DNA from: Sporanaerobium hydrogeniformans
Lineage (GTDB): Bacteria; Bacillota; Clostridia; Lachnospirales; Cellulosilyticaceae
Assembly: GCF_002735925.1 (NCBI RefSeq)
Contig: NZ_PEDL01000019.1
Location: 1-59,691 of the forward strand
DNA: 59,691 nt
Direction: 5' to 3'
The notes beneath the pieces were generated by a model. It saw only the letters and a program-made list of their open reading frames with translations, searched no databases and was not told the DNA's origin. Positions 1 through 59,691 of the stretch are shown one piece after another; position 1 is the first letter of the stretch, and the number at the start of each line of letters is the position of its first letter. Position numbers and translations under genes: made by a program.

Positions 1-97
<97 letters not shown>

Positions 98-142
98 AAA
101 CAACTGGAATGGTTACTGTTTTGTTTTGAATGTTCATTAGGA

Positions 143-197
143 TAAAAAAGGCTGTGAATGCTTAATCTTCTAGATTAAACATTCACAGCCTTTTTGC
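143..197. terminator. Intrinsic terminator closing the 16S unit (bidirectional)
   Basis: An A-tract, the 11-bp stem GGCTGTGAATG/CATTCACAGCC (150-160 with 180-190) and a T-tract form a Rho-independent terminator usable on both strands. It would end 16S transcription about 100 nt past the mature 3' end, and also the convergent minus-strand hydrolase gene. Confidence 0.9.
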
Positions 198-229
198 GCT
201 GTATAAACAAAGAATAAACAAGGAAGTTA

Positions 230-1045
230 TTACCAGATAAGCTCCAAGCCTACACCTACTTCATGAATAGGAAGTTCTTGATGCATAGCAGCTTTAACAC
301 TAAAAGAAACACAATGACAAGGATAAAGCTCTTTAATCTGATGTTTTTTAAAGTACTCAATGGTATGGTCTAGTCTAGGAGAGTGTTCAAAAAGATGAAA
401 ACCCCCTATAACACCTAAAATGGTATCACATGAATAAACTCTTTTGGCATGTTCAATAATATTACATATGCCACTATGGGAACAACCTGTAATAATATAG
501 AGACCTTTGGGAGTTTGATAAGCTAAAGCAGTATCATCCATTAAATAATCATCCTTTAAAGGTTGGCAATCACATCCACATTTACCGATAGGATCTGTAT
601 TCTCAAAGGTATGGACTCTAGGAATTTCTCCTAAATAGGTGAGATGAGGACTGATTTGGACAGGAGTTTTAGAAAGTTGTAAATCTACAAAGCTTTGTAG
701 TTCCTTTTTGCTAACAGGTGACCCAATCTCTAAATCATCTATTTGTTTTGCATGAAAGGTATCTGGATGTGCTAGGATTTTGAGATGCTTCAAATCAAAA
801 GCCCCCGATTCTTTAAGGTAAGCTAGGCCACCTGTATGATCATTATGTCCATGAGAAAGGACAATGGTTGATATTTCCTTTAAGGGTACATTTAATTTCT
901 TTGCATTGTGTATATAGAGACTTGAATAACCTGTATCAAATAGGATTTTAGTATTACCCTCTTCAATATAGTAAGATACCGCTGGTTCTCCATAATAGTA
1001 TTGATCAATATACGTGTTATTATCAACAAGAACTTTTAGTTTCAA
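230..1045 (-). CDS. MBL-fold metallohydrolase (COG1237-like)
   Basis: This 271-aa cytosolic protein has the metallo-beta-lactamase metal site HGHNDH at residues 65-70 followed by TGG. A later TGCSHSGI segment and GGFHLF near the C-terminus are typical of the COG1237 group, often annotated as dihydropterin ribofuranosyl-aminobenzene phosphate synthase-like. A Cys cluster (GCGCDC, about 155) may bind metal. The start is TTG at 1045 with AAGGAGG six bases upstream; there is no nearby ATG. It converges on the 16S gene and shares its terminator. The real substrate cannot be told. Confidence 0.85.
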   Translation of the reverse strand: MKLKVLVDNNTYIDQYYYGEPAVSYYIEEGNTKILFDTGYSSLYIHNAKKLNVPLKEISTIVLSHGHNDHTGGLAYLKESGAFDLKHLKILAHPDTFHAKQIDDLEIGSPVSKKELQSFVDLQLSKTPVQISPHLTYLGEIPRVHTFENTDPIGKCGCDCQPLKDDYLMDDTALAYQTPKGLYIITGCSHSGICNIIEHAKRVYSCDTILGVIGGFHLFEHSPRLDHTIEYFKKHQIKELYPCHCVSFSVKAAMHQELPIHEVGVGLELIW

Positions 1046-1144
1046 AATGAACCTCCTTAATCATATGGTTTAGCATAGGTAATAGTTTAGAGGATATGAA
1101 TAAGATTTGCAATAAGAATAAAATTTAAACATAGTTGCAATTAA

Positions 1145-1173
1145 TTGACAAAATTCGACAACCGTGATATATT
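1145..1173 (+). promoter_or_regulatory. Sigma-A promoter of the nucleoside-uptake operon
   Basis: TTGACA at 1145-1150 and TATATT at 1168-1173 are separated by exactly 17 bp, which predicts transcription from about 1180, 110 nt before the amidohydrolase start codon. The PurR-like sites follow directly downstream. Confidence 0.75.
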
Positions 1174-1186
1174 CTTTACAATCCTA

Positions 1187-1230
1187 ATGTCGAACATACT
1201 ATTAATAAGTATAAATAATGTTCGGAATAA
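1187..1230. promoter_or_regulatory. Candidate PurR operator (inverted PurBoxes)
   Basis: CGAACAT at 1191-1197 and ATGTTCG at 1218-1224 form an inverted pair. Read on the minus strand, the right arm ATTCCGAACATT matches the Bacillus PurBox AWWWCCGAACWWT; the left arm matches only the CGAAC core. The 18-20 bp gap is close to the 16-17 bp known for B. subtilis. It lies just downstream of the promoter, so binding would repress. The downstream purine-type nucleoside importer fits PurR control. This is inferred from motif and context. Confidence 0.5.
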
Positions 1231-1290
1231 TTTACTTGTATAAAGATTTTAAAAGTAAAAATGAATTGACTTAAATGAAAGGATGACAAC

Positions 1291-2610
1291 ATGGAGCCTA
1301 AAGTAAAACAAATATTTGATGAAATCATCAAAAAGACCATAGAGCTAGCAGAAGATATTTATAGACATCCTGAATTAGGTTATAAAGAAATTCGGACAGC
1401 GGGTAAAGTAAAAGAAATATTAGAGGCAGAAGGTATTGCTTATGAAGACCAGGTAGCATATACAGGGATTTTATCTACACTAGACTCAAAAAAATCAGGA
1501 CCACATATTGGGCTTATCTGTGAGCTGGATGCTGTACCGACCTTAAACCATCCTTATGCTAATCAAGAGGATTATGCGGCACACACTTGTGGACATTACG
1601 CACAAATTGGGGTAATGCTAAGTGTTTTCTTATCTTTGCATAAAGCACATATCCTGGGTGAACTTTGTGGGAAAGTTACTTTAGTAGTTACACCTGCAGA
1701 AGAATTTTGTGATTTAGAGTATCGCAGAGGCCTTATTGCAGAAGGTAAAATAAAGCACGTTTCTGGCAAGCAAGAGATGATTGAGCGAGGGGTATTTGAT
1801 GATATGTCTCTTATTTTATCTTGCCACACAATGGGACTTGATATGAGTGTATATGATGCAGAAATTGGTGCAAGCTTAAATGGCTTTTTATGTAAAAAAG
1901 CTATTTTCCACGGCAGAGGGGCACATGCAGGAAGCAATCCAGCTGGTGGTATCAATGCTCTGAATGCAGCTAATTTAGCAATGTCGGGTATTCATTTCCT
2001 AAGAGAAACCTTCCGTGAGGAGGATGCTATTCGTGTACACTTTGTAGTGACTGAAGGGGGACAAACCGTTAATACAGTGCCAGAGCGAGTAACAATGGAA
2101 ATGTATGTACGTGCGAAAACGGTAGAGGCTATTTTAGAAACAGATCAGAAAGTAACAAGAGCACTAAGAGCAGGAGCACTTGCTATTGGTTGTGATTTGG
2201 AAATTATAGATACACCAGGTTATTTACCGCTTCACCAAGATGAGAATTTAACAGCGCTTGTTAAAGAACATATCTTAACTTATATAGCACCAGAAAGAAT
2301 TGCTCAAGGAACGCATGGTTTTGCTTCTGGAGATATGGGAGATTTATCAAGCCTCTACCCAATCGTTGAAATTGGTATAGGTGGTTTTACAGGAACTATG
2401 CACGGTTCAGATTTTAAAACAGCTAATTATGAGCAAGCCTACCATGTACCAGCTGCTTATTTTATAGATACCATTGTTGATCTTTTAAGAGACGATGGTA
2501 AAAGGGCTTATGAAATAAAAGAAAAGTTTAAACCTATTATGAGTAAAGAAGCCTATTTAGCCATGCTAGATAGATTCAATAAAACAACTATTTATAAAAA
2601 AGGAGAATAA
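1291..2610 (+). CDS. M20 family amidohydrolase / peptidase
   Basis: A 439-aa M20 zinc amidohydrolase. It shows the metal and catalytic motifs ELD (78-80), HTCGH (98-102) and PAEE (135-138), the dimerisation region with GRGAHAG, and a C-terminal HGS histidine. The family cleaves N-acyl amino acids, small peptides or ring-opened amides. The RBS AAAGGA lies 7 bases before the ATG. It is the first gene of a unit continuing four bases later into a BMP-type lipoprotein and a nucleoside-type ABC importer, so it probably acts on imported material. Exact substrate unknown. Confidence 0.88.
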   Translation: MEPKVKQIFDEIIKKTIELAEDIYRHPELGYKEIRTAGKVKEILEAEGIAYEDQVAYTGILSTLDSKKSGPHIGLICELDAVPTLNHPYANQEDYAAHTCGHYAQIGVMLSVFLSLHKAHILGELCGKVTLVVTPAEEFCDLEYRRGLIAEGKIKHVSGKQEMIERGVFDDMSLILSCHTMGLDMSVYDAEIGASLNGFLCKKAIFHGRGAHAGSNPAGGINALNAANLAMSGIHFLRETFREEDAIRVHFVVTEGGQTVNTVPERVTMEMYVRAKTVEAILETDQKVTRALRAGALAIGCDLEIIDTPGYLPLHQDENLTALVKEHILTYIAPERIAQGTHGFASGDMGDLSSLYPIVEIGIGGFTGTMHGSDFKTANYEQAYHVPAAYFIDTIVDLLRDDGKRAYEIKEKFKPIMSKEAYLAMLDRFNKTTIYKKGE

Positions 2611-2613
2611 AAG

Positions 2614-3756
2614 ATGATAAAGAAATGGGCTAGAGTATTACTTGCATCATTACTGACAGCAGCTTTATTTACAGGATGTTCGGGTACACCAAAGGAAAAC
2701 AAACCACAAGAAGGCGTACAAGCTGAAGTAGGTACGACAACTGATAAAAAAGTAAAGGTAAGTTTATTAGTAACAGGTTCTTTTGGAGATAAAGCTTTTA
2801 ACGACTCTGCACAAGCTGGTATGAAACAAGTAGAAGAGCAGCTTGGTGACAAAGTTGAAGTTGAAATGATTGAAATGGGTAATGACAAAACAAAATTTGA
2901 AGGATCTTTATTAGACGCTTCTGAATCTGACTCAGACATTATTATTGTAGGAACATGGGATATGAAAGAAATCCTTGAAAAAACAGCGCCTTTATTCCCA
3001 GATAAAAAATACATCATCTTTGATACAGATGTAGACTATGCATCAGGAGATTTAAGTAATGTCTACTCTATGAGCTATAAACAAAATGAAGCTGCTTTCC
3101 TTGCAGGTGTGCTTGCAGCTAGCGTAACAACTTCTGATATGACTTATGCTAACGAAGAAGCTACAATTGGTTTTGTAGGTGCAAAAGATACAGCAGCCGT
3201 TATTAATGACTCAGCAGTTGGATTTATAGAGGGTGCACAATTCATTAATCCTGATATTAAAGTAAATGTTTCTTATGTAGGTTCTTACGTAGACTCAGCT
3301 AAAGCAAAAGAGCTTGCATTAACACAATATGCTTCAGGTGCTGACTGTATCTTCGTAGCAGCAGGTCCAGCTTCAGTAGGTGTTATTGAAGCTGCGACAG
3401 AAAGTAAAAAATATGTAATCGGGGTAGACTCAGACCAAGCACTTGCCTATGAAGGTAGTGACTCAGCAGAATTTATCATTTCTTCAGCTATTAAAGGTGT
3501 AGGAACAACAATCTTCTCATCTATAGAGAGAGATTTAGAAGGTAAGCTTCCATATGGAACTTATGAATTACTTGGTCTTACAGAAAATGCAGTAGGTCTT
3601 GCAGACAACAGTATTTATCAAAGCGTTGTGCCAGAAGAGATTCGAAGTGCAGTAGAAACAGCTAAACAAAACTTGCTGAATGGAAAAGTAAGTGTTGATA
3701 CAGCATACGGTATGGATGAAGCAACATTAAAAGGGATTATCTCTAGTGCCCAATAG
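2614..3756 (+). CDS. BMP/PnrA-family substrate-binding lipoprotein
   Basis: A 380-aa extracellular solute-binding lipoprotein. Residues 1-22 are a lipoprotein signal with lipobox LFTGC, followed by a Thr/Lys-rich linker. The body is of the BMP type (TGSFGDKAFNDSAQ near the N-terminus, later FVGAKDTAAV and IGVDSDQA). Relatives in Treponema (PnrA) and Lactococcus (BmpA) bind purine nucleosides. It follows the amidohydrolase by 3 bp, and a terminator-like hairpin separates it from the ATPase gene, a common way to make more binding protein than membrane complex. Confidence 0.9.
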   Translation: MIKKWARVLLASLLTAALFTGCSGTPKENKPQEGVQAEVGTTTDKKVKVSLLVTGSFGDKAFNDSAQAGMKQVEEQLGDKVEVEMIEMGNDKTKFEGSLLDASESDSDIIIVGTWDMKEILEKTAPLFPDKKYIIFDTDVDYASGDLSNVYSMSYKQNEAAFLAGVLAASVTTSDMTYANEEATIGFVGAKDTAAVINDSAVGFIEGAQFINPDIKVNVSYVGSYVDSAKAKELALTQYASGADCIFVAAGPASVGVIEAATESKKYVIGVDSDQALAYEGSDSAEFIISSAIKGVGTTIFSSIERDLEGKLPYGTYELLGLTENAVGLADNSIYQSVVPEEIRSAVETAKQNLLNGKVSVDTAYGMDEATLKGIISSAQ

Positions 3757-3865
3757 ACAAAGGGCAGTAAAGGATAAAGAGTTAGTAAAGCATATATCTT
3801 AAGATAGAGTAATTACCGAATCAATCTGAAAAGAATAGTGTAAGGTAGCCATCAGATAAAAAATA

Positions 3866-3906
3866 GGAGGGGGTATTACGGGGAGTTTCGTAATACCCTT
3901 TTTTTA
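3866..3906 (+). terminator. Leaky intrinsic terminator after the binding protein
   Basis: The stem GGGTATTACG/CGTAATACCC (3871-3880 with 3889-3898) ends in eight T residues. It lies inside the apparent operon, 28 bp before the ATPase gene, so it probably lowers transporter expression relative to the lipoprotein. Confidence 0.85.
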
Positions 3907-3933
3907 TAGAAAACATATGGAAAGGAAATCCTT

Positions 3934-5487
3934 ATGAAGCAGAAAATATTAGAGGCCAGAAAGATTACGAAGGTATACCCTGGTGGTGTAGTAGCTAATC
4001 ATGAGGTTCAGTTAGATATCTATGAAGGAGAAATCCATGCTTTGGTAGGTGAAAATGGAGCGGGTAAATCGACGCTTATGAAAATGCTATTTGGAATGAC
4101 ATCTCCTACTAGTGGAGAAATCTTTATTAGAGATGAGCAAGTGGAATTTACATCTTCTAAAGATGCTATTGCAAAAGGCATAGGAATGGTACACCAACAC
4201 TTTATGCAAGTGCCTTCTATGACAGTAGCAGAGAACTTAATCTTAGGGGCTGAGCCAACTAAGAAAGGACTAGTAGACCGCAAAGAAGCTGTTAATGTTA
4301 CCGAAAAATTATCAAAAGCCTATAATTTAAAAGTAGATGCTAAAGCACAAGTAGAAAATATTTCCCTGGCAATGAGACAAAAGCTAGAGATTTTAAAAGC
4401 CCTTTATAGAGGTGCCAAAATCCTTATCTTAGATGAGCCTACAGCTGTACTCACACCGCAAGAAACAGAGGAGCTATTCGAGCAGCTTAAACTATTAAGA
4501 GAAAAAGGACATACGATTATTTTTATTTCACATAAGCTTAATGAGGTAAAAGCACTTTGCAATCGCATGACTATTTTACGTGATGGAAAAACCATGGGGA
4601 CTTATGAGATGAGTGATCTAACTGAACAAGAAATCTCAAGACTTATGGTAGGTAGAGATGTTAATTTAAATATGGAAAAGTCAGCGCCTAACTTTGGTAA
4701 AACAGTTATTTCTGTAAAGGATTTAGTGTATGTGAATCAATTTGGTAAGCAAAAAGTAGACCATGTTTCTTTCTCTATCCGTGAAGGTCAAATCTTAGGA
4801 ATAGCCGGGATTGATGGGAATGGTCAATCTGAGTTAGTAGAAGTCATTGTAGGGGCACTCAAGCAATCAGCAGGTGAAATTCGCTTAAAAGGACAAGATA
4901 TTTCTAAATTACCTATTTTAAAACGTCAAGAAGCAGGGATCTCTCATGTATCAGAAGACAGAATGAAATATGGTAGTGCACCAAAACTTTCTCTCGAAGA
5001 CAATGCTATTTCAAAAATCTACTATACCAATGAGCTAAAAAGCTATGGTTTACTAAGTAACAAAAAAATAGCTGCTTTTACAGAAAGAATCTTAAAAGAC
5101 TTCAAGGTAAAATACGACCACAACAAACAATCTATTGGGGAACTCTCAGGTGGTAATATCCAAAAATTGATTGTAGGGCGGGAATATGAATATAACCCAG
5201 AGCTTCTTATTATTAATCAACCAACGAGAGGAGTGGACGTAGGAGCTATTGAATTCATTAGAAAGAAAATCCTTGATATGAGGGAGAGAAGAAAAGCGAT
5301 TTTATTAGTATCAGCAGACCTTTCGGAGATTTTATCTTTAAGTGACAGTATTTTAGTCATGCATGAAGGAAAAATCGTGGGTTATATCGAAGATGCTAAA
5401 ACAGCAACAGAAAATGAACTAGGGCTCTACATGCTAGGGGTTAAACAAGATTCAAAAGAAAAACTAGGAGGAGCCTACCATGAGTAG
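3934..5487 (+). CDS. Nucleoside ABC importer, ATPase (YufO/NupO-like)
   Basis: A 517-aa double-cassette ABC ATPase of the ribose/nucleoside importer class. The first cassette has Walker A GENGAGKST (39-47) and Walker B LILDEPT. The second has a degenerate P-loop-like GIDGNGQSE and signature LSGGNIQK, as usual for this family. It would power uptake with the two permeases encoded next; its end overlaps the first permease by 8 bp. The RBS AAAGGA precedes the ATG. Confidence 0.93.
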   Translation: MKQKILEARKITKVYPGGVVANHEVQLDIYEGEIHALVGENGAGKSTLMKMLFGMTSPTSGEIFIRDEQVEFTSSKDAIAKGIGMVHQHFMQVPSMTVAENLILGAEPTKKGLVDRKEAVNVTEKLSKAYNLKVDAKAQVENISLAMRQKLEILKALYRGAKILILDEPTAVLTPQETEELFEQLKLLREKGHTIIFISHKLNEVKALCNRMTILRDGKTMGTYEMSDLTEQEISRLMVGRDVNLNMEKSAPNFGKTVISVKDLVYVNQFGKQKVDHVSFSIREGQILGIAGIDGNGQSELVEVIVGALKQSAGEIRLKGQDISKLPILKRQEAGISHVSEDRMKYGSAPKLSLEDNAISKIYYTNELKSYGLLSNKKIAAFTERILKDFKVKYDHNKQSIGELSGGNIQKLIVGREYEYNPELLIINQPTRGVDVGAIEFIRKKILDMRERRKAILLVSADLSEILSLSDSILVMHEGKIVGYIEDAKTATENELGLYMLGVKQDSKEKLGGAYHE

Positions 5488-6553
5488 AAAAGGATTAAAA
5501 AATCATCAAAATAGCTTTGCCTTACTTCGTTTAATGGTAGCCATACTTATTGCAGTAGGCATCACAGTAGCTATTATCTTTAGTATTAGTAAAGAACCTG
5601 GCACCGCTATTTATAATTTATTTTTAGGACCATTACAGTCTAAGAGACACTTCTTTAATGTATTAGAAAGTAGTATTCCTTTAATGTTTACTGGACTAGC
5701 GCTCAGCATTGTCTTCAAATCAGGAAATTTCTCAATGATTGCAGATGGAGCACTTTATATGGGCGGGGCAGTAGCAGCAGCCATTGCCATTAAAATGAGC
5801 CTTCCAGCAGGTATTCACCCAATCGGTATGATTTTAGCAGCAGCAGCAGTAGGTGCTGTGATTGGTAGTATTCCAGCTATTTTAAAGGTAAAATATCATG
5901 CCAATGAGCTTGTAACATCACTCATGCTTAATAATGTATTCTTCTTTTCGGGCATTTATATCGTTAATAAATACCTTATTGATAGAAGTGCCGGGACTTT
6001 TGCTTCCTTAAAATATGAGCCAACAAGTAGCCTTGGTAATCTAGTAAGTGGGACAAAACTTCACTATGGTTTCTTAATTGCCATTGCAGCAGCCGTTTTA
6101 CTTTATATTTTAGTATATAAAACAAAATTCGGTTATGAAATTCGTCTTGTGGGAAGTAACCCTGAGTTTGCTAAGCATACAGGGATTAACATTGGAAAAG
6201 TCATTATCTTAACCCAAATGTTAGCCGGTGCTATAGCAGGTATAGGCGGCGCAGTAGAACAAGCGGGTATGTATAATCGCTTTAACTGGCAAGACTCACC
6301 AAGTTATGCTTGGGATGGGGTTATTATCACTATTTTAGCGGGGAATAATCCAAAGCTTGTACCAATTGCAGCCTTTTTCTTAGGATATATTCGTGTAGGC
6401 GCAGACTTAATGTCTAGAAGATCAGATGTACAAAATGAACTTGTCGCTATTGTACAAGCTGTTTTAATCTTATTTATTACTGCAGAACGTTTCCTTGCAG
6501 TCCTTAAACAAAGACAAGAATCTAAAAAAGCGTTAAGTAGTTATGGCGAATAG
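5480..6553 (+). CDS. Nucleoside ABC importer, permease 1 (YufP/NupP-like)
   Basis: A 357-aa membrane protein with about ten hydrophobic segments, of the BPD_transp_2 permease family (ribose/nucleoside type). It shows MFTGLALSIVFKSGNFSMIADG near residue 70, and the coupling region GYEIRLVGSNPEFAKHTG around 215. It overlaps the ATPase gene by 8 bp and lies 15 bp before the second permease, so the two are co-translated and probably form a heterodimeric channel. Confidence 0.92.
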   Translation: MSRKGLKNHQNSFALLRLMVAILIAVGITVAIIFSISKEPGTAIYNLFLGPLQSKRHFFNVLESSIPLMFTGLALSIVFKSGNFSMIADGALYMGGAVAAAIAIKMSLPAGIHPIGMILAAAAVGAVIGSIPAILKVKYHANELVTSLMLNNVFFFSGIYIVNKYLIDRSAGTFASLKYEPTSSLGNLVSGTKLHYGFLIAIAAAVLLYILVYKTKFGYEIRLVGSNPEFAKHTGINIGKVIILTQMLAGAIAGIGGAVEQAGMYNRFNWQDSPSYAWDGVIITILAGNNPKLVPIAAFFLGYIRVGADLMSRRSDVQNELVAIVQAVLILFITAERFLAVLKQRQESKKALSSYGE

Positions 6554-6568
6554 GAGGGAGAATAGACC

Positions 6569-7516
6569 ATGGAATTATTATTAGACATTTTAAATACGTT
6601 AACACTTCCTGAATTTTATTTTGCCATGTTCCGTAGTGCCACACCAGTGCTACTCACGACATTAGGAGCCATTATTGCTTCTAGATCTGGTTCAAGTAAT
6701 ATTGCCTTAGAAGGTACCATGCTGATGTCAGCATTTACAGGAGTTGTGGTAAGTGCTTTTACACAAAATGCGTGGATAGGACTTTTAGGGGCCATGCTTG
6801 CAGGGTTTTTAATGAGTAATATTTTAGCGTATTTTGCTCTTAAGTTAAAATCCAACATTATTATTTCAGGTATTGCACTCAATACCTTTGCTTTAGGAGG
6901 AACTATCTTTTTCCTTTACCTGATTACAGGGGAAAAAGGCGCATCGACTTCTCTTCCTTCTTTAAAATTACCAAGCATTAATATTCCTATTATTAAGGAT
7001 ATCCCAGTTATAGGGCAGATTTTATCAGGTCATCATGTACTCACTTATATAGCACTGATCTTAGTATTTGTGGTATGGGCTATGTTTAAGTATACCAAAC
7101 TAGGTATGCACATCCGTGCAGTTGGTGAATCACCAGAAGCTATGGAATCTGTAGGGGTTTCTGTTAAAAAGATTAAATATATTGCTTTAAGCTTAAGTGG
7201 TATTCTAGCTGGTATGGGTGGCGCTTTCTTATCTATGGGATATGTAGGGTTATTCTCATCAGGTATGACAGCAGGACGTGGTTACATTGCCTTAGCAACA
7301 CAAGCCATAGCAGCAGGAAATGCCATTGTAGGATTGTTTACTTCGCTCCTTTTTGGATTCTGCGAAAGTCTTTCAAATTACTTGCAAGGGGCATCTATTC
7401 CACTTCAATTTGTACAGCTTATGCCATACCTGATGATTACTATTGCTTATACATGGTATTGCAGTCATAAGCACAAACAAAAACTTAAGAAACAAAGATT
7501 AATGCAAGGGGAATAG
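6569..7516 (+). CDS. Nucleoside ABC importer, permease 2 (YufQ/NupQ-like)
   Basis: A 315-aa polytopic permease, the partner of the preceding one. ASRSGSSNIALEGTML near residue 42 is the typical start of this subfamily, and MHIRAVGESPEAMESVGV (about 188) is the ATPase-contact loop. The ATG has GGAGGGAG upstream. It ends the operon, with a strong terminator about 80 bp downstream. Confidence 0.92.
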   Translation: MELLLDILNTLTLPEFYFAMFRSATPVLLTTLGAIIASRSGSSNIALEGTMLMSAFTGVVVSAFTQNAWIGLLGAMLAGFLMSNILAYFALKLKSNIIISGIALNTFALGGTIFFLYLITGEKGASTSLPSLKLPSINIPIIKDIPVIGQILSGHHVLTYIALILVFVVWAMFKYTKLGMHIRAVGESPEAMESVGVSVKKIKYIALSLSGILAGMGGAFLSMGYVGLFSSGMTAGRGYIALATQAIAAGNAIVGLFTSLLFGFCESLSNYLQGASIPLQFVQLMPYLMITIAYTWYCSHKHKQKLKKQRLMQGE

Positions 7517-7592
7517 TTATGATTCAGACGAAGTGAGTGCCAAGTATCAAAGAACACCCTATTAAGCGAAACTAAATAACTTATAAAAATAG

Positions 7593-7637
7593 ATAGCCAA
7601 AGAAACTCTTTTTAGAGAGATTCTTTGGCTATTTATT
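7593..7637 (+). terminator. Terminator of the nucleoside-uptake operon
   Basis: A 12-bp stem ATAGCCAAAGAA/TTCTTTGGCTAT (7593-7604 with 7621-7632), extended by ACTCT/AGAGA pairs, is followed by a T-rich tract. Confidence 0.88.
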
Positions 7638-7701
7638 TTAGAAATGATAAGACATTTATGAGAACATATATTGTCGTATGAGTAAAGGGAAAGAGGGAGA
7701 A

Positions 7702-7854
7702 ATGGTATGTATTATGTTTTCAATGCTTTTTAATATCTTTTGTATAACCTTTTTTCAAAGATACATACCTAATGACTTAATGGGGAAAATACTAGTTTTT
7801 GATGTAGCTATAACTACGTGTGCATTTCCATTAGGGCAGGCTGATATTATTTAA
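7702..7854 (+). pseudogene. MFS transporter remnant
   Basis: A 50-codon open stretch with a good RBS (GAGGGAGA) encodes a hydrophobic segment containing QRYIPNDLMGKILVF and CAFPLGQA. This resembles the TM10-11 region of drug/siderophore MFS exporters (xPNxxLGRV...PLGQ). The rest of a roughly 400-aa transporter is absent, so I read it as a relic. The neighbouring TetR gene may once have controlled it. A true small membrane peptide is the alternative. Confidence 0.5.
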
Positions 7855-7877
7855 AATTTAATTAATTTAGAAAATTA

Positions 7878-7906
7878 TTGACAAGTGAGTGATAGCTAAC
7901 TAAAAT
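7878..7906 (+). promoter_or_regulatory. Promoter of the TetR-family gene
   Basis: TTGACA at 7878-7883 and TAAAAT at 7901-7906 have 17-bp spacing, predicting a transcript start near 7913, at the edge of the palindromic operator. Confidence 0.8.
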
Positions 7907-7927
7907 CATAGGTGAGCAATTGCTCAC
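7885..7927. promoter_or_regulatory. Tandem TetR operators over the promoter
   Basis: GTGAGCAA-TTGCTCAC at 7912-7927 is a perfect 16-bp palindrome at the expected +1. A second, degenerate copy (GTGAGTGATAGCTAAC, 7885-7900, 12 of 16 positions identical) fills the -35/-10 spacer. The start-to-start distance is 27 bp. The placement implies autorepression by the TetR protein encoded 28 bp downstream. Confidence 0.75.
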
Positions 7928-7955
7928 TTAACTTGTGAGAAGGGAAATTTTATCA

Positions 7956-8522
7956 ATGACAACAAAAGAAAAGATATTATTAGAATCTATGAAGCTATTT
8001 TCAGTACAAGGGTTTACGGCTGTTTCGGTAAGAACTATAGCAGCAGCAGTAGGTGTAAGAGATAGTGCTTTATATAAACATTTTAAAAGTAAGCAAGAGA
8101 TTTTGGAGGGGATAGTAGAAGAATCAAAAATACGTTTTCTAAAGAAGTACCAAGAGTTAGAAATAGAAAAGATGAAATTTGATGATGTAGTGGAGACCTG
8201 CATGAAGATGTTTACTTTTCAAATGCAAGATGAATGGATTACCATGTTTAGAAGACTTTTAATGATAGAGCAATTTAATAGTCCTCAAATGGCAGCCATT
8301 TATAAAGCGTTATTTATAGAAATGCCTATTAATCGTCAAAAAGAAATTTTTCAGTTTTTAATTGAAAAAAAGATGATGAAAGATAAAAATGCAGAAGTAA
8401 TGGCCATGGAGCTGTATGCACCATTTTTCTTATACCATACAATTGAAGAACCTAAAGAACGAATTAATCCTTTGCTAAAAAAACATGTAGAAAACTTTAT
8501 GGAGATGTATATGGAGGGATAG
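7956..8522 (+). CDS. TetR/AcrR-family transcriptional regulator
   Basis: A 188-aa one-component repressor. The N-terminal HTH (about residues 5-50: KEKILLESMKLF, SVRTIAAAVGV, ALYKHFKSK) is classic TetR; the C-terminal ligand domain is not specific. I choose the ATG at 7956 (RBS AAGGGAA nine bases upstream) over the in-frame GTG at 7935, which lies upstream of that RBS. It probably represses its own transcript through the palindromes upstream. The gene that follows four bases later is broken, and an MFS relic lies just before it, so its regulon may be partly lost. Confidence 0.92.
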   Translation: MTTKEKILLESMKLFSVQGFTAVSVRTIAAAVGVRDSALYKHFKSKQEILEGIVEESKIRFLKKYQELEIEKMKFDDVVETCMKMFTFQMQDEWITMFRRLLMIEQFNSPQMAAIYKALFIEMPINRQKEIFQFLIEKKMMKDKNAEVMAMELYAPFFLYHTIEEPKERINPLLKKHVENFMEMYMEG

Positions 8523-8524
8523 AA

Positions 8525-8896
8525 ATGAAAGGATACCCATTAATAACCAAAAACCAAGCTAGAAGGAATGCTAGCTAATACTAGGCTTATTACGGTGGCA
8601 GACTTATCAAGTGGGGAAGGTTTAGTAGCAAGAGTTAACATAGGCGATAAGGTAATGGATAGCCTTAGTAAAACTATAGGGAAAAGGCCCCAATTAGAGC
8701 CCTATTTTGGAGAAGGAGTAATGATGGGAAGAAAGCCTCAGAAGGTGATGAGATTACCATCACCACTAATTTTATAGGTTATGGAGAAGCCGTTAGTTAT
8801 CATCAAGAAGCAAGATGCAGAAGGTGTGGTGCATGTACTTACTACTGCAAAGCAGGGAAAAATACAATGGCTTTAGTTGAGGAAATGAAGGGTTAA
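8525..8896 (+). pseudogene. Decayed gene with a CxxCxxCxxxC Fe-S-type motif
   Basis: Translation would start at ATG 8525 with GGAGGG from the end of the TetR gene, but a stop comes after 17 codons. Coding-like sequence continues in a second frame (LITVADLSSGEGLVARVN to FGEGVMMGRK, 8568-8737) and then a third (SEGDEITITT to EARCRRCGACTYYCKAG, 8739-8896). The last part has ferredoxin-like cysteines. At least two frameshifts are needed to join them. The parent family is not recognised. Its position as the second cistron of the TetR operon suggests it was the repressor's target. Confidence 0.5.
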
Positions 8897-8909
8897 GGGG
8901 GAGGTAATT

Positions 8910-9446
8910 ATGAGGAAAAAATATATAACATGGGGAATTATCTTATTATTTATCATTACATTTTATTGGGTAGAATTTAGTCCTTGGAGTAGTACAGCCT
9001 TGCAAAGTTATAATAATGGTTATGGGACTTTTGATATGAAAAGCTATGATGTAAAGAGTGTTTATACAGTTTTAGGCCAGATGGAGCCCAAAGGGTTCAT
9101 CATTTATAAGAAATATTTCATAGGAGACTTTTTATTTGTTATAGGCTTTGGTGGTGTACAGATTTTGCTGTCTCTATATGCTTATAAATGGACGAGAGCT
9201 AAATGGCTACGTATTATTGTTATTGGAGTACCTACCGCTAGAGGACTATTTGATATCATAGAAAATATATTGCTGCTTAGTATATTATTATTATATCCTG
9301 TGCAGCATCCCATGGCTGTTACAATAGCAGGAATGGCTACAACTATGAAGCTATGCATGATAGGCATATGGGGAGGATTATTTATACTAGGAATAGTCAT
9401 AAAGTTAGGCCAGTTTATTATGAGAAAAAGAGTATTGAGGAAATGA
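8910..9446 (+). CDS. Four-TM membrane protein, unknown function
   Basis: A 178-aa protein with an N-terminal hydrophobic segment, an outside loop of about 55 residues, then three helices (about 77-95, 105-130, 138-165) and a basic RKRVLRK tail. RBS GGGGGAGG lies 6 bases before the ATG. It follows the broken Fe-S gene by 13 bp and is probably co-transcribed with the TetR gene. I recognise no family. Confidence 0.7.
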   Translation: MRKKYITWGIILLFIITFYWVEFSPWSSTALQSYNNGYGTFDMKSYDVKSVYTVLGQMEPKGFIIYKKYFIGDFLFVIGFGGVQILLSLYAYKWTRAKWLRIIVIGVPTARGLFDIIENILLLSILLLYPVQHPMAVTIAGMATTMKLCMIGIWGGLFILGIVIKLGQFIMRKRVLRK

Positions 9447-9540
9447 TAAAGTGGATTTACAAATGATTTATCCTAGTTGTAATTAATAGTATAAATTGAA
9501 AATATCAAGCTATCCAGTAAGAACAAGAAAAGGAGAAGGC

Positions 9541-10128
9541 ATGATGAAAAGGAATATTTTAATTGTAGGGGTAATTGGAGCAATAGTATGTAGCCTAATA
9601 GGATGTGGTAAGAAAGGCGAGGCAAAGGTGCAACCAGTTGAAGTACAAATGGCTGGGACAGTTGCGATAGGGTTTGATTATACAAAGCGACCAGGATACT
9701 CATCTAATCAATATGCCATATGGATAGAAGATGAAGAGGGTAATTTGGTAAAAACAGTTTGTGCAACACAGTTTACGGCGCAAGGTGGGTATGAAAAGAG
9801 AGCTGAGTCCATCCCAATTTGGGTAGAAAAATCTAGTATTAGTACATATGATCAAGAGCAAGTGGATGCAATTACAACTGCAACACCGAATACAGGAAAG
9901 GTGATGTATTTATGGAATTGCCAAAATGAAAAGGGTGAACAAGTGCCATCAGGAGTATATACATTTTTTGTAGAAGCAACTATTTATGAGAAGAGTCGCG
10001 TGCTGTATAGTGGGAAAATAGATATAAGTGGTGGAGCGTGTGAAGTAGAAGCAATACCTGAATTTACGACTAATGAGGCAACAGAGAGTGATCTTGTTGT
10101 GGATGTATATGCTAAGTACTTGCCTTGA
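9541..10128 (+). CDS. DUF2271-like lipoprotein
   Basis: A 195-aa lipoprotein: signal peptide with lipobox LIGC at about residue 20, then a beta-rich domain with QYAIWIEDEEGNLVKT, DAITTATPNTGK and GEQVPSGVYTFFVEA. This resembles DUF2271 proteins (FlgD-like fold, xWxGxDxxGxxVPxGxY pattern). The chosen ATG has AAAAGGAGAAGG directly upstream; an in-frame TTG at 9496 has no RBS. DUF2271 proteins often occur with redox or flavin-linked membrane proteins; here the neighbour is the 4-TM protein. Confidence 0.7.
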   Translation: MMKRNILIVGVIGAIVCSLIGCGKKGEAKVQPVEVQMAGTVAIGFDYTKRPGYSSNQYAIWIEDEEGNLVKTVCATQFTAQGGYEKRAESIPIWVEKSSISTYDQEQVDAITTATPNTGKVMYLWNCQNEKGEQVPSGVYTFFVEATIYEKSRVLYSGKIDISGGACEVEAIPEFTTNEATESDLVVDVYAKYLP

Positions 10129-10197
10129 CTAGAACGATTGCATAGATTAGCGACTGTTGTTAAGGTATCAATAATGACAAACTAGAGGGGAAGCAAG

Positions 10198-10857
10198 ATG
10201 AATAAACAATATGAAGCAGTTATTTTTGATTTAGATGGTACATTAATTGATTCCATGTGGGTATGGGAAAAGATTGACGAGGGTTTTTTAAGTGAATTAG
10301 ATCTAGAGGTACCTAAAAATATGGATAAACTATTAGAAGGCAAAAGTTTCACAGAAACAGCCATGTATTTTAAAGAGCGTTTTGAATTAGAAATGAGCGT
10401 AGAAGCGATTAAAGAACGTTGGAATGAGATGGCATGGGAATTTTATACACAAAAGGTACCATTAAAAGAAGGCGCTAAAGATTTCTTAGTTTGGCTTAAA
10501 AAGAAAAACATTAAGATAGGAATTGCTACGAGCAATAGCATAGAGCTTGTGGAAGCTGTGCTTAAAGCTTTAAATATAAGAGATTACTTTAGTCAAATTC
10601 GTACTTCCTGTGAAGTAGGGAGAGGTAAACCTTTCCCAGATATTTATTTAAAAGTAGCAGAGGATTTAAAAGTAGAACCTGATAAGTGCTTAATTTTTGA
10701 AGATATCCCAAATGGCCTAAGAGCAGGTAAGGCGGCAGGGATGACAGCTTGGGGGATATTTGATAATCAAACAGAAGAAATGCAAGCGGAAATGAAGGAA
10801 ATAGCAGATCATTTTGTAATAGATTATTATGAAGTGATAAGAGATTTTGAAGCTTAA
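10198..10857 (+). CDS. HAD-superfamily hydrolase (beta-phosphoglucomutase-like)
   Basis: A 219-aa cytosolic HAD subfamily IA phosphatase or mutase. Motif I DLDGTLIDS is at residues 11-19, with a helical cap about 20-85, motif II ATSNS near 103, the GKPFPD lysine segment around 143, and motif III FEDIPNGLRAG near 160. It has its own RBS (GAGGGGAAGC). It probably acts on a small phosphosugar or similar; nothing nearby fixes the substrate. Confidence 0.9.
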   Translation: MNKQYEAVIFDLDGTLIDSMWVWEKIDEGFLSELDLEVPKNMDKLLEGKSFTETAMYFKERFELEMSVEAIKERWNEMAWEFYTQKVPLKEGAKDFLVWLKKKNIKIGIATSNSIELVEAVLKALNIRDYFSQIRTSCEVGRGKPFPDIYLKVAEDLKVEPDKCLIFEDIPNGLRAGKAAGMTAWGIFDNQTEEMQAEMKEIADHFVIDYYEVIRDFEA

Positions 10858-10961
10858 AACTAAAAAATATTAATGTTTAAAAGAGGTTCCACTTGTTAAG
10901 TAGCAGTCTATGAATTTCTAAAAACTATAGGAATTAAAAGTGATTTAGGATTAATAATAAT

Positions 10962-10997
10962 GAACCATACCATAAATAAGGGCGGTTTTTTGAATAA
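10962..10997 (+). repeat. 36-bp dispersed repeat, copy A
   Basis: GAACCATACCATAAATAAG, five variable bases, then TTTTTTGAATAA. It matches copy B (33827-33862) at 33 of 36 positions in the same orientation, and is related to copy C (30672-30730). It follows the HAD gene and marks the left edge of the accessory island. It may be a terminator-type repeat or an old attachment duplication. Confidence 0.75.
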
Positions 10998-11006
10998 ATA
11001 GAGAAT

Positions 11007-11046
11007 AAAAGGTATTTTGTAAAATGGTACAGCATACCTTTTGTTT
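11007..11046 (+). terminator. Weak terminator-like hairpin
   Basis: AAAAGGTAT (11007-11015) pairs with ATACCTTTT (11034-11042) around an 18-nt loop, with a short T-rich tail. The rest of the 290-bp gap between the HAD and restriction-modification genes holds repeat A and a TGATATACT extended -10-like element near 11107-11115. Confidence 0.45.
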
Positions 11047-11147
11047 AGTAATAAGAATTAACAAAATTCAGATTAAATATTGAGGGTTATTAAGAGAAGA
11101 TAAGACGTGATATACTAGTAAGTAATAAAAAGGAAAGTGGTGAAAAG

Positions 11148-14100
11148 GTGAAAGATAAAAGTCTTATTTTTAAGGATAGGATATTAGATGAAATCTTGAG
11201 GTCAAAAGAATATAAAGATTTATTAAATGAATCTTGTAAAAAGATAGTTGAGGGTTCAAAGAAGGCAGTTAATGAAGCAACTACTGTTAGTTGGTTTGAA
11301 ATAGAGATTTATGATATTTTAAATGAATCTTTTGGAATTAAGTATAAGCCAGAAAAAGAGGTTCTGGTAGAGACTATTAGACATAAGGCAAAAGGAAGAA
11401 TAGATAGTAAAATTGGATGTCTTGTGCAAGAATTTAAACATCATAGTAAACTGCAGAATGCAGTTCAAATTGAAAAAGCAATAAAGCAATTATTAGAGTA
11501 TTTAGAAGGGTTATATAAAAAAGAACAAGTAGATTATCTAGGTGTACTTACGGATGGAGTAAGGATTTTATATATTAGGCTTGAAGATGGAAAAGCAATC
11601 ATAGAATCTATAAAAGAAATTCAAGAAAGAGATATTGATAGATTAATTAAATCAATACTTAGTCTTAATAAAGTAGCATTGACCCCTAAAAACTTAGTTA
11701 AAGATTTTGCTGAGGGTGAAGATTGTTTGGCAAGAGTGCTGAGCAGGGCGTTATTTGAAACTCTAAGCATAAATATTTCAGAAAAGACAAAAGTTTTGTT
11801 TGATGAGTGGAAAGAATTATTTAAATTATCTCATAATGATAAATCTAAACAATCAGCCATAAAAGAGCGTAAAGTTTCATTAGAACAAACTATGCAAAGA
11901 ACTTTTAATACAGTTGACGAAGAATATATGGCTATGTTTTCACTACAAACTGCTTATGCTATTATAATAAAAATTATTGCATTTAAGGTAATAAGTAATA
12001 TTCATTATCATAATGATATGCTCAAATTTAGTCAATTATCAAGTGTAACTACTGAAGCATTGAAAATAAAAATGCTAGAATTAGAAGACGGAGGAATCTT
12101 TAAAGAAGCCGGGTTGTTAAATCTATTAGAAGGGGATTTTTTCTCTTGGTATGTAGATGAAGCACAGTGGAATACAGAAATAGGGACAGTAATAGGCAAT
12201 ATTTTTCAGATATTAAGTAAGTATGAAGAAAAATCACTTTTTAATAGTGGGGAAGAGATACAAGATTTATTTAAGGACTTATATCAGAGTATTATTCCAG
12301 ACAAGGTACGTCATTGTTTAGGTGAATTTTATACTCCAGCGTGGTTAGCAGATAATGTGGTAGATAATACTTTAAATCGCATTAAAAAACAGAAATGGAG
12401 TGGACTAGACCCATGTGCTGGTTCGGGAACATTTGTTACTAGAATGATAGCAAGAATTTGTATGGAACATGCTGATAATGGTGAAGAGGATAAAACTAAA
12501 ATATTAAATGATATATTAAGTAGGGTTAAAGGAATTGACTTAAATCCATTGGCTGTATTAACTGCTAGGATAAACTATTTTATTAACATTTCACATCTTT
12601 TGAAAATAACAGATAAATTTGAGATTCCTATATATTTAGGAGATGCATCATATGTTCCAGAGGATGTGGAGATTAATGGAGTTAGATGCATTAAATATCA
12701 GATAAAAACACTTCAGGGAATAATTAATATTAATATGCCATTAAGTGCATTAAAAAATATTCAGCTGTTCTCAGAAGCAATATCGAATATTGAAGTATAT
12801 ATAAAAATGCAAGATAGTTCCTTGATAGCAGAAGAAATATTAAAGCTAATAGATTCACAAGATAAAACTGATGAAATTTTAGAGAATATCGATATATTAT
12901 CTAAACAATTAGTTGACTTAGAGAATAAACATTGGGATGGAATATGGGCTAGAATTATTAAAAACTATCTTATAACCTCAAGTTTAGATAAATTCGATAT
13001 AATTGTAGGAAATCCCCCATGGGTAGATTGGAAGAATTTGCCCTCAGAGTATAGAGATAGGATTAAAACTTCAGTATGCATTGATAATAGTTTATTTTCG
13101 GGAGCATATAGAACAGGAGGAATTAACCTAAATATATGTGCATTAATCGCTAATGTATGTGTCAATAAGTGGTTAGCTAAGGATGGTGTATTAGGATTTT
13201 TGATGCCTAAGTCAATAATTCATCAATCTTCATATGAAGGATTTAGGAATTTCAAACTAAATGATGGAACAAGAGCATATCTTCAGGAGATAGATGATTG
13301 GACGAAGGCAGGACATCCGTTTAAACCTGTGACAGAAAAGTTTCTTACTTATATTTATAGTAGAGAGTATGTAGAATATAATGAAGGAATACCTGTAAGA
13401 AAATATGAATTAAAACGTGGTAGGAAACTTATTGATGCACATAGAATTCAAAAGTTTAGTGATATAAGAGAATGGTATAATTGTGATATGAGTGTTGCAG
13501 GAACTATAAAGGTAGGAACTACTACATTTGGATATGCAGAGAACGAAGAAGAGCTTAGAAAGTTCCAAGCTATTTCAGGGGAAGCAGCTTATGTAGGACG
13601 AGAAGGAATAGAATTCTATCCACAAGAATTATTTCTATTAGAGATATTAGATATGCCTGCGACAAGTGAAAAATTAGTAGCAGTAAAGAATTATCAAGGA
13701 GATAAATCTAAGCATAAAGTTCCACCATTGACAAGGATGCTAGAAAAGAAATTTATTCATCCATTAGTAAAAGGTAAGGATATACAAAAATTTCATTGGG
13801 ATGCCTATGAGTATGTAGTTCCATTTCCATATAAAAAGGGAAGTAAAATTCCAATAGCTCAAAAAGAGTTAGTAAAAATTGCCCCGAATCTTCATAAATA
13901 TATGCTAGCTAATAAAAATATAATTTTGCAACAAACAGATTATAATGAAAAGATAATAAATAATGATGATGCTGAGTTTTATGCTTTAGCCAGAGTTGGA
14001 GAATATACTTATGGAGAGTATAGTGTGGGTTATAGAGATAATACAAAATGGCAAGCCAGTGTTATTGAACCAATAGACACTTCTTGGGGGGAAAAAATAC

Positions 14101-14423
14101 TGCCACTATTTCAAAACCATGCTGTTTCTATTACTCAGGATAGCAATGGGAATTTCATCACAAAAGAAGAAGCACATTATATTTGTGCAATATTAAATGC
14201 ACCAATAGTAAGAACATATATGATGAAATCATCAGATAGTAGGTCATTTAAAATTAGGGTGCCTGTGAAATTAGAGAAATATGATGCTCAAAATTCTGCA
14301 CATAAAAAGTTGGCAGAACTTTCTATTAATGCACATTTGGCGTATGATAATACTAGTAAAGTTGCAGAGATAGAAGCGCAGATAGATAAAATATATTTAG
14401 CGTTATGTGGCTATTTAGAATAA
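11148..14423 (+). CDS. Type IIG restriction-modification enzyme (Eco57I-like, single chain)
   Basis: A 1091-aa fusion of nuclease, N6-adenine methylase and target recognition domain. A PD-(D/E)xK-like nuclease is suggested by D86 and ExK (E95, K97), with an upstream Glu at 51 or 53. The SAM-binding motif DPCAGSGTF is near 422-430, and catalytic NPPW is at about 621-624, typical of gamma-class N6A methylases. The C-terminal 350 residues probably form the recognition domain. No separate specificity or methylase gene is adjacent. GTG start with AAGGAAAG ten bases upstream; a perfect terminator follows. It would protect the host or stabilise the island. The cut site is unpredictable. Confidence 0.88.
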   Translation: MKDKSLIFKDRILDEILRSKEYKDLLNESCKKIVEGSKKAVNEATTVSWFEIEIYDILNESFGIKYKPEKEVLVETIRHKAKGRIDSKIGCLVQEFKHHSKLQNAVQIEKAIKQLLEYLEGLYKKEQVDYLGVLTDGVRILYIRLEDGKAIIESIKEIQERDIDRLIKSILSLNKVALTPKNLVKDFAEGEDCLARVLSRALFETLSINISEKTKVLFDEWKELFKLSHNDKSKQSAIKERKVSLEQTMQRTFNTVDEEYMAMFSLQTAYAIIIKIIAFKVISNIHYHNDMLKFSQLSSVTTEALKIKMLELEDGGIFKEAGLLNLLEGDFFSWYVDEAQWNTEIGTVIGNIFQILSKYEEKSLFNSGEEIQDLFKDLYQSIIPDKVRHCLGEFYTPAWLADNVVDNTLNRIKKQKWSGLDPCAGSGTFVTRMIARICMEHADNGEEDKTKILNDILSRVKGIDLNPLAVLTARINYFINISHLLKITDKFEIPIYLGDASYVPEDVEINGVRCIKYQIKTLQGIININMPLSALKNIQLFSEAISNIEVYIKMQDSSLIAEEILKLIDSQDKTDEILENIDILSKQLVDLENKHWDGIWARIIKNYLITSSLDKFDIIVGNPPWVDWKNLPSEYRDRIKTSVCIDNSLFSGAYRTGGINLNICALIANVCVNKWLAKDGVLGFLMPKSIIHQSSYEGFRNFKLNDGTRAYLQEIDDWTKAGHPFKPVTEKFLTYIYSREYVEYNEGIPVRKYELKRGRKLIDAHRIQKFSDIREWYNCDMSVAGTIKVGTTTFGYAENEEELRKFQAISGEAAYVGREGIEFYPQELFLLEILDMPATSEKLVAVKNYQGDKSKHKVPPLTRMLEKKFIHPLVKGKDIQKFHWDAYEYVVPFPYKKGSKIPIAQKELVKIAPNLHKYMLANKNIILQQTDYNEKIINNDDAEFYALARVGEYTYGEYSVGYRDNTKWQASVIEPIDTSWGEKILPLFQNHAVSITQDSNGNFITKEEAHYICAILNAPIVRTYMMKSSDSRSFKIRVPVKLEKYDAQNSAHKKLAELSINAHLAYDNTSKVAEIEAQIDKIYLALCGYLE

Positions 14424-14452
14424 AAGAGGTAGGATATCCTACCTCTTTTATT
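14421..14452 (+). terminator. Terminator after the restriction-modification gene
   Basis: 14421-14450 is one perfect 30-bp palindrome (TAAAAGAGGTAGGAT and its complement) with a T-rich tail, able to work in both directions. The stop codon of the gene overlaps its left arm. Confidence 0.93.
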
Positions 14453-14559
14453 ATTGGGCAATAATAAATTACAAAATGAATAGAACGTATGTTTGGTGCA
14501 AATGCTAATATAAAGTGAATTAATAGAGAGCTATATCAAGATGAGGAGATGAAAAGATA

Positions 14560-14994
14560 ATGTTTATAGTAAAGGATTTTAATGATATAGAGTTGATTAA
14601 AGATAATAATCAAATCAGGTATCAGTATGTAATAGAATATTTTGGATATATTTACGGGCAATTAGGAGAAGGAATCATAGAAAAAACTAGATTTAGCCTA
14701 GATGGCGGATTTGATGGAAATGGTGAAATATATATACTAGAAGATATTAAAGAAGTAAGAAGAATATTGGAAATAGAAGACAGTAGGTTTATAAATAAAT
14801 TATTATGGTGTTATAAGTTAAGAGATAAAGAAGCGTGGTATAGGGGTCAAGATGTTTGTGAATGCTATGTTATTGGAATGATGAATAAAAAAAATTATAG
14901 TAATAATATTATTTTTGATAGAAGTTGGTTAAGTGAAGATGAAAAGATATATTTTGATAAGATTAGTACGTATACTCGATATGTGGAGGTTTGA
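14560..14994 (+). CDS. Hypothetical protein (144 aa)
   Basis: An acidic, aromatic-rich soluble protein with no recognisable domain: RYQYVIEYFGYIYGQLGEGI in the N-terminal third and a conserved-looking WYRGQDVCECYVIGMMNKK segment in the second half. The RBS is GAGGAGATGAAAAG before the ATG. It stands alone between two hairpin terminators inside the island, so it may be independent cargo or an immunity-type gene. No function assigned. Confidence 0.6.
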   Translation: MFIVKDFNDIELIKDNNQIRYQYVIEYFGYIYGQLGEGIIEKTRFSLDGGFDGNGEIYILEDIKEVRRILEIEDSRFINKLLWCYKLRDKEAWYRGQDVCECYVIGMMNKKNYSNNIIFDRSWLSEDEKIYFDKISTYTRYVEV

Positions 14995-15055
14995 AAATTT
15001 TAGTTATTATCAATATGTAAGGTCAAGTAAAATAAACAAATATTATATTATTGAA

Positions 15056-15083
15056 GCCTATTAGGATATGGAACCTAATAGGC
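15056..15083 (+). terminator. Intercistronic hairpin (attenuator-like)
   Basis: GCCTATTAGG/CCTAATAGGC with an 8-nt loop and a weak TAATTTT tail, ending 15 bp before the AAAGGAGGG RBS of the next gene. Similar stem-loops lie just upstream of several other island genes (16850, 17529, 18823, 28272). Confidence 0.6.
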
Positions 15084-15116
15084 TAATTTTCTGTCCAAAG
15101 GAGGGAAGTAACCAGT

Positions 15117-15368
15117 GTGATAAGAAATCTAATAAATCAAAGAACAGAAAAAGCACAAGCAGAAATGGAGATGAGAAGCAATGAAATTAAAAACTTGAGA
15201 AGAACAAAAAGAAAACTATTCAAGAAAGCCAACACAAAGACAAAAGACATTCTAATGAAGCAAGAAGAGCTAGAGAGCAGAGAAAGAGAAATCATGGCAA
15301 GAGCAGTATACATACAAGCAGTTAATGACATATTAGACATAATAAAATGGCTACTTACAAAGGTATGA
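15117..15368 (+). CDS. Small coiled-coil protein (83 aa)
   Basis: A highly charged, almost wholly helical protein: Arg/Lys/Glu heptads over residues 5-65, then a short hydrophobic end DIIKWLLTKV. GTG start with AAAGGAGGG about ten bases upstream. It converges on the XRE repressor gene; the two 3' ends share a 15-bp inverted repeat. Possibly a DNA-element accessory protein; no family recognised. Confidence 0.6.
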   Translation: MIRNLINQRTEKAQAEMEMRSNEIKNLRRTKRKLFKKANTKTKDILMKQEELESREREIMARAVYIQAVNDILDIIKWLLTKV

Positions 15369-15399
15369 AATCAATCATTTACCAGTAAGTAGCCATTTT
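15344..15399. terminator. Inverted repeat shared by two convergent gene ends
   Basis: AAAATGGCTACTTAC (15344-15358) and its exact complement (15385-15399) lie at the 3' ends of the coiled-coil gene and the XRE gene. Each arm encodes KWLLT in its own gene. The transcript would fold into a stem with a 26-nt loop and a T-rich end, a likely bidirectional terminator inside coding sequence. Confidence 0.7.
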
Positions 15400-15617
15400 A
15401 CATCTACCTTGAGAGCTTTTGCAATAATAACAACTTCATAGTCAGGAACTAATCGCTCACCACGTTCAATCTTAGAAATAGCAGTTCTGTCTAAAGTAAG
15501 TCCTCTAGTCTGTAATCTAGCAGAGAGGTCTTCTTGAGTGATTTTGTTTTCTTTTCTAAAGGATTTGAGACGTTCACCAATTATATTCTTACTATGAGTG
15601 GGAGTGTTTATCTTCAT
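15375..15617 (-). CDS. XRE-family HTH repressor
   Basis: An 80-aa Cro/CI-type DNA-binding protein. IIGERLKSFRKENKITQEDLSARL and RTAISKIERGERLVPDYE are the canonical XRE helix-turn-helix, and the protein ends right after it (VDVKWLLTGK). The ATG at 15617 has AGGTGAT upstream; an in-frame upstream ATG lacks an RBS. It diverges from the rightward gene at 15756, and the gap between holds TGTGCT/AGCACA half-sites, so it is probably the element's control switch. Confidence 0.85.
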   Translation of the reverse strand: MKINTPTHSKNIIGERLKSFRKENKITQEDLSARLQTRGLTLDRTAISKIERGERLVPDYEVVIIAKALKVDVKWLLTGK

Positions 15618-15663
15618 ATAATCACCTAAATATACTACATATGAAATTATATTGTGTAGTATT

Positions 15664-15722
15664 AGCACATTTTTAGTTGATTATATTATGAAAAATAAGT
15701 ATAATTGTGCTAAAGAAGCACA
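15664..15722. promoter_or_regulatory. Candidate XRE operator in the divergent gap
   Basis: TGTGCT-N5-AGCACA (15706-15711 with 15717-15722) is a perfect inverted repeat, and another AGCACA half-site is at 15664-15669. AT-rich promoter-like sequence lies between. The position between the divergent XRE and secreted-protein genes supports an operator role. Confidence 0.55.
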
Positions 15723-15755
15723 TAATTAAAAAATAAATAAAGGGAGTTGATTATC

Positions 15756-16541
15756 GTGAGAAATATAATAAAAAAATTAGTAGTAGGGGGCTTGTGTTTA
15801 GCATTATCAGTGACAACAGTATTTGCTAGAACTTGCATAGATAAGCAGATTCCAGATTGGGCAGATGGTGGCATAAGAGAGCTAGTAGATGAGAATATAA
15901 ATGGTGGAACAAGAACTATAACAGATGTTGTTGTAAGAGATGGAGTAGCTTTTGTTAGTGCACAAGAATTGGGGAAAGCTTATGGCTTTGGGGATTATGA
16001 ACATAAGCAATCTGAGCTTTTAACGAAAATTGGAACGGATTCAATACAATCAGCAGAACACAGGATTGCAAATACTGTATATATTGACAGAGATAAAAAT
16101 GGAAAAATTAAAGGAACATATACTGTATATACAGGAAGTAAACAACAGTGCATGGGATTAAAACCTAATGAGGTACCAGATTCTTGGCTAACAGATCCAT
16201 CAGTAGGTGTAAATGAAGAATCAAGAGAAGCCATTCGAAGAAGTAATGAAATATTACTTAATAATCCTGGTTTTGATGGAAAATTTGAAACCAAGGATAT
16301 GCCGTTTTACAAGAATGATAAGTTGTATGTTCCAGCAAAACTAATGTGTATATTACTGAATAATAATATTAATACCAAAGTAACGTATGATGCTAAAAAT
16401 AATACAATTACCTTTCAAGATGAAGTGTGTGCACCTATTTATACATGTATAGGGTATTATTTACATGAAAATGGAAAGGTAAAAGAATGGTATTTTGATG
16501 GAAGATATGAAGAGGCAGATACGTTTAAATGGAATGAATAA
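15756..16541 (+). CDS. Secreted protein with copper-amine-oxidase-N-like domain
   Basis: A 261-aa exported protein. Residues 1-24 are a signal peptide (MRNIIKKLVVGG..., cleavage after VFA). The body has two stalk-like repeats: VVVRDGVAFVSAQELGKAYGF (about 50-70) and KLYVPAKLMCILLNN...VTYDAKNNTITF (about 190-225). These match the Cu_amine_oxidN1 pattern of clostridial surface proteins, which is structural rather than enzymatic. GTG start with AGGGAG nine bases upstream. Unusual cargo for a recombinase-driven element. Confidence 0.7.
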   Translation: MRNIIKKLVVGGLCLALSVTTVFARTCIDKQIPDWADGGIRELVDENINGGTRTITDVVVRDGVAFVSAQELGKAYGFGDYEHKQSELLTKIGTDSIQSAEHRIANTVYIDRDKNGKIKGTYTVYTGSKQQCMGLKPNEVPDSWLTDPSVGVNEESREAIRRSNEILLNNPGFDGKFETKDMPFYKNDKLYVPAKLMCILLNNNINTKVTYDAKNNTITFQDEVCAPIYTCIGYYLHENGKVKEWYFDGRYEEADTFKWNE

Positions 16542-16583
16542 CAGATAAAAAGCACTGGTAGTATAGATGGGAGGATAAATTAA

Positions 16584-16754
16584 ATGGGAGTTATAACACT
16601 TATTCTAGCAGCAATTGTAGGAATCGTAGTAGAAGTTTTATATCATAAGATATTTAAGGTAACATACTTTAGTGGTGAAGCTATTTTAAAGGAATTATTT
16701 GTATGCTTTATGATTGGGTTATTTGTAGTAATGGGGTTAACAGGACAATTGTGA
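16584..16754 (+). CDS. Small two-helix membrane protein (56 aa)
   Basis: Two hydrophobic helices (about 2-20 and 38-54) are joined by a short charged loop. RBS GGGAGGA lies nine bases before the ATG, and it sits 42 bp after the secreted-protein gene in the same direction. Ordered codons, RBS and a clean frame support a real small gene. Function unknown. Confidence 0.55.
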   Translation: MGVITLILAAIVGIVVEVLYHKIFKVTYFSGEAILKELFVCFMIGLFVVMGLTGQL

Positions 16755-16849
16755 TGTAGAGATATAAGACATGGAAGAGCATATAATTAATTCTTGTCAA
16801 AGACTCTTTGATTACTTATTTGAGTAAATAAAATGCTAAATATTACATA

Positions 16850-16876
16850 GACCTGTTGGGTATTGCCTGACAGGTC
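16850..16876 (+). terminator. Intercistronic hairpin before the DUF1643 gene
   Basis: GACCTGT/ACAGGTC stem with a 13-nt loop and a TTTT tail, ending about 15 bp before the AAGAAGGG RBS. It acts as a terminator or attenuator. A second small stem (CAAAGA/CTTTG) precedes it near 16798. Confidence 0.6.
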
Positions 16877-16907
16877 TTTTAGCGTGCCAAAAGAAGGGAT
16901 GATTAAA

Positions 16908-17558
16908 ATGATAGAAGAAAATAATACAATGGTCACAAGAGCAGTTTTTTCGGAAGATAAATCACATAGATATCTACTTAGTAAAGAATGGGATGCTAGT
17001 CTAGCAAATGCAGTAGTCATCATGCTACAAGCAGGAAAATCTAATGCACTAATTCAAGATGTAACGACCTGTAACATTATCAACTGTGTATCTCAGTTAG
17101 ATGAAGACTATGGCAGTGTTAATATAGTCAATTTATTTAGTAGGCTAGATTTAGAACTAGATACAGATATAGATATTGATGATTTCACGGATGAAGAAAA
17201 CGATAGACAAATTAAAGAAGTAGCAGAAGGAGCAGAGCTGATTATACTTGCATATGGAAAGGCTCAAGAGACAAGCCTTTGTGTAAAACAACGTGTAAGA
17301 GAAGTTATATCACTATTAGAAAAATACAAGGACAAAATGTATTTGATTGGGGATTCTAAAGGAAGAAAGGGTTTTTCTGCTATGTATCCTAAAGTAAGGA
17401 ACAAGTGGATCCTATACAAAGCTTATGAAGAAGAACAGAAAAAAGAAAGTGACAAAGTAGCAGAGAATATAGAAACACCACAGACAGAACAACAAACCAT
17501 AGAAGATCAGAAGAGTAATAATGAGACAAAGACTAAGAAGAATAACAGAAAATCTTAG
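16908..17558 (+). CDS. DUF1643 family protein
   Basis: A 216-aa protein. AVFSEDKSHRYLLSKEWD, VVIMLQAGKSN, YGSVNIVNLFSRLDLE and ELIILAYGK follow the DUF1643 pattern; the usual MLNPSxAD is changed to MLQAGKSN. The last 40 residues are a charged, Gln/Lys-rich tail. Its biochemical role is unknown, but it is a frequent companion of the ccr recombinase genes in staphylococcal SCC elements. The start at 16908 has AAGAAGGG nine bases upstream. Confidence 0.82.
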   Translation: MIEENNTMVTRAVFSEDKSHRYLLSKEWDASLANAVVIMLQAGKSNALIQDVTTCNIINCVSQLDEDYGSVNIVNLFSRLDLELDTDIDIDDFTDEENDRQIKEVAEGAELIILAYGKAQETSLCVKQRVREVISLLEKYKDKMYLIGDSKGRKGFSAMYPKVRNKWILYKAYEEEQKKESDKVAENIETPQTEQQTIEDQKSNNETKTKKNNRKS

Positions 17559-17562
17559 TCTT
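17529..17562 (+). terminator. Hairpin at the end of the DUF1643 gene
   Basis: AAGACTAAGA/TCTTAGTCTT forms a 10-bp stem with a 14-nt loop overlapping the stop codon, followed by ATTTAAT. It is terminator- or attenuator-like and lies just upstream of the next gene. Confidence 0.55.
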
Positions 17563-17589
17563 ATTTAATGTGTGAAAGGAATGAGGAAA

Positions 17590-18174
17590 ATGAGCATAGA
17601 GCAACTACCATTAGAAATTAAAAAGTGTTTCTTAAGAGAGCTAGAAAAGCTTGTTAGCAAGTATAGTCCATTTAGTAATTATCCAGATGAAACGATAAAA
17701 ATTGCTATCAGCATCTCAGATAGAGTAGGCGATTCGGCTATTGATGAACTAGATGTAGATTATCTGCTAGAGATATTAGATAGGTTAAACCAGTATAGTG
17801 AGCAGGTGGTAGAATACTTTATTTGGCATAATAAAAATTTAATAGGCACTGTAAGCCTTGAGAAAGCAAAAGAGCAGATAGAGGAAATCAATAGCAATGG
17901 ATTTACTATGTTAGAGAACTACGTGATTTACACTAATGAAAATAATAGGCAGATGAAACGAGAAATAGCTGAGAGAATGCTGACAGACACCTATCAAATT
18001 GACCGACTCTTTGATAAAGATGAGCTAATAGAAATGTGGCTCAATGAGACTTCTCAAGAAGATACAATTAGAGATTTGATGAAGTTAGGATTGGAAGAAT
18101 TACTAGAACAACCACCAGAAGAAGCCTATGTAAGAAAGGATGGCACAGGTATTTATTATGCCAGTATTGAATAA
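17590..18174 (+). CDS. Hypothetical acidic helical protein (194 aa)
   Basis: A soluble, acidic, mainly helical protein. The N-terminal part (LPLEIKKCFLRELEKLV) and DELDVDYLLEILDRLNQYSEQVVEYF look like helical hairpins; the end is GTGIYYASIE. I use ATG 17590 with GAAAGGA nine bases upstream, although in-frame ATG 17581 and GTG 17572 are possible. It is part of the DUF1643-DUF960 gene string. Function unknown. Confidence 0.6.
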   Translation: MSIEQLPLEIKKCFLRELEKLVSKYSPFSNYPDETIKIAISISDRVGDSAIDELDVDYLLEILDRLNQYSEQVVEYFIWHNKNLIGTVSLEKAKEQIEEINSNGFTMLENYVIYTNENNRQMKREIAERMLTDTYQIDRLFDKDELIEMWLNETSQEDTIRDLMKLGLEELLEQPPEEAYVRKDGTGIYYASIE

Positions 18175-18188
18175 GAAGAGGTGTGAAG

Positions 18189-18455
18189 ATGGAAAACAAA
18201 ATTAAAGAAGCTATTCAAGAAATGGATATGATGGACAAGCTAGAAGAGGACATAGCAGTATTCTATAAAGAAACGCTAGAGAAGATTACTAAGCAAGATG
18301 TAGAAATTATAGTAGAAGAAATTTCAGATGGTAAATATGGCGTACAGGTTCTATTTGAAGGCAGGATCTTTTGGATGATTTCAAAAGCGTGGGATACAGT
18401 AAGAGAAATTACTATAAATATCTTAACTGTTATTAATGAATTGCAACTAATTTAA
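18189..18455 (+). CDS. Hypothetical protein (88 aa)
   Basis: A small acidic protein with a helical N-terminal half and a hydrophobic C-terminal half (FEGRIFWMISKAWDTVREITINIL). RBS AAGAGGTG lies before ATG 18189. It is packed 14 bp after the preceding gene and 17 bp before the next, so it belongs to the same unit. No family recognised. Confidence 0.55.
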   Translation: MENKIKEAIQEMDMMDKLEEDIAVFYKETLEKITKQDVEIIVEEISDGKYGVQVLFEGRIFWMISKAWDTVREITINILTVINELQLI

Positions 18456-18472
18456 TTGAGGAGAAGAAAAAC

Positions 18473-18823
18473 ATGATTAAAATAGGAACAGTTAAAGAAA
18501 TGGATAAAGTAAAAACATTACCTATAAAGGTAGTAGAAGCAATAAAGGATTCATTAGTGATTTTAGATGAAGCATATGGAGCCAAAAGGAATATAGAAGG
18601 GGATTTAGGTGGGTTCGTATTGGTTATTGAAAATGAAAAGGATATTGAAGTAGTAAAGAAAATGAATCTAGATATCTACAAGGATATCCCTGAATATGTG
18701 GATAAGATGTTAATAAGCTCAGAGGAAATGTGGGTAAAGGTATTATTTCTATTGAGTAATGATTATGCAGTAGTAATTGTAGGAAAGGAAAGCATAATAC
18801 AAATGAATAAATTAAATTTCTAA
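18473..18823 (+). CDS. Hypothetical protein (116 aa)
   Basis: A compact alpha/beta protein: EGDLGGFVLVIENEKDIEVVKKMNLDIYKDIPEYVDKM, then WVKVLFLLSNDYAVVIVGKESII. The clear RBS GAGGAGAAG and tight spacing place it in the element operon. A hairpin follows at its stop codon. I recognise no family; a small immunity or anti-restriction type role is only a thought. Confidence 0.55.
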   Translation: MIKIGTVKEMDKVKTLPIKVVEAIKDSLVILDEAYGAKRNIEGDLGGFVLVIENEKDIEVVKKMNLDIYKDIPEYVDKMLISSEEMWVKVLFLLSNDYAVVIVGKESIIQMNKLNF

Positions 18824-18855
18824 AAGGTCAATCTCTAATTGGGGGATTGACCTTT
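18823..18855 (+). terminator. Hairpin between the 116-aa gene and the JAB gene
   Basis: AAAGGTCAATC/GATTGACCTTT is an 11-bp stem with an 11-nt loop, starting at the stop codon of the upstream gene and lying 20 bp before the RBS AAGGAAGG. The tail is only moderately T-rich. Confidence 0.65.
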
Positions 18856-18887
18856 AATTATATTTAAAAAAGAAGGAAGGAAAAACA

Positions 18888-19331
18888 GTGCAGGCAAAAA
18901 GAGTAGATATAGTACAAGTCAAAATGGTAAAGGAAGGTAGCGTGCTTTATTCCGCTAGAAGAATACAATCCACTTCTGATGCAGATGAATTGGTTAGGCA
19001 ATTTTTAGATGAGCTAGATAGAGAAGCAATGATAGTTGTAGCTCTTAATACAAAATCAGAACCTACTTGTTTACAGGTTATTTCAATAGGAAGTCTTAGT
19101 GCATCTATTGTTCATCCAAGAGAAGTATTTAAAGTGGCTATATTGAGCAATGCTTATAGCATTCTGCTTGCTCATAACCACCCATCAGGGGATACAACAC
19201 CCTCACAGGAGGATATAAAACTCACTAAGAGAATAAAGAATGCATCTGACATTATGGGTATTTCACTATTAGATCACTTAATCATTGGAAGTGATGGCTA
19301 TTATTCGTTCAAGGAAAATGGAGAACTATAA
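18888..19331 (+). CDS. JAB (RadC-like) domain protein
   Basis: A 147-aa JAMM/MPN+ protein. The metal motif HxH-x7-S-x2-D is complete (H96, H98, S106, D109) in LLAHNHPSGDTTPSQED. It lacks the N-terminal helix-hairpin-helix of full RadC, so it is the short form usual on mobile elements. The fold is a zinc metalloprotease or isopeptidase type; the true target is unknown. GTG start with AAGGAAGG upstream. Short RadC genes also occur in SCC elements. Confidence 0.88.
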   Translation: MQAKRVDIVQVKMVKEGSVLYSARRIQSTSDADELVRQFLDELDREAMIVVALNTKSEPTCLQVISIGSLSASIVHPREVFKVAILSNAYSILLAHNHPSGDTTPSQEDIKLTKRIKNASDIMGISLLDHLIIGSDGYYSFKENGEL

Positions 19332-19350
19332 GAAAAGGAGACAGGATAAT

Positions 19351-19656
19351 ATGAAAAAAATAGAAAGATACATGACTAGAGGAATTCAAGCTGATGTGCC
19401 AATGGAAATACAGTTATTTCTATGGGAGCTTCAAACGGGAATCAGAAAAAGTAATAAGGAAATAGATTATCTACAAGTATATGACTTAATTATAGAAGAA
19501 GGACAACAAAAAATAAGACATACATCAGAAGAGCCAGAATATGAGAAAGAATATGTTATACAAGTAGAAGAACCAATGACTGCCAAGATATACATTATTG
19601 AAGATGATTACGGAGATAAGCTAGTTGAGACCATGCTTTTAGCAGAAGAGTATTGA
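19351..19656 (+). CDS. DUF960 family protein
   Basis: A 101-aa protein. RYMTRGIQADVPMEIQLFLWELQ, EIDYLQVYDLIIEEGQQKIRHTSEEPEYEKEYV and the acidic end match DUF960, a small family common in phages and beside ccr genes in SCC elements. The ATG at 19351 has AAAGGAGA upstream. A strong terminator follows, ending the rightward DUF1643-DUF960 transcript. Confidence 0.8.
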   Translation: MKKIERYMTRGIQADVPMEIQLFLWELQTGIRKSNKEIDYLQVYDLIIEEGQQKIRHTSEEPEYEKEYVIQVEEPMTAKIYIIEDDYGDKLVETMLLAEEY

Positions 19657-19667
19657 TTCGAGGGAAT

Positions 19668-19717
19668 AAAAAGAACAACAAGAAGGCATATGGGACTATC
19701 TATGTTGTTCTTTTTTT
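19668..19717 (+). terminator. Terminator after DUF960
   Basis: AAAAAGAACAACA (19668-19680) pairs with TGTTGTTC and TTTTT (19703-19715), with a 22-nt loop and a run of seven Ts. Confidence 0.88.
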
Positions 19718-19799
19718 GTCTAGGAAGCATATAGAAAGAATTATTACCATTTGATAATAGCTGAGATTAGTTAAAGGTATGATTAGTTTTATCTAAAAA

Positions 19800-20130
19800 A
19801 TGAGCTATATATTATATTAATGGAAGGTAAGAGCGTAAGAAGAGCCTTCTTAAAGCATCCGGCACATAGAAAGTAAAATTTGTCTAAGAAGATAGCATGA
19901 ATTCGGCTCTTTCGGGACTTTCGGCATTGGAAAAGTTCTTTGGGGTGCTCAATATGGTTCTAATTTTCCTTGAAAAGGAAAAAATGCCGAAAGTAGCAAA
20001 AGTCGTGAAAGTAATTTACTTGTTATGTCTAAGATGTAACTATATGTTACTGTTGTTCTACTTTGTGAAGTGTCCTTTGAACCTAATGTAACTCTAAAAA
20101 GTAGCGGTCAATATTTTGCATGGGTTGTTA
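19800..20130. other. Gene-free structured stretch left of element L
   Basis: No credible gene is present. ACTTTCGGCATT (19917-19928) and its exact complement (19983-19994) enclose a second perfect hairpin, TTTTCCTT/AAGGAAAA, near 19964-19982. GC is well above the surrounding AT-rich DNA. The minus-strand reading carries GGTTCAAAG and TTTCGGCA segments also found in the right-hand element (23640-23665), so this may be its extension. Confidence 0.5.
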
Positions 20131-20291
20131 GAATAAGCCCTGCATTTCAGTTCACTATACCAAAAGTGACGCATGCCTTCGCTAGTGGCTACGCATGCTC
20201 AAGCACTTTTGGACAGCTCACTTCCATGTCATAGCCTATCGGCTATGCCTCAACCTGGTTCAGGTTGAGCTTGGTTATTTGAAGATTAATA
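20131..20291 (-). ncRNA. Structured non-coding element, left copy (L)
   Basis: Read on the minus strand directly after the stop of the 211-aa gene: hairpin 1 CTCAACCTG/CAGGTTGAG (20269-20249), hairpin 2 CATAGCC/GGCTATG (about 20247-20230), then the TGACAtGGAAG segment. Hairpin 3 is a long stem, CCAAAAGTG...CACTTTTGG (20212-20160), with inner GCATGC/GCATGC and ends GTGCTTGAGC...GCGTCAC. Last comes GAACTGAAATGCAGG. The same order of hairpins with compensatory changes occurs in the right copy (23426-23580). Whether it works as RNA or DNA is not decidable here. Confidence 0.6.
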
Positions 20292-20927
20292 TTAACTAAT
20301 CAGCTCAGGAGTGTTTTGAGAAAGAAATTTAATTCGTTGAAGTATTTCTTTAGAATAATTGTTTTCGCAAGCATAAATTCTTAGGATTCCTTTGCCCTCA
20401 GTAATTCCACGTATCTTGTTAATATAAAGCTCATATAAAAGTTCACTTATAGCAGAGATATAAGAATTATTGGTGAATTCTATAACAATACAACGTTCTA
20501 AAAAAGGGTTGCTTTCGAGTTTGGATTTTTTTTGTATAGCGGGAAGACGGAATATACTATGATAGGGATTTAATTGTAATAGATAGTGTAAAGCCATTTC
20601 TTTATGGTATGTATCAAAATTGGTCTCAAAATTAAGAACACCTGTTTTATTATTCCAAGTATATCCTGCACTTTGCATATAATAACGAAAATTGGGAAAA
20701 GTTAATTTTTCTTTAAAAAGACCTTCCGAGGTACTGCATGTAATTTGATATAATTCCTTGATGGTTACATAATCTTCTTTATCCTTTATATATTCTAGGT
20801 TGGTGAGTTTAAGCATTTCATCATATGTTGATGATGTCTTATAAGAAGTCAAGAATTCTCTTAATTTATTATTTCTGTTAATTAGAGTTGCGTTGGTTGC
20901 TCTAGTTCTTTTTTGTACATTCTGCAT
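20292..20927 (-). CDS. Hypothetical protein, possibly ArgR-like two-domain fold (211 aa)
   Basis: The only leftward gene of the replication module. The N-terminal half (VTIKELYQITCSTSE...FPNFRYYMQSAGYTW) could be a winged helix. The C-terminal part (RCIVIEFTNNSYISAISELLYELYINKIRGITEGKGILRIYA) recalls the small alpha/beta oligomerisation domain of ArgR. The similarity is in pattern only. Start 20927 has GGAGGAA upstream. It is divergent from the 216-aa gene across an AT-rich repeat region, so a regulator or origin-binding role is plausible but unproven. Confidence 0.5.
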   Translation of the reverse strand: MQNVQKRTRATNATLINRNNKLREFLTSYKTSSTYDEMLKLTNLEYIKDKEDYVTIKELYQITCSTSEGLFKEKLTFPNFRYYMQSAGYTWNNKTGVLNFETNFDTYHKEMALHYLLQLNPYHSIFRLPAIQKKSKLESNPFLERCIVIEFTNNSYISAISELLYELYINKIRGITEGKGILRIYACENNYSKEILQRIKFLSQNTPELIS

Positions 20928-21038
20928 AAAAATAGTTCCTCCATGCTTAAAATTTTTTTACAACAGTTTTAAGTAGTGGTTAAGTATAAGCTATATTTAT
21001 ATTTAATGACTTCGGTAAAATATACTCCTTTTTGCATT

Positions 21039-21201
21039 AAAAGTCAAATTATAAAGTAAAAAATAAGTAAAATAAGTAAAAGTATAAAACTTGAGGATGT
21101 AGAAATGAGGTAAAAAGCCTTTTAAATCAAATATAAATTAGATATTATATAAATCACAAAAGACTAATTATAAAATAAAAAATAGTAGAAATAAGTAAAG
21201 T
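21039..21201. repeat. AT-rich direct repeats, candidate origin or operator
   Basis: Two ~45-bp imperfect direct repeats start at 21039 and 21158. Both contain ATTATAAA, TAAAAAATA and AATAAGTAAA; the first has AATAAGTAAA twice in tandem. The 318-bp region 20928-21245 is extremely AT-rich and lies between divergent genes next to the primase-helicase gene, the usual place for a replication origin with iterons. It could also be a repressor binding region. No gene is present. Confidence 0.5.
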
Positions 21202-21245
21202 TGTTCTACTTGGTCTGATGAAAAATATATAAGGAGTGATTATTT

Positions 21246-21896
21246 ATGAAGAATGTAAAAGATGCAATGAAAGAAATAAACTTATTCAGAAATGAGGTGA
21301 ATCAATTAAATTCATTATCATTACAGCATCCAGTTGAGGATGCAACTGATGAGATAACAATTGTTCTAAATGAAAATGAAAATCTAGATACATACATTAG
21401 ACAGTATCACGAGTTTATGGGTGAGAATGAACTTAGTTATTTCAGTGACGTTAGAATATATGAATCAGATGAGATAGAAGACGTACTGGAAAAGATATTA
21501 GAAGATATAATAACTGGTCGCATACTAGGTGGAGTTTTGATGACGAGTTATAAAGATATAAAGCATACAGAAGTTACAGGTAGATGCTTTAAAGCATTAA
21601 TTGAACAAATTAGACTAGAACATGTATGTTATCCTCTTGACTTTTATATAAAAAATGAAGATACAAATAAAGAGTTAGATGAATTAATTAAAACTACTTT
21701 ACAATTACTGGACAAGAGAGAGATAACAGAAAGAATACAATTTAAGAATGCCATCATAAATGAGATTATTGAATACTATTATATATTTCATGATGTATGG
21801 GAAGATTTGAATGCTAAATGGGATGAACGGCTAGAAAAAATGAAACTTGAAAAAGAACAGCAAGATAGGATAGATGAGTTTTACTTAGAAGAGTAA
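21246..21896 (+). CDS. Hypothetical acidic protein (216 aa)
   Basis: An acidic, mainly helical protein ending in a coiled-coil-like charged tail (WDERLEKMKLEKEQQDRIDEFYLEE). The middle (DEIEDVLEKILEDIITGRILGGVLMTSYKDI) has no recognised motif. RBS AAGGAG lies nine bases before the ATG. First gene of the rightward replication unit, 146 bp before the SF3 helicase, with a structured leader between. Possibly a replication initiator partner; no family assigned. Confidence 0.6.
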   Translation: MKNVKDAMKEINLFRNEVNQLNSLSLQHPVEDATDEITIVLNENENLDTYIRQYHEFMGENELSYFSDVRIYESDEIEDVLEKILEDIITGRILGGVLMTSYKDIKHTEVTGRCFKALIEQIRLEHVCYPLDFYIKNEDTNKELDELIKTTLQLLDKREITERIQFKNAIINEIIEYYYIFHDVWEDLNAKWDERLEKMKLEKEQQDRIDEFYLEE

Positions 21897-22042
21897 TTAC
21901 ATAGCAGTGATAGGCAGTGGCGTCTCAGGGTCAACAAAACTGCCGCAAGCCTTGAAAACTCAACAAAGGGTCAAAGTGGCGTACCAACTGCTTTGCTCTT
22001 TGTTGTGGCAAGAGGCTACAACGTCAAAAAAGGAGCGAATAA
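21897..22042 (+). promoter_or_regulatory. Structured leader of the primase gene with competing hairpins
   Basis: The GC-richer 146-bp gap can form CAACAAAG (21961-21968):CTTTGTTG (21998-22005), or alternatively GTTGTGG (22002-22008):CTACAAC (22016-22022). The two stems share 22002-22005 and are mutually exclusive. The second lies just before the AAAAAAGGAG RBS. GGCAGTGGCGT at 21913 recurs near 23662 in the leader of the next gene. It looks like an attenuation or translation switch. Confidence 0.45.
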
Positions 22043-23425
22043 ATGAAGACCAAGAACTTACAAGAACAACTTGAAGAAAAGTTAGAAGATATAGTGCCCA
22101 TTTCAGATGATGAACTACCAGAAAAAGGAATAATCCTTAATGATGATAAAAACGCTATAAAATACATAAACTGGAACATATTTATTGCTTATTTTCTAAC
22201 TATTTACACTATCATTTATACAGACTCAAATGTACTATATGTCTATTCTGATAATGTCTACTGGGAACTATCAGAAAATACATGTTTAAGACTAGTGAGA
22301 AATTTATTGCACTTATCAATCCCTAATTCTTGGAAAACTGGTTATGAAAAAGTAGTTCTATCTATAATTAAATTGGAAGTCCGTAAGATTTCTAATTTTA
22401 ATCAAGATATGAAAAGGTTGAATCTGTTAAATGGTATATGGAACATGGAAAAACAAAAATTAAGCAAACATACGCCTAAGTTATACACTTCTAATCAAAT
22501 TCCAATAACATATCAGCAGGATGCAAAGTGTCCTAAATTTAGAAGATTTTTAAAGGACATTTTTGAGGGAGATAAACAGAGAATCAAACTTGTTCAAGAG
22601 ATTATGGGATATTCCTTAACTAATCTATCAAAGGCACAAAAAGCATTTATATTTCTAGGAACAGGAGCGAATGGAAAAAGTGTTCTGATGGATATAATGA
22701 TAAAGCTTGTAGGTATAGACAATGTATCAACATTACCTTTGAGCGATTTTGAAAGTTCATTTAGGAGATGTATGCTAATGGACAAAAAGTTAAATGTTGT
22801 AACAGAGGCTGAGTTTAAAACAAATGCTTTTTCGACTAATCAATTTAAAGCTATTGTATCAGGTGATGTAACAACAGGAGAAATAAAAGGTGGGAAGCTC
22901 TTTAACTTTAGAGCATACTGTAAGATTGTAATTGCAATGAATGCATTACCTAAAGTTAAAGATAAATCTTATGGTTTTAAAAGAAGAATATGTGTAGTTG
23001 TTTTTGATAAAACCATAAAAAAGGAAGAGCAAAATAAGAATTTATTACTAGAACTAAGTAGTGAATTAGATGGGATATTTAATTTTGCATTAAAAGGGTT
23101 AAAGCGGTTAGAAGAAAATGACTTCAATTTTACACACTCAGAGAGATGTGAAGAATACATGAACGAATATTTTAAAGAAAATAATCTACTTGAAAGCTTT
23201 GTAGATGAGAAGCTGGAGCAAGGCAATAAGAATGAAAGAATAAAGAATCCAGATTTGTATGATGGTTATATAAAGTGGTGCAAAAATAAGAAGATTAATG
23301 GTAAGAATTATGCAAAAAAACAATTTACTATGGATTTGAAAAGTGTTCTTAATGATAAAGATATTAATTTTGTAGCAGATAAAAAGAATGGTATAAGAGG
23401 TCTACAAGGAATCCGGTGGAAGTAA
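22043..23425 (+). CDS. SF3 helicase / phage-plasmid primase, D5-P4 family
   Basis: A 460-aa replication protein. The D5_N-type region (about 150-200, FRRFLKDIFEGDKQRIKLVQEIMGY) leads into Walker A GTGANGKS (206-213), an acidic Walker B-like segment KLNVVTEAEF (about 255), and the SF3 sensor segment IVIAMNALPKV. No clear primase catalytic domain is seen in the first 130 residues, so it is mainly a helicase. RBS AAAGGAG. It suggests the island replicates after excision, as proposed for SCC elements, although those use MCM-like helicases. Confidence 0.85.
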   Translation: MKTKNLQEQLEEKLEDIVPISDDELPEKGIILNDDKNAIKYINWNIFIAYFLTIYTIIYTDSNVLYVYSDNVYWELSENTCLRLVRNLLHLSIPNSWKTGYEKVVLSIIKLEVRKISNFNQDMKRLNLLNGIWNMEKQKLSKHTPKLYTSNQIPITYQQDAKCPKFRRFLKDIFEGDKQRIKLVQEIMGYSLTNLSKAQKAFIFLGTGANGKSVLMDIMIKLVGIDNVSTLPLSDFESSFRRCMLMDKKLNVVTEAEFKTNAFSTNQFKAIVSGDVTTGEIKGGKLFNFRAYCKIVIAMNALPKVKDKSYGFKRRICVVVFDKTIKKEEQNKNLLLELSSELDGIFNFALKGLKRLEENDFNFTHSERCEEYMNEYFKENNLLESFVDEKLEQGNKNERIKNPDLYDGYIKWCKNKKINGKNYAKKQFTMDLKSVLNDKDINFVADKKNGIRGLQGIRWK

Positions 23426-23580
23426 AAATAAGAACAGCTAAGCTCATTCATCTTGATGAATGAGTCACAGTCGGTGCAGACTGTGACAGGAAGCGAAATA
23501 CTAAAAAAAGTGCTTGAGCGAGCAAGCCTAAAGCGGCGTCGAGCGTCACTTTTTTGAGTAATGAGCTGGATGCAGGTGTT
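23426..23580 (+). ncRNA. Structured non-coding element, right copy (R)
   Basis: Starts just after the helicase stop: hairpin 1 CTCATTCATC/GATGAATGAG (23443-23464), hairpin 2 TCACAGTC/GACTGTGA (23465-23486), then TGACAGGAAG. Hairpin 3 is AAAAAAGTG...CACTTTTTT (23504-23555) with ends GTGCTTGAGC...GCGTCAC. Then comes GAGCTGGATGCAGG. Order, spacing and unpaired segments match copy L, while the stems of hairpins 1 and 2 differ by paired substitutions. Related sequence (GGTTCAAAAGG, TTTCGGCAGTGGCG) runs on to about 23705, next to the RBS of the following gene. Confidence 0.6.
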
Positions 23581-23710
23581 CAAAAAGAAAAAAGCAAATT
23601 CAAAAATAATGCCTCTCATGCCACTGATTTGGAGATAGTCTAGGTTCAAAAGGTGGTTTCGGCAGTGGCGTAGTGGTGGCAGATAGTGTCTATGCAAAGG
23701 AGAAAACAAT

Positions 23711-24187
23711 ATGTCAAAGAAAAAGATAAAGAAGTTAGAAGAAATAATTGATATAGAAGAATTGAGCGAAGTTGAAGAAGTAAAAGGTAGTGTTCGTAAA
23801 AAGAGTAAAGGTGGATTTGGGGTAATAAATACTCCAACAGGAAAAAGAGTTACACTAACTAAAAAAATCTATGGCAAATTGAAAGAACCAGAAGCAGTAC
23901 AGGTAGCACTCTTAGATGAAGAAGTGTTAATAGGTGAAGTAATTCCAAATTGCAAAGAATCGCACCTAGTTAGACAAACGTCAAATGGTGGAGGGGTATG
24001 TATATATTGTGCAGGACTAGTTAAAGCAATTACAGAAAAGTACCAGTTAGATTTTAGTGATTGTTCTTCTATGACGTTTTCCGATATTGAGTACTGCCGA
24101 CAAGATGGAAAAAGGATAGCAGTAGTACATATGGTTAAAGAAGATGAAGAAGACATGTATGAAGGAGGGGAAGAAGACTATGAATAA
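23711..24187 (+). CDS. Hypothetical protein (158 aa), SCC-accessory position
   Basis: A charged N-terminal tail (KKKIKKLEEIIDIEELSEVEEVKG), a compact middle (GGFGVINTPTGKRVTLTKKIYGKL...VALLDEEVLIGEVI), a CIYC pair, and a very acidic end (EDEEDMYEGGEEDYE). The acidic tail is common in ssDNA-binding or phage accessory proteins. RBS AAAGGAG before the ATG. It lies between helicase and recombinases, where SCC elements carry the small ssDNA-binding LP1413 protein; the sequence relationship is not shown. Confidence 0.6.
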   Translation: MSKKKIKKLEEIIDIEELSEVEEVKGSVRKKSKGGFGVINTPTGKRVTLTKKIYGKLKEPEAVQVALLDEEVLIGEVIPNCKESHLVRQTSNGGGVCIYCAGLVKAITEKYQLDFSDCSSMTFSDIEYCRQDGKRIAVVHMVKEDEEDMYEGGEEDYE

Positions 24188-24269
24188 AGAGTATGAATGT
24201 TTTTTGGGAATGCTTGCAGAGCTTGTGATTCAATATTATACAAAACAAAAGCAAAATGATGCTGCTTAG
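24180..24269 (+). CDS. Tiny ORF overlapping the preceding gene (29 aa)
   Basis: The ATG at 24180 overlaps the end of the 158-aa gene by 8 bases and has GGAGGGG nine bases upstream. The peptide MNKEYECFLGMLAELVIQYY ends in TKQKQNDAA and is helical and amphipathic. Strong RBS and coupled overlap support translation; function unknown. Confidence 0.45.
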   Translation: MNKEYECFLGMLAELVIQYYTKQKQNDAA

Positions 24270-24299
24270 TGAGTATTATACAAGAAGGAGGATCTGTAA

Positions 24300-24650
24300 A
24301 TGGAGAAAGAATTAGAGCAAGAAATATTAGAATTATGGAGCAGAAGGAGTAAGAGTATAAGGCAGAAGCAAGAAGGATTGAGCGAAAAAGTACCACGAGC
24401 AAAATTTATGGTGCTACCTAATATAAGTGATGGGAAAGGAAACACATATATAAGTATTTTGGTAGAAGGTATTGTTTTGGAATCTGTGATTGATTATAGA
24501 CCAGAGCAATTCCAAATAAGCGGAATTATTAAAAGATGGCGAAACAGAGATATGCCGATGGTTATTAAAGAATGTTATTTGAATCGAAGTGTACATAAAA
24601 AATATAATGAAAGGGGAATATTGGTTAAAGAAATAATAACGTATGATTAG
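24300..24650 (+). CDS. Hypothetical protein (116 aa) upstream of the recombinases
   Basis: A basic, alpha-beta protein: helical N-terminus (LEQEILELWSRRSKSIRQKQEG), then a beta-rich part (AKFMVLPNISDGKGNTYISILVEG) and a basic end. RBS AAGGAGG. It is the last gene before the first serine recombinase, a position held by small DNA-binding or directionality factors in other elements. No family match can be claimed. Confidence 0.55.
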   Translation: MEKELEQEILELWSRRSKSIRQKQEGLSEKVPRAKFMVLPNISDGKGNTYISILVEGIVLESVIDYRPEQFQISGIIKRWRNRDMPMVIKECYLNRSVHKKYNERGILVKEIITYD

Positions 24651-24752
24651 CAGTAGATATAAAGAAATATTGAAATTCACCTTTGAGGGATATAACTTCA
24701 TCTACAGACCTATATTATTTTAATGATAATAATAGGAAAGGAGACACTTAAT

Positions 24753-26285
24753 ATGCTGAGAAAAGTAGTAGGCTACATACGAGTTAGTACACAAATGCAA
24801 GTAGAAGAAGGTTTCAGCATAGAAGGACAGAAACAACAAATACTTGAATATGCTAAAAAACACAATATGGAAGTTGTTGGTTTCTATGTAGATGAAGGTA
24901 TCTCGGGAAAAAGTATTGAAGGAAGACATGCACTTAAAAAACTATTAGATGATACCAAGAAGGGTTGCTTTCAAGAGGTCATTACATGGAAAGTCAGTAG
25001 AGTAGCAAGAGATGTAAATGACCTCTTATATTTTATTAAAGAACTTAATAATGAAGATATAGTATTAAGAAGTATCAGCGAAAACATCTCTACAGAATCT
25101 GTCAATAGTACCTTTTTAGTTCAAATGATGGGTGCTGTTGCAGAACTTGAAAGAAAGGTGATTACAGAGAATGTTAAACTAGGGATTAACCAGAAGCTAA
25201 GGGAAGGTTGGTACAAGGGAGCACCTGTTCTAGGGTATGATATTGTTCCAAAGAAATTATGTAAAGAAAATCATATTGAAACAAACTTGCAAGTAAATAA
25301 AGAAGAAGCAGAAGTGGTCAAATTAATCTTTAATCTATATGAACAAGGAAAAGGCTATAAGGCTATTGTTAATGTACTTAATACAAACAACATAAAAACT
25401 AAAACAGGTAAAAATTTTAGTATTGGCAGCATCAATAAGATTTTAAATAGGAGACTTTACACAGGAGAAATAGAGCACAAAATCAATGGAAAGATAGAAA
25501 TTGTCCAAGGAAAACATGAACCTATCATCACCATGGAACAGTGGCAGGAAACTAGAAAAGATACTTTAAGGGAACACAAAAAAAGAGAAAGTAGGATTTT
25601 TACATTATCAAAACTATTAAAATGTCCTCAATGCAAAAGTACAATGGTGGGTGGATCGTCAGTAGGAAGAAGAGGAAAGAAATATTACTATTACCTTTGT
25701 GAAGATCACTTGAATAAAGGTAAGGCAGTATGTAAAGCAAATTCGGTTCCGGCAGATAGAATAGAAGAGGAAGTATATAGGGAATTAGGCAGGCTTATTA
25801 ACCAACCTCAAATAGTAGAAGAAGTGTATAGAAAAATTAATACCTATAATGCTGATTATAGACAGAAGATGAAAATGCTTAATGAATTTGCAAGTAAAAA
25901 AGAAGTATTAGAAAAAAGAAAACGGTTATTAATGAAGCAATTTGAATTAGATAAGCTTTCAAAAGAAACCTTTATAGTAAGTATTAATGAAATTAAAGAG
26001 CAACTTGTAACAATGGAACAGACAGAGAAGGAGCTACAGCAATACTTAAGCGATAACGCAAAAGCAATAATACCGTTAGAAGATATTAAAGAGGTCTTTC
26101 AAAATTTGATAGAGTTATTAAAGAAGCAGGAACCAAAGCAAATAAAACAATTATTAGTATATATTATTAATGAAATTGTAGTAGATGAAAAGAAATACTT
26201 AAAGCACATTGAATTTAAAATAAAAGGTCAAAAATTCTATCTAGATGCTAAGGAGGAGATGGAAGATGTCAGACAAGCTAGATAA
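24753..26285 (+). CDS. Large serine recombinase 1 (CcrA-like position)
   Basis: A 510-aa site-specific recombinase. The resolvase domain has catalytic Ser12 in GYIRVSTQ, GQKQQI and the arginine segment VDEGISGKSIEGR; ERKVITENVKLG follows. Next come the Recombinase domain (about 160-270), a zinc ribbon (CPQC at about 290, later CED...VCK) and a coiled coil (about 365-440). Start 24753 has AAAGGAG upstream. Its last 20 bp overlap recombinase 2. It probably drives excision and integration of the island together with its partner. Confidence 0.94.
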   Translation: MLRKVVGYIRVSTQMQVEEGFSIEGQKQQILEYAKKHNMEVVGFYVDEGISGKSIEGRHALKKLLDDTKKGCFQEVITWKVSRVARDVNDLLYFIKELNNEDIVLRSISENISTESVNSTFLVQMMGAVAELERKVITENVKLGINQKLREGWYKGAPVLGYDIVPKKLCKENHIETNLQVNKEEAEVVKLIFNLYEQGKGYKAIVNVLNTNNIKTKTGKNFSIGSINKILNRRLYTGEIEHKINGKIEIVQGKHEPIITMEQWQETRKDTLREHKKRESRIFTLSKLLKCPQCKSTMVGGSSVGRRGKKYYYYLCEDHLNKGKAVCKANSVPADRIEEEVYRELGRLINQPQIVEEVYRKINTYNADYRQKMKMLNEFASKKEVLEKRKRLLMKQFELDKLSKETFIVSINEIKEQLVTMEQTEKELQQYLSDNAKAIIPLEDIKEVFQNLIELLKKQEPKQIKQLLVYIINEIVVDEKKYLKHIEFKIKGQKFYLDAKEEMEDVRQAR

Positions 26286-27906
26286 GCCACAAGAAGTCAG
26301 AGTAGCTCTCTATGCCAGAGTATCAACAGAAGAACAAGCATTACATGGTTTTTCAATAGAGGCACAGCTTAATGTATTAAGAAATTACTGTAAGCTTTAT
26401 AATAAGAAGATCGTCAAAGAGTATGTTGATAGAGGTATTTCGGGAAAATCTATAGCAGGCAGGTATGAACTACAACAGTTGTTAAAAGATGCAGAGTCAG
26501 GCGAATTTGATGAAGTATTGGTATGGAAGATTTCAAGATTGGCTAGGAAAGTTATAGACTTACTACAGATGGTAGAAATATTTGAAAAGAATGATGTAGT
26601 ATTTCGTTCATTCTCAGAGAACTTTGAAACAGAAACACCTATGGGAAAGTTTGCACTTCAAATGATGGGTGCAGTTGGTGAGCTTGAAAGAAATACTATT
26701 GTTGATAATGTAAAGTTAGGTATGGCACAAAGAAGTAGACAAGGCAGATGGAATGGTGGTATCTGCTTGGGTTATAAGAGTGAAGCAGTAGACTCTAGTA
26801 ATAAAAAAGATACTAGATTAGTGATTGTACCAGAAGAAGCTACTATTATAAAGAAGATATTCAATATGTATGCTAGTGGCAAAGGACTAAGAGCTATTGC
26901 TAATAGTTTAAATAAAGAAGGTTACAAAACCAAAAGAGGTAATACTTTTGATACAGCATCTATAAAGGAAATTATATTGAATCCATTATATGTAGGAAAG
27001 ATAAGATTTAATAGATATGAAAATTGGAGCGAACGAAAGAGAAAAGGTAAGAGTGAGAATGTCATTTTGGCAGATGGTGTTCATGAACCTATTATCACAC
27101 AGGAACTATGGGATAGAGTACAAGCTATTCAAAAGTCAAAAGCAGACAAGCCAATGAAGAACTATGAGGGTAATTACATATTAACTGGACTTATGAAATG
27201 TCCATTCTGTGGTGCAACTATGGTTGGAACAAGAACAAATAACAAATTGAAAGATGGCACTAAGAAAGTCATTAGATACTATTCATGTGGAGCAGCTAGA
27301 AGTAAGGGAGCATCAGTATGTGGTTTCCATAGTATTCGAGCAGACTATGCGGAGCAATATGTGTTAGATAGAATTAATGTAGCAGTAACACACCCTGAAC
27401 TACTAAAGAAGTTAGTTGATAAAGTAAATGCTCATAAGAAAGAGATGGTCAAACCATTGCAAGAAGAACTTCAAGCTAACAAGCAAGCTATAGAAAAGGT
27501 GAAGGCTAGTCGTGACAAATACCTGAACCTATTTGATGAAAAGCTCATTGACCAAGAGCTGTTGACAGAGAGGCTTCAAGAGCTGAATCAAGAGTTTGAG
27601 AGGCTAGTCAAACGTCAAAACGAATTAGAAGTAAGTCTCAATGGGTGTGACTTAGAGGAGCTGACCTATGAGTATGTGCAAGAGGTCATGAGCCACTTGA
27701 ACGAAATCTTGCAGGATATGCCTAATGATGAAAGAAAAGCATTTTACCATATGATTATAGAAGAAATAGTAGTAAGTCAGGAGAAGCAAATAGAAGTGAT
27801 AAAATTGAAAATAGATGAAGAGGTTCAAAAAGAATTTATAAAGCAATCCCCATCCGAGACACAATCGGATGGGGATATTTTTATACAGATAGATATTGTA
27901 ATATGA
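26266..27906 (+). CDS. Large serine recombinase 2 (CcrB-like position)
   Basis: A 546-aa recombinase with catalytic Ser20 in ALYARVSTEEQ, FSIEAQ and DRGISGKSIAGR. The Recombinase domain spans about 175-290, the zinc ribbon starts with CPFC near 311 (second pair SCG...VCG), and a coiled coil about 400-470 precedes the end. RBS AAGGAGG lies inside the previous gene. The tandem of two different intact large serine recombinases is the hallmark of ccrAB-type systems, though tandem recombinases also occur in clostridial mobilisable elements. Confidence 0.94.
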   Translation: MSDKLDKPQEVRVALYARVSTEEQALHGFSIEAQLNVLRNYCKLYNKKIVKEYVDRGISGKSIAGRYELQQLLKDAESGEFDEVLVWKISRLARKVIDLLQMVEIFEKNDVVFRSFSENFETETPMGKFALQMMGAVGELERNTIVDNVKLGMAQRSRQGRWNGGICLGYKSEAVDSSNKKDTRLVIVPEEATIIKKIFNMYASGKGLRAIANSLNKEGYKTKRGNTFDTASIKEIILNPLYVGKIRFNRYENWSERKRKGKSENVILADGVHEPIITQELWDRVQAIQKSKADKPMKNYEGNYILTGLMKCPFCGATMVGTRTNNKLKDGTKKVIRYYSCGAARSKGASVCGFHSIRADYAEQYVLDRINVAVTHPELLKKLVDKVNAHKKEMVKPLQEELQANKQAIEKVKASRDKYLNLFDEKLIDQELLTERLQELNQEFERLVKRQNELEVSLNGCDLEELTYEYVQEVMSHLNEILQDMPNDERKAFYHMIIEEIVVSQEKQIEVIKLKIDEEVQKEFIKQSPSETQSDGDIFIQIDIVI

Positions 27907-28025
27907 TTGGAACAAAAGAAGGAACAAAAATATTGACAAAAATCTGAAAAAGGTATAAATTGTATTTAGACAACAAAGTGGAACAAAAGATGGAATAAGG
28001 TTTGTTAATGTGAGAAAGGGGGGGG
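27907..28025 (+). promoter_or_regulatory. Promoter with flanking repeats and a G8 tract
   Basis: TTGACA (27933-27938) and TAAATT (27956-27961) are 17 bp apart. TGGAACAAAAGA occurs before the promoter (about 27907) and again after it (about 27978). The RBS of the next gene lies in a run of eight Gs (28018-28025). Directly behind a large serine recombinase gene, the repeats could also mark an attachment site. Confidence 0.55.
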
Positions 28026-28028
28026 AAT

Positions 28029-28268
28029 ATGAAGGATAAACTTTTGGGAATTGGAATAGTAGTAGTACTTATGCTTGTTTTATGCAATTTGCCAGAAATT
28101 ATAGTTTTCATTTATCCAAACAATATCTTGAGGGTATTTACTTATGGGATATTAGGTGGATTATATGATCTTGGGGTAGTAATTGTATCCATTTACATAG
28201 GTTTTGGAATAATAGGAATTGCAATTTCAGAATTAATAGAACGTATTAAAGACATTTTTGGAAAATAA
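28029..28268 (+). CDS. Small membrane protein (79 aa)
   Basis: Two or three hydrophobic segments (about 4-30, 40-65) and a short charged end ERIKDIFGK. The RBS is a G8 tract immediately before AATATG. It sits 56 bp before a large P-loop protein gene, from which it is separated by a hairpin. Two-gene units of a small membrane protein and an NTPase occur in phage-defence loci, but no specific family is recognised. Confidence 0.55.
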   Translation: MKDKLLGIGIVVVLMLVLCNLPEIIVFIYPNNILRVFTYGILGGLYDLGVVIVSIYIGFGIIGIAISELIERIKDIFGK

Positions 28269-28271
28269 TAA

Positions 28272-28297
28272 ATGTGGGAGGTTATAATCTCCCACAT
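28272..28297 (+). terminator. Hairpin before the P-loop protein gene
   Basis: ATGTGGGAG/CTCCCACAT, a 9-bp stem with an 8-nt loop and no long T-tract, ends 18 bp before the GCGGAGG RBS. It belongs to the series of intercistronic stems in this island. Confidence 0.6.
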
Positions 28298-28324
28298 ATA
28301 CTTAAATTAGGCGGAGGAAATAGA

Positions 28325-30631
28325 ATGAATACAGCAAGTATAAGAGAATGTAAAGGGACGGATTATTTATCAGTAATATATAGACATCCTGTAAAAAAGG
28401 ATGCAAAAGGGAATGCAGGGTTAAGAGTAAGGAGAAGCCTTGGAACAAAAGATAGTGATATAGCAAATGAATTAGTGGAAGAGATGAATGTAATATTAGG
28501 TGATAAGTATTGGTGGGATGTGCAGAAACGAGTTGAGGCATCTAAAAGATTTTCATCCGTTATAGTTAGTGCTTTTTATGATTTTTTTGATGATGAAGAG
28601 ATGAATTATGAAGAAGTAATAGAAGAGAGCATACCTGCTAAAAGGTGTACCAAAGTATTATTAATGGGAAGTACGGGAGCAGGAAAGACTAGTTTATTAA
28701 GGCAATTAATTGGAACACAGAAAGATAACTTTCCATCCACGTCAAGTGTAAGAACAACTACAAGTGAGATGGAGATAGTGTGTGTAGAAAGTAATGAATA
28801 TATAATCTTGGTTAAGTTTATGAGTAGAGAACAGGTCGCGCTCTATGTAGAAGAGTGTATACAACAAGGAGTTAAAGAATATTTGATTCAAACTAAAAAT
28901 GCTACATGTAGTAATATAGTAGTGAATAAAGTAGAAGAAGCATTTCTAAATCATAAAGATTTAACAGTAAGACTTGCATATATATTAGGGAAAAAATATA
29001 TTGATGAAGAAATTGATGAAGATGAAGAGATAGTTGATGATGAGGCGGAGGAAAATGATAAAGAGGAGGAAATATTAAATGATAATTCTATTAAGAATAG
29101 GATAGAGTATTTTATAGAGGAGATAATAAAAATTGGAGAAAAAGTAAGAGAAACTATTAAGGATATAGTAGATAATGAAATTGAGGCAGATAGTATAGAG
29201 AATAGAATAAGTGAAATGCAAGAATACATAGATTTAGTTGAAGAGATTGTAGAAGATATTATGGTACGCTTTAAACAAATAGTATCTATTAAGGGTGGAA
29301 CAATTATTGACCAAAAAAGAGAATGGATTAGATTATGGAGATATTCAACACAATCTAAAGCAGAATTTATTAAAGTATGTAAGTTGTTTACAAGTAATAA
29401 TCGGTTTTATTGGGGGAAATTACTTACTCCAATAGTAGAGAAGATAAGAATAGGAGGAGCATTTAAACCTATAAGTCAGAATGAAGTTAAAGACATTATG
29501 TTTATTGATAGTGTAGGATTAGGACATGCTATTAATACGAATTCTATACCGACTGTTCCCACAGTACTAACATCAAAGTTTAAAGAATGTGAGAAAATAT
29601 TGTTAGTTGATAATGCAAAGCAAGCATTATTGGCAAGTTGCCAAAAAGCAATAGAAACTATAATTTCAAGTGGAAATATAAAGAAGTTGATAATCTGTAA
29701 TACACATATGGACCAAGTTAAGGGACAAAATATGAGGAGTAAAAATGAAAAAATAGCATATATAAATAGTGCATTAAAAGTATATTTAAATAAACTAAAA
29801 GAAAGTAGCAATGTCCTTAGTGATGAAGAAATAGGTGAATTAGTAGATAGAACCATTTATATTTGGGGACTGAATAAGAAAAATATAGGTGAATATAGTA
29901 ATGAGCAGATTCAAAATTTACTAGGAGGACTTGTAAGTGCAACAATAAAGGAACAGGAGCAATATGATATAAAGGAAACATCATCCAATACAAAGGAAAT
30001 ACAATATGATGCAGGAGAAATTGTTAATAGTATTACAAAGGCAGTCAAAGAATTTAGAGACAAATGGGATTTGATTTTAGGGATACCTTATAAAACATAT
30101 AGAGCAGAACATTGGACTAGAATAAAGGCTTTAAGTAGGAGATTAGCATATTGGGGAATGGATAATTATAATAATGAATTAGCTCCTATAGCTGATATAC
30201 TGTATGAGTTATCAGTAGAACTGAGTAAATGTTTTTCTACACCATATAATATAAGTCAGTTTGGTGATGAGACAAAAGATATAACGGAACGAATTAACAT
30301 AATAAAACAAAATGTATTTGCAGATTTACACATGACTATGAGCCAGAGAATTTGGGATAGGGATTATTCTTGGAGTGGAGAATATCAAGGTGAACTCAAA
30401 CAAAAAAAGAGATGGCAAATTGCATGTGATTACTGGGGAGAAGGTTCTTCATATCGTAGAAAAGATATGATAGAAAATGTGTTGGCTATTGGAGTACCAA
30501 GATTAGGAAATCTGCATGAGATAACAGAAGATCTTAGAGAAAAAGAGTTAGTAGTTGATATACTAGCTATTATTAAGAGAAATTTAGCAGATAATAATGC
30601 TAAGATAGGAAGATATAAACCATATGTATAG
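28325..30631 (+). CDS. Large P-loop GTPase-like protein with integrase-type N-terminus
   Basis: A 768-aa protein. Residues 1-60 (IRECKGTDYLSVIYRHPV...LRVRRSLGTKDSDIANELVEEM) resemble the AP2-like arm-binding domain of tyrosine integrases. Walker A GSTGAGKT is at 115-122, a possible switch segment STSSVRTTTSEME follows, DSVGLGH (about 395) fits a G3 site, and CNTHMDQ (about 458) fits a G4-like NTxxD. A long acidic helical insert lies at about 225-330 and a 250-residue C-terminal region is unassigned. ATG 28325 has GGCGGAGG upstream. Candidate dynamin/GTPase-type defence protein; function inferred only. Confidence 0.65.
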   Translation: MNTASIRECKGTDYLSVIYRHPVKKDAKGNAGLRVRRSLGTKDSDIANELVEEMNVILGDKYWWDVQKRVEASKRFSSVIVSAFYDFFDDEEMNYEEVIEESIPAKRCTKVLLMGSTGAGKTSLLRQLIGTQKDNFPSTSSVRTTTSEMEIVCVESNEYIILVKFMSREQVALYVEECIQQGVKEYLIQTKNATCSNIVVNKVEEAFLNHKDLTVRLAYILGKKYIDEEIDEDEEIVDDEAEENDKEEEILNDNSIKNRIEYFIEEIIKIGEKVRETIKDIVDNEIEADSIENRISEMQEYIDLVEEIVEDIMVRFKQIVSIKGGTIIDQKREWIRLWRYSTQSKAEFIKVCKLFTSNNRFYWGKLLTPIVEKIRIGGAFKPISQNEVKDIMFIDSVGLGHAINTNSIPTVPTVLTSKFKECEKILLVDNAKQALLASCQKAIETIISSGNIKKLIICNTHMDQVKGQNMRSKNEKIAYINSALKVYLNKLKESSNVLSDEEIGELVDRTIYIWGLNKKNIGEYSNEQIQNLLGGLVSATIKEQEQYDIKETSSNTKEIQYDAGEIVNSITKAVKEFRDKWDLILGIPYKTYRAEHWTRIKALSRRLAYWGMDNYNNELAPIADILYELSVELSKCFSTPYNISQFGDETKDITERINIIKQNVFADLHMTMSQRIWDRDYSWSGEYQGELKQKKRWQIACDYWGEGSSYRRKDMIENVLAIGVPRLGNLHEITEDLREKELVVDILAIIKRNLADNNAKIGRYKPYV

Positions 30632-30671
30632 AAGGGGGAAAACGCTTATCAAGTAAATAATACAATAGATA

Positions 30672-30730
30672 AAAACCGCCAGTTATTTAGGTGAGGAGAA
30701 CCTTACCATAAATAAATAAGATTTTTTTTA
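30672..30730 (+). repeat. Dispersed repeat, copy C (hairpin form)
   Basis: TTATTTAGGTGAGG (30683-30696) pairs with CCTTACC-A-TAAATAA (30701-30715), then ATAAGATTTTTTTT. The 3' half GAACCTTACCATAAATAA is the copy A/B sequence with one change. Upstream AACCGCC (30674-30680) is complementary to GGCGGTT in copy A, so the ancestral unit was probably a long terminator-like hairpin. Here it can terminate the P-loop gene. Confidence 0.65.
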
Positions 30731-30806
30731 GAAGTATTGAGAATACTGGATTTTAGATTTGTTAATAGGGGATAAAGATATAAAAAATAAATACTTTAAG
30801 TAATTG

Positions 30807-30834
30807 ATAGAGAGCCATATGCTCTCTATTTTTA
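30807..30834 (+). terminator. Intrinsic terminator
   Basis: ATAGAGAGC/GCTCTCTAT (30807-30815 with 30821-30829) with a 5-nt loop and five Ts. It lies between the P-loop gene and the Rpn pseudogene. Confidence 0.85.
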
Positions 30835-30921
30835 TGATAGAAAATGAAAGTTATGATATAATCGAGTTAGAAATAACGATACTTTGACTAGAATGAACGG
30901 CATAAGAGAAACTATAAATTA

Positions 30922-31650
30922 ATGAAAAAAGATATGAATAATATGCACGATAAAAATTATAAAAACCCTATTCTCTAACAAGGATATTTTCTTGAATCTT
31001 ATCAGTGATTTTACTGAAGAACAGTGGAAGAAAGAGCTTACATCAGATAATTTAACTTTAGTGAACAAATCCTTCATATTGGCTGATTATGAAGAAGTAG
31101 AAGCAGATATTGTGTACCAAGCATAGACTATAGTATGCCTATTAGACCTTTGATGTATATGATTGAGATTTGGCGAGAAGTACTAAAAGGAATAAGCAAA
31201 GAAAAAATCAAGAAAAAATACTTTAAACTGCCAGCTATTGTGCCGATAGTAACATATAATGGGAAGGATAAATGGAATGACCACTTACTTTTAAAGAGAA
31301 GATTAGAAAACATGAACTGTTCGGAGATAAACTATTAGATTTTGAGTATGTACTGCTAGAGGTAAATAGATATGAGAAAGAAGTTTTTTTACAAAAAGAG
31401 AGTATTTCATCAGAAATTTTCTTACTAGATCAGAAGGTTGAGTATGAATAGGTTAGCTACTATTGTAAAAGCGTTTAATAAATTAACATCTGAAGAAAAA
31501 TTACAGCTTAAGAACTGGTTAGCCCATATCTTAAGTGAAGAGATAAAAGACGAAGTTATCACTGAAAAAAATAAGAGATTTTTTAAAAGAGACTTTTGGC
31601 ATAGATTAATTTCTCTATATTATAATAATATACCTAAAATGCAGAGCTAG
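30922..31650 (+). pseudogene. Rpn-family (PD-(D/E)XK) nuclease/transposase, decayed
   Basis: Fragments in different frames line up as one Rpn/PDDEXK protein: MKKDMNNMHDKNYKNPIL, then DIFLNLISDFTEEQWKKEL...NKSFILADYEEVEADIVYQA. MPIRPLMYMIEIWREVL...FKLPAIVPIVTYNGKDKWND follows, then LLDFEYVLLEVNRYEKEVFLQKE and a C-terminal helix set ending at 31650. At least three frameshifts or stops separate them, and the central nuclease motif block is missing. The family is associated with recombination-promoting nucleases that multiply in Firmicute genomes. Confidence 0.78.
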
Positions 31651-31716
31651 AGCAAAATAATAATGTTTTAGCTCTATATTTTTTTGACTTTAATCAAAAC
31701 AGAAAGGAAAAAAGAA

Positions 31717-32496
31717 ATGAGAAAATCAATACAAACATATAAGCCAAAAGAACTTGCCAATATGTTTCTATTACATACTAATACGATTAGATTTTATGAA
31801 AGGATAGGCTTTATTTCAAAAGCTAAACGAGGCCCCAATGGCTATCGTCAATATACCGAAAAACATGTTTTACAGATGAGGCTAGTCAGATACATATTTG
31901 CATATCCATTTACAAACCATCAAATCCGAGACAGAGGAGGTAAGTTGATTAAGAAGATTGCAGAGGGGGACTTAATAGCAGGAAGGCAGGAAACTCAGGC
32001 TTATATAGCTTGTATTAATAAGGAGATTGATAAGGCAGAAAACACAATACATATTTTACAGGAGTGGGCAAATGATAAGGGAGCAAGAGTAAAAAAAGAA
32101 AAAGCAAAGAAAGAGGTTCAAAGCTATACACGAAAAGAGATGGCAAATTTATTAGGAACGACTGTGGAGGCGGTGCGTAATTGGGAGCGCAATATGCTTA
32201 TAAAAACAGAGCTACGAGGCAAAAACAATGAAGTATTATTTCAAGATACAGATTTAAATAGGATGAAGATCATTTATATGCTACGCCAAACCGGATACAG
32301 CATATCTGCAATCCACCGGTGTCTAGCAATGTATGATAAAGGACAGGATAAAAACTTAGTAGGAGTACTTAATACATTAGAACAAGAAGGGCTATTATCA
32401 GCAGGTGATGCATGGAATGAGCAGTTGAAAAAAGTAAAACAAGATGCAGAGAAAATCCCTTTATTAATTGAAGAGATGGGTCAGTTAGTAAATTAA
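31717..32496 (+). CDS. Double-MerR-domain transcriptional regulator
   Basis: A 259-aa protein with two MerR-type winged helices. The first, about residues 6-75 (YKPKELANMFLLHTNTIRFYERIGFI...GYRQYTEKHV), and the second, about 140-215 (YTRKEMANLLGTTVEAVRNWERNML...DLNRMKIIYMLRQTGYSI), are joined by a helical linker. Normal MerR proteins have one. ATG 31717 has GAAAGGAAAA upstream. A paralogue with the same layout lies at 45599. The following peptidase is a possible target. The ligand is unknown. Confidence 0.85.
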   Translation: MRKSIQTYKPKELANMFLLHTNTIRFYERIGFISKAKRGPNGYRQYTEKHVLQMRLVRYIFAYPFTNHQIRDRGGKLIKKIAEGDLIAGRQETQAYIACINKEIDKAENTIHILQEWANDKGARVKKEKAKKEVQSYTRKEMANLLGTTVEAVRNWERNMLIKTELRGKNNEVLFQDTDLNRMKIIYMLRQTGYSISAIHRCLAMYDKGQDKNLVGVLNTLEQEGLLSAGDAWNEQLKKVKQDAEKIPLLIEEMGQLVN

Positions 32497-32590
32497 CTTT
32501 ACAGTAGTACACCACCCCTGCTTTTAGATATAGACTACTATTAAAGCATGCTTCAATAGTAGTTAGAATAAATAAGATAGAGGTGGTAGG

Positions 32591-33790
32591 ATGAAAATAG
32601 AGGACTTATTAATAGAAATCGTAAAAGAGCGACCAGTAGGCACAGAGAATAATGAAAAGATAATAGCTTTGCTAAAAGAAGAATTCTTAGCATTAGGGTG
32701 TAGTGTGACAGCATTACCATTTAAATGTTTGGTTTGGAAAAAAGGAAGTTCTACGTTTAAAATAGGTGATATAGAATTAAAGATTGAGGCAAGTCCATAT
32801 TCAGCTGCGTTTGATGGTACAGGAGAGGGTATTGTTATAGATGAACTAGCAGCATTACAAACAACACCTTTAAGAGACAAAATTATTATTTTACGTGGAG
32901 AAGCCACGCAAAAGGCTATGCAGCCTAAAGATTATCCATTTTACTATCCTGATGAAGATAGAAATGTGATTTTAAGATTAGAAAATGAGCGACCTAAAGC
33001 AATATTAGCTCTGACAGGTCAGTCACAACTTAGCGGGATGAATCCTTTTCCCATGTTTACAGATGGGAATTTTTCTATTCCTTCTGGATACATGAGTGAG
33101 AGTAAATGGGAGCAAATTAGACAGCTATGGCCAGCAGATAACAAATTATCAATAAGAATAGTTTCTGAAAACATACAGGTACAAAGTAGTCAACTGATTG
33201 CACACAAAGAGGGAGTAAACTCTAAAGAAACGATAGTAGTATGTGCACATATGGATACACAATATGAGACTATGGGAGCACTTGATAATGCTACAGGTAT
33301 TGCTATTCTAATAGCACTTATGCAAAAATTAAAAAGAATAGAGTGTGCATTTGATATAGAGTTCGTACCCTTTAATACGGAAGAATATTTTGGTGCAAAT
33401 GGCGAAGTCAGTTATCTTAAGTATCTAGATAACGAGCAAAAGAGAATTTCATTAGTTATTAATATTGATTCACCATGTCACATTGGTTCAAATAGTGCGA
33501 TATCTTACTATAATATTCATGAAAATCAGAAGTATATTATTGATCAAACAATAACATTACATGAATGTATTGAAAAGGGAGAATCTTGGTATGCAGGAGA
33601 TCACTGTGCCTTTGCATTTAGAGGGATATCTTGTCTAGCTGTTTCTTCTTCAGATTTATTTGAGGGTGCATTAGCACATATACATACACCTAAAGATACC
33701 ATTAAGGATGTTGACAGAGAGTTAATTGGAGGGACTGTTGACTTTTTAGTTGAGTTAGTTAAAAACTGGAGCAAGATATTGGACAAATAA
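32591..33790 (+). CDS. M28 family zinc peptidase
   Basis: A 399-aa aminopeptidase-type protein without a signal peptide. Metal ligands fit the M28 set: CAHMDTQ (His/Asp bridge, about 218), GALDNATG (Asp, about 230), NTEEYFG (catalytic Glu and metal Glu, about 260), NIDSP (about 292) and AGDHCAF (His, about 338). The N-terminal 200 residues carry the PA-like insertion. RBS GAGGTGG. It is preceded by the double-MerR gene and a 94-bp gap with a CTACTATT/AATAGTAG stem, and followed by repeat B. Confidence 0.88.
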   Translation: MKIEDLLIEIVKERPVGTENNEKIIALLKEEFLALGCSVTALPFKCLVWKKGSSTFKIGDIELKIEASPYSAAFDGTGEGIVIDELAALQTTPLRDKIIILRGEATQKAMQPKDYPFYYPDEDRNVILRLENERPKAILALTGQSQLSGMNPFPMFTDGNFSIPSGYMSESKWEQIRQLWPADNKLSIRIVSENIQVQSSQLIAHKEGVNSKETIVVCAHMDTQYETMGALDNATGIAILIALMQKLKRIECAFDIEFVPFNTEEYFGANGEVSYLKYLDNEQKRISLVINIDSPCHIGSNSAISYYNIHENQKYIIDQTITLHECIEKGESWYAGDHCAFAFRGISCLAVSSSDLFEGALAHIHTPKDTIKDVDRELIGGTVDFLVELVKNWSKILDK

Positions 33791-33826
33791 GAATTAAATA
33801 AAAACATCCTCTTAGCGAGGTGCGAA

Positions 33827-33862
33827 GAACCATACCATAAATAAGTGAAGTTTTTTGAATAA
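33827..33862 (+). repeat. 36-bp dispersed repeat, copy B
   Basis: GAACCATACCATAAATAAG, TGAAG, TTTTTTGAATAA: same orientation as copy A, 22.9 kb away, differing only in the five-base middle. With the upstream AAAAACATCCTCTTAGCGAGGT it can fold (AAAAAC/GTTTTT, TTA/TAA, GGT/ACC), so it may also terminate the peptidase gene. It marks the right end of the accessory island; the remaining DNA to 34016 holds no gene. Confidence 0.75.
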
Positions 33863-34016
33863 GGTATTATTCTTTAGTAAAAAGATATAAAAATTTAAAA
33901 ATATTTATTATAATTCTAAATTAAAAAGGGAGCTGGGTTTATTCTATTCGCAATAGTGGTTTACCTTATACAATCTAACGGTTTATAAAAGTGAAAAAGT
34001 AAGTAATAAAATGTGG

Positions 34017-35951
34017 TTATACCGGCAAAGGCATTCGTTGCTCTATTCCAAGCGGCAAGGACACCTCTGCATGGAAGCCTTTTTCATCGGCATATAGATT
34101 GATTACGCCGTCATACCGTTCGACGGTTTCTAGGATGGAGGAAATGCCAAGACCGAAGCCGTTTCTCTTAGAGGATATGTAGTTTCCTTCTCTAGTTTTC
34201 AGTTCGCCGTCAAAGCTGTTGTCTACAACAAATTCAAGTTGACCGTCCTGCACCCGTCCGGCGATAAAAATGGTCTTATCCCCGATTTGCTGGCGCTGGC
34301 AGGCTTCCACTGCATTTTCCATTAGATTTCCAAGAAGACCGCACAGATCCACAATGGGAAAATTCAGCACTGTAGGAAGCAAAAGTCTTGCGCGGAACTG
34401 GATGCCAGCAGACTGTGCAAGATTACTATAATACTGCACGAGCGCGTCGAGTTCAATGTTTTCTGTTAGGCGGCCAAGCCTATTGCCTTCGTTGATTTCC
34501 GTAATACCCCGGATATAGTTCTCCAATTCCTCACAGCGTCCTTCTCCAGCAAGTGTCATAAGGGTACGTAAGTGATGTCTAAAATCATGACGTAGCTTGG
34601 CACTCTCCTCCACCTTCTGGTTCATCTGTCGCAGATGTTCCACCTGCATGGTCAGCTGACGTTTCATCTGCCGCTGTTCCTCCGCATAGATAAGGCTGTG
34701 CCGATAGCCCATGGTAATATCATACCCTAGCACCACGCCGGTTGCGATGACAAGACTTAAACTGCCCCATTCCTGAAACCAACCGCTAAAGATTGGCTCG
34801 TAGTTCGGCAGGAGGCGATCCCAGATAAAGGCGCAAGCATAGACAATATCCGCATAGAGCAGTAGGGTCGCCTTTGGGGTATTTTAGTATACCGCCATAG
34901 CAACAGTAAACAAAAGATAAACGGCGGTAAGTAGCTTGAAGCCGAAAACCAAATTGGAAAAGGCAAGCATCAACGGCAGTGTAAGCTGTGAGGCAAACAA
35001 TCCGTAAACAAACGCTATTACACAAACCAATCCTGCAAAAGTGCCACTGATTATCTGCAGGACTCTTTTGGTGTCGCAAATACGATTGTGAAGAATCATC
35101 ACAAATAGCGTTACCAGATACCCACTGACCAGTTCTACTGTGTACCATGGCTGAATCGGCAGCGGCAGAATACTATGCACCACACAGTAGGAAGTAAACA
35201 CTGCGGTTGAAAGGCACAAAAGGAAAAAGAGCCAGATATTATTCCCTCTACTAGTACGAATGGCAAGATAAAAGCTAAAAATAGCAAGCATGAGTGTCAT
35301 CGTAACCAAAATCAGGCAAATACCAAATCTTAATCCCCGGATTGTGTAAACATTCAGAGGTTCACCAAAGGCAGGCGGATAAATAAGGCCACTGTATATA
35401 AAGGAGTGGTTGCTGACCGCCAGCAGAAGTGTTACCTTGCCGGAGGCTTCAAAGGTGATAATACGGCATTGGGTTTGATCCTGATAATCGTTTGCGTCTG
35501 GTTCGCCCATTTGTAGCTTCAGTTTATCATCAATGTAAAATGGGTAGGCAGAATAGATTTCTGGCAGCTCAAGCGCATAGGTATGCTCCTCCTCTGGCAG
35601 ATACAGTGTTAAGGCGTAGCTGGCATTTCCATGAGGGGAGCGGCGGGAATTGCCCATGGAAAAATTAGACGTTTCTCCGATGGACAGGTACTGATAATCA
35701 TCCCCTTGTTGCTTTAAGGTTTCCGGTGTCAGCAGACGATCCACATAAAAACGCCAGCCGTCTCGCAGATAGCGGATGGGTGTGTCCGCCCAGTCTGCTT
35801 CTGAAACATACAGCGCACCATTAATGGCCTGAGGATCGGCTTTTGTGTACTTGTTATCAAAATGGTATAAGGCGAGGAACAGTGTAGAGGAAAGAGAAAC
35901 CATTAGAAGCAGTGCCAAAGACTGTTGTAAGACAAGAGTTTTTTTATCCAT
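34017..35951 (-). pseudogene. LytTR-system sensor histidine kinase with one internal stop
   Basis: Read through, this is a ~643-residue kinase. N-terminal TM and an extracellular 7TMR-DISM-like beta domain (about 25-195) are followed by about seven TM helices, a linker with [13 protein letters not shown] (H-box of the ComD/AgrC/VirS class) and a GHKL ATPase (GLLGNLMENAVEACQ, GFGLGI). A TAA at 34886-34884 interrupts it at codon 356 in frame; the next codons continue the helix ([15 protein letters not shown]). GC is clearly above the window average. No other lesion is seen, so recent inactivation or a sequencing error are both possible. Confidence 0.85.
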
Positions 35952-36029
35952 GGCATTTCCTCCTAAAAAATGTAATCTTTTCAGAAGTTAAAAGCAAGCC
36001 TCTGATAAGGGAAATCTGAAATATCTGCT

Positions 36030-36536
36030 TCATATTCCCTCCCCCCGCAGCGAACCGGCGGAGAGGCTCAGACGTTGCTGCTGTACCTGCCGTTGTAGGC
36101 GCCTGCTAACCGGAAGTTGCTCACCATTTTTCAAGATGAGATAATCGCTACCAAGCTCCCGCACTTCCTTTAGATTGATCACAATGCCCTTAAAGCAGGA
36201 CATAAATTGCGGAAAAGTGCTTAGTTGGTCGGAAAGCTCTGAGAAGCTGCCGGATACCGGAACAAGGCAGTCCTTTAAATGAATGCAGGCACAGCGATTC
36301 TGATAATCAGCATAGAGAATCCTGTCCAACTTGATTTTTAGCGGCTGATTCCTTGTAGTAACCGAGATGGTAGGGACGTTCTGCGACTCTGCAATTTTGC
36401 AATAGTGTAGTGCCCTTGATAGCTTTTCTAGAGTGGCTGGCTTTAGGATGTAGTCCGCTACCCGGACATCGTAGCTTTTTACACCAAATTCCGAACTGGT
36501 GGTAAGGAAAATAAGATTGAGGTTCTCATCAAGCTA
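36030..36536 (-). pseudogene. LytTR response regulator, 5'-truncated
   Basis: From 36533 leftward the frame is open for 167 codons: the second half of a receiver (LDENLNLIFLTTSSEFGVKSYDVRVADYILKPATLEKLSRAL) joined to a full LytTR DNA-binding domain (KIKLDRILYADYQNR...LIVNLKEVRELGSDYLILKNG-type). A TAG at 36536-36534 precedes it, with SSFKEIR still recognisable upstream, so Q-to-stop plus loss of the 5' third, including the phospho-Asp. The ORF from TTG 36329 could still make a lone LytTR domain. Partner of the broken kinase. Confidence 0.8.
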
Positions 36537-36614
36537 CCGAATTTCTTTGAAAGAGGATTGGTAGTTGTTTTTTATTTTTATAAGGAAATTTTTATAAGAA
36601 AAGGAGGAGGTCGC

Positions 36615-36983
36615 GTGAATGTCGCATTGTGTGCAGTGTTCTTAGAAGAGGACATCTGGGAAAACTGTGTGGTGATGGCAGCTCTCTCACAAAGGATTGA
36701 AATTACGGAGTGTAATAGCGTTAAATCACTGCTAAAGATATTGGAATTACTGCTCATTGTCGTATTAAACGGTGTAGCGGGACTGGAAGCAGTACGTCGT
36801 ATCAGGGAAAAAGCACCAGACATTCCTCTTCTATGGATTTCCGACGAGGATTATAGCCTGTTCGGCTATCAGTACCGTGTGACCTATTTTCTGCGCCGAC
36901 CGGTATCCGATGTCCAGTTGCGGGAAGCAGTGGCAGGCTGTCTGAAGCTTTCGGAAAAAGGAGAAGAAGAAACTGAAAAATGA
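36615..36983 (+). CDS. Pseudo-receiver protein (response-regulator-like)
   Basis: A 122-aa CheY-fold-like protein. LEAVRRIREKAPDIPLLWISDEDY and RVTYFLRRPVSDVQLREAVAG are receiver alpha3-beta5 segments, but the phospho-acceptor position reads Ile in LLLIVVLNG and the N-terminal acidic pair is EE. It therefore cannot be phosphorylated in the usual way. GTG 36615 has AAGGAGGAGG upstream. It is divergent from the truncated LytTR gene, with the same raised GC. It is either a degenerate fragment or a phosphorylation-independent regulator. Confidence 0.6.
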   Translation: MNVALCAVFLEEDIWENCVVMAALSQRIEITECNSVKSLLKILELLLIVVLNGVAGLEAVRRIREKAPDIPLLWISDEDYSLFGYQYRVTYFLRRPVSDVQLREAVAGCLKLSEKGEEETEK

Positions 36984-37096
36984 CAAAAAACATTGTGCTG
37001 TGTGGAATAGAGGGAGAACTTATCAGTACACTGGAACGCTACGGCAATATCGTGTTCTCTGCTTTTTTGACGAACCAGAATGGCGCAGTAATGTAA
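36980..37096 (+). pseudogene. Short fragment downstream of the pseudo-receiver
   Basis: ATGA overlap with the upstream stop (36980). 38 codons, starting MTKNIVLCGIEGELISTLER and ending NQNGAVM, with higher GC. The start looks like the beta1-alpha1 of an NAD-, receiver- or Rossmann-type domain cut short. Probably the 5' remnant of a translationally coupled gene; the 120 bp that follow have no gene. Confidence 0.4.
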
Positions 37097-37219
37097 AGCT
37101 GGTCTTTTTTAAAAGGGTATCATTAATTTATACTTTTTACACTACGTCCTGTTTTGGGGCGCTTACATAAGGTCATGTAAAAAGTAGATTCTTATAAGGC
37201 ATTATGTTCGAGATTAATA

Positions 37220-37270
37220 AAAAATAGCTTTTACAACTTACGCATACGCGAAGCTGTAAAAGCTATTTTA
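37220..37270 (-). terminator. Terminator of the first chemoreceptor gene
   Basis: AAAATAGCTTTTACA and TGTAAAAGCTATTTT form a 15-bp stem with a 19-nt loop right after the minus-strand stop codon; on the minus strand a T-run follows. Another ACTTTTTACA/TGTAAAAAGT pair lies just left (37131-37188). Confidence 0.85.
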
Positions 37271-37271
37271 G

Positions 37272-39269
37272 TTAGAGTGTAAAACTGTTGATTTTTTCTT
37301 GTAGCTGTTCTGATAAACGGTATAAATCAACTGCGTGTTGTGTGATTTCATCCATAGTAGCTGAGATTTGTTCTGAAGAAGCAGTTACCTCTTCGGTTGC
37401 GGAAGCGGATTCCTCGGATACAGCGGATATGTTTTCAATTTGCTCTACTACATTATCTTTGTTTGCAGTGATTTCATCGGTAGTATGCTTAATCTTAGTA
37501 ACCTTTTCAGATAATACCCGAATTGCTTCCATGATTTCATCAAATAAACTTTGGGTTTGATTTACAAGTTGAACCTGATCTTTTACGTTCTGGTTAGTAA
37601 TCCCCATGGCTTCTACGGAAAGTGCAGTTTTCTGATTGATGTCTTGGATGATATTTTTGATTTTAACGGTGGATTCTTTGGATTGTTCTGCCAAAGCTCT
37701 AATTTCGTTGGCAACGACAGCAAAGCCTTTGCCACTTTCACCGGCTCTCGCAGCCTCAATAGATGCATTTAATGACAGTAAATTCGTTTGTGCTGTGATA
37801 GTGTCAATGGTATTGGAGATGGCATCAATTTGCTTCATACTTTCGCTAGTTTCTGTGACCAACACAGATACATTTGTTGTGGATTTCATGGTGCTGTCCG
37901 AATTTTGCATTAACGTTTGTACATGATTGAGGCCTTGAAGCGTTAGTTTTTTTGCGTTGTTTGATAACTCATCTATGATGTCAGTAGATTTGTCGATGAG
38001 GTTTAGTTTATCTGCAAGGTCAGAGATATTGGATGCACTTGTCATAGCATATTGTGCTTGCTCCGTTGCGCCCTTTGCCACTTCATCAATTGCACGTGTA
38101 ACCTCATTAATAGAGGAATTCGTTTCTTCAGCCATACTTGAGAGGGTTACGGAAGAATCAAGAACGGATGTGGATACTTCGCTGACATTTTGAATGAGTC
38201 CTGAGATGTTTATCGCCATATCATTAAAATGGCTACCTAGTAGCTGAAACTCATCCTTGGAACGTATCATGACCCTAGTTGTTAAATCTCCATGGGATAA
38301 ACGGTCAAACGAGGTTAATAACAACTTAATATTCTTAGCGATTGGAGTACTAAATAGAATAGCTACAAGGATAGCTATTATTAGTGTGATGAAGGATACC
38401 AGCATTAAGGTGTTGCGAATTGGATTCGTATCCCTAGTGAGTTCAGAGTGATTTAGTCCTGCAATCACTTTCCAACCAGTGACTTCGCTTGTATCATAGA
38501 TTGCATATTTATCTTTACCTTCATATGTATAGGTAGAAAATCCACTGGAATTATCTTTGATTTCTTTCCAATAAGGATAGGTCGTAATGATGTCAGAATT
38601 AATAAGCGTAGTATCAGGATGGGAAATCACCCGTCCATTCTGATCTGTAATATAGATGTAACCATTATCGCCGATTGTAATATCTGAGAGGGAAGTTGAA
38701 AATTCGCTAAGATCAACATCCATACCCACTACTCCCACAACTTTTCCTGCTATTTGGGTTGCACAAGAAAGTGAAATAACAAGATCTCCAGATCCTGTAT
38801 CAGTATAGGGATCTGAGATAATAATGGTACCAGGGGTTTGTACAGCTTGTTGATACCAGTCTCTCGTTTTGTGATTGAAGTCACTTGGAATATCAACATA
38901 AGGGTCGGTATAAAACAAACCTTGTTCAGTTCCAACATAAACATTTAAGATATTAGAATCAGTGGACTTAATATTTGCGATTAAGCCCTTTCCAAAGCTT
39001 AGATTTTGGTTGTTATCCGCTTCGATTAAGTTGGTATCGTTAGCTAGAACTTTAAGTAGATTAGTCATGCCTGTAAAATAGTTGTTGATGCCTCGTGTGA
39101 TTTCTTTCGTGGTTTGGGTACTAGTAGTTTCTAGCTTCTTTGTTAAAACATTAAAAGAAATAAAGTAAGAGCTAATTCCGGTTATTAACACTGGAATTAA
39201 GCTGATTGCGAGTAGCATTGTAAGTAGCTTGTATTTCATCGTAAGTAGCTTGTTCATGATTTTTTTCAT
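37272..39269 (-). CDS. Methyl-accepting chemotaxis protein with dCache domain
   Basis: A 665-aa inner-membrane chemoreceptor: TM1 about 12-35, periplasmic-side dCache (about 38-285), TM2 about 288-312, HAMP about 313-365, and a signalling domain with the hairpin tip [39 protein letters not shown]. The dCache contains RDWYQQA...DPYTDTGSGDLVISLS and GVVGMDVDL, the layout of amino-acid-binding dCache sensors (inference). It ends without a CheR-tethering pentapeptide. Normal GC, inserted among higher-GC gene debris. Confidence 0.95.
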   Translation of the reverse strand: MKKIMNKLLTMKYKLLTMLLAISLIPVLITGISSYFISFNVLTKKLETTSTQTTKEITRGINNYFTGMTNLLKVLANDTNLIEADNNQNLSFGKGLIANIKSTDSNILNVYVGTEQGLFYTDPYVDIPSDFNHKTRDWYQQAVQTPGTIIISDPYTDTGSGDLVISLSCATQIAGKVVGVVGMDVDLSEFSTSLSDITIGDNGYIYITDQNGRVISHPDTTLINSDIITTYPYWKEIKDNSSGFSTYTYEGKDKYAIYDTSEVTGWKVIAGLNHSELTRDTNPIRNTLMLVSFITLIIAILVAILFSTPIAKNIKLLLTSFDRLSHGDLTTRVMIRSKDEFQLLGSHFNDMAINISGLIQNVSEVSTSVLDSSVTLSSMAEETNSSINEVTRAIDEVAKGATEQAQYAMTSASNISDLADKLNLIDKSTDIIDELSNNAKKLTLQGLNHVQTLMQNSDSTMKSTTNVSVLVTETSESMKQIDAISNTIDTITAQTNLLSLNASIEAARAGESGKGFAVVANEIRALAEQSKESTVKIKNIIQDINQKTALSVEAMGITNQNVKDQVQLVNQTQSLFDEIMEAIRVLSEKVTKIKHTTDEITANKDNVVEQIENISAVSEESASATEEVTASSEQISATMDEITQHAVDLYRLSEQLQEKINSFTL

Positions 39270-39331
39270 ATTGTAACCACCTCCATATATAATTCTTTCT
39301 TTTTACTCAAACTTATTAAGATTAACATAGA

Positions 39332-39487
39332 ATGATAGATAAGTCAATCGGAATCGGCAGTGCTTACAAAGACGCTGTGAAAGCCATGCAGCAGGCTGGA
39401 ATTATGATGGGCGGCAGTGACAATAAGTTCAATCCAAAGGGGAATGCCACCCGTGCAGAGGTTTCCTCTATGCTAGGGGTTATATCA
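39332..39487 (+). pseudogene. S-layer homology (SLH) domain fragment
   Basis: YKDAVKAMQQAGIMMGGSDNKFNPKGNATRAEVSSML is one SLH repeat (xxAVxxLxxxGIxxGxxxxxFxPxxxxTRAE). No signal peptide, no start with an RBS and no further repeats, and the frame runs into unrelated sequence. GC is raised as in 34-37 kb. It is a relic of a surface-protein gene from the same foreign segment. Confidence 0.75.
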
Positions 39488-39533
39488 AGCTCCCCATCAG
39501 CCCTGCGACAGCTCAACTTCTTTATTGTTGGGA

Positions 39534-40835
39534 TTAATCATTATTTAATTTAGCTTTTAGAGAATCTATTTGGCGTAATAGCCATGAGATAACTTGTTTT
39601 TTATCTTTAGTAATGGGCGGAATCTTATCCCAAATATCCTTGAGGTACTCTTCAAAGGCCCTAACAACTGTGGGTTCTTCTATGCGTAGTCGCATTCTTG
39701 GTATGATTTTAGAAAACTCAAAGGTTTCGATTAATACAGAATGCCCTTCTTTAACTAAACAAAATAAATCATGGTTCTTGATTAGATTTTCTGCATCAGG
39801 AGGTATAAAAGCGATATTAAAATTTTTAAAGGTTCGTAAAAGATAGATGATATTCTCTAGGAAATCTATAAGTTCTTGAACTTCTAAATGTATTTTCTCT
39901 AGTCCCATATAGTCGTATAAATAAAACTCTTGGTGTCTAATTAAATCGTGAATAGAGGGAACTAAATAAATATCATTATATTCATAAATAGTTACATTGG
40001 CTTTAAAGATATCTAAACGCTGGTGATAAAAGCTTAAAATATCTTGTATAATATTAGGTGAAAGCCCCTTTTTTTGTAATAATTTTGTGTATAAATCAAT
40101 AGGGAGCATTAATACGCTAAAACTATATTTATAGAGAAAACGATTACCCAAGTTTTTTTCTGTTTCTACTAAATAATAGCCGTAGTTAATGTTCTTTTGA
40201 TTTGAATAGTAATTTAAAAGAGGTTTGGAATGAAGAGAAATAAATTCTTTAAAATGCTTTTGTAAGATATTTATAGCAACTGGATTTTGTATATAAAAGG
40301 CATAACTATTTTTTAAACTCACATTCATAGATATAAAAGATAAAGCTCCTAGGTTGGGAACTATAATATTTTCATCGAAGAGTGTAGTATTTTCATATTT
40401 GTAGGTGTAATGTATAGTAAACTTTCCGGTCACGATAAGTGGAAGGATAAAGTGTATAAATTTTATCATCTTACCTACGTTTTTATTTAAATTAATTAAA
40501 AGAAGTATATGCCATCCGTTAGCTATAACCTTAAATAAAATATCTCTATAAAGACCAAGGTTTTTATAATGATGGTCGGAGATATTCAAATCATTGTTAT
40601 AGGTAATATAAATTGTTTCATTATTTTTGCTTTTTTGTTTTGAAGCGACCTCTAGTAGAGTGATAGCTCTAGAAAAAGTACTCTCAAAACCTAAAATTAA
40701 TTTATCTTCACTAGAAAAATCCACAGAAGGAATAAGCGTATTATCTATAGCTTTTGAGATGTCATGAACCATAATAGGTTCTTTTTTTTTTGTTTTTAAT
40801 AGAATAACCTTGAGCTTCCAATAATATAATTTCAA
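39534..40835 (-). CDS. C-terminal part of a frameshifted HTH regulator
   Basis: The 433-codon frame holds a large alpha-beta region of unknown family (VDFSSEDKLILGFESTFSRAITLLE...RLRIEEPTVVRAFEEYLKDIWDKIPP). Before its first plausible ATG (40772) there is no RBS, and the upstream codons are an alternate reading of the gene at 40762-41115. Removing one A from the A10 run at 40782-40791 joins both into a ~526-residue protein with KNKKKEPIMVHDISK at the joint. So this is one gene: decayed, phase-variable or expressed by slippage. Confidence 0.75.
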   Translation of the reverse strand: MKLYYWKLKVILLKTKKKEPIMVHDISKAIDNTLIPSVDFSSEDKLILGFESTFSRAITLLEVASKQKSKNNETIYITYNNDLNISDHHYKNLGLYRDILFKVIANGWHILLLINLNKNVGKMIKFIHFILPLIVTGKFTIHYTYKYENTTLFDENIIVPNLGALSFISMNVSLKNSYAFYIQNPVAINILQKHFKEFISLHSKPLLNYYSNQKNINYGYYLVETEKNLGNRFLYKYSFSVLMLPIDLYTKLLQKKGLSPNIIQDILSFYHQRLDIFKANVTIYEYNDIYLVPSIHDLIRHQEFYLYDYMGLEKIHLEVQELIDFLENIIYLLRTFKNFNIAFIPPDAENLIKNHDLFCLVKEGHSVLIETFEFSKIIPRMRLRIEEPTVVRAFEEYLKDIWDKIPPITKDKKQVISWLLRQIDSLKAKLNND

Positions 40836-41115
40836 TTTTTTTCTCTAAACTATAGCCAATATCTTCGGGTTTATCCATAGTAAAAAATAGTTCATCAATC
40901 TGCTTTTCTTGAAATGAGTTTTTAATATGTTTACAGATGTATTCACTTATTTGTTCTATATACAACGTATTATAAGGAGGTATTCTTTTGCCATTAACCC
41001 AACGGTTAACAAGAGAGTTATCTATAGTGATAGCTCTAGATAGGCGATTAATACTAATCCCTGAAATAGATAGTAATGTGCGTAGACAATCAGAAAACAG
41101 CATGTGTTTAATCAT
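40762..41115 (-). CDS. N-terminal HTH part of the frameshifted regulator
   Basis: 117 codons, beginning with an XRE-like HTH (LRTLLSISGISINRLSRAITIDNSLVNRWVNGKRIPP, about 11-47) and a helical linker, ending soon after the A10 run with an out-of-frame RTYYGS tail. If translated alone it would give a DNA-binding domain without the large C-terminal part. It is divergent from the second chemoreceptor gene, whose upstream region carries phased CTGTC repeats, a possible target. Confidence 0.75.
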   Translation of the reverse strand: MIKHMLFSDCLRTLLSISGISINRLSRAITIDNSLVNRWVNGKRIPPYNTLYIEQISEYICKHIKNSFQEKQIDELFFTMDKPEDIGYSLEKKIEIILLEAQGYSIKNKKKRTYYGS

Positions 41116-41207
41116 GTTGTCGGTTCTCCCTTAGTAGTAAAATCTAAAAATATCCTAACAATACTATAAAACATATTGTGCCATAAATAAATATAAATTT
41201 ACATAAC

Positions 41208-41305
41208 TCTGTCACAACGCTGTCCTAACTCTGTCCATGACAAAGAACTCTATGATACCCCACTATTTACTGGAATAGTATATTATAGAGTTGCAATGTG
41301 ACAGA
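41208..41305. promoter_or_regulatory. Phased CTGTC repeats and distal inverted copy
   Basis: CTGTC occurs at 41209, 41220 and 41231, exactly 11 bp apart, so on one DNA face. TCTGTCACA (41208-41216) is exactly complementary to TGTGACAGA (41297-41305). A TATATTATAG -10-like box lies at about 41279. The pattern suggests cooperative and perhaps looping binding by a regulator of the chemoreceptor gene or of the divergent HTH gene. Confidence 0.5.
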
Positions 41306-41366
41306 ATAGAATACAATCTAGCAGCATACAACAAAAAACAATATTTAAATGGGTGGAGGGAGATAG

Positions 41367-43373
41367 ATGTTAAGTTTAAAAAGTATTAAAACAAAGTTAG
41401 TCCTATCTTTTGGGATTTTACTGGTATGGATTTGTATAGGACTCAGCATTATAGCCTATAGGGTTTCGGCTAATGCCATAACTACCAATATTGATGTATC
41501 ATTGAGTGAAATTGCTACAAGAGACGCTAACGTGGTTAAAATGGGAATAGAATTACAACTCAATACTTTAGAGGCTTTGGCTGAAAGTCATTGGATGAAA
41601 GATAGTACGCTGACAGTAGATGAAAGATTAGATTTATTGAAGGATGAAGTGAGTAGAAGTAACCATATAAGTATGTTCATTGCAGATAAACAAGGGAATA
41701 CGAAAGATACGAAAGGGCAAATGGGAAATGTATCTGATAAAGCGTTTTTCCAAAGAGCATTAGCAGGAGAGAGGAACGTTTCAGACCCTAGTATAAGTAA
41801 TATAGATGGTAGTTTAACCCTATATTATGCAGTACCTATTAGGGAGGGTAAAACAGTAAAGGAAGTATTGGTGATTGCTAGAGATGGTAATGTGCTGAGC
41901 GATTTTATCAATAGTATGGCCTATGGAGAAAAAGGTGAAACCTTCATGCTTAATAAAGAAGGAACCCTAGTAGCACATAAAGATAAGTCTATGGTCAGAG
42001 ACATGTATAATGTTAATGAAGCTTTAGAAAAAGATCCAAGTTTAAAAGGATTAGTAGAATTACATGAACTTATGACTAAAGGAGAAACAGGTGCAAGAGA
42101 GTATACTTTTAAAGGGGAAGAGAGGTATGCAGGATATGCTCAGGTTCAAGGAACTAACTGGTTTCTTGCCACTGTTGCACCAAAAGATGAAGTGATGCAC
42201 AAAGTTTCTGAGCTTAGCCTAGCAATGTTCGGTATTTCAATTCTTTTTTTAGTAATCAGCATTATACTTACATTATTAATTGCAAATAATATTGCTAATC
42301 CGATAAAGGTAGTCTCCAGTTTCTTGGAAAAAGTAGCAACTGGAGATTTTAGAGGAAGTATATCTGAAAAGGATCTTAATCGAAAAGATGAGGTAGGAGT
42401 TCTTTTTCATTCTGTTAAGAGTATGCAACAATCTATAAAGGATACGATATATGAAGTTATGCGTGAATCAACTAACATAAGTCAGGGGCTTATTGCGATT
42501 AATAAAGAGATGGGAGAGCTGAATATAAGTATAGAAGAGATTTCAGGGACTACAGAAGAACTCTCTACAGCAACAGAAGAAACAGCTGCATCTAGTGAAG
42601 AAATGAGTGCTACATCATCAGAAATAGGAAAAGCAGTTGAATCGATTGCAACCAAAGCTCAAGCGGGTGCAATAACGGTGAATAATATTAATAACACAAG
42701 TAAAAATATGAAGAGTAATGCTGTGGCTTCAAAGGAAGATGCTATTAGCATATATACAAAAACAAAGGAGAATTTACAAACAGCCATTGAGAAATCAAAA
42801 GCTGTCAATCAAATTGATGAACTCTCTGGCTGCATCCTTGAGATTACGGCACAAACTAACTTGGTAGCATTAAATGCAGCCATTGAGGCAGCAAGAGCAG
42901 GTGAAGCTGGAAAAGGTTTTGCAGTTGTTGCAGAGGAAATTAAAAAATTATCAGAGAGCTCTAAACAGTCTGCTATAAGTATACAAGATGTCACGAAGAT
43001 CATTTTGGAAGCAGTAAATAACCTTTCTGTTAGTTCAGCAGAAATCATGAAATTTATTGATCAAAAGGTTTTAAAAGATTATGATACATTAGTTAGTACA
43101 AGTGAGAATTATAGTAAAGATGCGTGGGTTATTAATGATATGGTAACAGATTTTAGTGCTACCTCAGAAGAGCTTTTAGCTTCTATACATAACATGGAAA
43201 GAGCCATAGAGGAAATAGCAAGTGCAGCAGGTGAACAATCGCAAGGTGCGACCAACATAGCCGAGGAGGTTAGTGGCATAACTATTAAGTCAGACAATGT
43301 TGTACGCCTAACGGAGACAGCTAGGTCTAAATCAGAACGATTAGTACAGGTTGTTTCGAAGTTCAAAATATAA
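41367..43373 (+). CDS. Methyl-accepting chemotaxis protein with dCache domain (second)
   Basis: A 668-aa chemoreceptor: TM1 about 10-33, dCache extracellular sensor about 36-285 ([32 protein letters not shown]), TM2 about 288-312, HAMP about 313-365, and a signalling domain with [40 protein letters not shown]. Methylation-type Glu/Gln clusters ([24 protein letters not shown]) are clear. RBS GGTGGAGGGAG. It differs in the sensor from the first receptor, so the ligand is different. Confidence 0.95.
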
Positions 43374-43390
43374 GTTCTTCTTCTGTTAAA

Positions 43391-43434
43391 TACTGTAGGA
43401 TGCTATTTAGTAAGCATTCTACAGTACTTTTAAT
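43391..43434 (+). terminator. Terminator after the second chemoreceptor
   Basis: TACTGTAGgATGCT pairs with AGCATtCTACAGTA (43391-43404 with 43413-43426) around an 8-nt loop, followed by CTTTTAAT. Confidence 0.82.
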
Positions 43435-43452
43435 AAGTAGGTAATAAGTATA

Positions 43453-43481
43453 TTGACGATATCACTAATTAGTGATATATT
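43453..43481 (+). promoter_or_regulatory. marR promoter with palindromic operator in the spacer
   Basis: TTGACG (43453-43458) and TATATT (43476-43481) are 17 bp apart. A perfect 20-bp palindrome, ATATCACTAATTAGTGATAT (43459-43478), fills the spacer, so regulator binding excludes RNA polymerase. The predicted +1 coincides with the ATG at 43488. Confidence 0.85.
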
Positions 43482-43487
43482 TAATCT

Positions 43488-43931
43488 ATGGAAAATGTTA
43501 AAAAATTAATCAGTGAAAATCAATTAGCACTATCCACTTTAGTTGTCTTTACCAGAGCGGAGCGTGTCATTCATAAGAAGGAATTTGAAACAATTAAAAA
43601 GAGCGGATTAACACCAGCTCAATTTGGAGTTTTAGAAGCACTGTATAATAAAGGAGATTTACGAATCTATGAGTTAATAGAAAAAATATTAACCACATCT
43701 GGCAATATAACTGTAGTCATAAAAAACTTAGAAAAGGATGGTTTAGTAAAGAGAAATCTAGACACTAACGATAAAAGGTCTTGTATCATATCCTTAACAG
43801 AAAAAGGAAAGAAGGTTATAGAAAATATTTTACCAGGGCATATTGAAAATATAAGACATATTTTTGATACCTTAACAGATGAAGAGAAAATAACTTTAAA
43901 GACGATTCTTAAAAAGTTTAAAAACATATAA
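43488..43931 (+). CDS. MarR-family repressor (MhqR/HypR-like context)
   Basis: A 147-aa winged-helix regulator: LTPAQFGVLEALYNKGDLRIYELIEKILTTSGNITVVIKNLEKDGLVKRNLDTNDKRSCIISLTEKG is the canonical MarR DNA-binding region. One Cys (about 102) lies just before the wing and could sense electrophiles. No RBS precedes the ATG and +1 falls on it, so the mRNA is probably leaderless. The same palindrome recurs before pirin (43949). Context with pirin and azoreductase suggests quinone/electrophile response; inference. Confidence 0.92.
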   Translation: MENVKKLISENQLALSTLVVFTRAERVIHKKEFETIKKSGLTPAQFGVLEALYNKGDLRIYELIEKILTTSGNITVVIKNLEKDGLVKRNLDTNDKRSCIISLTEKGKKVIENILPGHIENIRHIFDTLTDEEKITLKTILKKFKNI

Positions 43932-43948
43932 CCCTATTTTTTTAAGCA

Positions 43949-43970
43949 ACTATCACTAGTTAGTGATAGT
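43949..43970. promoter_or_regulatory. Second MarR operator before pirin
   Basis: A TATCACTA-NN-TAGTGATA palindrome with matching A/T flanks, sharing the full core of the marR operator. It sits 25 bp before the pirin start, so it probably gives separate control of the pirin-azoreductase part of the unit. Confidence 0.8.
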
Positions 43971-43994
43971 TAACGAGTGAAAGGAGGGAAAACA

Positions 43995-44876
43995 ATGAAA
44001 AATTTTAGAACCATAGAGAAGGTATTTAGAGGGCCGGAAGTACATATGGTTGGAGATGGTTTTAGAGTCTCTCAGTATTTACCGGCTGGAACCAACGGTA
44101 TGAAGCGATTATCTCCATTTATATTACTAGATTATCATCCCCCTTATTATTATGAGCCATCATTAACTAATCGTGGTGTTGGGGCTCATCCACATCGAGG
44201 ATTTGAAACGGTAACCATTGCTTATGAAGGCAAAATTGAGCATCATGACAACAAAGGAAATCATGGTATCATAGGACCTGGAGATGTGCAATGGATGAGT
44301 GCTGCATCAGGCATTATGCATAAGGAATATCATGAAACTCAGTTTAGTAAGCAAGGTGGCATTTTGCATATGATTCAGCTTTGGGTGAATCTACCTAAAG
44401 CTAAAAAAAGAACAGAGCCTAAATATCAAGCTTTATTAAAAGAGAACATGGGAAAAGTGGAGCTTGAAAACAATCAAGGTGAGATTAGTATTATTGCTGG
44501 TGAGTATAACAGTGTTAAAGGACCAGCAAGTACTTTTACCAAAATCAATTTATATAATGTTAATCTAAGAAATAATGGAAAAGTCTTGTTAAATGAATCA
44601 AGTACTTTTAATACAGGAATACTTATTTTAAAAGGTAAGATTAAACTTAATGAAGATAAGATATATGAGGAAGGCGATTTTATTGTATTTAACAATATAG
44701 AGGGTAGTATTTTAGCCGAAGCTATAAGTGAAGAAGCACTATTTATCGTTCTTAGCGGAGAGCCAATAGATGAACCAGTTGTATCGTATGGTCCATTTGT
44801 AATGAATACAAGGGAAGAGATCTACGAGGCCTATGAAGACTTAGAAAACAATAGATTTGGGACAGACATATTTTAA
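43995..44876 (+). CDS. Pirin family protein
   Basis: A 293-aa bicupin of the pirin/YhaK family. The N-terminal cupin carries the metal ligands in GAHPHRGFETVTI and the later HKEY (two His, His, Glu); the C-terminal cupin is also present. Bacterial pirins are redox-related or quercetinase-like cytosolic proteins. ATG 43995 has AAAGGAGGG upstream; an in-frame GTG at 43977 is part of that RBS. It is followed after 37 bp by azoreductase. Confidence 0.93.
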   Translation: MKNFRTIEKVFRGPEVHMVGDGFRVSQYLPAGTNGMKRLSPFILLDYHPPYYYEPSLTNRGVGAHPHRGFETVTIAYEGKIEHHDNKGNHGIIGPGDVQWMSAASGIMHKEYHETQFSKQGGILHMIQLWVNLPKAKKRTEPKYQALLKENMGKVELENNQGEISIIAGEYNSVKGPASTFTKINLYNVNLRNNGKVLLNESSTFNTGILILKGKIKLNEDKIYEEGDFIVFNNIEGSILAEAISEEALFIVLSGEPIDEPVVSYGPFVMNTREEIYEAYEDLENNRFGTDIF

Positions 44877-44913
44877 CCCAAAACCATATTACAAAAAAGA
44901 GGAGCAAGAAATT

Positions 44914-45510
44914 ATGAATAAAGTATTGTACATCAAAGCAAACATTAAAAATGAAGGACAATCAAGAACTTTTAAAGTATCTGATCGTTTTATAGAAGAA
45001 TACAAGAAAAATAACCCACAAGATGAAGTCTTTGAACTGGATTTATATAAAGAGAATATAGATTTCTTAAGACCAGATGATTTAGGAAAAATTTTTGGAC
45101 CTAAAGATGAGGCAAGTAAAGAGAGTCCACTATTAAAGTATGCTTATCAATTTGCAGAGGCAGATAAATATGTATTTGCAGCACCTATGTGGAATTTAAG
45201 CTTCCCAGCTATTTTAAAAGCTTATATAGACTATATCAGTGTGGTAGGAATCACATTTAAGTATACTGCAGAAGGTCCAGTAGGACTTCTTCAAGGCAAA
45301 AAAGCAGTCCACATTGTATCTAGAGGTGGGGAATATGGTAATGCACCATATGAAATGGGTGACCGTTACCTTAGAACGATTTTAGGTTTCTTTGGGATAG
45401 CAGACATAGAGACTATAGCCATTGAAAACGTAGACGTAGTCGGCGTTAATGTAGATGAAAAGATTGAAGAAGGCATTAGCAAGGCAAGTTTACTTGCAAA
45501 AGAATTTTAA
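44914..45510 (+). CDS. azoR: FMN-dependent NADH:quinone/azo reductase
   Basis: A 198-aa flavodoxin-like-fold enzyme: MNKVLYIKANIKNEGQSRTFKVS (FMN phosphate loop), APMWNLSFPAILKAYIDYI (about 88-106, FMN isoalloxazine site), and HIVSRGGEY. It reduces quinones and azo compounds with NAD(P)H. ATG 44914 has GAGGAG upstream; the longer frame start lies inside the pirin gene. Last gene of the MarR-controlled unit; a terminator follows. Confidence 0.92.
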   Translation: MNKVLYIKANIKNEGQSRTFKVSDRFIEEYKKNNPQDEVFELDLYKENIDFLRPDDLGKIFGPKDEASKESPLLKYAYQFAEADKYVFAAPMWNLSFPAILKAYIDYISVVGITFKYTAEGPVGLLQGKKAVHIVSRGGEYGNAPYEMGDRYLRTILGFFGIADIETIAIENVDVVGVNVDEKIEEGISKASLLAKEF

Positions 45511-45533
45511 GTATAATCATAAAAGATAAAATG

Positions 45534-45578
45534 AAAAGGGGTACTATAAAACGAGTAAAGGTTTTATAGTACCTTTTG
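45534..45578 (+). terminator. Terminator of the pirin-azoreductase unit
   Basis: GGTACTATAAAAC/GTTTTATAGTACC (45540-45552 with 45561-45573), flanked by A4 and T4. Confidence 0.9.
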
Positions 45579-45598
45579 TAGTTAAAGGAGCATAGCTT

Positions 45599-46360
45599 AT
45601 GTCTAAGTATTATCAAACGTCACAAGTCGCCAAATTAGTAGGGGTTCATCCTAATACAGTAAGGCTTTATGAAGAGTGGCAACTTATTACTAAACCAAGT
45701 AGAAAAGCTAATGGTTATCGCATTTATACGGATGAGCATATCAGTCAGATTTGCTTACTAAAGGTAGCTTTAAGAGGAGAAGTTCTACAGAATGGTTTAA
45801 GAAAGCGTGCTATTGAAATTGTAAAAGCAGCAGCAAAACAAGACTATGAGAAAGCCCTTCAGCTTAATGACTGTTATTTAAACGAAATAGCTTTAGAAAA
45901 GGGAAAAGCAAAAGAAGCTATTCGGGTGGCAGAGTTGATGATTAGAAATGTTGGTCTAGAACAAAGACTTTCTTTAACAAGAAAAGAGGCAGCCGATTAT
46001 CTAGAAATAAGTATAGATACCCTTAGAAATTGGGAATTAAACGGATTATTAACTGTTAAACGTAGTGCAAATGGCTACCGTATTTATGATGAAAAGGATA
46101 TTCAAAGATTAAAGCTTATTCGTACTTTAAGATGTGCTAATTATTCTCTCATGTCTATTTTACGTATGCTAGAGGCATTAGAGAAAAATAATCAAATTGA
46201 CATCAAAAAAGTCATAGATACACCAGGGCCCACAGAAGAAATTATTTCTGTATGTGATCATTTACTATCATCTCTTGATGAATTAGAACAAGATGTTTTG
46301 CAAATGAAGCAGCAACTATTGATAATGAGACAACAATTTAATGATAAAATTTTTCCATAA
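45599..46360 (+). CDS. Double-MerR-domain transcriptional regulator (second)
   Basis: A 253-aa protein with two MerR winged helices, about 5-75 (YQTSQVAKLVGVHPNTVRLYEEWQLI...GYRIYTDEH) and about 125-195 (LSLTRKEAADYLEISIDTLRNWELNGLL...GYRIYDEKDIQRLKLI), with a helical linker and a C-terminal coiled coil. It has the same layout as the protein at 31717. RBS AAAGGAG. It sits before helD, with a 69-bp gap and no clear terminator between, so it may control it. Confidence 0.87.
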   Translation: MSKYYQTSQVAKLVGVHPNTVRLYEEWQLITKPSRKANGYRIYTDEHISQICLLKVALRGEVLQNGLRKRAIEIVKAAAKQDYEKALQLNDCYLNEIALEKGKAKEAIRVAELMIRNVGLEQRLSLTRKEAADYLEISIDTLRNWELNGLLTVKRSANGYRIYDEKDIQRLKLIRTLRCANYSLMSILRMLEALEKNNQIDIKKVIDTPGPTEEIISVCDHLLSSLDELEQDVLQMKQQLLIMRQQFNDKIFP

Positions 46361-46429
46361 ACCCTCCATTATAACACCAGACTTATTTTGTGTTTTAAAA
46401 TAAAGGACTACGAGGTAAGGAGGGACAAA

Positions 46430-48508
46430 ATGGATATTAATTTATGCAGAGATGAAAAGGAATATTTACAACTTGTTCAAGATGAAATTAATAGTACGGT
46501 AGAGCAACTAGATGAATTAGCCAAGACTAAACAAAAAGAGATTTTTGAAGCGCATAAATATGTGGTTCAAAATCATACAGACATGGATGCCATGGAAATC
46601 TTCTCAAATAATAAAATAATTGCTAACGACATTGATAATTTAGAGAAGCGTACGGCAATCAAAAGTAGGTTAGAGCGTATGAGAGATAATACTTACTTTG
46701 GAAGAATAGATTTTTTATTTGAAGGTGACGCTAGCGAGGATGTAGAGGCCTATTATATTGGTCTAGGAGATTTTACTTCTGACAAGTTTAGGGAAACCTT
46801 GGTTTATGATTGGCGTGCCCCTATTAGTAGCATGTACTATGATTATGAAATAGGACCTGCGAGTTATCAGGCACCTATAGGAGACATGTGCGGAGAGATT
46901 ACAAAGAAAAAACAGTATAAAGTAAAAAATGGGCAACTCGTGTACGTATTAGATAACGAGATCAGAATAGCCGATGAAATTTTACAAAAAGAGCTCAGTC
47001 ATAATGCCGATAACCGAATGAAAAATATTGTGGCGACTATTCAAAAGGAGCAAAATGCTATTGTGCGTAATGACAAAGCACGTATTATGATTGTTCAAGG
47101 AATCGCAGGTTCCGGAAAAACCTCTATTGCGCTCCATCGCATTGCTTATTTAATTTATCAGAGTCGTCATGAACTTAATTCAAATAACATTTTAATCATT
47201 TCACCTAACCCTATCTTCTCAGACTATATTTCAAACGTCTTGCCAGAATTAGGGGAAGAAAACATCAGACAGTATAGCATACAAGAGCTTATAGCAGATG
47301 AATTAAAAGAGATTGTAAAGGTAGAATCTAAATTTGAACAAATAGAATTTTTATTAAGCAGAGAAATGGAAGGCTCTAATCGTAAGAGAAATATAGATTA
47401 TAAACAGAGTGAAGAATTTTTCGGGCTATTACAACATTTTGTTGAAGAATTCCCGGAGCAACTCATGGCTTTTAAAGATATTTCTTTAGAGGAGATTTGT
47501 TTTAGCAAGGAAGAAATCAAACATCACTTTTGTAATAGATTCACCGGACGACCTCTTTTAAGTAGAGCAGAAGATATTGCTAACTATTTAGCAGAAAGTA
47601 AAGAAGGCTATCAAGGGTTAAAAATAACAAAGCTTATGAGGAAGCAAATAAAAGTTAAGCTTATGGGGATGTTTAAAGAAACAGAACTAGTAAGCATTTA
47701 TGAGCGCTTTATAGGCTGGTGTAATGAGGTAAGGAATCTACCCTTTATTTTAGAAATGAATAAGGAATGTCTAGCATATGAGGATGTCTTTCCTATGATT
47801 TATCTTAAATATGCCTTAAGTGGGTATACAGGAGATCATAAGATTAAACATTTAGTTATTGATGAAATGCAGGATTATACAAGAGTTGAGTTTGAAATAT
47901 TAAAGAGATTGTTTAATTGTAAGATGACTATTTTAGGAGATATTTATCAAGTATTAGAACCAAAGGAAACCAATGTATTAGATACATTAAAAGAGGTATT
48001 TGAGGAAGCAGAGCTGATTAGAATGAACCGAACTTATCGTTCTACTTTTGAAATTGCCACCTTTGGTAAAAAGATTATTAATCAAACAGAGATGATTCCT
48101 TTTGAGAGACATGGAGAAGCACCACAATTAAAGGGGAGTACCTTTTATAGCAAGATGCTAGAAGAGATGTTAGTAGATTTAAAGGAGCTAGACTTAAATC
48201 AATATACAACGGTTGCTATTATATGCAAGACCTTATCAGAAGCAAAAAAGGTTTATAATGACTTAAGTCCTTATATAGAAGTTACTTTATTAACTACTAG
48301 TAGTACTGTTTTCACTTCAGGAATTATTATTACTACCTCTTATTTAGCAAAAGGGTTAGAGTTTGATGTGGTTTTCATTCCAAGTGTGAATGAAAAAAAT
48401 TACTATACACCAGTTGATAAGCAAGTACTTTACGTATCTTGTACAAGGGCATTGCATTTACTTCATATTTATTATGATCACATACTATCACCTATCTTAG
48501 AAAGCTGA
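46430..48508 (+). CDS. helD: HelD-like RNA polymerase recycling ATPase (UvrD superfamily)
   Basis: A 692-aa SF1-type protein: an N-terminal coiled coil (about 1-80), then FGRIDF and the WRAPISSMYYDYEIG region typical of HelD. Walker A GIAGSGKTS is at about 224-232, Walker B VIDEMQDYT at about 475, and the C-terminal motif TTSYLAKGLEFDVVF at about 645. HelD binds RNA polymerase and releases stalled complexes. ATG 46430 has AAGGAGGG upstream; an in-frame start at 46388 lacks an RBS. Some HelD homologues confer rifamycin tolerance. Confidence 0.9.
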   Translation: MDINLCRDEKEYLQLVQDEINSTVEQLDELAKTKQKEIFEAHKYVVQNHTDMDAMEIFSNNKIIANDIDNLEKRTAIKSRLERMRDNTYFGRIDFLFEGDASEDVEAYYIGLGDFTSDKFRETLVYDWRAPISSMYYDYEIGPASYQAPIGDMCGEITKKKQYKVKNGQLVYVLDNEIRIADEILQKELSHNADNRMKNIVATIQKEQNAIVRNDKARIMIVQGIAGSGKTSIALHRIAYLIYQSRHELNSNNILIISPNPIFSDYISNVLPELGEENIRQYSIQELIADELKEIVKVESKFEQIEFLLSREMEGSNRKRNIDYKQSEEFFGLLQHFVEEFPEQLMAFKDISLEEICFSKEEIKHHFCNRFTGRPLLSRAEDIANYLAESKEGYQGLKITKLMRKQIKVKLMGMFKETELVSIYERFIGWCNEVRNLPFILEMNKECLAYEDVFPMIYLKYALSGYTGDHKIKHLVIDEMQDYTRVEFEILKRLFNCKMTILGDIYQVLEPKETNVLDTLKEVFEEAELIRMNRTYRSTFEIATFGKKIINQTEMIPFERHGEAPQLKGSTFYSKMLEEMLVDLKELDLNQYTTVAIICKTLSEAKKVYNDLSPYIEVTLLTTSSTVFTSGIIITTSYLAKGLEFDVVFIPSVNEKNYYTPVDKQVLYVSCTRALHLLHIYYDHILSPILES

Positions 48509-48533
48509 AATAGATAAATTAAGTAAATAATAG

Positions 48534-48588
48534 AAAACACCTAGAACATAAAAGATTAAAAACTGCTATGTTCTAGGTGTTTTTATGA
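48534..48588. terminator. Bidirectional terminator after helD
   Basis: AAAACACCTAGAACATA/TATGTTCTAGGTGTTTT (48534-48550 with 48568-48584) is a 17-bp perfect stem with A- and T-tracts. Confidence 0.92.
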
Positions 48589-48674
48589 AATTTACAAGAA
48601 TAGTTCTAGATACTGCCTAGTGACCATTTCACTAAGGTTTATTCTATTAGCCTGGAAAAATTACTCATACACTT

Positions 48675-49238
48675 TTATTTAATTAAACCTCGCTTAATAT
48701 ATTTTTTAATATAATCATCATAGTATCCCACTAAAAGCGTTAATGCATAATCAAAAATCAAGAAAGCAGGTTGTAAGAGCAAATAGATGAATACAAAACT
48801 AGAAGTTGAATGAAGCCCTAAAGAAGCTAAACGTGATAAAAGTGTAGCAAAAATAGTTTCTAAATCGATACCTAGTATTCCTTGGGCTAAAAAGAAAGTT
48901 ATTAAAAAAGTCATATTAAAAACGACTAGCTTAAGTACAATTTCCACAAAAGATTTATTTATGCGTTCAATGAAGCCTTTTATAATGCCATACATTCCAA
49001 AGAAAAGAATATACAGCAAACTAATATGAGGAGATGCAAAAAGTAAGCTTCCCATACTAGAACAAATATACACCAGTATGGCAGTTTTAAGCCCTTTTTC
49101 CATGAGTGCAATAGGAGGAATAAAGGAAAGAAGAGCTAAAAGTGTTAAGGTATTAGTAGGTAGCAATCGTGTGAGATAGAGTAAGATAAGGCTTACAGCT
49201 GTTAAAATACCCCCAAAGGCAATAGAACTTGCTTTCAT
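48675..49238 (-). CDS. Integral membrane protein, five or six TM (187 aa)
   Basis: Nearly all of the chain is hydrophobic helices, with a basic end (YYDDYIKKYIKRGLIK). Size and layout resemble S-components of ECF-type vitamin transporters, but no motif confirms this. Its start overlaps the stop of the DUF5685 gene by one base, so the two are translationally coupled. Third gene of the leftward TPR-DUF5685 cluster. Confidence 0.65.
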   Translation of the reverse strand: MKASSIAFGGILTAVSLILLYLTRLLPTNTLTLLALLSFIPPIALMEKGLKTAILVYICSSMGSLLFASPHISLLYILFFGMYGIIKGFIERINKSFVEIVLKLVVFNMTFLITFFLAQGILGIDLETIFATLLSRLASLGLHSTSSFVFIYLLLQPAFLIFDYALTLLVGYYDDYIKKYIKRGLIK

Positions 49239-50143
49239 TAATCCTTCCTCCTTTGTTTTTTGTTTTTGCAGTTACAGTAATGCGTCACCTTAGTATACTG
49301 CTCCATCATACCAAGAGAAATAATGTTATAAAGAATGGCTTCATTCCTTTGAAGAGGGAGGCCTTTGAGATGTTCTTTTACTGAATAACCACAATTAAGT
49401 AAAGTAAAGCTAACACGTTCTTTAATTTTAGGGAAAAAATCCTCAAAGCTTAGATGCTCCTTATTATAGAGAAAATCTAAAGGATTAAATTTATTTTTCT
49501 CCATATCTTTTTTTAGATCATCGAGTGCATCAATAATATAAATCCACTTCCCTAAGCAGTATCCAAACTGAAAGAGATGCTCACGTGTATGAGGAAAATC
49601 CTCTACAATTTCAAAAGGATAATCTTTAAAAATATGAGCAACTATTAAGCTAAAAGGCTCTGCAATCTCATCTATAGAGGAGAAGTTTTTACTTTCTTCT
49701 AACTTATTAAGGGTATTTAGGTTTTCTTCAATGAGAGTATAAATCTCATTCATAGACGCCGGAAATTTATTTTTATAAGGTTTTAAGAAAGTAGCCAGCG
49801 TCTTACTCTTTAAACTGTGATCATCAAGTTCATCATCTAAAAGTTTAAAATAAACGAGTGCAACATTCATAGCTGCTGCATAGAAAAGAGCCTGATTATC
49901 AAGTAAAACAGGCTTCTTTTTAATGGGATTAGTCATACAAACCTTAGAAGTAGGAAGGGTTTCTAGAGGATTTAAGCTATCTAAAAGTAAGGCTAAAAAG
50001 GTCATATCATAATTTAAAATCATTCGAGGAAGATTCCCAAAGTGTTTTTTGATATGAAAACATAAACCGCAATAGTAGCTTTTAAATTCTTTGTATTCTC
50101 TTATTTTAAGTTCATCTTTTAATGGAGTGACATAACCAAACAT
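49238..50143 (-). CDS. DUF5685 family protein
   Basis: A 301-aa cytosolic protein starting MFGYVTPLKDELKIREYKEFKSYYCGLC, the signature start of DUF5685, with further paired cysteines (YCGLC, CNCKN) suggesting metal binding. KLLDDELDD and YIIDALDDLKKD are acidic helices reminiscent of all-helical prenyltransferase-like folds (weak). It is found in clostridia next to J-domain or TPR proteins. Middle gene of a three-gene leftward cluster. Confidence 0.75.
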   Translation of the reverse strand: MFGYVTPLKDELKIREYKEFKSYYCGLCFHIKKHFGNLPRMILNYDMTFLALLLDSLNPLETLPTSKVCMTNPIKKKPVLLDNQALFYAAAMNVALVYFKLLDDELDDHSLKSKTLATFLKPYKNKFPASMNEIYTLIEENLNTLNKLEESKNFSSIDEIAEPFSLIVAHIFKDYPFEIVEDFPHTREHLFQFGYCLGKWIYIIDALDDLKKDMEKNKFNPLDFLYNKEHLSFEDFFPKIKERVSFTLLNCGYSVKEHLKGLPLQRNEAILYNIISLGMMEQYTKVTHYCNCKNKKQRRKD

Positions 50144-50155
50144 AGTAAGCTCCTT

Positions 50156-50554
50156 TTAAATACAGCTGATTAAGTCACCGCCCATACATTCACAGCAGGT
50201 GTCTAGGCAAATCAGATCACAACAGTTAAATTCACAGCAACAGTCATCACAACAACAGCAACAATCACAGCTACTGCGTCTACGTCTTGGTCTGTGATAA
50301 TAATCATCACTATAGCCATGGTAACGACTCATCAGAGCAGTTTTTGTTTCTATATAAAATGTTTCACTTGGAGCAAGGCTAATAGCTGTTTCTAAATGAG
50401 AAAGAGCAGAGTCAAACCAAGATTTTTTTAACGCAATAAGACTGTATAAATAATGCCAGTGGGCAGACTTCTCATGAAGTGTATTTAAAGTTGTTTCAGC
50501 AGTTACTAAGTCGTTATTTGAAATCAGTATTTGAATTTCTTCAAAGGTATGCAA
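50156..50554 (-). CDS. TPR-like protein with a cysteine-rich tail (132 aa)
   Basis: Residues 1-75 form two or three TPR-type helical hairpins (DLVTAETTLNTLHEKSAHWHYLYSLIALKKSWFDSALSHLETAISLAP). A His/Tyr/Arg stretch follows, then a 39-residue tail with 16 cysteines in CC, CCC and CCCCC runs mixed with Asp. The tail suggests dense metal or Fe-S binding, or a palmitoylation-like/structural role. First gene of the leftward cluster with DUF5685. RBS GGAGTGAT. Confidence 0.75.
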   Translation of the reverse strand: MHTFEEIQILISNNDLVTAETTLNTLHEKSAHWHYLYSLIALKKSWFDSALSHLETAISLAPSETFYIETKTALMSRYHGYSDDYYHRPRRRRSSCDCCCCCDDCCCEFNCCDLICLDTCCECMGGDLISCI

Positions 50555-50589
50555 TGCGAATCACTCCTTATAATCAAGTATATATTATT

Positions 50590-50750
50590 AGTATAACAAA
50601 AGTAAGGAAAAATGATAGACTTTGTTTGTATGAAAAAACAGGATAAATAGTATGTAAAAGTCATACCTACTGCTAGGGCATCAATACTTGTGACAATAGC
50701 TAATACTGATATGGTTTTAAATGCTGGTAAAAATAACTCATAATATGTAT
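50590..50750 (-). pseudogene. mntP-type manganese exporter fragment
   Basis: Read leftward from about 50739: ELFLPAFKTISVLAIVTSIDALAVGMTF. This contains the (A)TSIDALAVG motif of MntP/DUF204 efflux pumps. Only about 30-40 residues remain, with no start codon context and no second half. A relic between two divergent units; the rest of the gap (to 50821) holds the AT-rich promoter region of the response regulator gene. Confidence 0.6.
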
Positions 50751-50821
50751 ATAAATAGGCAAGAGTGGAAAGTAAGTATATAATATAAAAATAAACAAAG
50801 GCTTAGTAGTGAGGTGAAGGC

Positions 50822-51499
50822 ATGTATAAGATACTAATTGTTGAAGATGATAGAGTGATTGGTGAAGAAGTCACAAAACATTTGATGAAATGGGGATATG
50901 AGGTTCATCAAGTAAAAGATTTTACTCAAGTAACGGAAGAATTTTTGGTTATAGGGCCACATCTTGTACTTATGGATATTGGCTTACCTTTTTTTAATGG
51001 GTACTATTGGTGTACGGAAATAAGAAAAAAATCTAAAGTACCTATTATCTTTTTATCATCAGCAAGTGATAGTATGAATATTGTTATGGCGATGAATATG
51101 GGGGCAGATGATTTTATCACGAAACCTTTTGAGTTAGAAGTCCTTGCAGCTAAAGTACAAGCCATGCTTAGGAGAACCTATGACTTTATAGAAGAATGTA
51201 CAGAACTAGAGCATAGAGGTGTGATTTTAAATTTAGCTGATGCAACACTTGTTTTAGGAAATGATAAAATAAAACTGACAAAAAATGAGTTTTTAATGCT
51301 TCAAATCTTATTTGAACATAAGGGAAAGGTTGTAGCTAGAGAGGAAATCATGAAGAAGCTCTGGGACACAGATTATTTTATCGATGATAATACTTTGACT
51401 GTTAATATGGGAAGAGTTCGTAAAAAATTAGAAGAGATGGGCTTAAGAGATTTTATTACAACTAAAAAAGGTTTGGGATATATTTTAGAGAATGAATAA
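50822..51499 (+). CDS. Response regulator, OmpR family (BceR-like)
   Basis: A 225-aa regulator: receiver (about 1-118) with phospho-site Asp in LVLMDIGLPFFNG, the conserved Lys in FITKPFELEVL, and a winged-helix Trans_reg_C domain (about 128-223, LTKNEFLMLQILFEHKGKVVAREEIM). It is encoded 18 bp before its kinase and 1.3 kb before a Bce-type transporter, so it controls resistance to cell-wall peptide antibiotics. RBS GAGGTGAAGG. Confidence 0.93.
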   Translation: MYKILIVEDDRVIGEEVTKHLMKWGYEVHQVKDFTQVTEEFLVIGPHLVLMDIGLPFFNGYYWCTEIRKKSKVPIIFLSSASDSMNIVMAMNMGADDFITKPFELEVLAAKVQAMLRRTYDFIEECTELEHRGVILNLADATLVLGNDKIKLTKNEFLMLQILFEHKGKVVAREEIMKKLWDTDYFIDDNTLTVNMGRVRKKLEEMGLRDFITTKKGLGYILENE

Positions 51500-51517
51500 T
51501 GAAGAAGGAGTACTTAG

Positions 51518-52528
51518 ATGAAGAAAAAGAGTTTAGGGGACTTAGCTATTTTATGGTTAAAGGATCATATAAAGAGTATAGTGCTTTATTTAGTATTAAT
51601 GTTTCTTTATTGTATGGTGGCAGCATTATCTAGGATCCCTATGGAGCCTATTTTATATAGTACGTATGTCTTTAGTTTTGTAGGCATTATGGTTTGTTTA
51701 TGGGATTATCAAAAATATATTAAGAAATACTATGCCTTATTAAACGTCTATGAAAATAGGACGATTTCATTAGAACAGCTTCCTTTACCCCAAAGCTTTA
51801 TTGAAGGAACTTATCAAGAAATTTTAAAAGCACTTTATGCCAATCAACAAACAGCAAAAATGCAACTAGGTGAACAAAAAACAGAAATGACGAATTATTA
51901 CACCTTGTGGGCACACCAAATTAAAACACCTATTGCAGCGATGAAGCTTTTACTAGAGCACAAGGAAGAACAAAATGGCTATATGCTAGAAACAGAACTT
52001 TTTAAAATAGAACAGTATGTAGAAATGGTACTTCAGTATTTAAGATTAGAAAGTATTTCTGCAGATTTAGTTTTAAAACCTTACGCACTTCAAGATATTG
52101 TAAGACAAGCTGTGAAGAAATATGCCATCAGTTTTATTGGAAAGAAGCTTACACTTCATTTACAACCTTTTGAGGCAATAGTACTAACAGATGAAAAGTG
52201 GATTAGCTTTGTAATCGAACAAATTTTATCAAATAGCTTAAAATATACACAGACAGGAAGTATTACTATTTCAATAGAAGAAACGGATAAAGAAATAAAA
52301 TTGATGATTAAAGATACAGGGATTGGGATAAGTCCAGAAGATTTACCTAGAATTGGAGAAAGAGGGTTTACAGGCTATAATGGCAGAATGGATAAGAAAT
52401 CTACAGGGATAGGCTTATACCTTTGCAAACAGGTCACCACTAGACTTTCGCATAGTTTAGAAGTAACTTCAACCGTTGGACAGGGGACAATAGTGACGTT
52501 AGGATTCCTTAAAAACAAAAAACTATAA
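51518..52528 (+). CDS. Intramembrane-sensing histidine kinase (BceS-like)
   Basis: A 336-aa kinase with two close TM helices (about 16-38, 42-60) and almost no extracellular part, typical of intramembrane-sensing kinases. The H-box is YTLWAHQIKTPIAAMKLL (about 128-145), N-box EQILSNSLKYT, and G-boxes DTGIGIS and STGIGLYLC. Such kinases do not sense peptides alone but through the BceAB-type transporter encoded next. RBS AAGAAGGAG. Confidence 0.93.
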   Translation: MKKKSLGDLAILWLKDHIKSIVLYLVLMFLYCMVAALSRIPMEPILYSTYVFSFVGIMVCLWDYQKYIKKYYALLNVYENRTISLEQLPLPQSFIEGTYQEILKALYANQQTAKMQLGEQKTEMTNYYTLWAHQIKTPIAAMKLLLEHKEEQNGYMLETELFKIEQYVEMVLQYLRLESISADLVLKPYALQDIVRQAVKKYAISFIGKKLTLHLQPFEAIVLTDEKWISFVIEQILSNSLKYTQTGSITISIEETDKEIKLMIKDTGIGISPEDLPRIGERGFTGYNGRMDKKSTGIGLYLCKQVTTRLSHSLEVTSTVGQGTIVTLGFLKNKKL

Positions 52529-52531
52529 AAC

Positions 52532-52545
52532 TTACAAAAATGTCA
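52532..52545 (+). promoter_or_regulatory. BceR-type binding site (candidate)
   Basis: TTACA-N4-TGTCA fits the TnACA-N4-TGTnA inverted repeat of Bce-type regulators, but lies upstream of a terminator and about 250 bp from the transporter start, farther than usual. The remainder of the 264-bp gap has no gene. Confidence 0.35.
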
Positions 52546-52568
52546 TGTTTGAAAAAGAAATGTAAGCC

Positions 52569-52597
52569 AAAGAAATGGCAAGGCATTTCTTTTTTTT
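52569..52597 (+). terminator. Terminator between kinase and transporter genes
   Basis: AAAGAAATG/CATTTCTTT, 9 bp with a 6-nt loop, followed by T-rich sequence. It separates the two-component genes from the transporter pair, which is usually induced from its own promoter. Confidence 0.8.
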
Positions 52598-52792
52598 CTA
52601 TACTAAAAGAGAAATGAGCCTCATGTTTATCAACATACATGAGAATAGGGTTTTGATTTAAACAGTTTTTACTAAAAGAGTTTTATGGCAATAGGTAATA
52701 GGTGGGTAAAGGCTATAGTAGTAAAAATAATGAAATGAGAACTTAGGCAGTAGAACTAAAAAGATAATAAGTGTAGATAAGAGGGAGAGAAA

Positions 52793-53563
52793 ATGATGGC
52801 GCTATTAGAGGTTAAAAATTTAAACAAAATATATACCACTAGGTTTGGAGGTACACAAGTTCAGGCTTTAGATAACATTAGTTTTTCAGTAGAAAAGGGA
52901 GAATATGTGGCCATTATGGGTGAGTCAGGTTCAGGAAAAACAACCTTGCTCAATCTCTTAGCGTCTTTAGATGTAGCTACTAAAGGTGAGATTTTATTAG
53001 AAGGAAAATCTTTTGCCACTATTAAGCCTAGTGCAAGGTGTGCTTTTCGTAGGGATCATTTAGGTTTTGTTTTTCAAGACTTTAATTTATTAGATACTTT
53101 TTCAATTAAAGATAATATTATATTGCCGCTGGTTTTACAGGGAGAAAAGTATGAAGTAATGCAAAAAAGATTAGAAATATTGGCTAGGCAGTTAAATATT
53201 GAAGAGATTTTACCTAAATTTCCTTACGAAGTTTCTGGTGGACAAAAACAAAGAGCAGCTGTAGCTAGGGCACTTATTACACAGCCTAAAATTGTTTTAG
53301 CAGATGAACCTACAGGGGCACTAGACTCTAAGGCTTCTAATCAGCTTCTAGAACTGTTTAATGAGATTAACAAAGAGGGACAAACGATTGTTATGGTAAC
53401 TCATAGTACAAGAGCTGCAAGTCATGCTAGTCGTGTGCTTTTTATTAAAGATGGCAATTTATTTAATCAGATTTATAGAGGAGAAATGAACGATAAGGAA
53501 ATGTATCGTCATATTGCAAATACCTTAACAGTTTTACAAGCAGGAGGCGGTGACAATGAATAA
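52793..53563 (+). CDS. Bce-type ABC transporter, ATPase
   Basis: A 256-aa ATPase of the LolD/MacB/BceA class: Walker A GESGSGKTT (43-51), FVFQDFNLLDTFSIKDN (Q-loop), signature VSGGQKQRAAVARAL, Walker B IVLADEPTGALD, H-loop VTHSTRAA. It works with the 10-TM permease encoded with a short overlap downstream. RBS GAGGGAGAG; ATG 52793 or 52796. Confidence 0.94.
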   Translation: MMALLEVKNLNKIYTTRFGGTQVQALDNISFSVEKGEYVAIMGESGSGKTTLLNLLASLDVATKGEILLEGKSFATIKPSARCAFRRDHLGFVFQDFNLLDTFSIKDNIILPLVLQGEKYEVMQKRLEILARQLNIEEILPKFPYEVSGGQKQRAAVARALITQPKIVLADEPTGALDSKASNQLLELFNEINKEGQTIVMVTHSTRAASHASRVLFIKDGNLFNQIYRGEMNDKEMYRHIANTLTVLQAGGGDNE

Positions 53564-55562
53564 AGCAGTTCTTTTACCCAAGCTAAGCATTAACGGTATT
53601 AAACAAAATAGTACAGTTTATGTACCCTATATGCTGATTACTTCCTTTTCAGTTTTTGTTTTCTTTATCTTTAGTGCTATTTGTGATAATGAAATACTTT
53701 ATGATTTACCTTATGCTGGGTATGTAATAATTCTTATGGAAGTTGGACGAGTGCTTCTGGGAATTATTTTAGCACCTATTCTTTTTTCTACCCATGAATT
53801 TCTAGTGAAACAAAGAAAGAATGAATTGGGGCTTTATAATGTATTAGGTTTAGATCAAAAATACATTAGTATGATTATGTGCTTAGAAAGCATATTCATT
53901 TATATAGCAACAACAGCTTTTGGCGTTTTGGTAGCGACTATTTTTTCTAAACTCATTTATTTGCTACTTTTAAATATCTCAGGGCTTCCAGTAGATACGG
54001 AGTTTGTAGGGAGCCTTAGAAGCTATGAGGCTACCATTATTTATTTTGGTGTGATTAGTCTAGTAAACCTAGGTGTAAGCTTATGGCAAATCTTTATTAG
54101 TAAACCCATTGAACTTCTTAAGAGTAGTAAGAAAGGAGAAAGAGAAGTAAAATTTCTGGGGTTTAAAGCAATTATAGGTTTCCTTATTTTGGCCTTAGGA
54201 TATTATATAGCTCTTATTACAGAATTAGATAGTATGATATTTATTCACTTTTTCCTGGCAGTAATGTTAGTCATATGGGGAACACGATCTATTTTTAAGA
54301 CAGGTACGATTGCTATTTTAAGATGGATGAAAAGTAGGCCTAGTATTTACTATAAAAAGAAGAATTTTGTTACTATATCAGGGATGCTTTATCGCATGAA
54401 AAGAAACGCACAGGGGCTAGCTAATATTTGTATTTTTAGCACCATGATTATTATTACTTTAATTTGCACCTTGACGGTATTAACAGGAGAAGACGGGGCG
54501 GTGCGCTTTAATTATCCTATGGACGCTGAGTACCGCTTTTCGGTCTCTGATTTTAATACACGAGAAAAACAAGAAAGCTTCAAGGGAAAAGTTGAAGAAA
54601 TAGCTAAGTTAAAAGCTGTAAAGGTAACAGACTATAAAGAGTTTACGTTTCAAAAGATAAAAGCTTATAAAAAAGATAATGCGTTTCTTAATGTAGCGTC
54701 ATATGAGGAAAATAGAGAAGATGTTTTTGATATCCGTTTTATGTCCTTAGCAGATTATAATCGCATAGAACATGAACAACAGACATTAGAAAAGAATGAG
54801 GTTCTCATTTTTAGTAAAGGTAAAGACTTTGTTCATGATGAAGTGATTTTAGAGGGTAAGAGTTTTAAAGTAAAGAAAGAGCTTAAAGTATTTACCATTG
54901 AAGCTAAAGAAGAAAGAAACATGGTAGATGAGACTTACTATATTATTTTAAAGGAACAGGAGACAATCGATGCTTTAGCTGCCAAGTTCAGTACATCATC
55001 TAGTACATTATCTCAAAAAGATGAATTATATAATATTCATTTTAATATAGAAGGAACGAAGGAAAATAAAGATTTACTCATTCAAGATATTAATACTTAT
55101 ATAGACACAACTTATGGTCATCGTTCTTCAGGTTATATAGAGCAGTGGAGACAAGAAACTAGGTCTATGAATGGTGGATTTATATTCTTAGGTATTTTCT
55201 TTGGTATTGTTTTTAGTGTGTGCCTTGTTCAAATGATGTATTATAAGCAAATTACAGAAGGCTTTGAGGATAAGAAAAGCTTTGAAATCTTACAGCAAGT
55301 GGGAATGAGTGATGAAGAAGTAAAAGCTACTATCAAAAGACAGATTTTGATTGTATTTTTCCTTCCTCTTATCTTTGCTATTATTCATATTATTTTTGGA
55401 TTACAAGTAGTCAAAAACTTATTAGGTGTATTAAATTTATATAATGATATATTAATCTATACTTGTAGTGGTGTAGTAATCATTGTATTTACCATGCTTT
55501 ATATTAGTAGTTATTTGTTTACAGCAAAGGCTTATTATAAGATTGTAAAGCGCATGAATTAA
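53556..55562 (+). CDS. Bce-type ABC transporter, permease with large extracellular domain
   Basis: A 668-aa FtsX-family permease with ten TM helices and the hallmark ~200-residue extracellular domain between TM7 and TM8 (about 310-530, YRFSVSDFNTREKQESF onward). This part recognises peptide antibiotics bound to lipid II-type carriers and signals to the kinase. ATG 53556 is preceded by GGAGGCGG, and the gene overlaps the ATPase gene by 8 bp. It resembles BceB/VraE; the drug is not predictable. Confidence 0.93.
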   Translation: MNKAVLLPKLSINGIKQNSTVYVPYMLITSFSVFVFFIFSAICDNEILYDLPYAGYVIILMEVGRVLLGIILAPILFSTHEFLVKQRKNELGLYNVLGLDQKYISMIMCLESIFIYIATTAFGVLVATIFSKLIYLLLLNISGLPVDTEFVGSLRSYEATIIYFGVISLVNLGVSLWQIFISKPIELLKSSKKGEREVKFLGFKAIIGFLILALGYYIALITELDSMIFIHFFLAVMLVIWGTRSIFKTGTIAILRWMKSRPSIYYKKKNFVTISGMLYRMKRNAQGLANICIFSTMIIITLICTLTVLTGEDGAVRFNYPMDAEYRFSVSDFNTREKQESFKGKVEEIAKLKAVKVTDYKEFTFQKIKAYKKDNAFLNVASYEENREDVFDIRFMSLADYNRIEHEQQTLEKNEVLIFSKGKDFVHDEVILEGKSFKVKKELKVFTIEAKEERNMVDETYYIILKEQETIDALAAKFSTSSSTLSQKDELYNIHFNIEGTKENKDLLIQDINTYIDTTYGHRSSGYIEQWRQETRSMNGGFIFLGIFFGIVFSVCLVQMMYYKQITEGFEDKKSFEILQQVGMSDEEVKATIKRQILIVFFLPLIFAIIHIIFGLQVVKNLLGVLNLYNDILIYTCSGVVIIVFTMLYISSYLFTAKAYYKIVKRMN

Positions 55563-55615
55563 GTGTAGACATAATTTTTCAATGTTCGTAGTAGTAGAAA
55601 AGATAAATAAAGAGT

Positions 55616-55661
55616 AAGATGCGTCTACAATTCTAAGGAATTGATAGATGCATCTTTTTTG
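55616..55661 (+). terminator. Terminator after the Bce-type transporter
   Basis: AAGATGCGTCTACAATTC pairs, with two mismatches, with GAATTGATAGATGCATCTT, with a TAAG loop and a T6 tail. Confidence 0.85.
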
Positions 55662-55806
55662 TTTTAATTGATAAGCCAGAAAAGAAGTTATCTCAATAGT
55701 ATTTAAAAGGAGATTATAATTGTGTTTAAGATTAAAATAGGTGTTCAAACAGAAAATTATATTATAAAATAAATATAAAAAATATTTAGATGATAAGGAA
55801 AGAATA

Positions 55807-57558
55807 ATGAATCTGTTGAGAATATGGAAACTAGCAGAACATAAGACTTTATTTGTGTTTCAAGTTTTGATGAATATAGGTCTAGCCTTTATAACGATTG
55901 CAGTAAGTGATTTTACAAGAAAAGCTGTAGACCAAGGGATAGGAGGAGGACAGATAAGTACTACTATTCTAAAATTCGTTTTACTGACATTAATAGGAAC
56001 TGTCTTAAGCTATGGAAGTGTTATATGTCAGGGACGATTTTCTGTTTTATTAATAGAGCGCCTAAGAAATATGACAACGGCTAAGCTAGTTAATGCAGAA
56101 TATGGATTTTATGAAAAGGAGACAACGGGGAGTATAAGTAATAGAATGCTTCGTGATATGACTTGTGTAGCAGATTATATGTCTGGAGGAATGCCAGAGT
56201 TTTTAACTAATATAATTATATTTGCTTGTTGCTTCATGTATTTATTAAAGGTTAATTTAGCTATGACCTTGGTAAGTGCTATTTGTATTCCTATGGCAGT
56301 TATACTTGCGAAGAAGGTTGCATCGCCCACTTATGATACCATAGAAAAATTTGAGACTAAGATAGATGAGGTAATTGAGATTGCTCAGGATACTATTCAT
56401 AATGTAAGGGTTGAAAAGGTTTATGGTTTGCAGGACTTAAGAAAAGATTATTTTGATAAGAATATAGATGAAGCTACTGCTTATTATGTTAAATATGAAA
56501 AGCTTGTGGCTAAGGCAGGAGGGTACAAATATATTATTAAGGCCATGCCTATGCTTATTTGCATATTTATTGGTTTTTATAATAGCTATAGAGGAAATAT
56601 TACAAGTGGGGAGCTTATTGCCTTCGTGCTTCTCTTACAAAATGTATCTAAACCATTATCTGAGCTTACTAGGTATGTGACAGAGTTTAAAGAGGCAATG
56701 GTTTCAGTGGATCGTATGATGCAAATTGTTGATGTTAAGGAAGAAGCCTTCGGTGAAGAAGAAGAAAAAGAAAAATCTTTAGTTTTTGAGCTAAAAGATA
56801 TTTCATTTAGCTATGATGTAGCGGATGAGCAAGGAAACAAGGAAATTTTATCTCATATTAATATGCAAATCTCTCAGGGAAAGGCTATCGCCTTAGTAGG
56901 AGCAAGTGGTAGTGGGAAAAGTACTTTGTTTAAATTACTCATGGGATTTCATAAGCCAACAAAGGGGGAGGTTTGTTTGTATGGAAGATCGTTAAATGAT
57001 TGGGATATAGAGAAAGCTAGACGCCAGATGGCATATGTTGCGCAAGATACCTATTTGTTTGAAGGGACGGTTGCTGAGAATATAGGTTATGGTAAAGAAG
57101 GAGCTACTTTAGAAGAAATTATTGAAGCAGCCAAGAAAGCATATGCCAATGAGTTTATTATGGCAATGCCACAAGGCTATCAAACAGTCATATCAGAGAG
57201 AGGAAGCAACTTGTCTGGGGGGCAAAGACAGAGGTTAGGAATAGCAAGAGCTTTATTAAAGGATGCTCCTATCTTTCTATTAGATGAAATGACATCTGCG
57301 CTAGATGTAGAATCAGAAAAATTAATTCAGAAGGCTATAGAGGAATATAGCAAGAGTAAAACAGTGATTTTAATTGCGCATCGCTTATCAACAATTAGAC
57401 AAGCTGATGAGATATATGTTCTTGATCAGGGACAGGTTATTGAAAAAGGAAGTCATGAAGATCTTATAGCAAAGAGCGGTATGTACAGTAAACTCTATAG
57501 TAATCAACAAAATCAAATAAGCTATAAGGAGATGGCTACGAGTGAAGACACTTTATAA
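55807..57558 (+). CDS. ABC exporter half 1 (TM + ATPase)
   Basis: A 583-aa full exporter subunit: six TM helices (about 15-300) and a cytosolic ATPase with Walker A GASGSGKST (about 371-379), Q-loop AYVAQDTYLFEGTV, signature LSGGQRQRLGIARAL, Walker B IFLLDEMTSALD, and H-loop IAHRLSTI. It overlaps the next gene by 17 bp, so the two probably form a heterodimer exporting a drug, lipid or peptide. The Walker B glutamate is kept in both halves. No peptidase C39 domain. Confidence 0.93.
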   Translation: MNLLRIWKLAEHKTLFVFQVLMNIGLAFITIAVSDFTRKAVDQGIGGGQISTTILKFVLLTLIGTVLSYGSVICQGRFSVLLIERLRNMTTAKLVNAEYGFYEKETTGSISNRMLRDMTCVADYMSGGMPEFLTNIIIFACCFMYLLKVNLAMTLVSAICIPMAVILAKKVASPTYDTIEKFETKIDEVIEIAQDTIHNVRVEKVYGLQDLRKDYFDKNIDEATAYYVKYEKLVAKAGGYKYIIKAMPMLICIFIGFYNSYRGNITSGELIAFVLLLQNVSKPLSELTRYVTEFKEAMVSVDRMMQIVDVKEEAFGEEEEKEKSLVFELKDISFSYDVADEQGNKEILSHINMQISQGKAIALVGASGSGKSTLFKLLMGFHKPTKGEVCLYGRSLNDWDIEKARRQMAYVAQDTYLFEGTVAENIGYGKEGATLEEIIEAAKKAYANEFIMAMPQGYQTVISERGSNLSGGQRQRLGIARALLKDAPIFLLDEMTSALDVESEKLIQKAIEEYSKSKTVILIAHRLSTIRQADEIYVLDQGQVIEKGSHEDLIAKSGMYSKLYSNQQNQISYKEMATSEDTL

Positions 57559-59179
57559 GGATTTTAAAAATACATTCGTCTTTTTGAAGGGACATTATCT
57601 TATTTACTTTAGTGGCATTATAGGTATGACACTTTTGCATGCAAGTAGTGCCTTGGTAGAATCGTACTTATTGAAGAGGCTTTTAGACATTGGAGATAAT
57701 CATAGCCTATATATGATTTTTAAACTATTAGCATTAGTCATTGTATATATGATTATAGTTGTTATACTTTTACCTATTTTTACATTTATGTTCAATGGGC
57801 AAGCGAAATATGGCTTCGCTAATATATGTAAAGCCCTTTATTATAAATTTAGTAGGCTACCCGTTGATTACTATGAAAAAAATCATAGTGGACATGCACT
57901 TTCTCTTTTTGAAAATGATACGTGGGTAGTAGCTGGAATTTTTATGAGACATTTTAGGAGAACAATTGCCTCCTTTGCCACAATTATTGTTTATTTGATT
58001 CCAATGTTTGTGTTTGATTATAGAATTACAAGTGTTATTTTGATTTTAAATTTGCTTACACTTATAGTGAATACTAATATCTCTAAGAAACTTAAACTAA
58101 CAACTAAAGAAGTACAAAATCAGCTTTCAAACATGACAGTTATAATAACAAATATCATTGGAGGCATTTCTATTATTAGAATGTATCAAAAGGGACAGCA
58201 GATGATAGAAAACTTTAAAAAAAGTAATGAGGAGGTATCTAGACATAATCTAAAGAATAATAGAATAGTTGCTTTTCTTTCAGCGTATAACTTTATGATC
58301 TCTATGTGTAATATTATGGTGTTTGTATTACTAGGAAGCCTGATGGTAAAGTGGGGATTAACGACCTATGGTAATATTATTGCAATCATGAGCTTGCAGA
58401 CAGCACTAGATGCTAACTTTAGAGAGTTTGGTCAGTATTACCCTATGTTTTATAATAGTCTTGCAGGAACAGAGAGAGTTTATGAGTTTTTAGAGCTAGA
58501 AGAAGAGCCTAATCAAAGAAAGACAGAGATCATTGAGCAGCCTGGATACATAGAATTTAAAGATGTTACTTTTGGTTATACAGAAGATAAAGCAGTCATA
58601 AGAGACTTTAGTTTGACTATTCAGCAAGGTGAAACAATAGGCATTGTAGGTGAAAGTGGAAGTGGTAAAAGCTCCTTAGTTAAATTACTTATGGGATTTT
58701 ATCAAACGAATAGAGGTGGGATTTCGATAGGTGGCAAAAGCATAGGTGAAATGACACTGGATGAACTACGAGGACTTATTGCCTATGTGCCACAAGAGTC
58801 TCAGCTCTTTAATACAAGTATCAAAGAGAATATCCGTTATGGCAATCCGGGGGCAACAGATGAGCAGATTATAGCGGCAGCTAAGGCAGCTAATGCCCAT
58901 AGATTTATTAAGGAACAGGCAGACGGTTATGATACCATTGTTGGTGAAAGAGGAATGAGGCTATCGGGAGGGCAATGTCAAAGAATTGCGATTGCAAGAG
59001 CCATTCTAAAAGATGCTCCTATTCTTATATTAGATGAAGCTACATCGGCGTTAGATTCAGAATCTGAAAGGTTAATGAGAGAAGTAATGGCTAGTTATAG
59101 CAAGACAAGGACTACTCTTATGATTGCTCACCGTTTATCAAGTATAGAATATGCAGATCGTATTATAAAGATTGGATAG
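57542..59179 (+). CDS. ABC exporter half 2 (TM + ATPase)
   Basis: A 545-aa partner subunit: TM helices about 15-300, Walker A GESGSGKSS (about 370), Q-loop AYVPQESQLFNTSI, signature LSGGQCQRIAIARAI, Walker B LILDEATSALD, H-loop IAHRLSSI. It ends just after this at IIKIG, shorter than usual. GTG start inside the previous gene (GGAGATGG upstream). The last protein gene before the 23S promoter; no clear terminator separates them, so some read-through into rRNA is possible. Confidence 0.93.
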   Translation: MKTLYKDFKNTFVFLKGHYLIYFSGIIGMTLLHASSALVESYLLKRLLDIGDNHSLYMIFKLLALVIVYMIIVVILLPIFTFMFNGQAKYGFANICKALYYKFSRLPVDYYEKNHSGHALSLFENDTWVVAGIFMRHFRRTIASFATIIVYLIPMFVFDYRITSVILILNLLTLIVNTNISKKLKLTTKEVQNQLSNMTVIITNIIGGISIIRMYQKGQQMIENFKKSNEEVSRHNLKNNRIVAFLSAYNFMISMCNIMVFVLLGSLMVKWGLTTYGNIIAIMSLQTALDANFREFGQYYPMFYNSLAGTERVYEFLELEEEPNQRKTEIIEQPGYIEFKDVTFGYTEDKAVIRDFSLTIQQGETIGIVGESGSGKSSLVKLLMGFYQTNRGGISIGGKSIGEMTLDELRGLIAYVPQESQLFNTSIKENIRYGNPGATDEQIIAAAKAANAHRFIKEQADGYDTIVGERGMRLSGGQCQRIAIARAILKDAPILILDEATSALDSESERLMREVMASYSKTRTTLMIAHRLSSIEYADRIIKIG

Positions 59180-59261
59180 GTATTAATAGGCTTAAATAAG
59201 ACTCTAAAAAGGATGAGAATTAATTTTTTCAGCTAAATTTAATTAAAACCTAAAAAAGTAG

Positions 59262-59290
59262 TTGACGTATGTAGTGTAATCGTGTACGAT
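59262..59290 (+). promoter_or_regulatory. Promoter of the 23S rRNA unit
   Basis: TTGACG (59262-59267) and TACGAT (59285-59290) are 17 bp apart, preceded by an A/T-rich UP-element-like stretch (59222-59258). The predicted start is near 59297, 330 bases before mature 23S. Confidence 0.75.
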
Positions 59291-59296
59291 TATAAA

Positions 59297-59625
59297 AGTC
59301 GCAAGGAACGAAAGCGACATAATAAAAGATTACTTAGTAAGTAATCATCGTACTTTGAAAAACAAATACTACAACAATTATAGATTTGTAAGTTATAGCA
59401 ATATAACTTGCGCCTAACGATAAATGTACACGCATTGTATAATGCAAAAATGTTTGTCAGGGTGTAAAATCTACAATTTAACCGATAGTGAAAGTCTTAT
59501 TTTTGCCACTAGGCAAAGATTAGAGTTTCATAATACCCGAAAGGGTATAATTTATATTCTTTGTATTCAACGAAAGTTGATTAACAAGGCACATGACAAA
59601 CCGTCAACGTAAGTTGAACGGATTA
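59297..59625 (+). other. 23S rRNA leader with boxA-like site and hairpins
   Basis: The 330-base leader contains no gene. It holds GTCGC/GCGAC (59299-59317) and the GATTACTTA/TAAGTAATC inverted repeat (59329-59347). A boxA-like CTTTGAAAA follows (59353-59361). Next come GTTATA/TATAAC, ATACCC-GAAA-GGGTAT, CAAC-GAAA-GTTG and CCGT-CAAC-GTAA-GTTG stems. BoxA marks rRNA antitermination, and the terminal stems probably serve pre-23S processing. Confidence 0.7.
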
Positions 59626-59691
59626 GGTCAAGCTACTAAGAGCGTAGAGTGGATGCCTTGGCACCGAGAGCCGATGAAGGACGTGATAAGC
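59626..59691 (+). rRNA. rrl: 23S ribosomal RNA, 5' end (partial)
   Basis: GGTCAAGCTACTAAGAGCG, followed by GTGGATGCCTTGGCA and GATGAAGGACGTG, is the conserved 5' end of bacterial 23S rRNA (helices 1-4). The rest lies right of the window. No 16S or tRNA gene precedes it within the window. Confidence 0.97.

Follow-up and report, generated by a model that had tools for sequence, protein, structure and literature searches.

Staphylococcal cassette chromosomes (SCC) are defined by a ccr complex (ccrAB or ccrC), insertion at the 3' end of rlmH, direct repeats with inverted half sites, a set of companion genes, and a staphylococcal host; some SCC are composite and have several sites. A contig of Sporanaerobium hydrogeniformans, a member of the Clostridia, carries a tandem pair of large serine recombinases, here denoted SR1 and SR2, among genes of the SCC companion type. 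We asked whether this locus is an SCC-like mobile element outside staphylococci, as the initial annotation had proposed, where its borders lie, and in what setting it stands. The whole stretch analysed, 59,691 bp, is referred to as the window. Our analysis points with high confidence to a Ccr-type (SCC-like) mobile island at positions 10962-30698 (19,736 bp, set by end repeats) within an integron-like cassette array. The assignment to the Ccr type is based on the scores and trees of SR2, its recurring neighbours, and the rlmH-like ends.

Gene content and recombinases of the island

Profile matches confirmed the DUF1643, RadC/JAB, DUF960, helicase, and tandem recombinase genes that had been annotated initially (Table 1). 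However, the borders given with them (14560-27906) were too narrow. The restriction-modification and GTPase-like genes described as lying alongside do exist, but by the end repeats both are inside the element rather than neighbours of it.

Table 1 Features of the island and of the adjoining cassette, in positions of the window.
Feature	Position	Strand	Evidence or remark
Host HAD-phosphatase gene, marks left border of locus	10198..10857	+	Site 105 bp past gene end, as in G001
attL, left attachment site	10962..10979	+	rlmH-3'-end-like core
Type IIG restriction enzyme-methyltransferase (cargo)	11148..14423	+	padloc REase_MTase_IIG, E 5.3e-162
HTH (Xre-type) regulator	15375..15668	-	Pfam HTH_19, E 2.6e-13
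DUF1643 protein, SCC companion	16863..17558	+	PF07799, E 7.5e-24
116-aa protein, function unassigned	18473..18823	+	phmmer matches in 6 loci: L099, L035, L096, L106, L105, L087
Short RadC/JAB protein, SCC companion	18888..19331	+	PF04002, E 4.3e-42
DUF960 protein, SCC companion	19285..19656	+	PF06124, E 7.9e-22
P4/D5-type (COG3378-like) replicative helicase	22043..23425	+	TIGR01613, E 6.8e-68; D5_N, DUF5906
158-aa protein between helicase and recombinases	23711..24187	+	Relatives in three other islands, one weak
SR1, first large serine recombinase (Ccr-like, divergent)	24723..26285	+	Resolvase, Recombinase, and Zn ribbon domains
SR2, second large serine recombinase (CcrB-like)	26245..27906	+	CcrB model, 434.7 bits
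GTPase-like 785-aa protein (cargo)	28274..30631	+	MMR_HSR1, E 7.3e-05, weak; padloc matches weak only
Island right attachment site, also left end of next cassette	30698..30715	+	Exact motif match
Second cassette, 3.1 kb, without recombinase	30716..33826	+	Two short ORFs, MerR regulator, M28 peptidase
Third attachment-like site	33827..33844	+	Exact motif match; closes 3.1-kb cassette

As in SCC, genes for DUF960, DUF1643, JAB, and a helicase lie in the recombinase region, and comparable sets occur in the SCC loci L014-L016. Among these three loci, JAB is annotated in L016 only. The DUF1643 protein is 33% identical to its staphylococcal SCC counterpart, and relatives of the 116-aa protein are frequently close to DUF1643 in other such islands. 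Since the DUF960 profile match starts at residue 27, the true start of this gene is probably internal. In the profile scans, no primase domain was named in the helicase, and neither PolA nor SAUGI was named among the scanned window ORFs. The predicted structure of the 216-aa protein encoded before the helicase had a pLDDT of 40 and was unusable. For the 158-aa protein, a sliding clamp (Foldseek, best E 0.053, prob 0.23) and an MraZ fold (VIA-align, best Z 5.7, rmsd 8.6, 103 aligned) were both considered and set aside, and the best match in a viral structure library was an unnamed phage protein (E 0.0029); no fold is claimed.

SR1 and SR2 are different proteins encoded by overlapping genes, with a mutual identity of 38% (36% by blastp), and neither is truncated or lacks any of the three expected domains. 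Among NCBIfam models, CcrB matched SR2 best, at a score below the curated cut-off of 900 bits, and SR1 reached 248 bits against the same model. SR2 scored 358-361 bits against staphylococcal CcrB loci and 157-208 bits against the 25 listed phage integrases. It is 38% identical to staphylococcal CcrB, and with the second members of 16 tandem pairs it shares 41-55% identity (at least 46% in 15 of the 16). In the comparison with CcrA, CcrB, and CcrC that had been suggested as a check, SR2 was placed with the second recombinases of rlmH-linked pairs. The careful tree put it in a starred set (96/91) with those of Paenibacillus pinistramenti, Neobacillus, and Niallia, whose loci have rlmH within about 10 kb. 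The order of the CcrB, CcrC, first, and second clades was without resolution in this tree, and the quick tree joined SR2 with CcrB (97).

SR1 grouped with the first recombinases of tandem pairs (support 81 in the quick tree; 92/89, unstarred, in the careful tree), to which it is 29-34% identical. It is about 24% identical to CcrA, over a part only. Since its branch is long and staphylococcal CcrA stood apart from it in the quick tree, descent of SR1 as the counterpart of CcrA is unsupported. No close relative of SR1 was found in the 41 genomes surveyed, where the best match besides the window SR2 was the SR2 of genome G009 (37%). First and second recombinases diverged in step across 17 loci (Mantel rho 0.78, 0 of 5000 permutations). 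A tandem pair is present in 20 of the 26 related loci from outside staphylococci, an RlmH match in 21, and RadC/JAB in 17. RadC/JAB, DUF960, DUF1643, and helicases recur beside rlmH-linked pairs, though not in every locus.

These data bear on a different reading, in which an ordinary genomic island was moved by a phage-type large serine integrase and DUF960, DUF1643, and RadC are coincidental neighbours. Serine recombinases are indeed common, with an SR2 match at E 1e-3 in 32 of the 41 genomes (the window genome included). DUF960 is present in 18 of 392 genomes of the order, and only one of these (G000) also matches SR2 at E 1e-60, with up to three candidates scored per genome. DUF960 was too unspecific to serve as a marker of the system across the order and was rejected for this use: nine of the 18 stretches (L071-L088) have a serine recombinase matching CcrB, at 84-167 bits. 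DUF960 was found in two of the 41 genomes, G009 not among them. However, SR2 is far nearer to CcrB and to rlmH-linked recombinases than to phage integrases, the ends are rlmH-like, such pairs repeatedly have RadC, DUF960, and helicases as neighbours, and the scan of the 20 proteins of 10198-30631 named no gene for phage structure or conjugation. On scores and trees we rejected the phage-integrase reading, which we regard as highly improbable. The outcome that would have spoken against the initial annotation, recombinases grouping with phage integrases in the absence of a conserved DUF960/DUF1643 neighbourhood, was not found, and the SR2 scores, the trees, and the recurring companion genes support a Ccr-type island outside staphylococci.

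End sites and the HAD-gene locus

The island is bounded, as SCC are, by two direct copies of an rlmH-3'-end-like sequence, at 10962 and 30698. The left half of attL reads FRINNN-EPYHK-stop, resembling an orphan RlmH C-terminus, and we regard the right half, GGGCGGTTTTTT, as the half site of the element itself. In G009, a Cellulosilyticum sp. MAG of the same family whose SR2 is 87% identical to that of the window, the 12 bases after rlmH are the same. Before the site at 30698 stands AAAACCGCC, which repeats GGCGGTTTT of position 10981 in inverted form, and these inverted half sites at the island ends have their dyad at GA.

A loose search with the RlmH end codons (at most three mismatches) gave five matches against 2.9 expected, a count that is not significant. 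The refined 18-base motif gave three exact matches in the window and none in 100 shuffles, a figure that is partly circular, since the motif was refined after inspecting the window sites and the rlmH ends of relatives. Independent support for the motif comes from the 41 genomes, which held 65 sites (21 at rlmH ends and 44 elsewhere) against one for the reversed control pattern. In the junction of the predicted circle, 19 of 30 bases pair, with the best centre between G and A of GAACC, a result equalled by 0.35% of 2000 shuffles. At the rejoined (attB-like) site, symmetry was unremarkable: 15 of 30 bases paired, where shuffling the letters of the circle site gave 14.2 on average. A repeat search for iterons of a replication origin gave weak families only. 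We propose that SR1 and SR2 work jointly, in the manner of CcrA and CcrB, on sites built on the last rlmH codons, with crossover at GA of GAACC. Excision would rejoin the flanks and release a circle with a dyad-symmetric junction, which the D5-type helicase may copy.

Insertion at rlmH, as in SCC, found no support in this genome: the left site follows the HAD gene, and the single rlmH detected lies on contig C62, about 0.8 kb short of its end. The island appears to occupy a HAD-side site similar to an orphan rlmH end. In the related complete genome G001, the same HAD gene (88%) and the same 105 bp are followed by such a site and different cassettes, and a MarR gene (89%) lies to the right of the locus in both genomes. 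Flank genes of the window were sought near rlmH of relatives with nothing informative.

Such orphan tails might instead have no origin in rlmH and be secondary targets that arose by chance or convergence. CcrAB has been reported, in the accessible part of PMC10581047, to be active on non-canonical sites, and no further RlmH reading was found to the left of the last codons in the window. In addition, among 19 genomes with a HAD match, 10 loci were checked and 8 had no site within the stretch examined (usually 1.5 kb, about 0.3 kb in G009). On the other hand, left halves reading FR[I/M]NNN-EPYHK-stop or similar also occur in G001, G008, G015, and G022 without an rlmH gene, and the HAD-site spacing is the same in two genera. 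We consider chance or convergence doubtful, though it keeps an appreciable share of probability.

Cassette arrays in related genomes

Integrons hold arrays of small cassettes, mostly without a recombinase of their own, at a fixed landing place. The likeness of the window system to them in these features is one of principle only: integrons use a tyrosine recombinase, attC hairpins, and a common promoter, whereas a serine recombinase and direct-repeat double-stranded sites are found here. In the 41 genomes, all 22 neighbouring intervals below 25 kb were co-oriented, with a median of 3.2 kb, and 20 of the 21 intervals read had no intact relative of SR1, SR2, CcrA, or CcrB. One cassette is common to G001 (HAD array) and G022 (rlmH), and its homology begins at most 1 bp from the core, which we presume to be the point of crossover. 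However, only one border of each shared cassette coincides with a site, which weakens the integron-like reading, and in a third shared stretch (G001/G019, 90%) neither border does. Among ORFs of at least 100 aa, gene orientation was uniform in the 16 small cassettes (28 of 28), compared with 59 to 13 in larger cassettes and 126 to 22 in flanks. As an integron mark, this co-orientation was judged weak (Fisher p 0.027, small cassettes versus flanks). One small cassette consists of a whole Septu defence system.

The lack of intact recombinases in most intervals, the SR2 remnants in G008 (contig C27) and in the rlmH cassette of G001, and the divergence of SR1 would also fit a fixed, decaying relic, in which the repeats mark old insertions and nothing is mobile now. 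We consider this unlikely: SR1 and SR2 are intact, neither end of the island is missing, G001 has other cassettes at the same site, and one cassette stands at different loci in two genomes. For a mobile system, the HAD-side site would be a second landing place where like-ended cassettes, mostly recombinase-free, stand head to tail and would be moved in trans. More broadly, and only tentatively, at somewhat less than even confidence, we suggest an integron-like system in Cellulosilyticum-like Clostridia that is driven by a Ccr-type pair. Its cassettes would be small and co-oriented, with one to four genes each, bounded by rlmH ends and without their own recombinase; they would lie in arrays at rlmH and at orphan tails, and rare autonomous islands such as that of the window would move them in trans. 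Our search of titles and abstract openings, outside subscription journals and preprints, found, among the matches listed, no account of such arrays in Cellulosilyticum or of serine-recombinase cassette arrays, which is no proof of absence.

Comparison with known elements

The island shares with SCC/SCCmec of the ccrAB type the tandem recombinase pair adjoining a helicase, the DUF960, DUF1643, and JAB companions, and ends on the rlmH 3' end with a GA core and inverted half sites. It differs in its clostridial host, its place at an orphan rlmH-like tail behind a HAD gene, and its D5-type helicase, as opposed to the DUF927 helicase in L014-L016. The initial annotation had seen in this helicase a distinct lineage. 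This was not borne out, and we rejected the helicase as a lineage mark, since PMC10061031 lists COG3378/D5_N helicases both in SCCmec type V and in rlmH-linked islands of P. pinistramenti and Niallia nealsonii. These two-recombinase islands have the closest recombinases outside Cellulosilyticum (55% for SR2) and, as described in the part of that paper available, resemble the window in their D5-type helicase, RadC/JAB, and composite islands with rlmH-end repeats. They carry a PolA-SSB pair before the helicase, whereas none was recognised in the window scans.

The Enterococcus cassette chromosome (ECC), according to the accessible text of PMC6222049, combines a ccrAB-like pair with rlmH-type ends roughly 50 bp long, and DUF960 is common in it. 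Several attR sites were present in 16 of 32 ECC elements, and transfer with a helper plasmid was demonstrated. In contrast to the window island, ECC lie at rlmH and span 21-78 kb, and that text describes no arrays of one-to-four-gene cassettes. The ccrDE islands in rimL, as far as PMC10581047 was accessible, also carry an SCC-type gene set outside rlmH (18.8 kb, with restriction genes). However, they target rimL with their own recombinase type, while the window target outside rlmH still imitates rlmH. With Ccr-related recombinases, a replicative helicase, and rlmH-matching ends, the window island fits the SCC-like islands in the broad sense of PMC10061031 and PMC6222049. Such islands outside staphylococci are not new and are already in print in the consulted parts of PMC6222049, PMC10061031, and PMC10581047; the setting in a cassette array at a HAD site is less expected, and the initial annotation had overlooked the array. 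The origin of SCC is still described as debated in the abstract of PMC11767417.

With relatives in Clostridia that share its recombinase type, companions, and sites, this module extends far outside staphylococci. SCC is the vehicle of methicillin resistance, and the likeness of the two recombinases, the companions, and the end sequences suggests that its mode of gene swapping reaches beyond staphylococci. Whether a dedicated second landing place exists has a natural test case in the rlmH-like tail, which two genera keep at the same site. The arrays point to possible movement of small cassettes in trans by recombinases of the Ccr type, a matter of relevance to composite and 'pseudo' SCC elements.

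Recombinase pair and companion genes

The initial annotation had described an element resembling the staphylococcal cassette chromosome (SCC) outside staphylococci, and every feature that it named was recovered by profile searches, including the overlapping large serine recombinases SR1 and SR2 (see table). The top NCBIfam model for SR2 was staphylococcal CcrB (434.7 bits, E 4.9e-130, below the cut-off of 900), followed by CcrC (338 bits), and SR1 scored 248 bits with the CcrB model. In tblastn searches with SR2, the CcrB loci of staphylococci scored 358-361 bits (38%), against 157-208 bits for the 25 listed phage integrases. Relatives were sought in genome contigs with an alignment of SR2, its counterpart from Cellulosilyticum sp. 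MAG JARKVN01 (G009) and CcrB. The best 80 of 140 included sequences from staphylococci, Paenibacillaceae, Bacillaceae, Sporomusaceae and Alicyclobacillaceae, and the non-staphylococcal ones among them were mostly 41-55% identical.

A quick tree of 100 rows placed SR2 with CcrB and the second recombinases of tandem pairs (SH-aLRT 97) and SR1 with first recombinases (support 81), with CcrA separate and weakly placed. A careful tree was built from 50 of these rows, with CcrA excluded because of its long branch. There, SR2 and the second recombinases of P. pinistramenti, Neobacillus and Niallia formed a starred set (96/91), and SR1 grouped with first recombinases (92/89, not starred); this tree leaves the branching order among the CcrB, CcrC, first and second clades unsettled. 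No close relative of SR1 was found in 41 genomes, and SR1 was poorly placed in the trees. Across 17 loci, the divergences of first and second recombinases were correlated (Mantel rho 0.78, 0/5000 permutations; 0.76 without the window pair). Such a correlation between sequences is what partners would be expected to show, and common host descent would contribute to it. In G113, from another family of the order, a lone CcrB-like recombinase (L069, contig C13; 36%) directly adjoins rlmH, and that genome has seven motif sites.

Neighbourhoods were compared by tblastn in 26 non-staphylococcal loci, counted by hand from the top of the relatives list (L089-L113 and L121; L134 and L137 were excluded though their best segments also exceeded 41%). 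Another large serine recombinase lay just upstream in 20 of them, sometimes in pieces. RlmH matches occurred in 21 (partial or edge-cut in L091, L092, L103, L111 and L112), RadC/JAB in 17, a D5-type helicase in nine, a DUF927 helicase in three, DUF960 in seven and DUF1643 in three. In staphylococcal SCC stretches the order was DUF927-ccrA-ccrB-SAUGI-DUF960-DUF1643; one of the three had an annotated JAB. The gene set is thus partly shared and the helicase exchangeable. PMC10061031 lists COG3378/D5_N helicases in SCCmec V and in the P. pinistramenti and N. nealsonii islands, which share their contigs with L090 and L092.

DUF960 was present in two of the 41 genomes. Half of 18 DUF960 stretches from other Lachnospirales families (L071-L088) had a more distant serine recombinase nearby (9/18; 84-167 bits to CcrB), so DUF960 may accompany serine recombinases beyond SCC. 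A 116-aa island protein of unassigned function is a frequent companion of DUF1643 in Bacillota islands. A 158-aa protein with an acidic tail has relatives in L095, L133 and, weakly, L104, where the relative adjoins a helicase; its fold is predicted to be mostly beta, with no convincing structural match.

Coordinates of features in the window and of sites in G001
Feature	Position	Remark
16S rRNA 3' end (Rfam RF00177)	1-91	contig starts inside it
Left site	10962	+ strand
116-aa protein	18473-18823	
158-aa protein	23711-24187	
SR1, first large serine recombinase	24723-26285	overlaps SR2
SR2, second large serine recombinase	26245-27906	overlaps SR1
Right site	30698	+ strand
Third site	33827	+ strand
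Apparent 23S rRNA start	~59640-59691	from reading the sequence; not named by Rfam
G001 exact sites	447971, 451682, 470465, 480597, 483843	
G001 one-mismatch sites	463001, 480465	

Ends of the island and the site behind the HAD gene

The motif GAACCNTAYCAYAARTRR, built from the window sites and the rlmH ends of relatives, has three exact copies in the window, which delimit an island of 19,736 bp and a cassette of 3,129 bp. It was absent from 100 shuffled windows, a figure that is partly circular since the motif was defined after the sites were known. A loose search with RlmH end codons gave five matches against 2.9 expected, three of them the sites. The left site has FRINNN upstream and GGGCGGTTTTTT downstream, AAAACCGCC immediately precedes the right site, and the RlmH C-terminus of the window genome (G000) reads YRINNGEPYHK. 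The joined circle site forms a quasi-palindrome (19/30 pairs) centred between G and A of GAACC, a symmetry matched by 0.35% of 2000 letter shuffles; the rejoined chromosomal site formed none (15/30 pairs). The central dinucleotide of CcrAB is given as GA in PMC10581047.

In G009, which shares the family code of G000 and whose recombinase is 87% identical to SR2, the 12 bases after rlmH are GGGCGGTTTTTT, as after the left window site, and the first site downstream of the recombinase has a related left half, AAACCTCCTATTAGCTAGGTGAGGA. In a close relative, then, this recombinase type is linked with rlmH, with the evidence spread over two MAG contigs. The rlmH gene of G000 was found on contig C62 rather than on C10, the 59,691-bp window contig, and the island is thus not linked to rlmH in this assembly. 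With 16S and apparent 23S rRNA at the contig ends, the assembly may break at rRNA operons.

The left site lies behind a host HAD-phosphatase gene. G001, a single contig of 4,714,237 bp with the genus code of G009, contains seven left-flank genes of the window at 86-98% identity (HAD gene, 88%). In both, the site lies 105 bp after the HAD gene end; left of the core, 18/24 bases are identical and both read FR[I/M]NNN. The cassettes behind this site in G001 differ from those of the window. MarR (89%) follows the cassettes in both genomes, and the sequence separating it from the last site also differs, so the locus has no definite right border. HAD matches were found in 19 of the 41 genomes. Among ten HAD loci examined (HAD identity down to 54%), the site was present in G000 and G001 only, with the check in G009 covering ~0.3 kb after the gene.

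Site arrays and their cassettes

The 41 genomes contained 65 motif occurrences, in 22 genomes, a count that misses degenerate sites because the motif derives from rlmH ends; many relatives' assemblies are fragmented. The backwards-read pattern occurred once. Of the 65 sites, 21 are the ends of rlmH genes and so match by design of the motif; 44 lie elsewhere. Neighbouring sites less than 25 kb apart were co-oriented in 22/22 intervals (median 3.2 kb). Order-wide, 178 of 392 genomes had the motif, mostly once each, and the reversed pattern had 10 matches; the listing, read by hand, gave at least three matches in eight members of the window's family and also in G036, G113, G135 and G188. RlmH-like tails without an rlmH gene were clear at sites of G000, G001, G008, G015 and G022 and less clear in G013, and outside G000 and G001 the genes around them differ.

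We read 21 intervals (G019:C18 excluded); 16 were shorter than 5 kb and held between one and four ORFs each. Apart from the window island, none contained an intact relative of SR1, SR2, CcrA or CcrB; two contained recombinase remnants. Ten scanned cassette proteins included Septu PtuA (padloc E 3.2e-115) and PtuB (padloc E 1.7e-45), Fic, dTDP-sugar epimerase, DUF2971, HARE-HTH, Sel1, HD-CE, MerR and M28 peptidase. Both genes of a site-bounded 2.9-kb cassette in G013:C75 (L206, 232-3115) belong to the Septu defence system. At L023 (G001:C1:4540036-4543633), an SR2 fragment (53% over 47 aa) separates two rlmH copies ~3.1 kb apart, one of them flagged with a stop codon, making this a cassette with its own rlmH. 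At L037 (G008:C27:344200-364100), another row of sites away from rlmH, with a decayed SR2 remnant, adjoins a gene that reads as MecA-like.

An epimerase cassette is shared by G022, where it lies at rlmH, and G001, where it belongs to the HAD array (84% over 783 aligned columns); its homology begins within 1 bp of the core and stops ~0.46 kb short of the next G022 site. A Fic stretch shared by G009 and G016 (88.6% over 1,471 columns) ends inside the core; its start lies 69 bp past a site in G009 and, in G016, within a larger cassette. G001 and G019 share a further stretch (4.6 kb, 90%), which coincided with no site. Site-specific exchange at the core would leave borders like the epimerase start and the Fic end, and the other borders call for further events.

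Proposed mobility of the island and cassettes

The island fits the broad description of SCC-like islands and lies outside strict SCC, being neither at rlmH nor in a staphylococcal host. PMC10061031 and PMC6222049 already describe composite and pseudo-SCC elements as well as multiple attR sites, so the principle of the array is not new; small, numerous cassettes of this kind and a second landing place were not found described in our literature search. The recombinase pair would excise and insert a circular island, as in SCC, and the helicase may copy the excised circle. The cargo, a type IIG restriction enzyme and a GTPase-like protein, may help the island persist, and in the array setting cassettes lacking a recombinase would be moved in trans.
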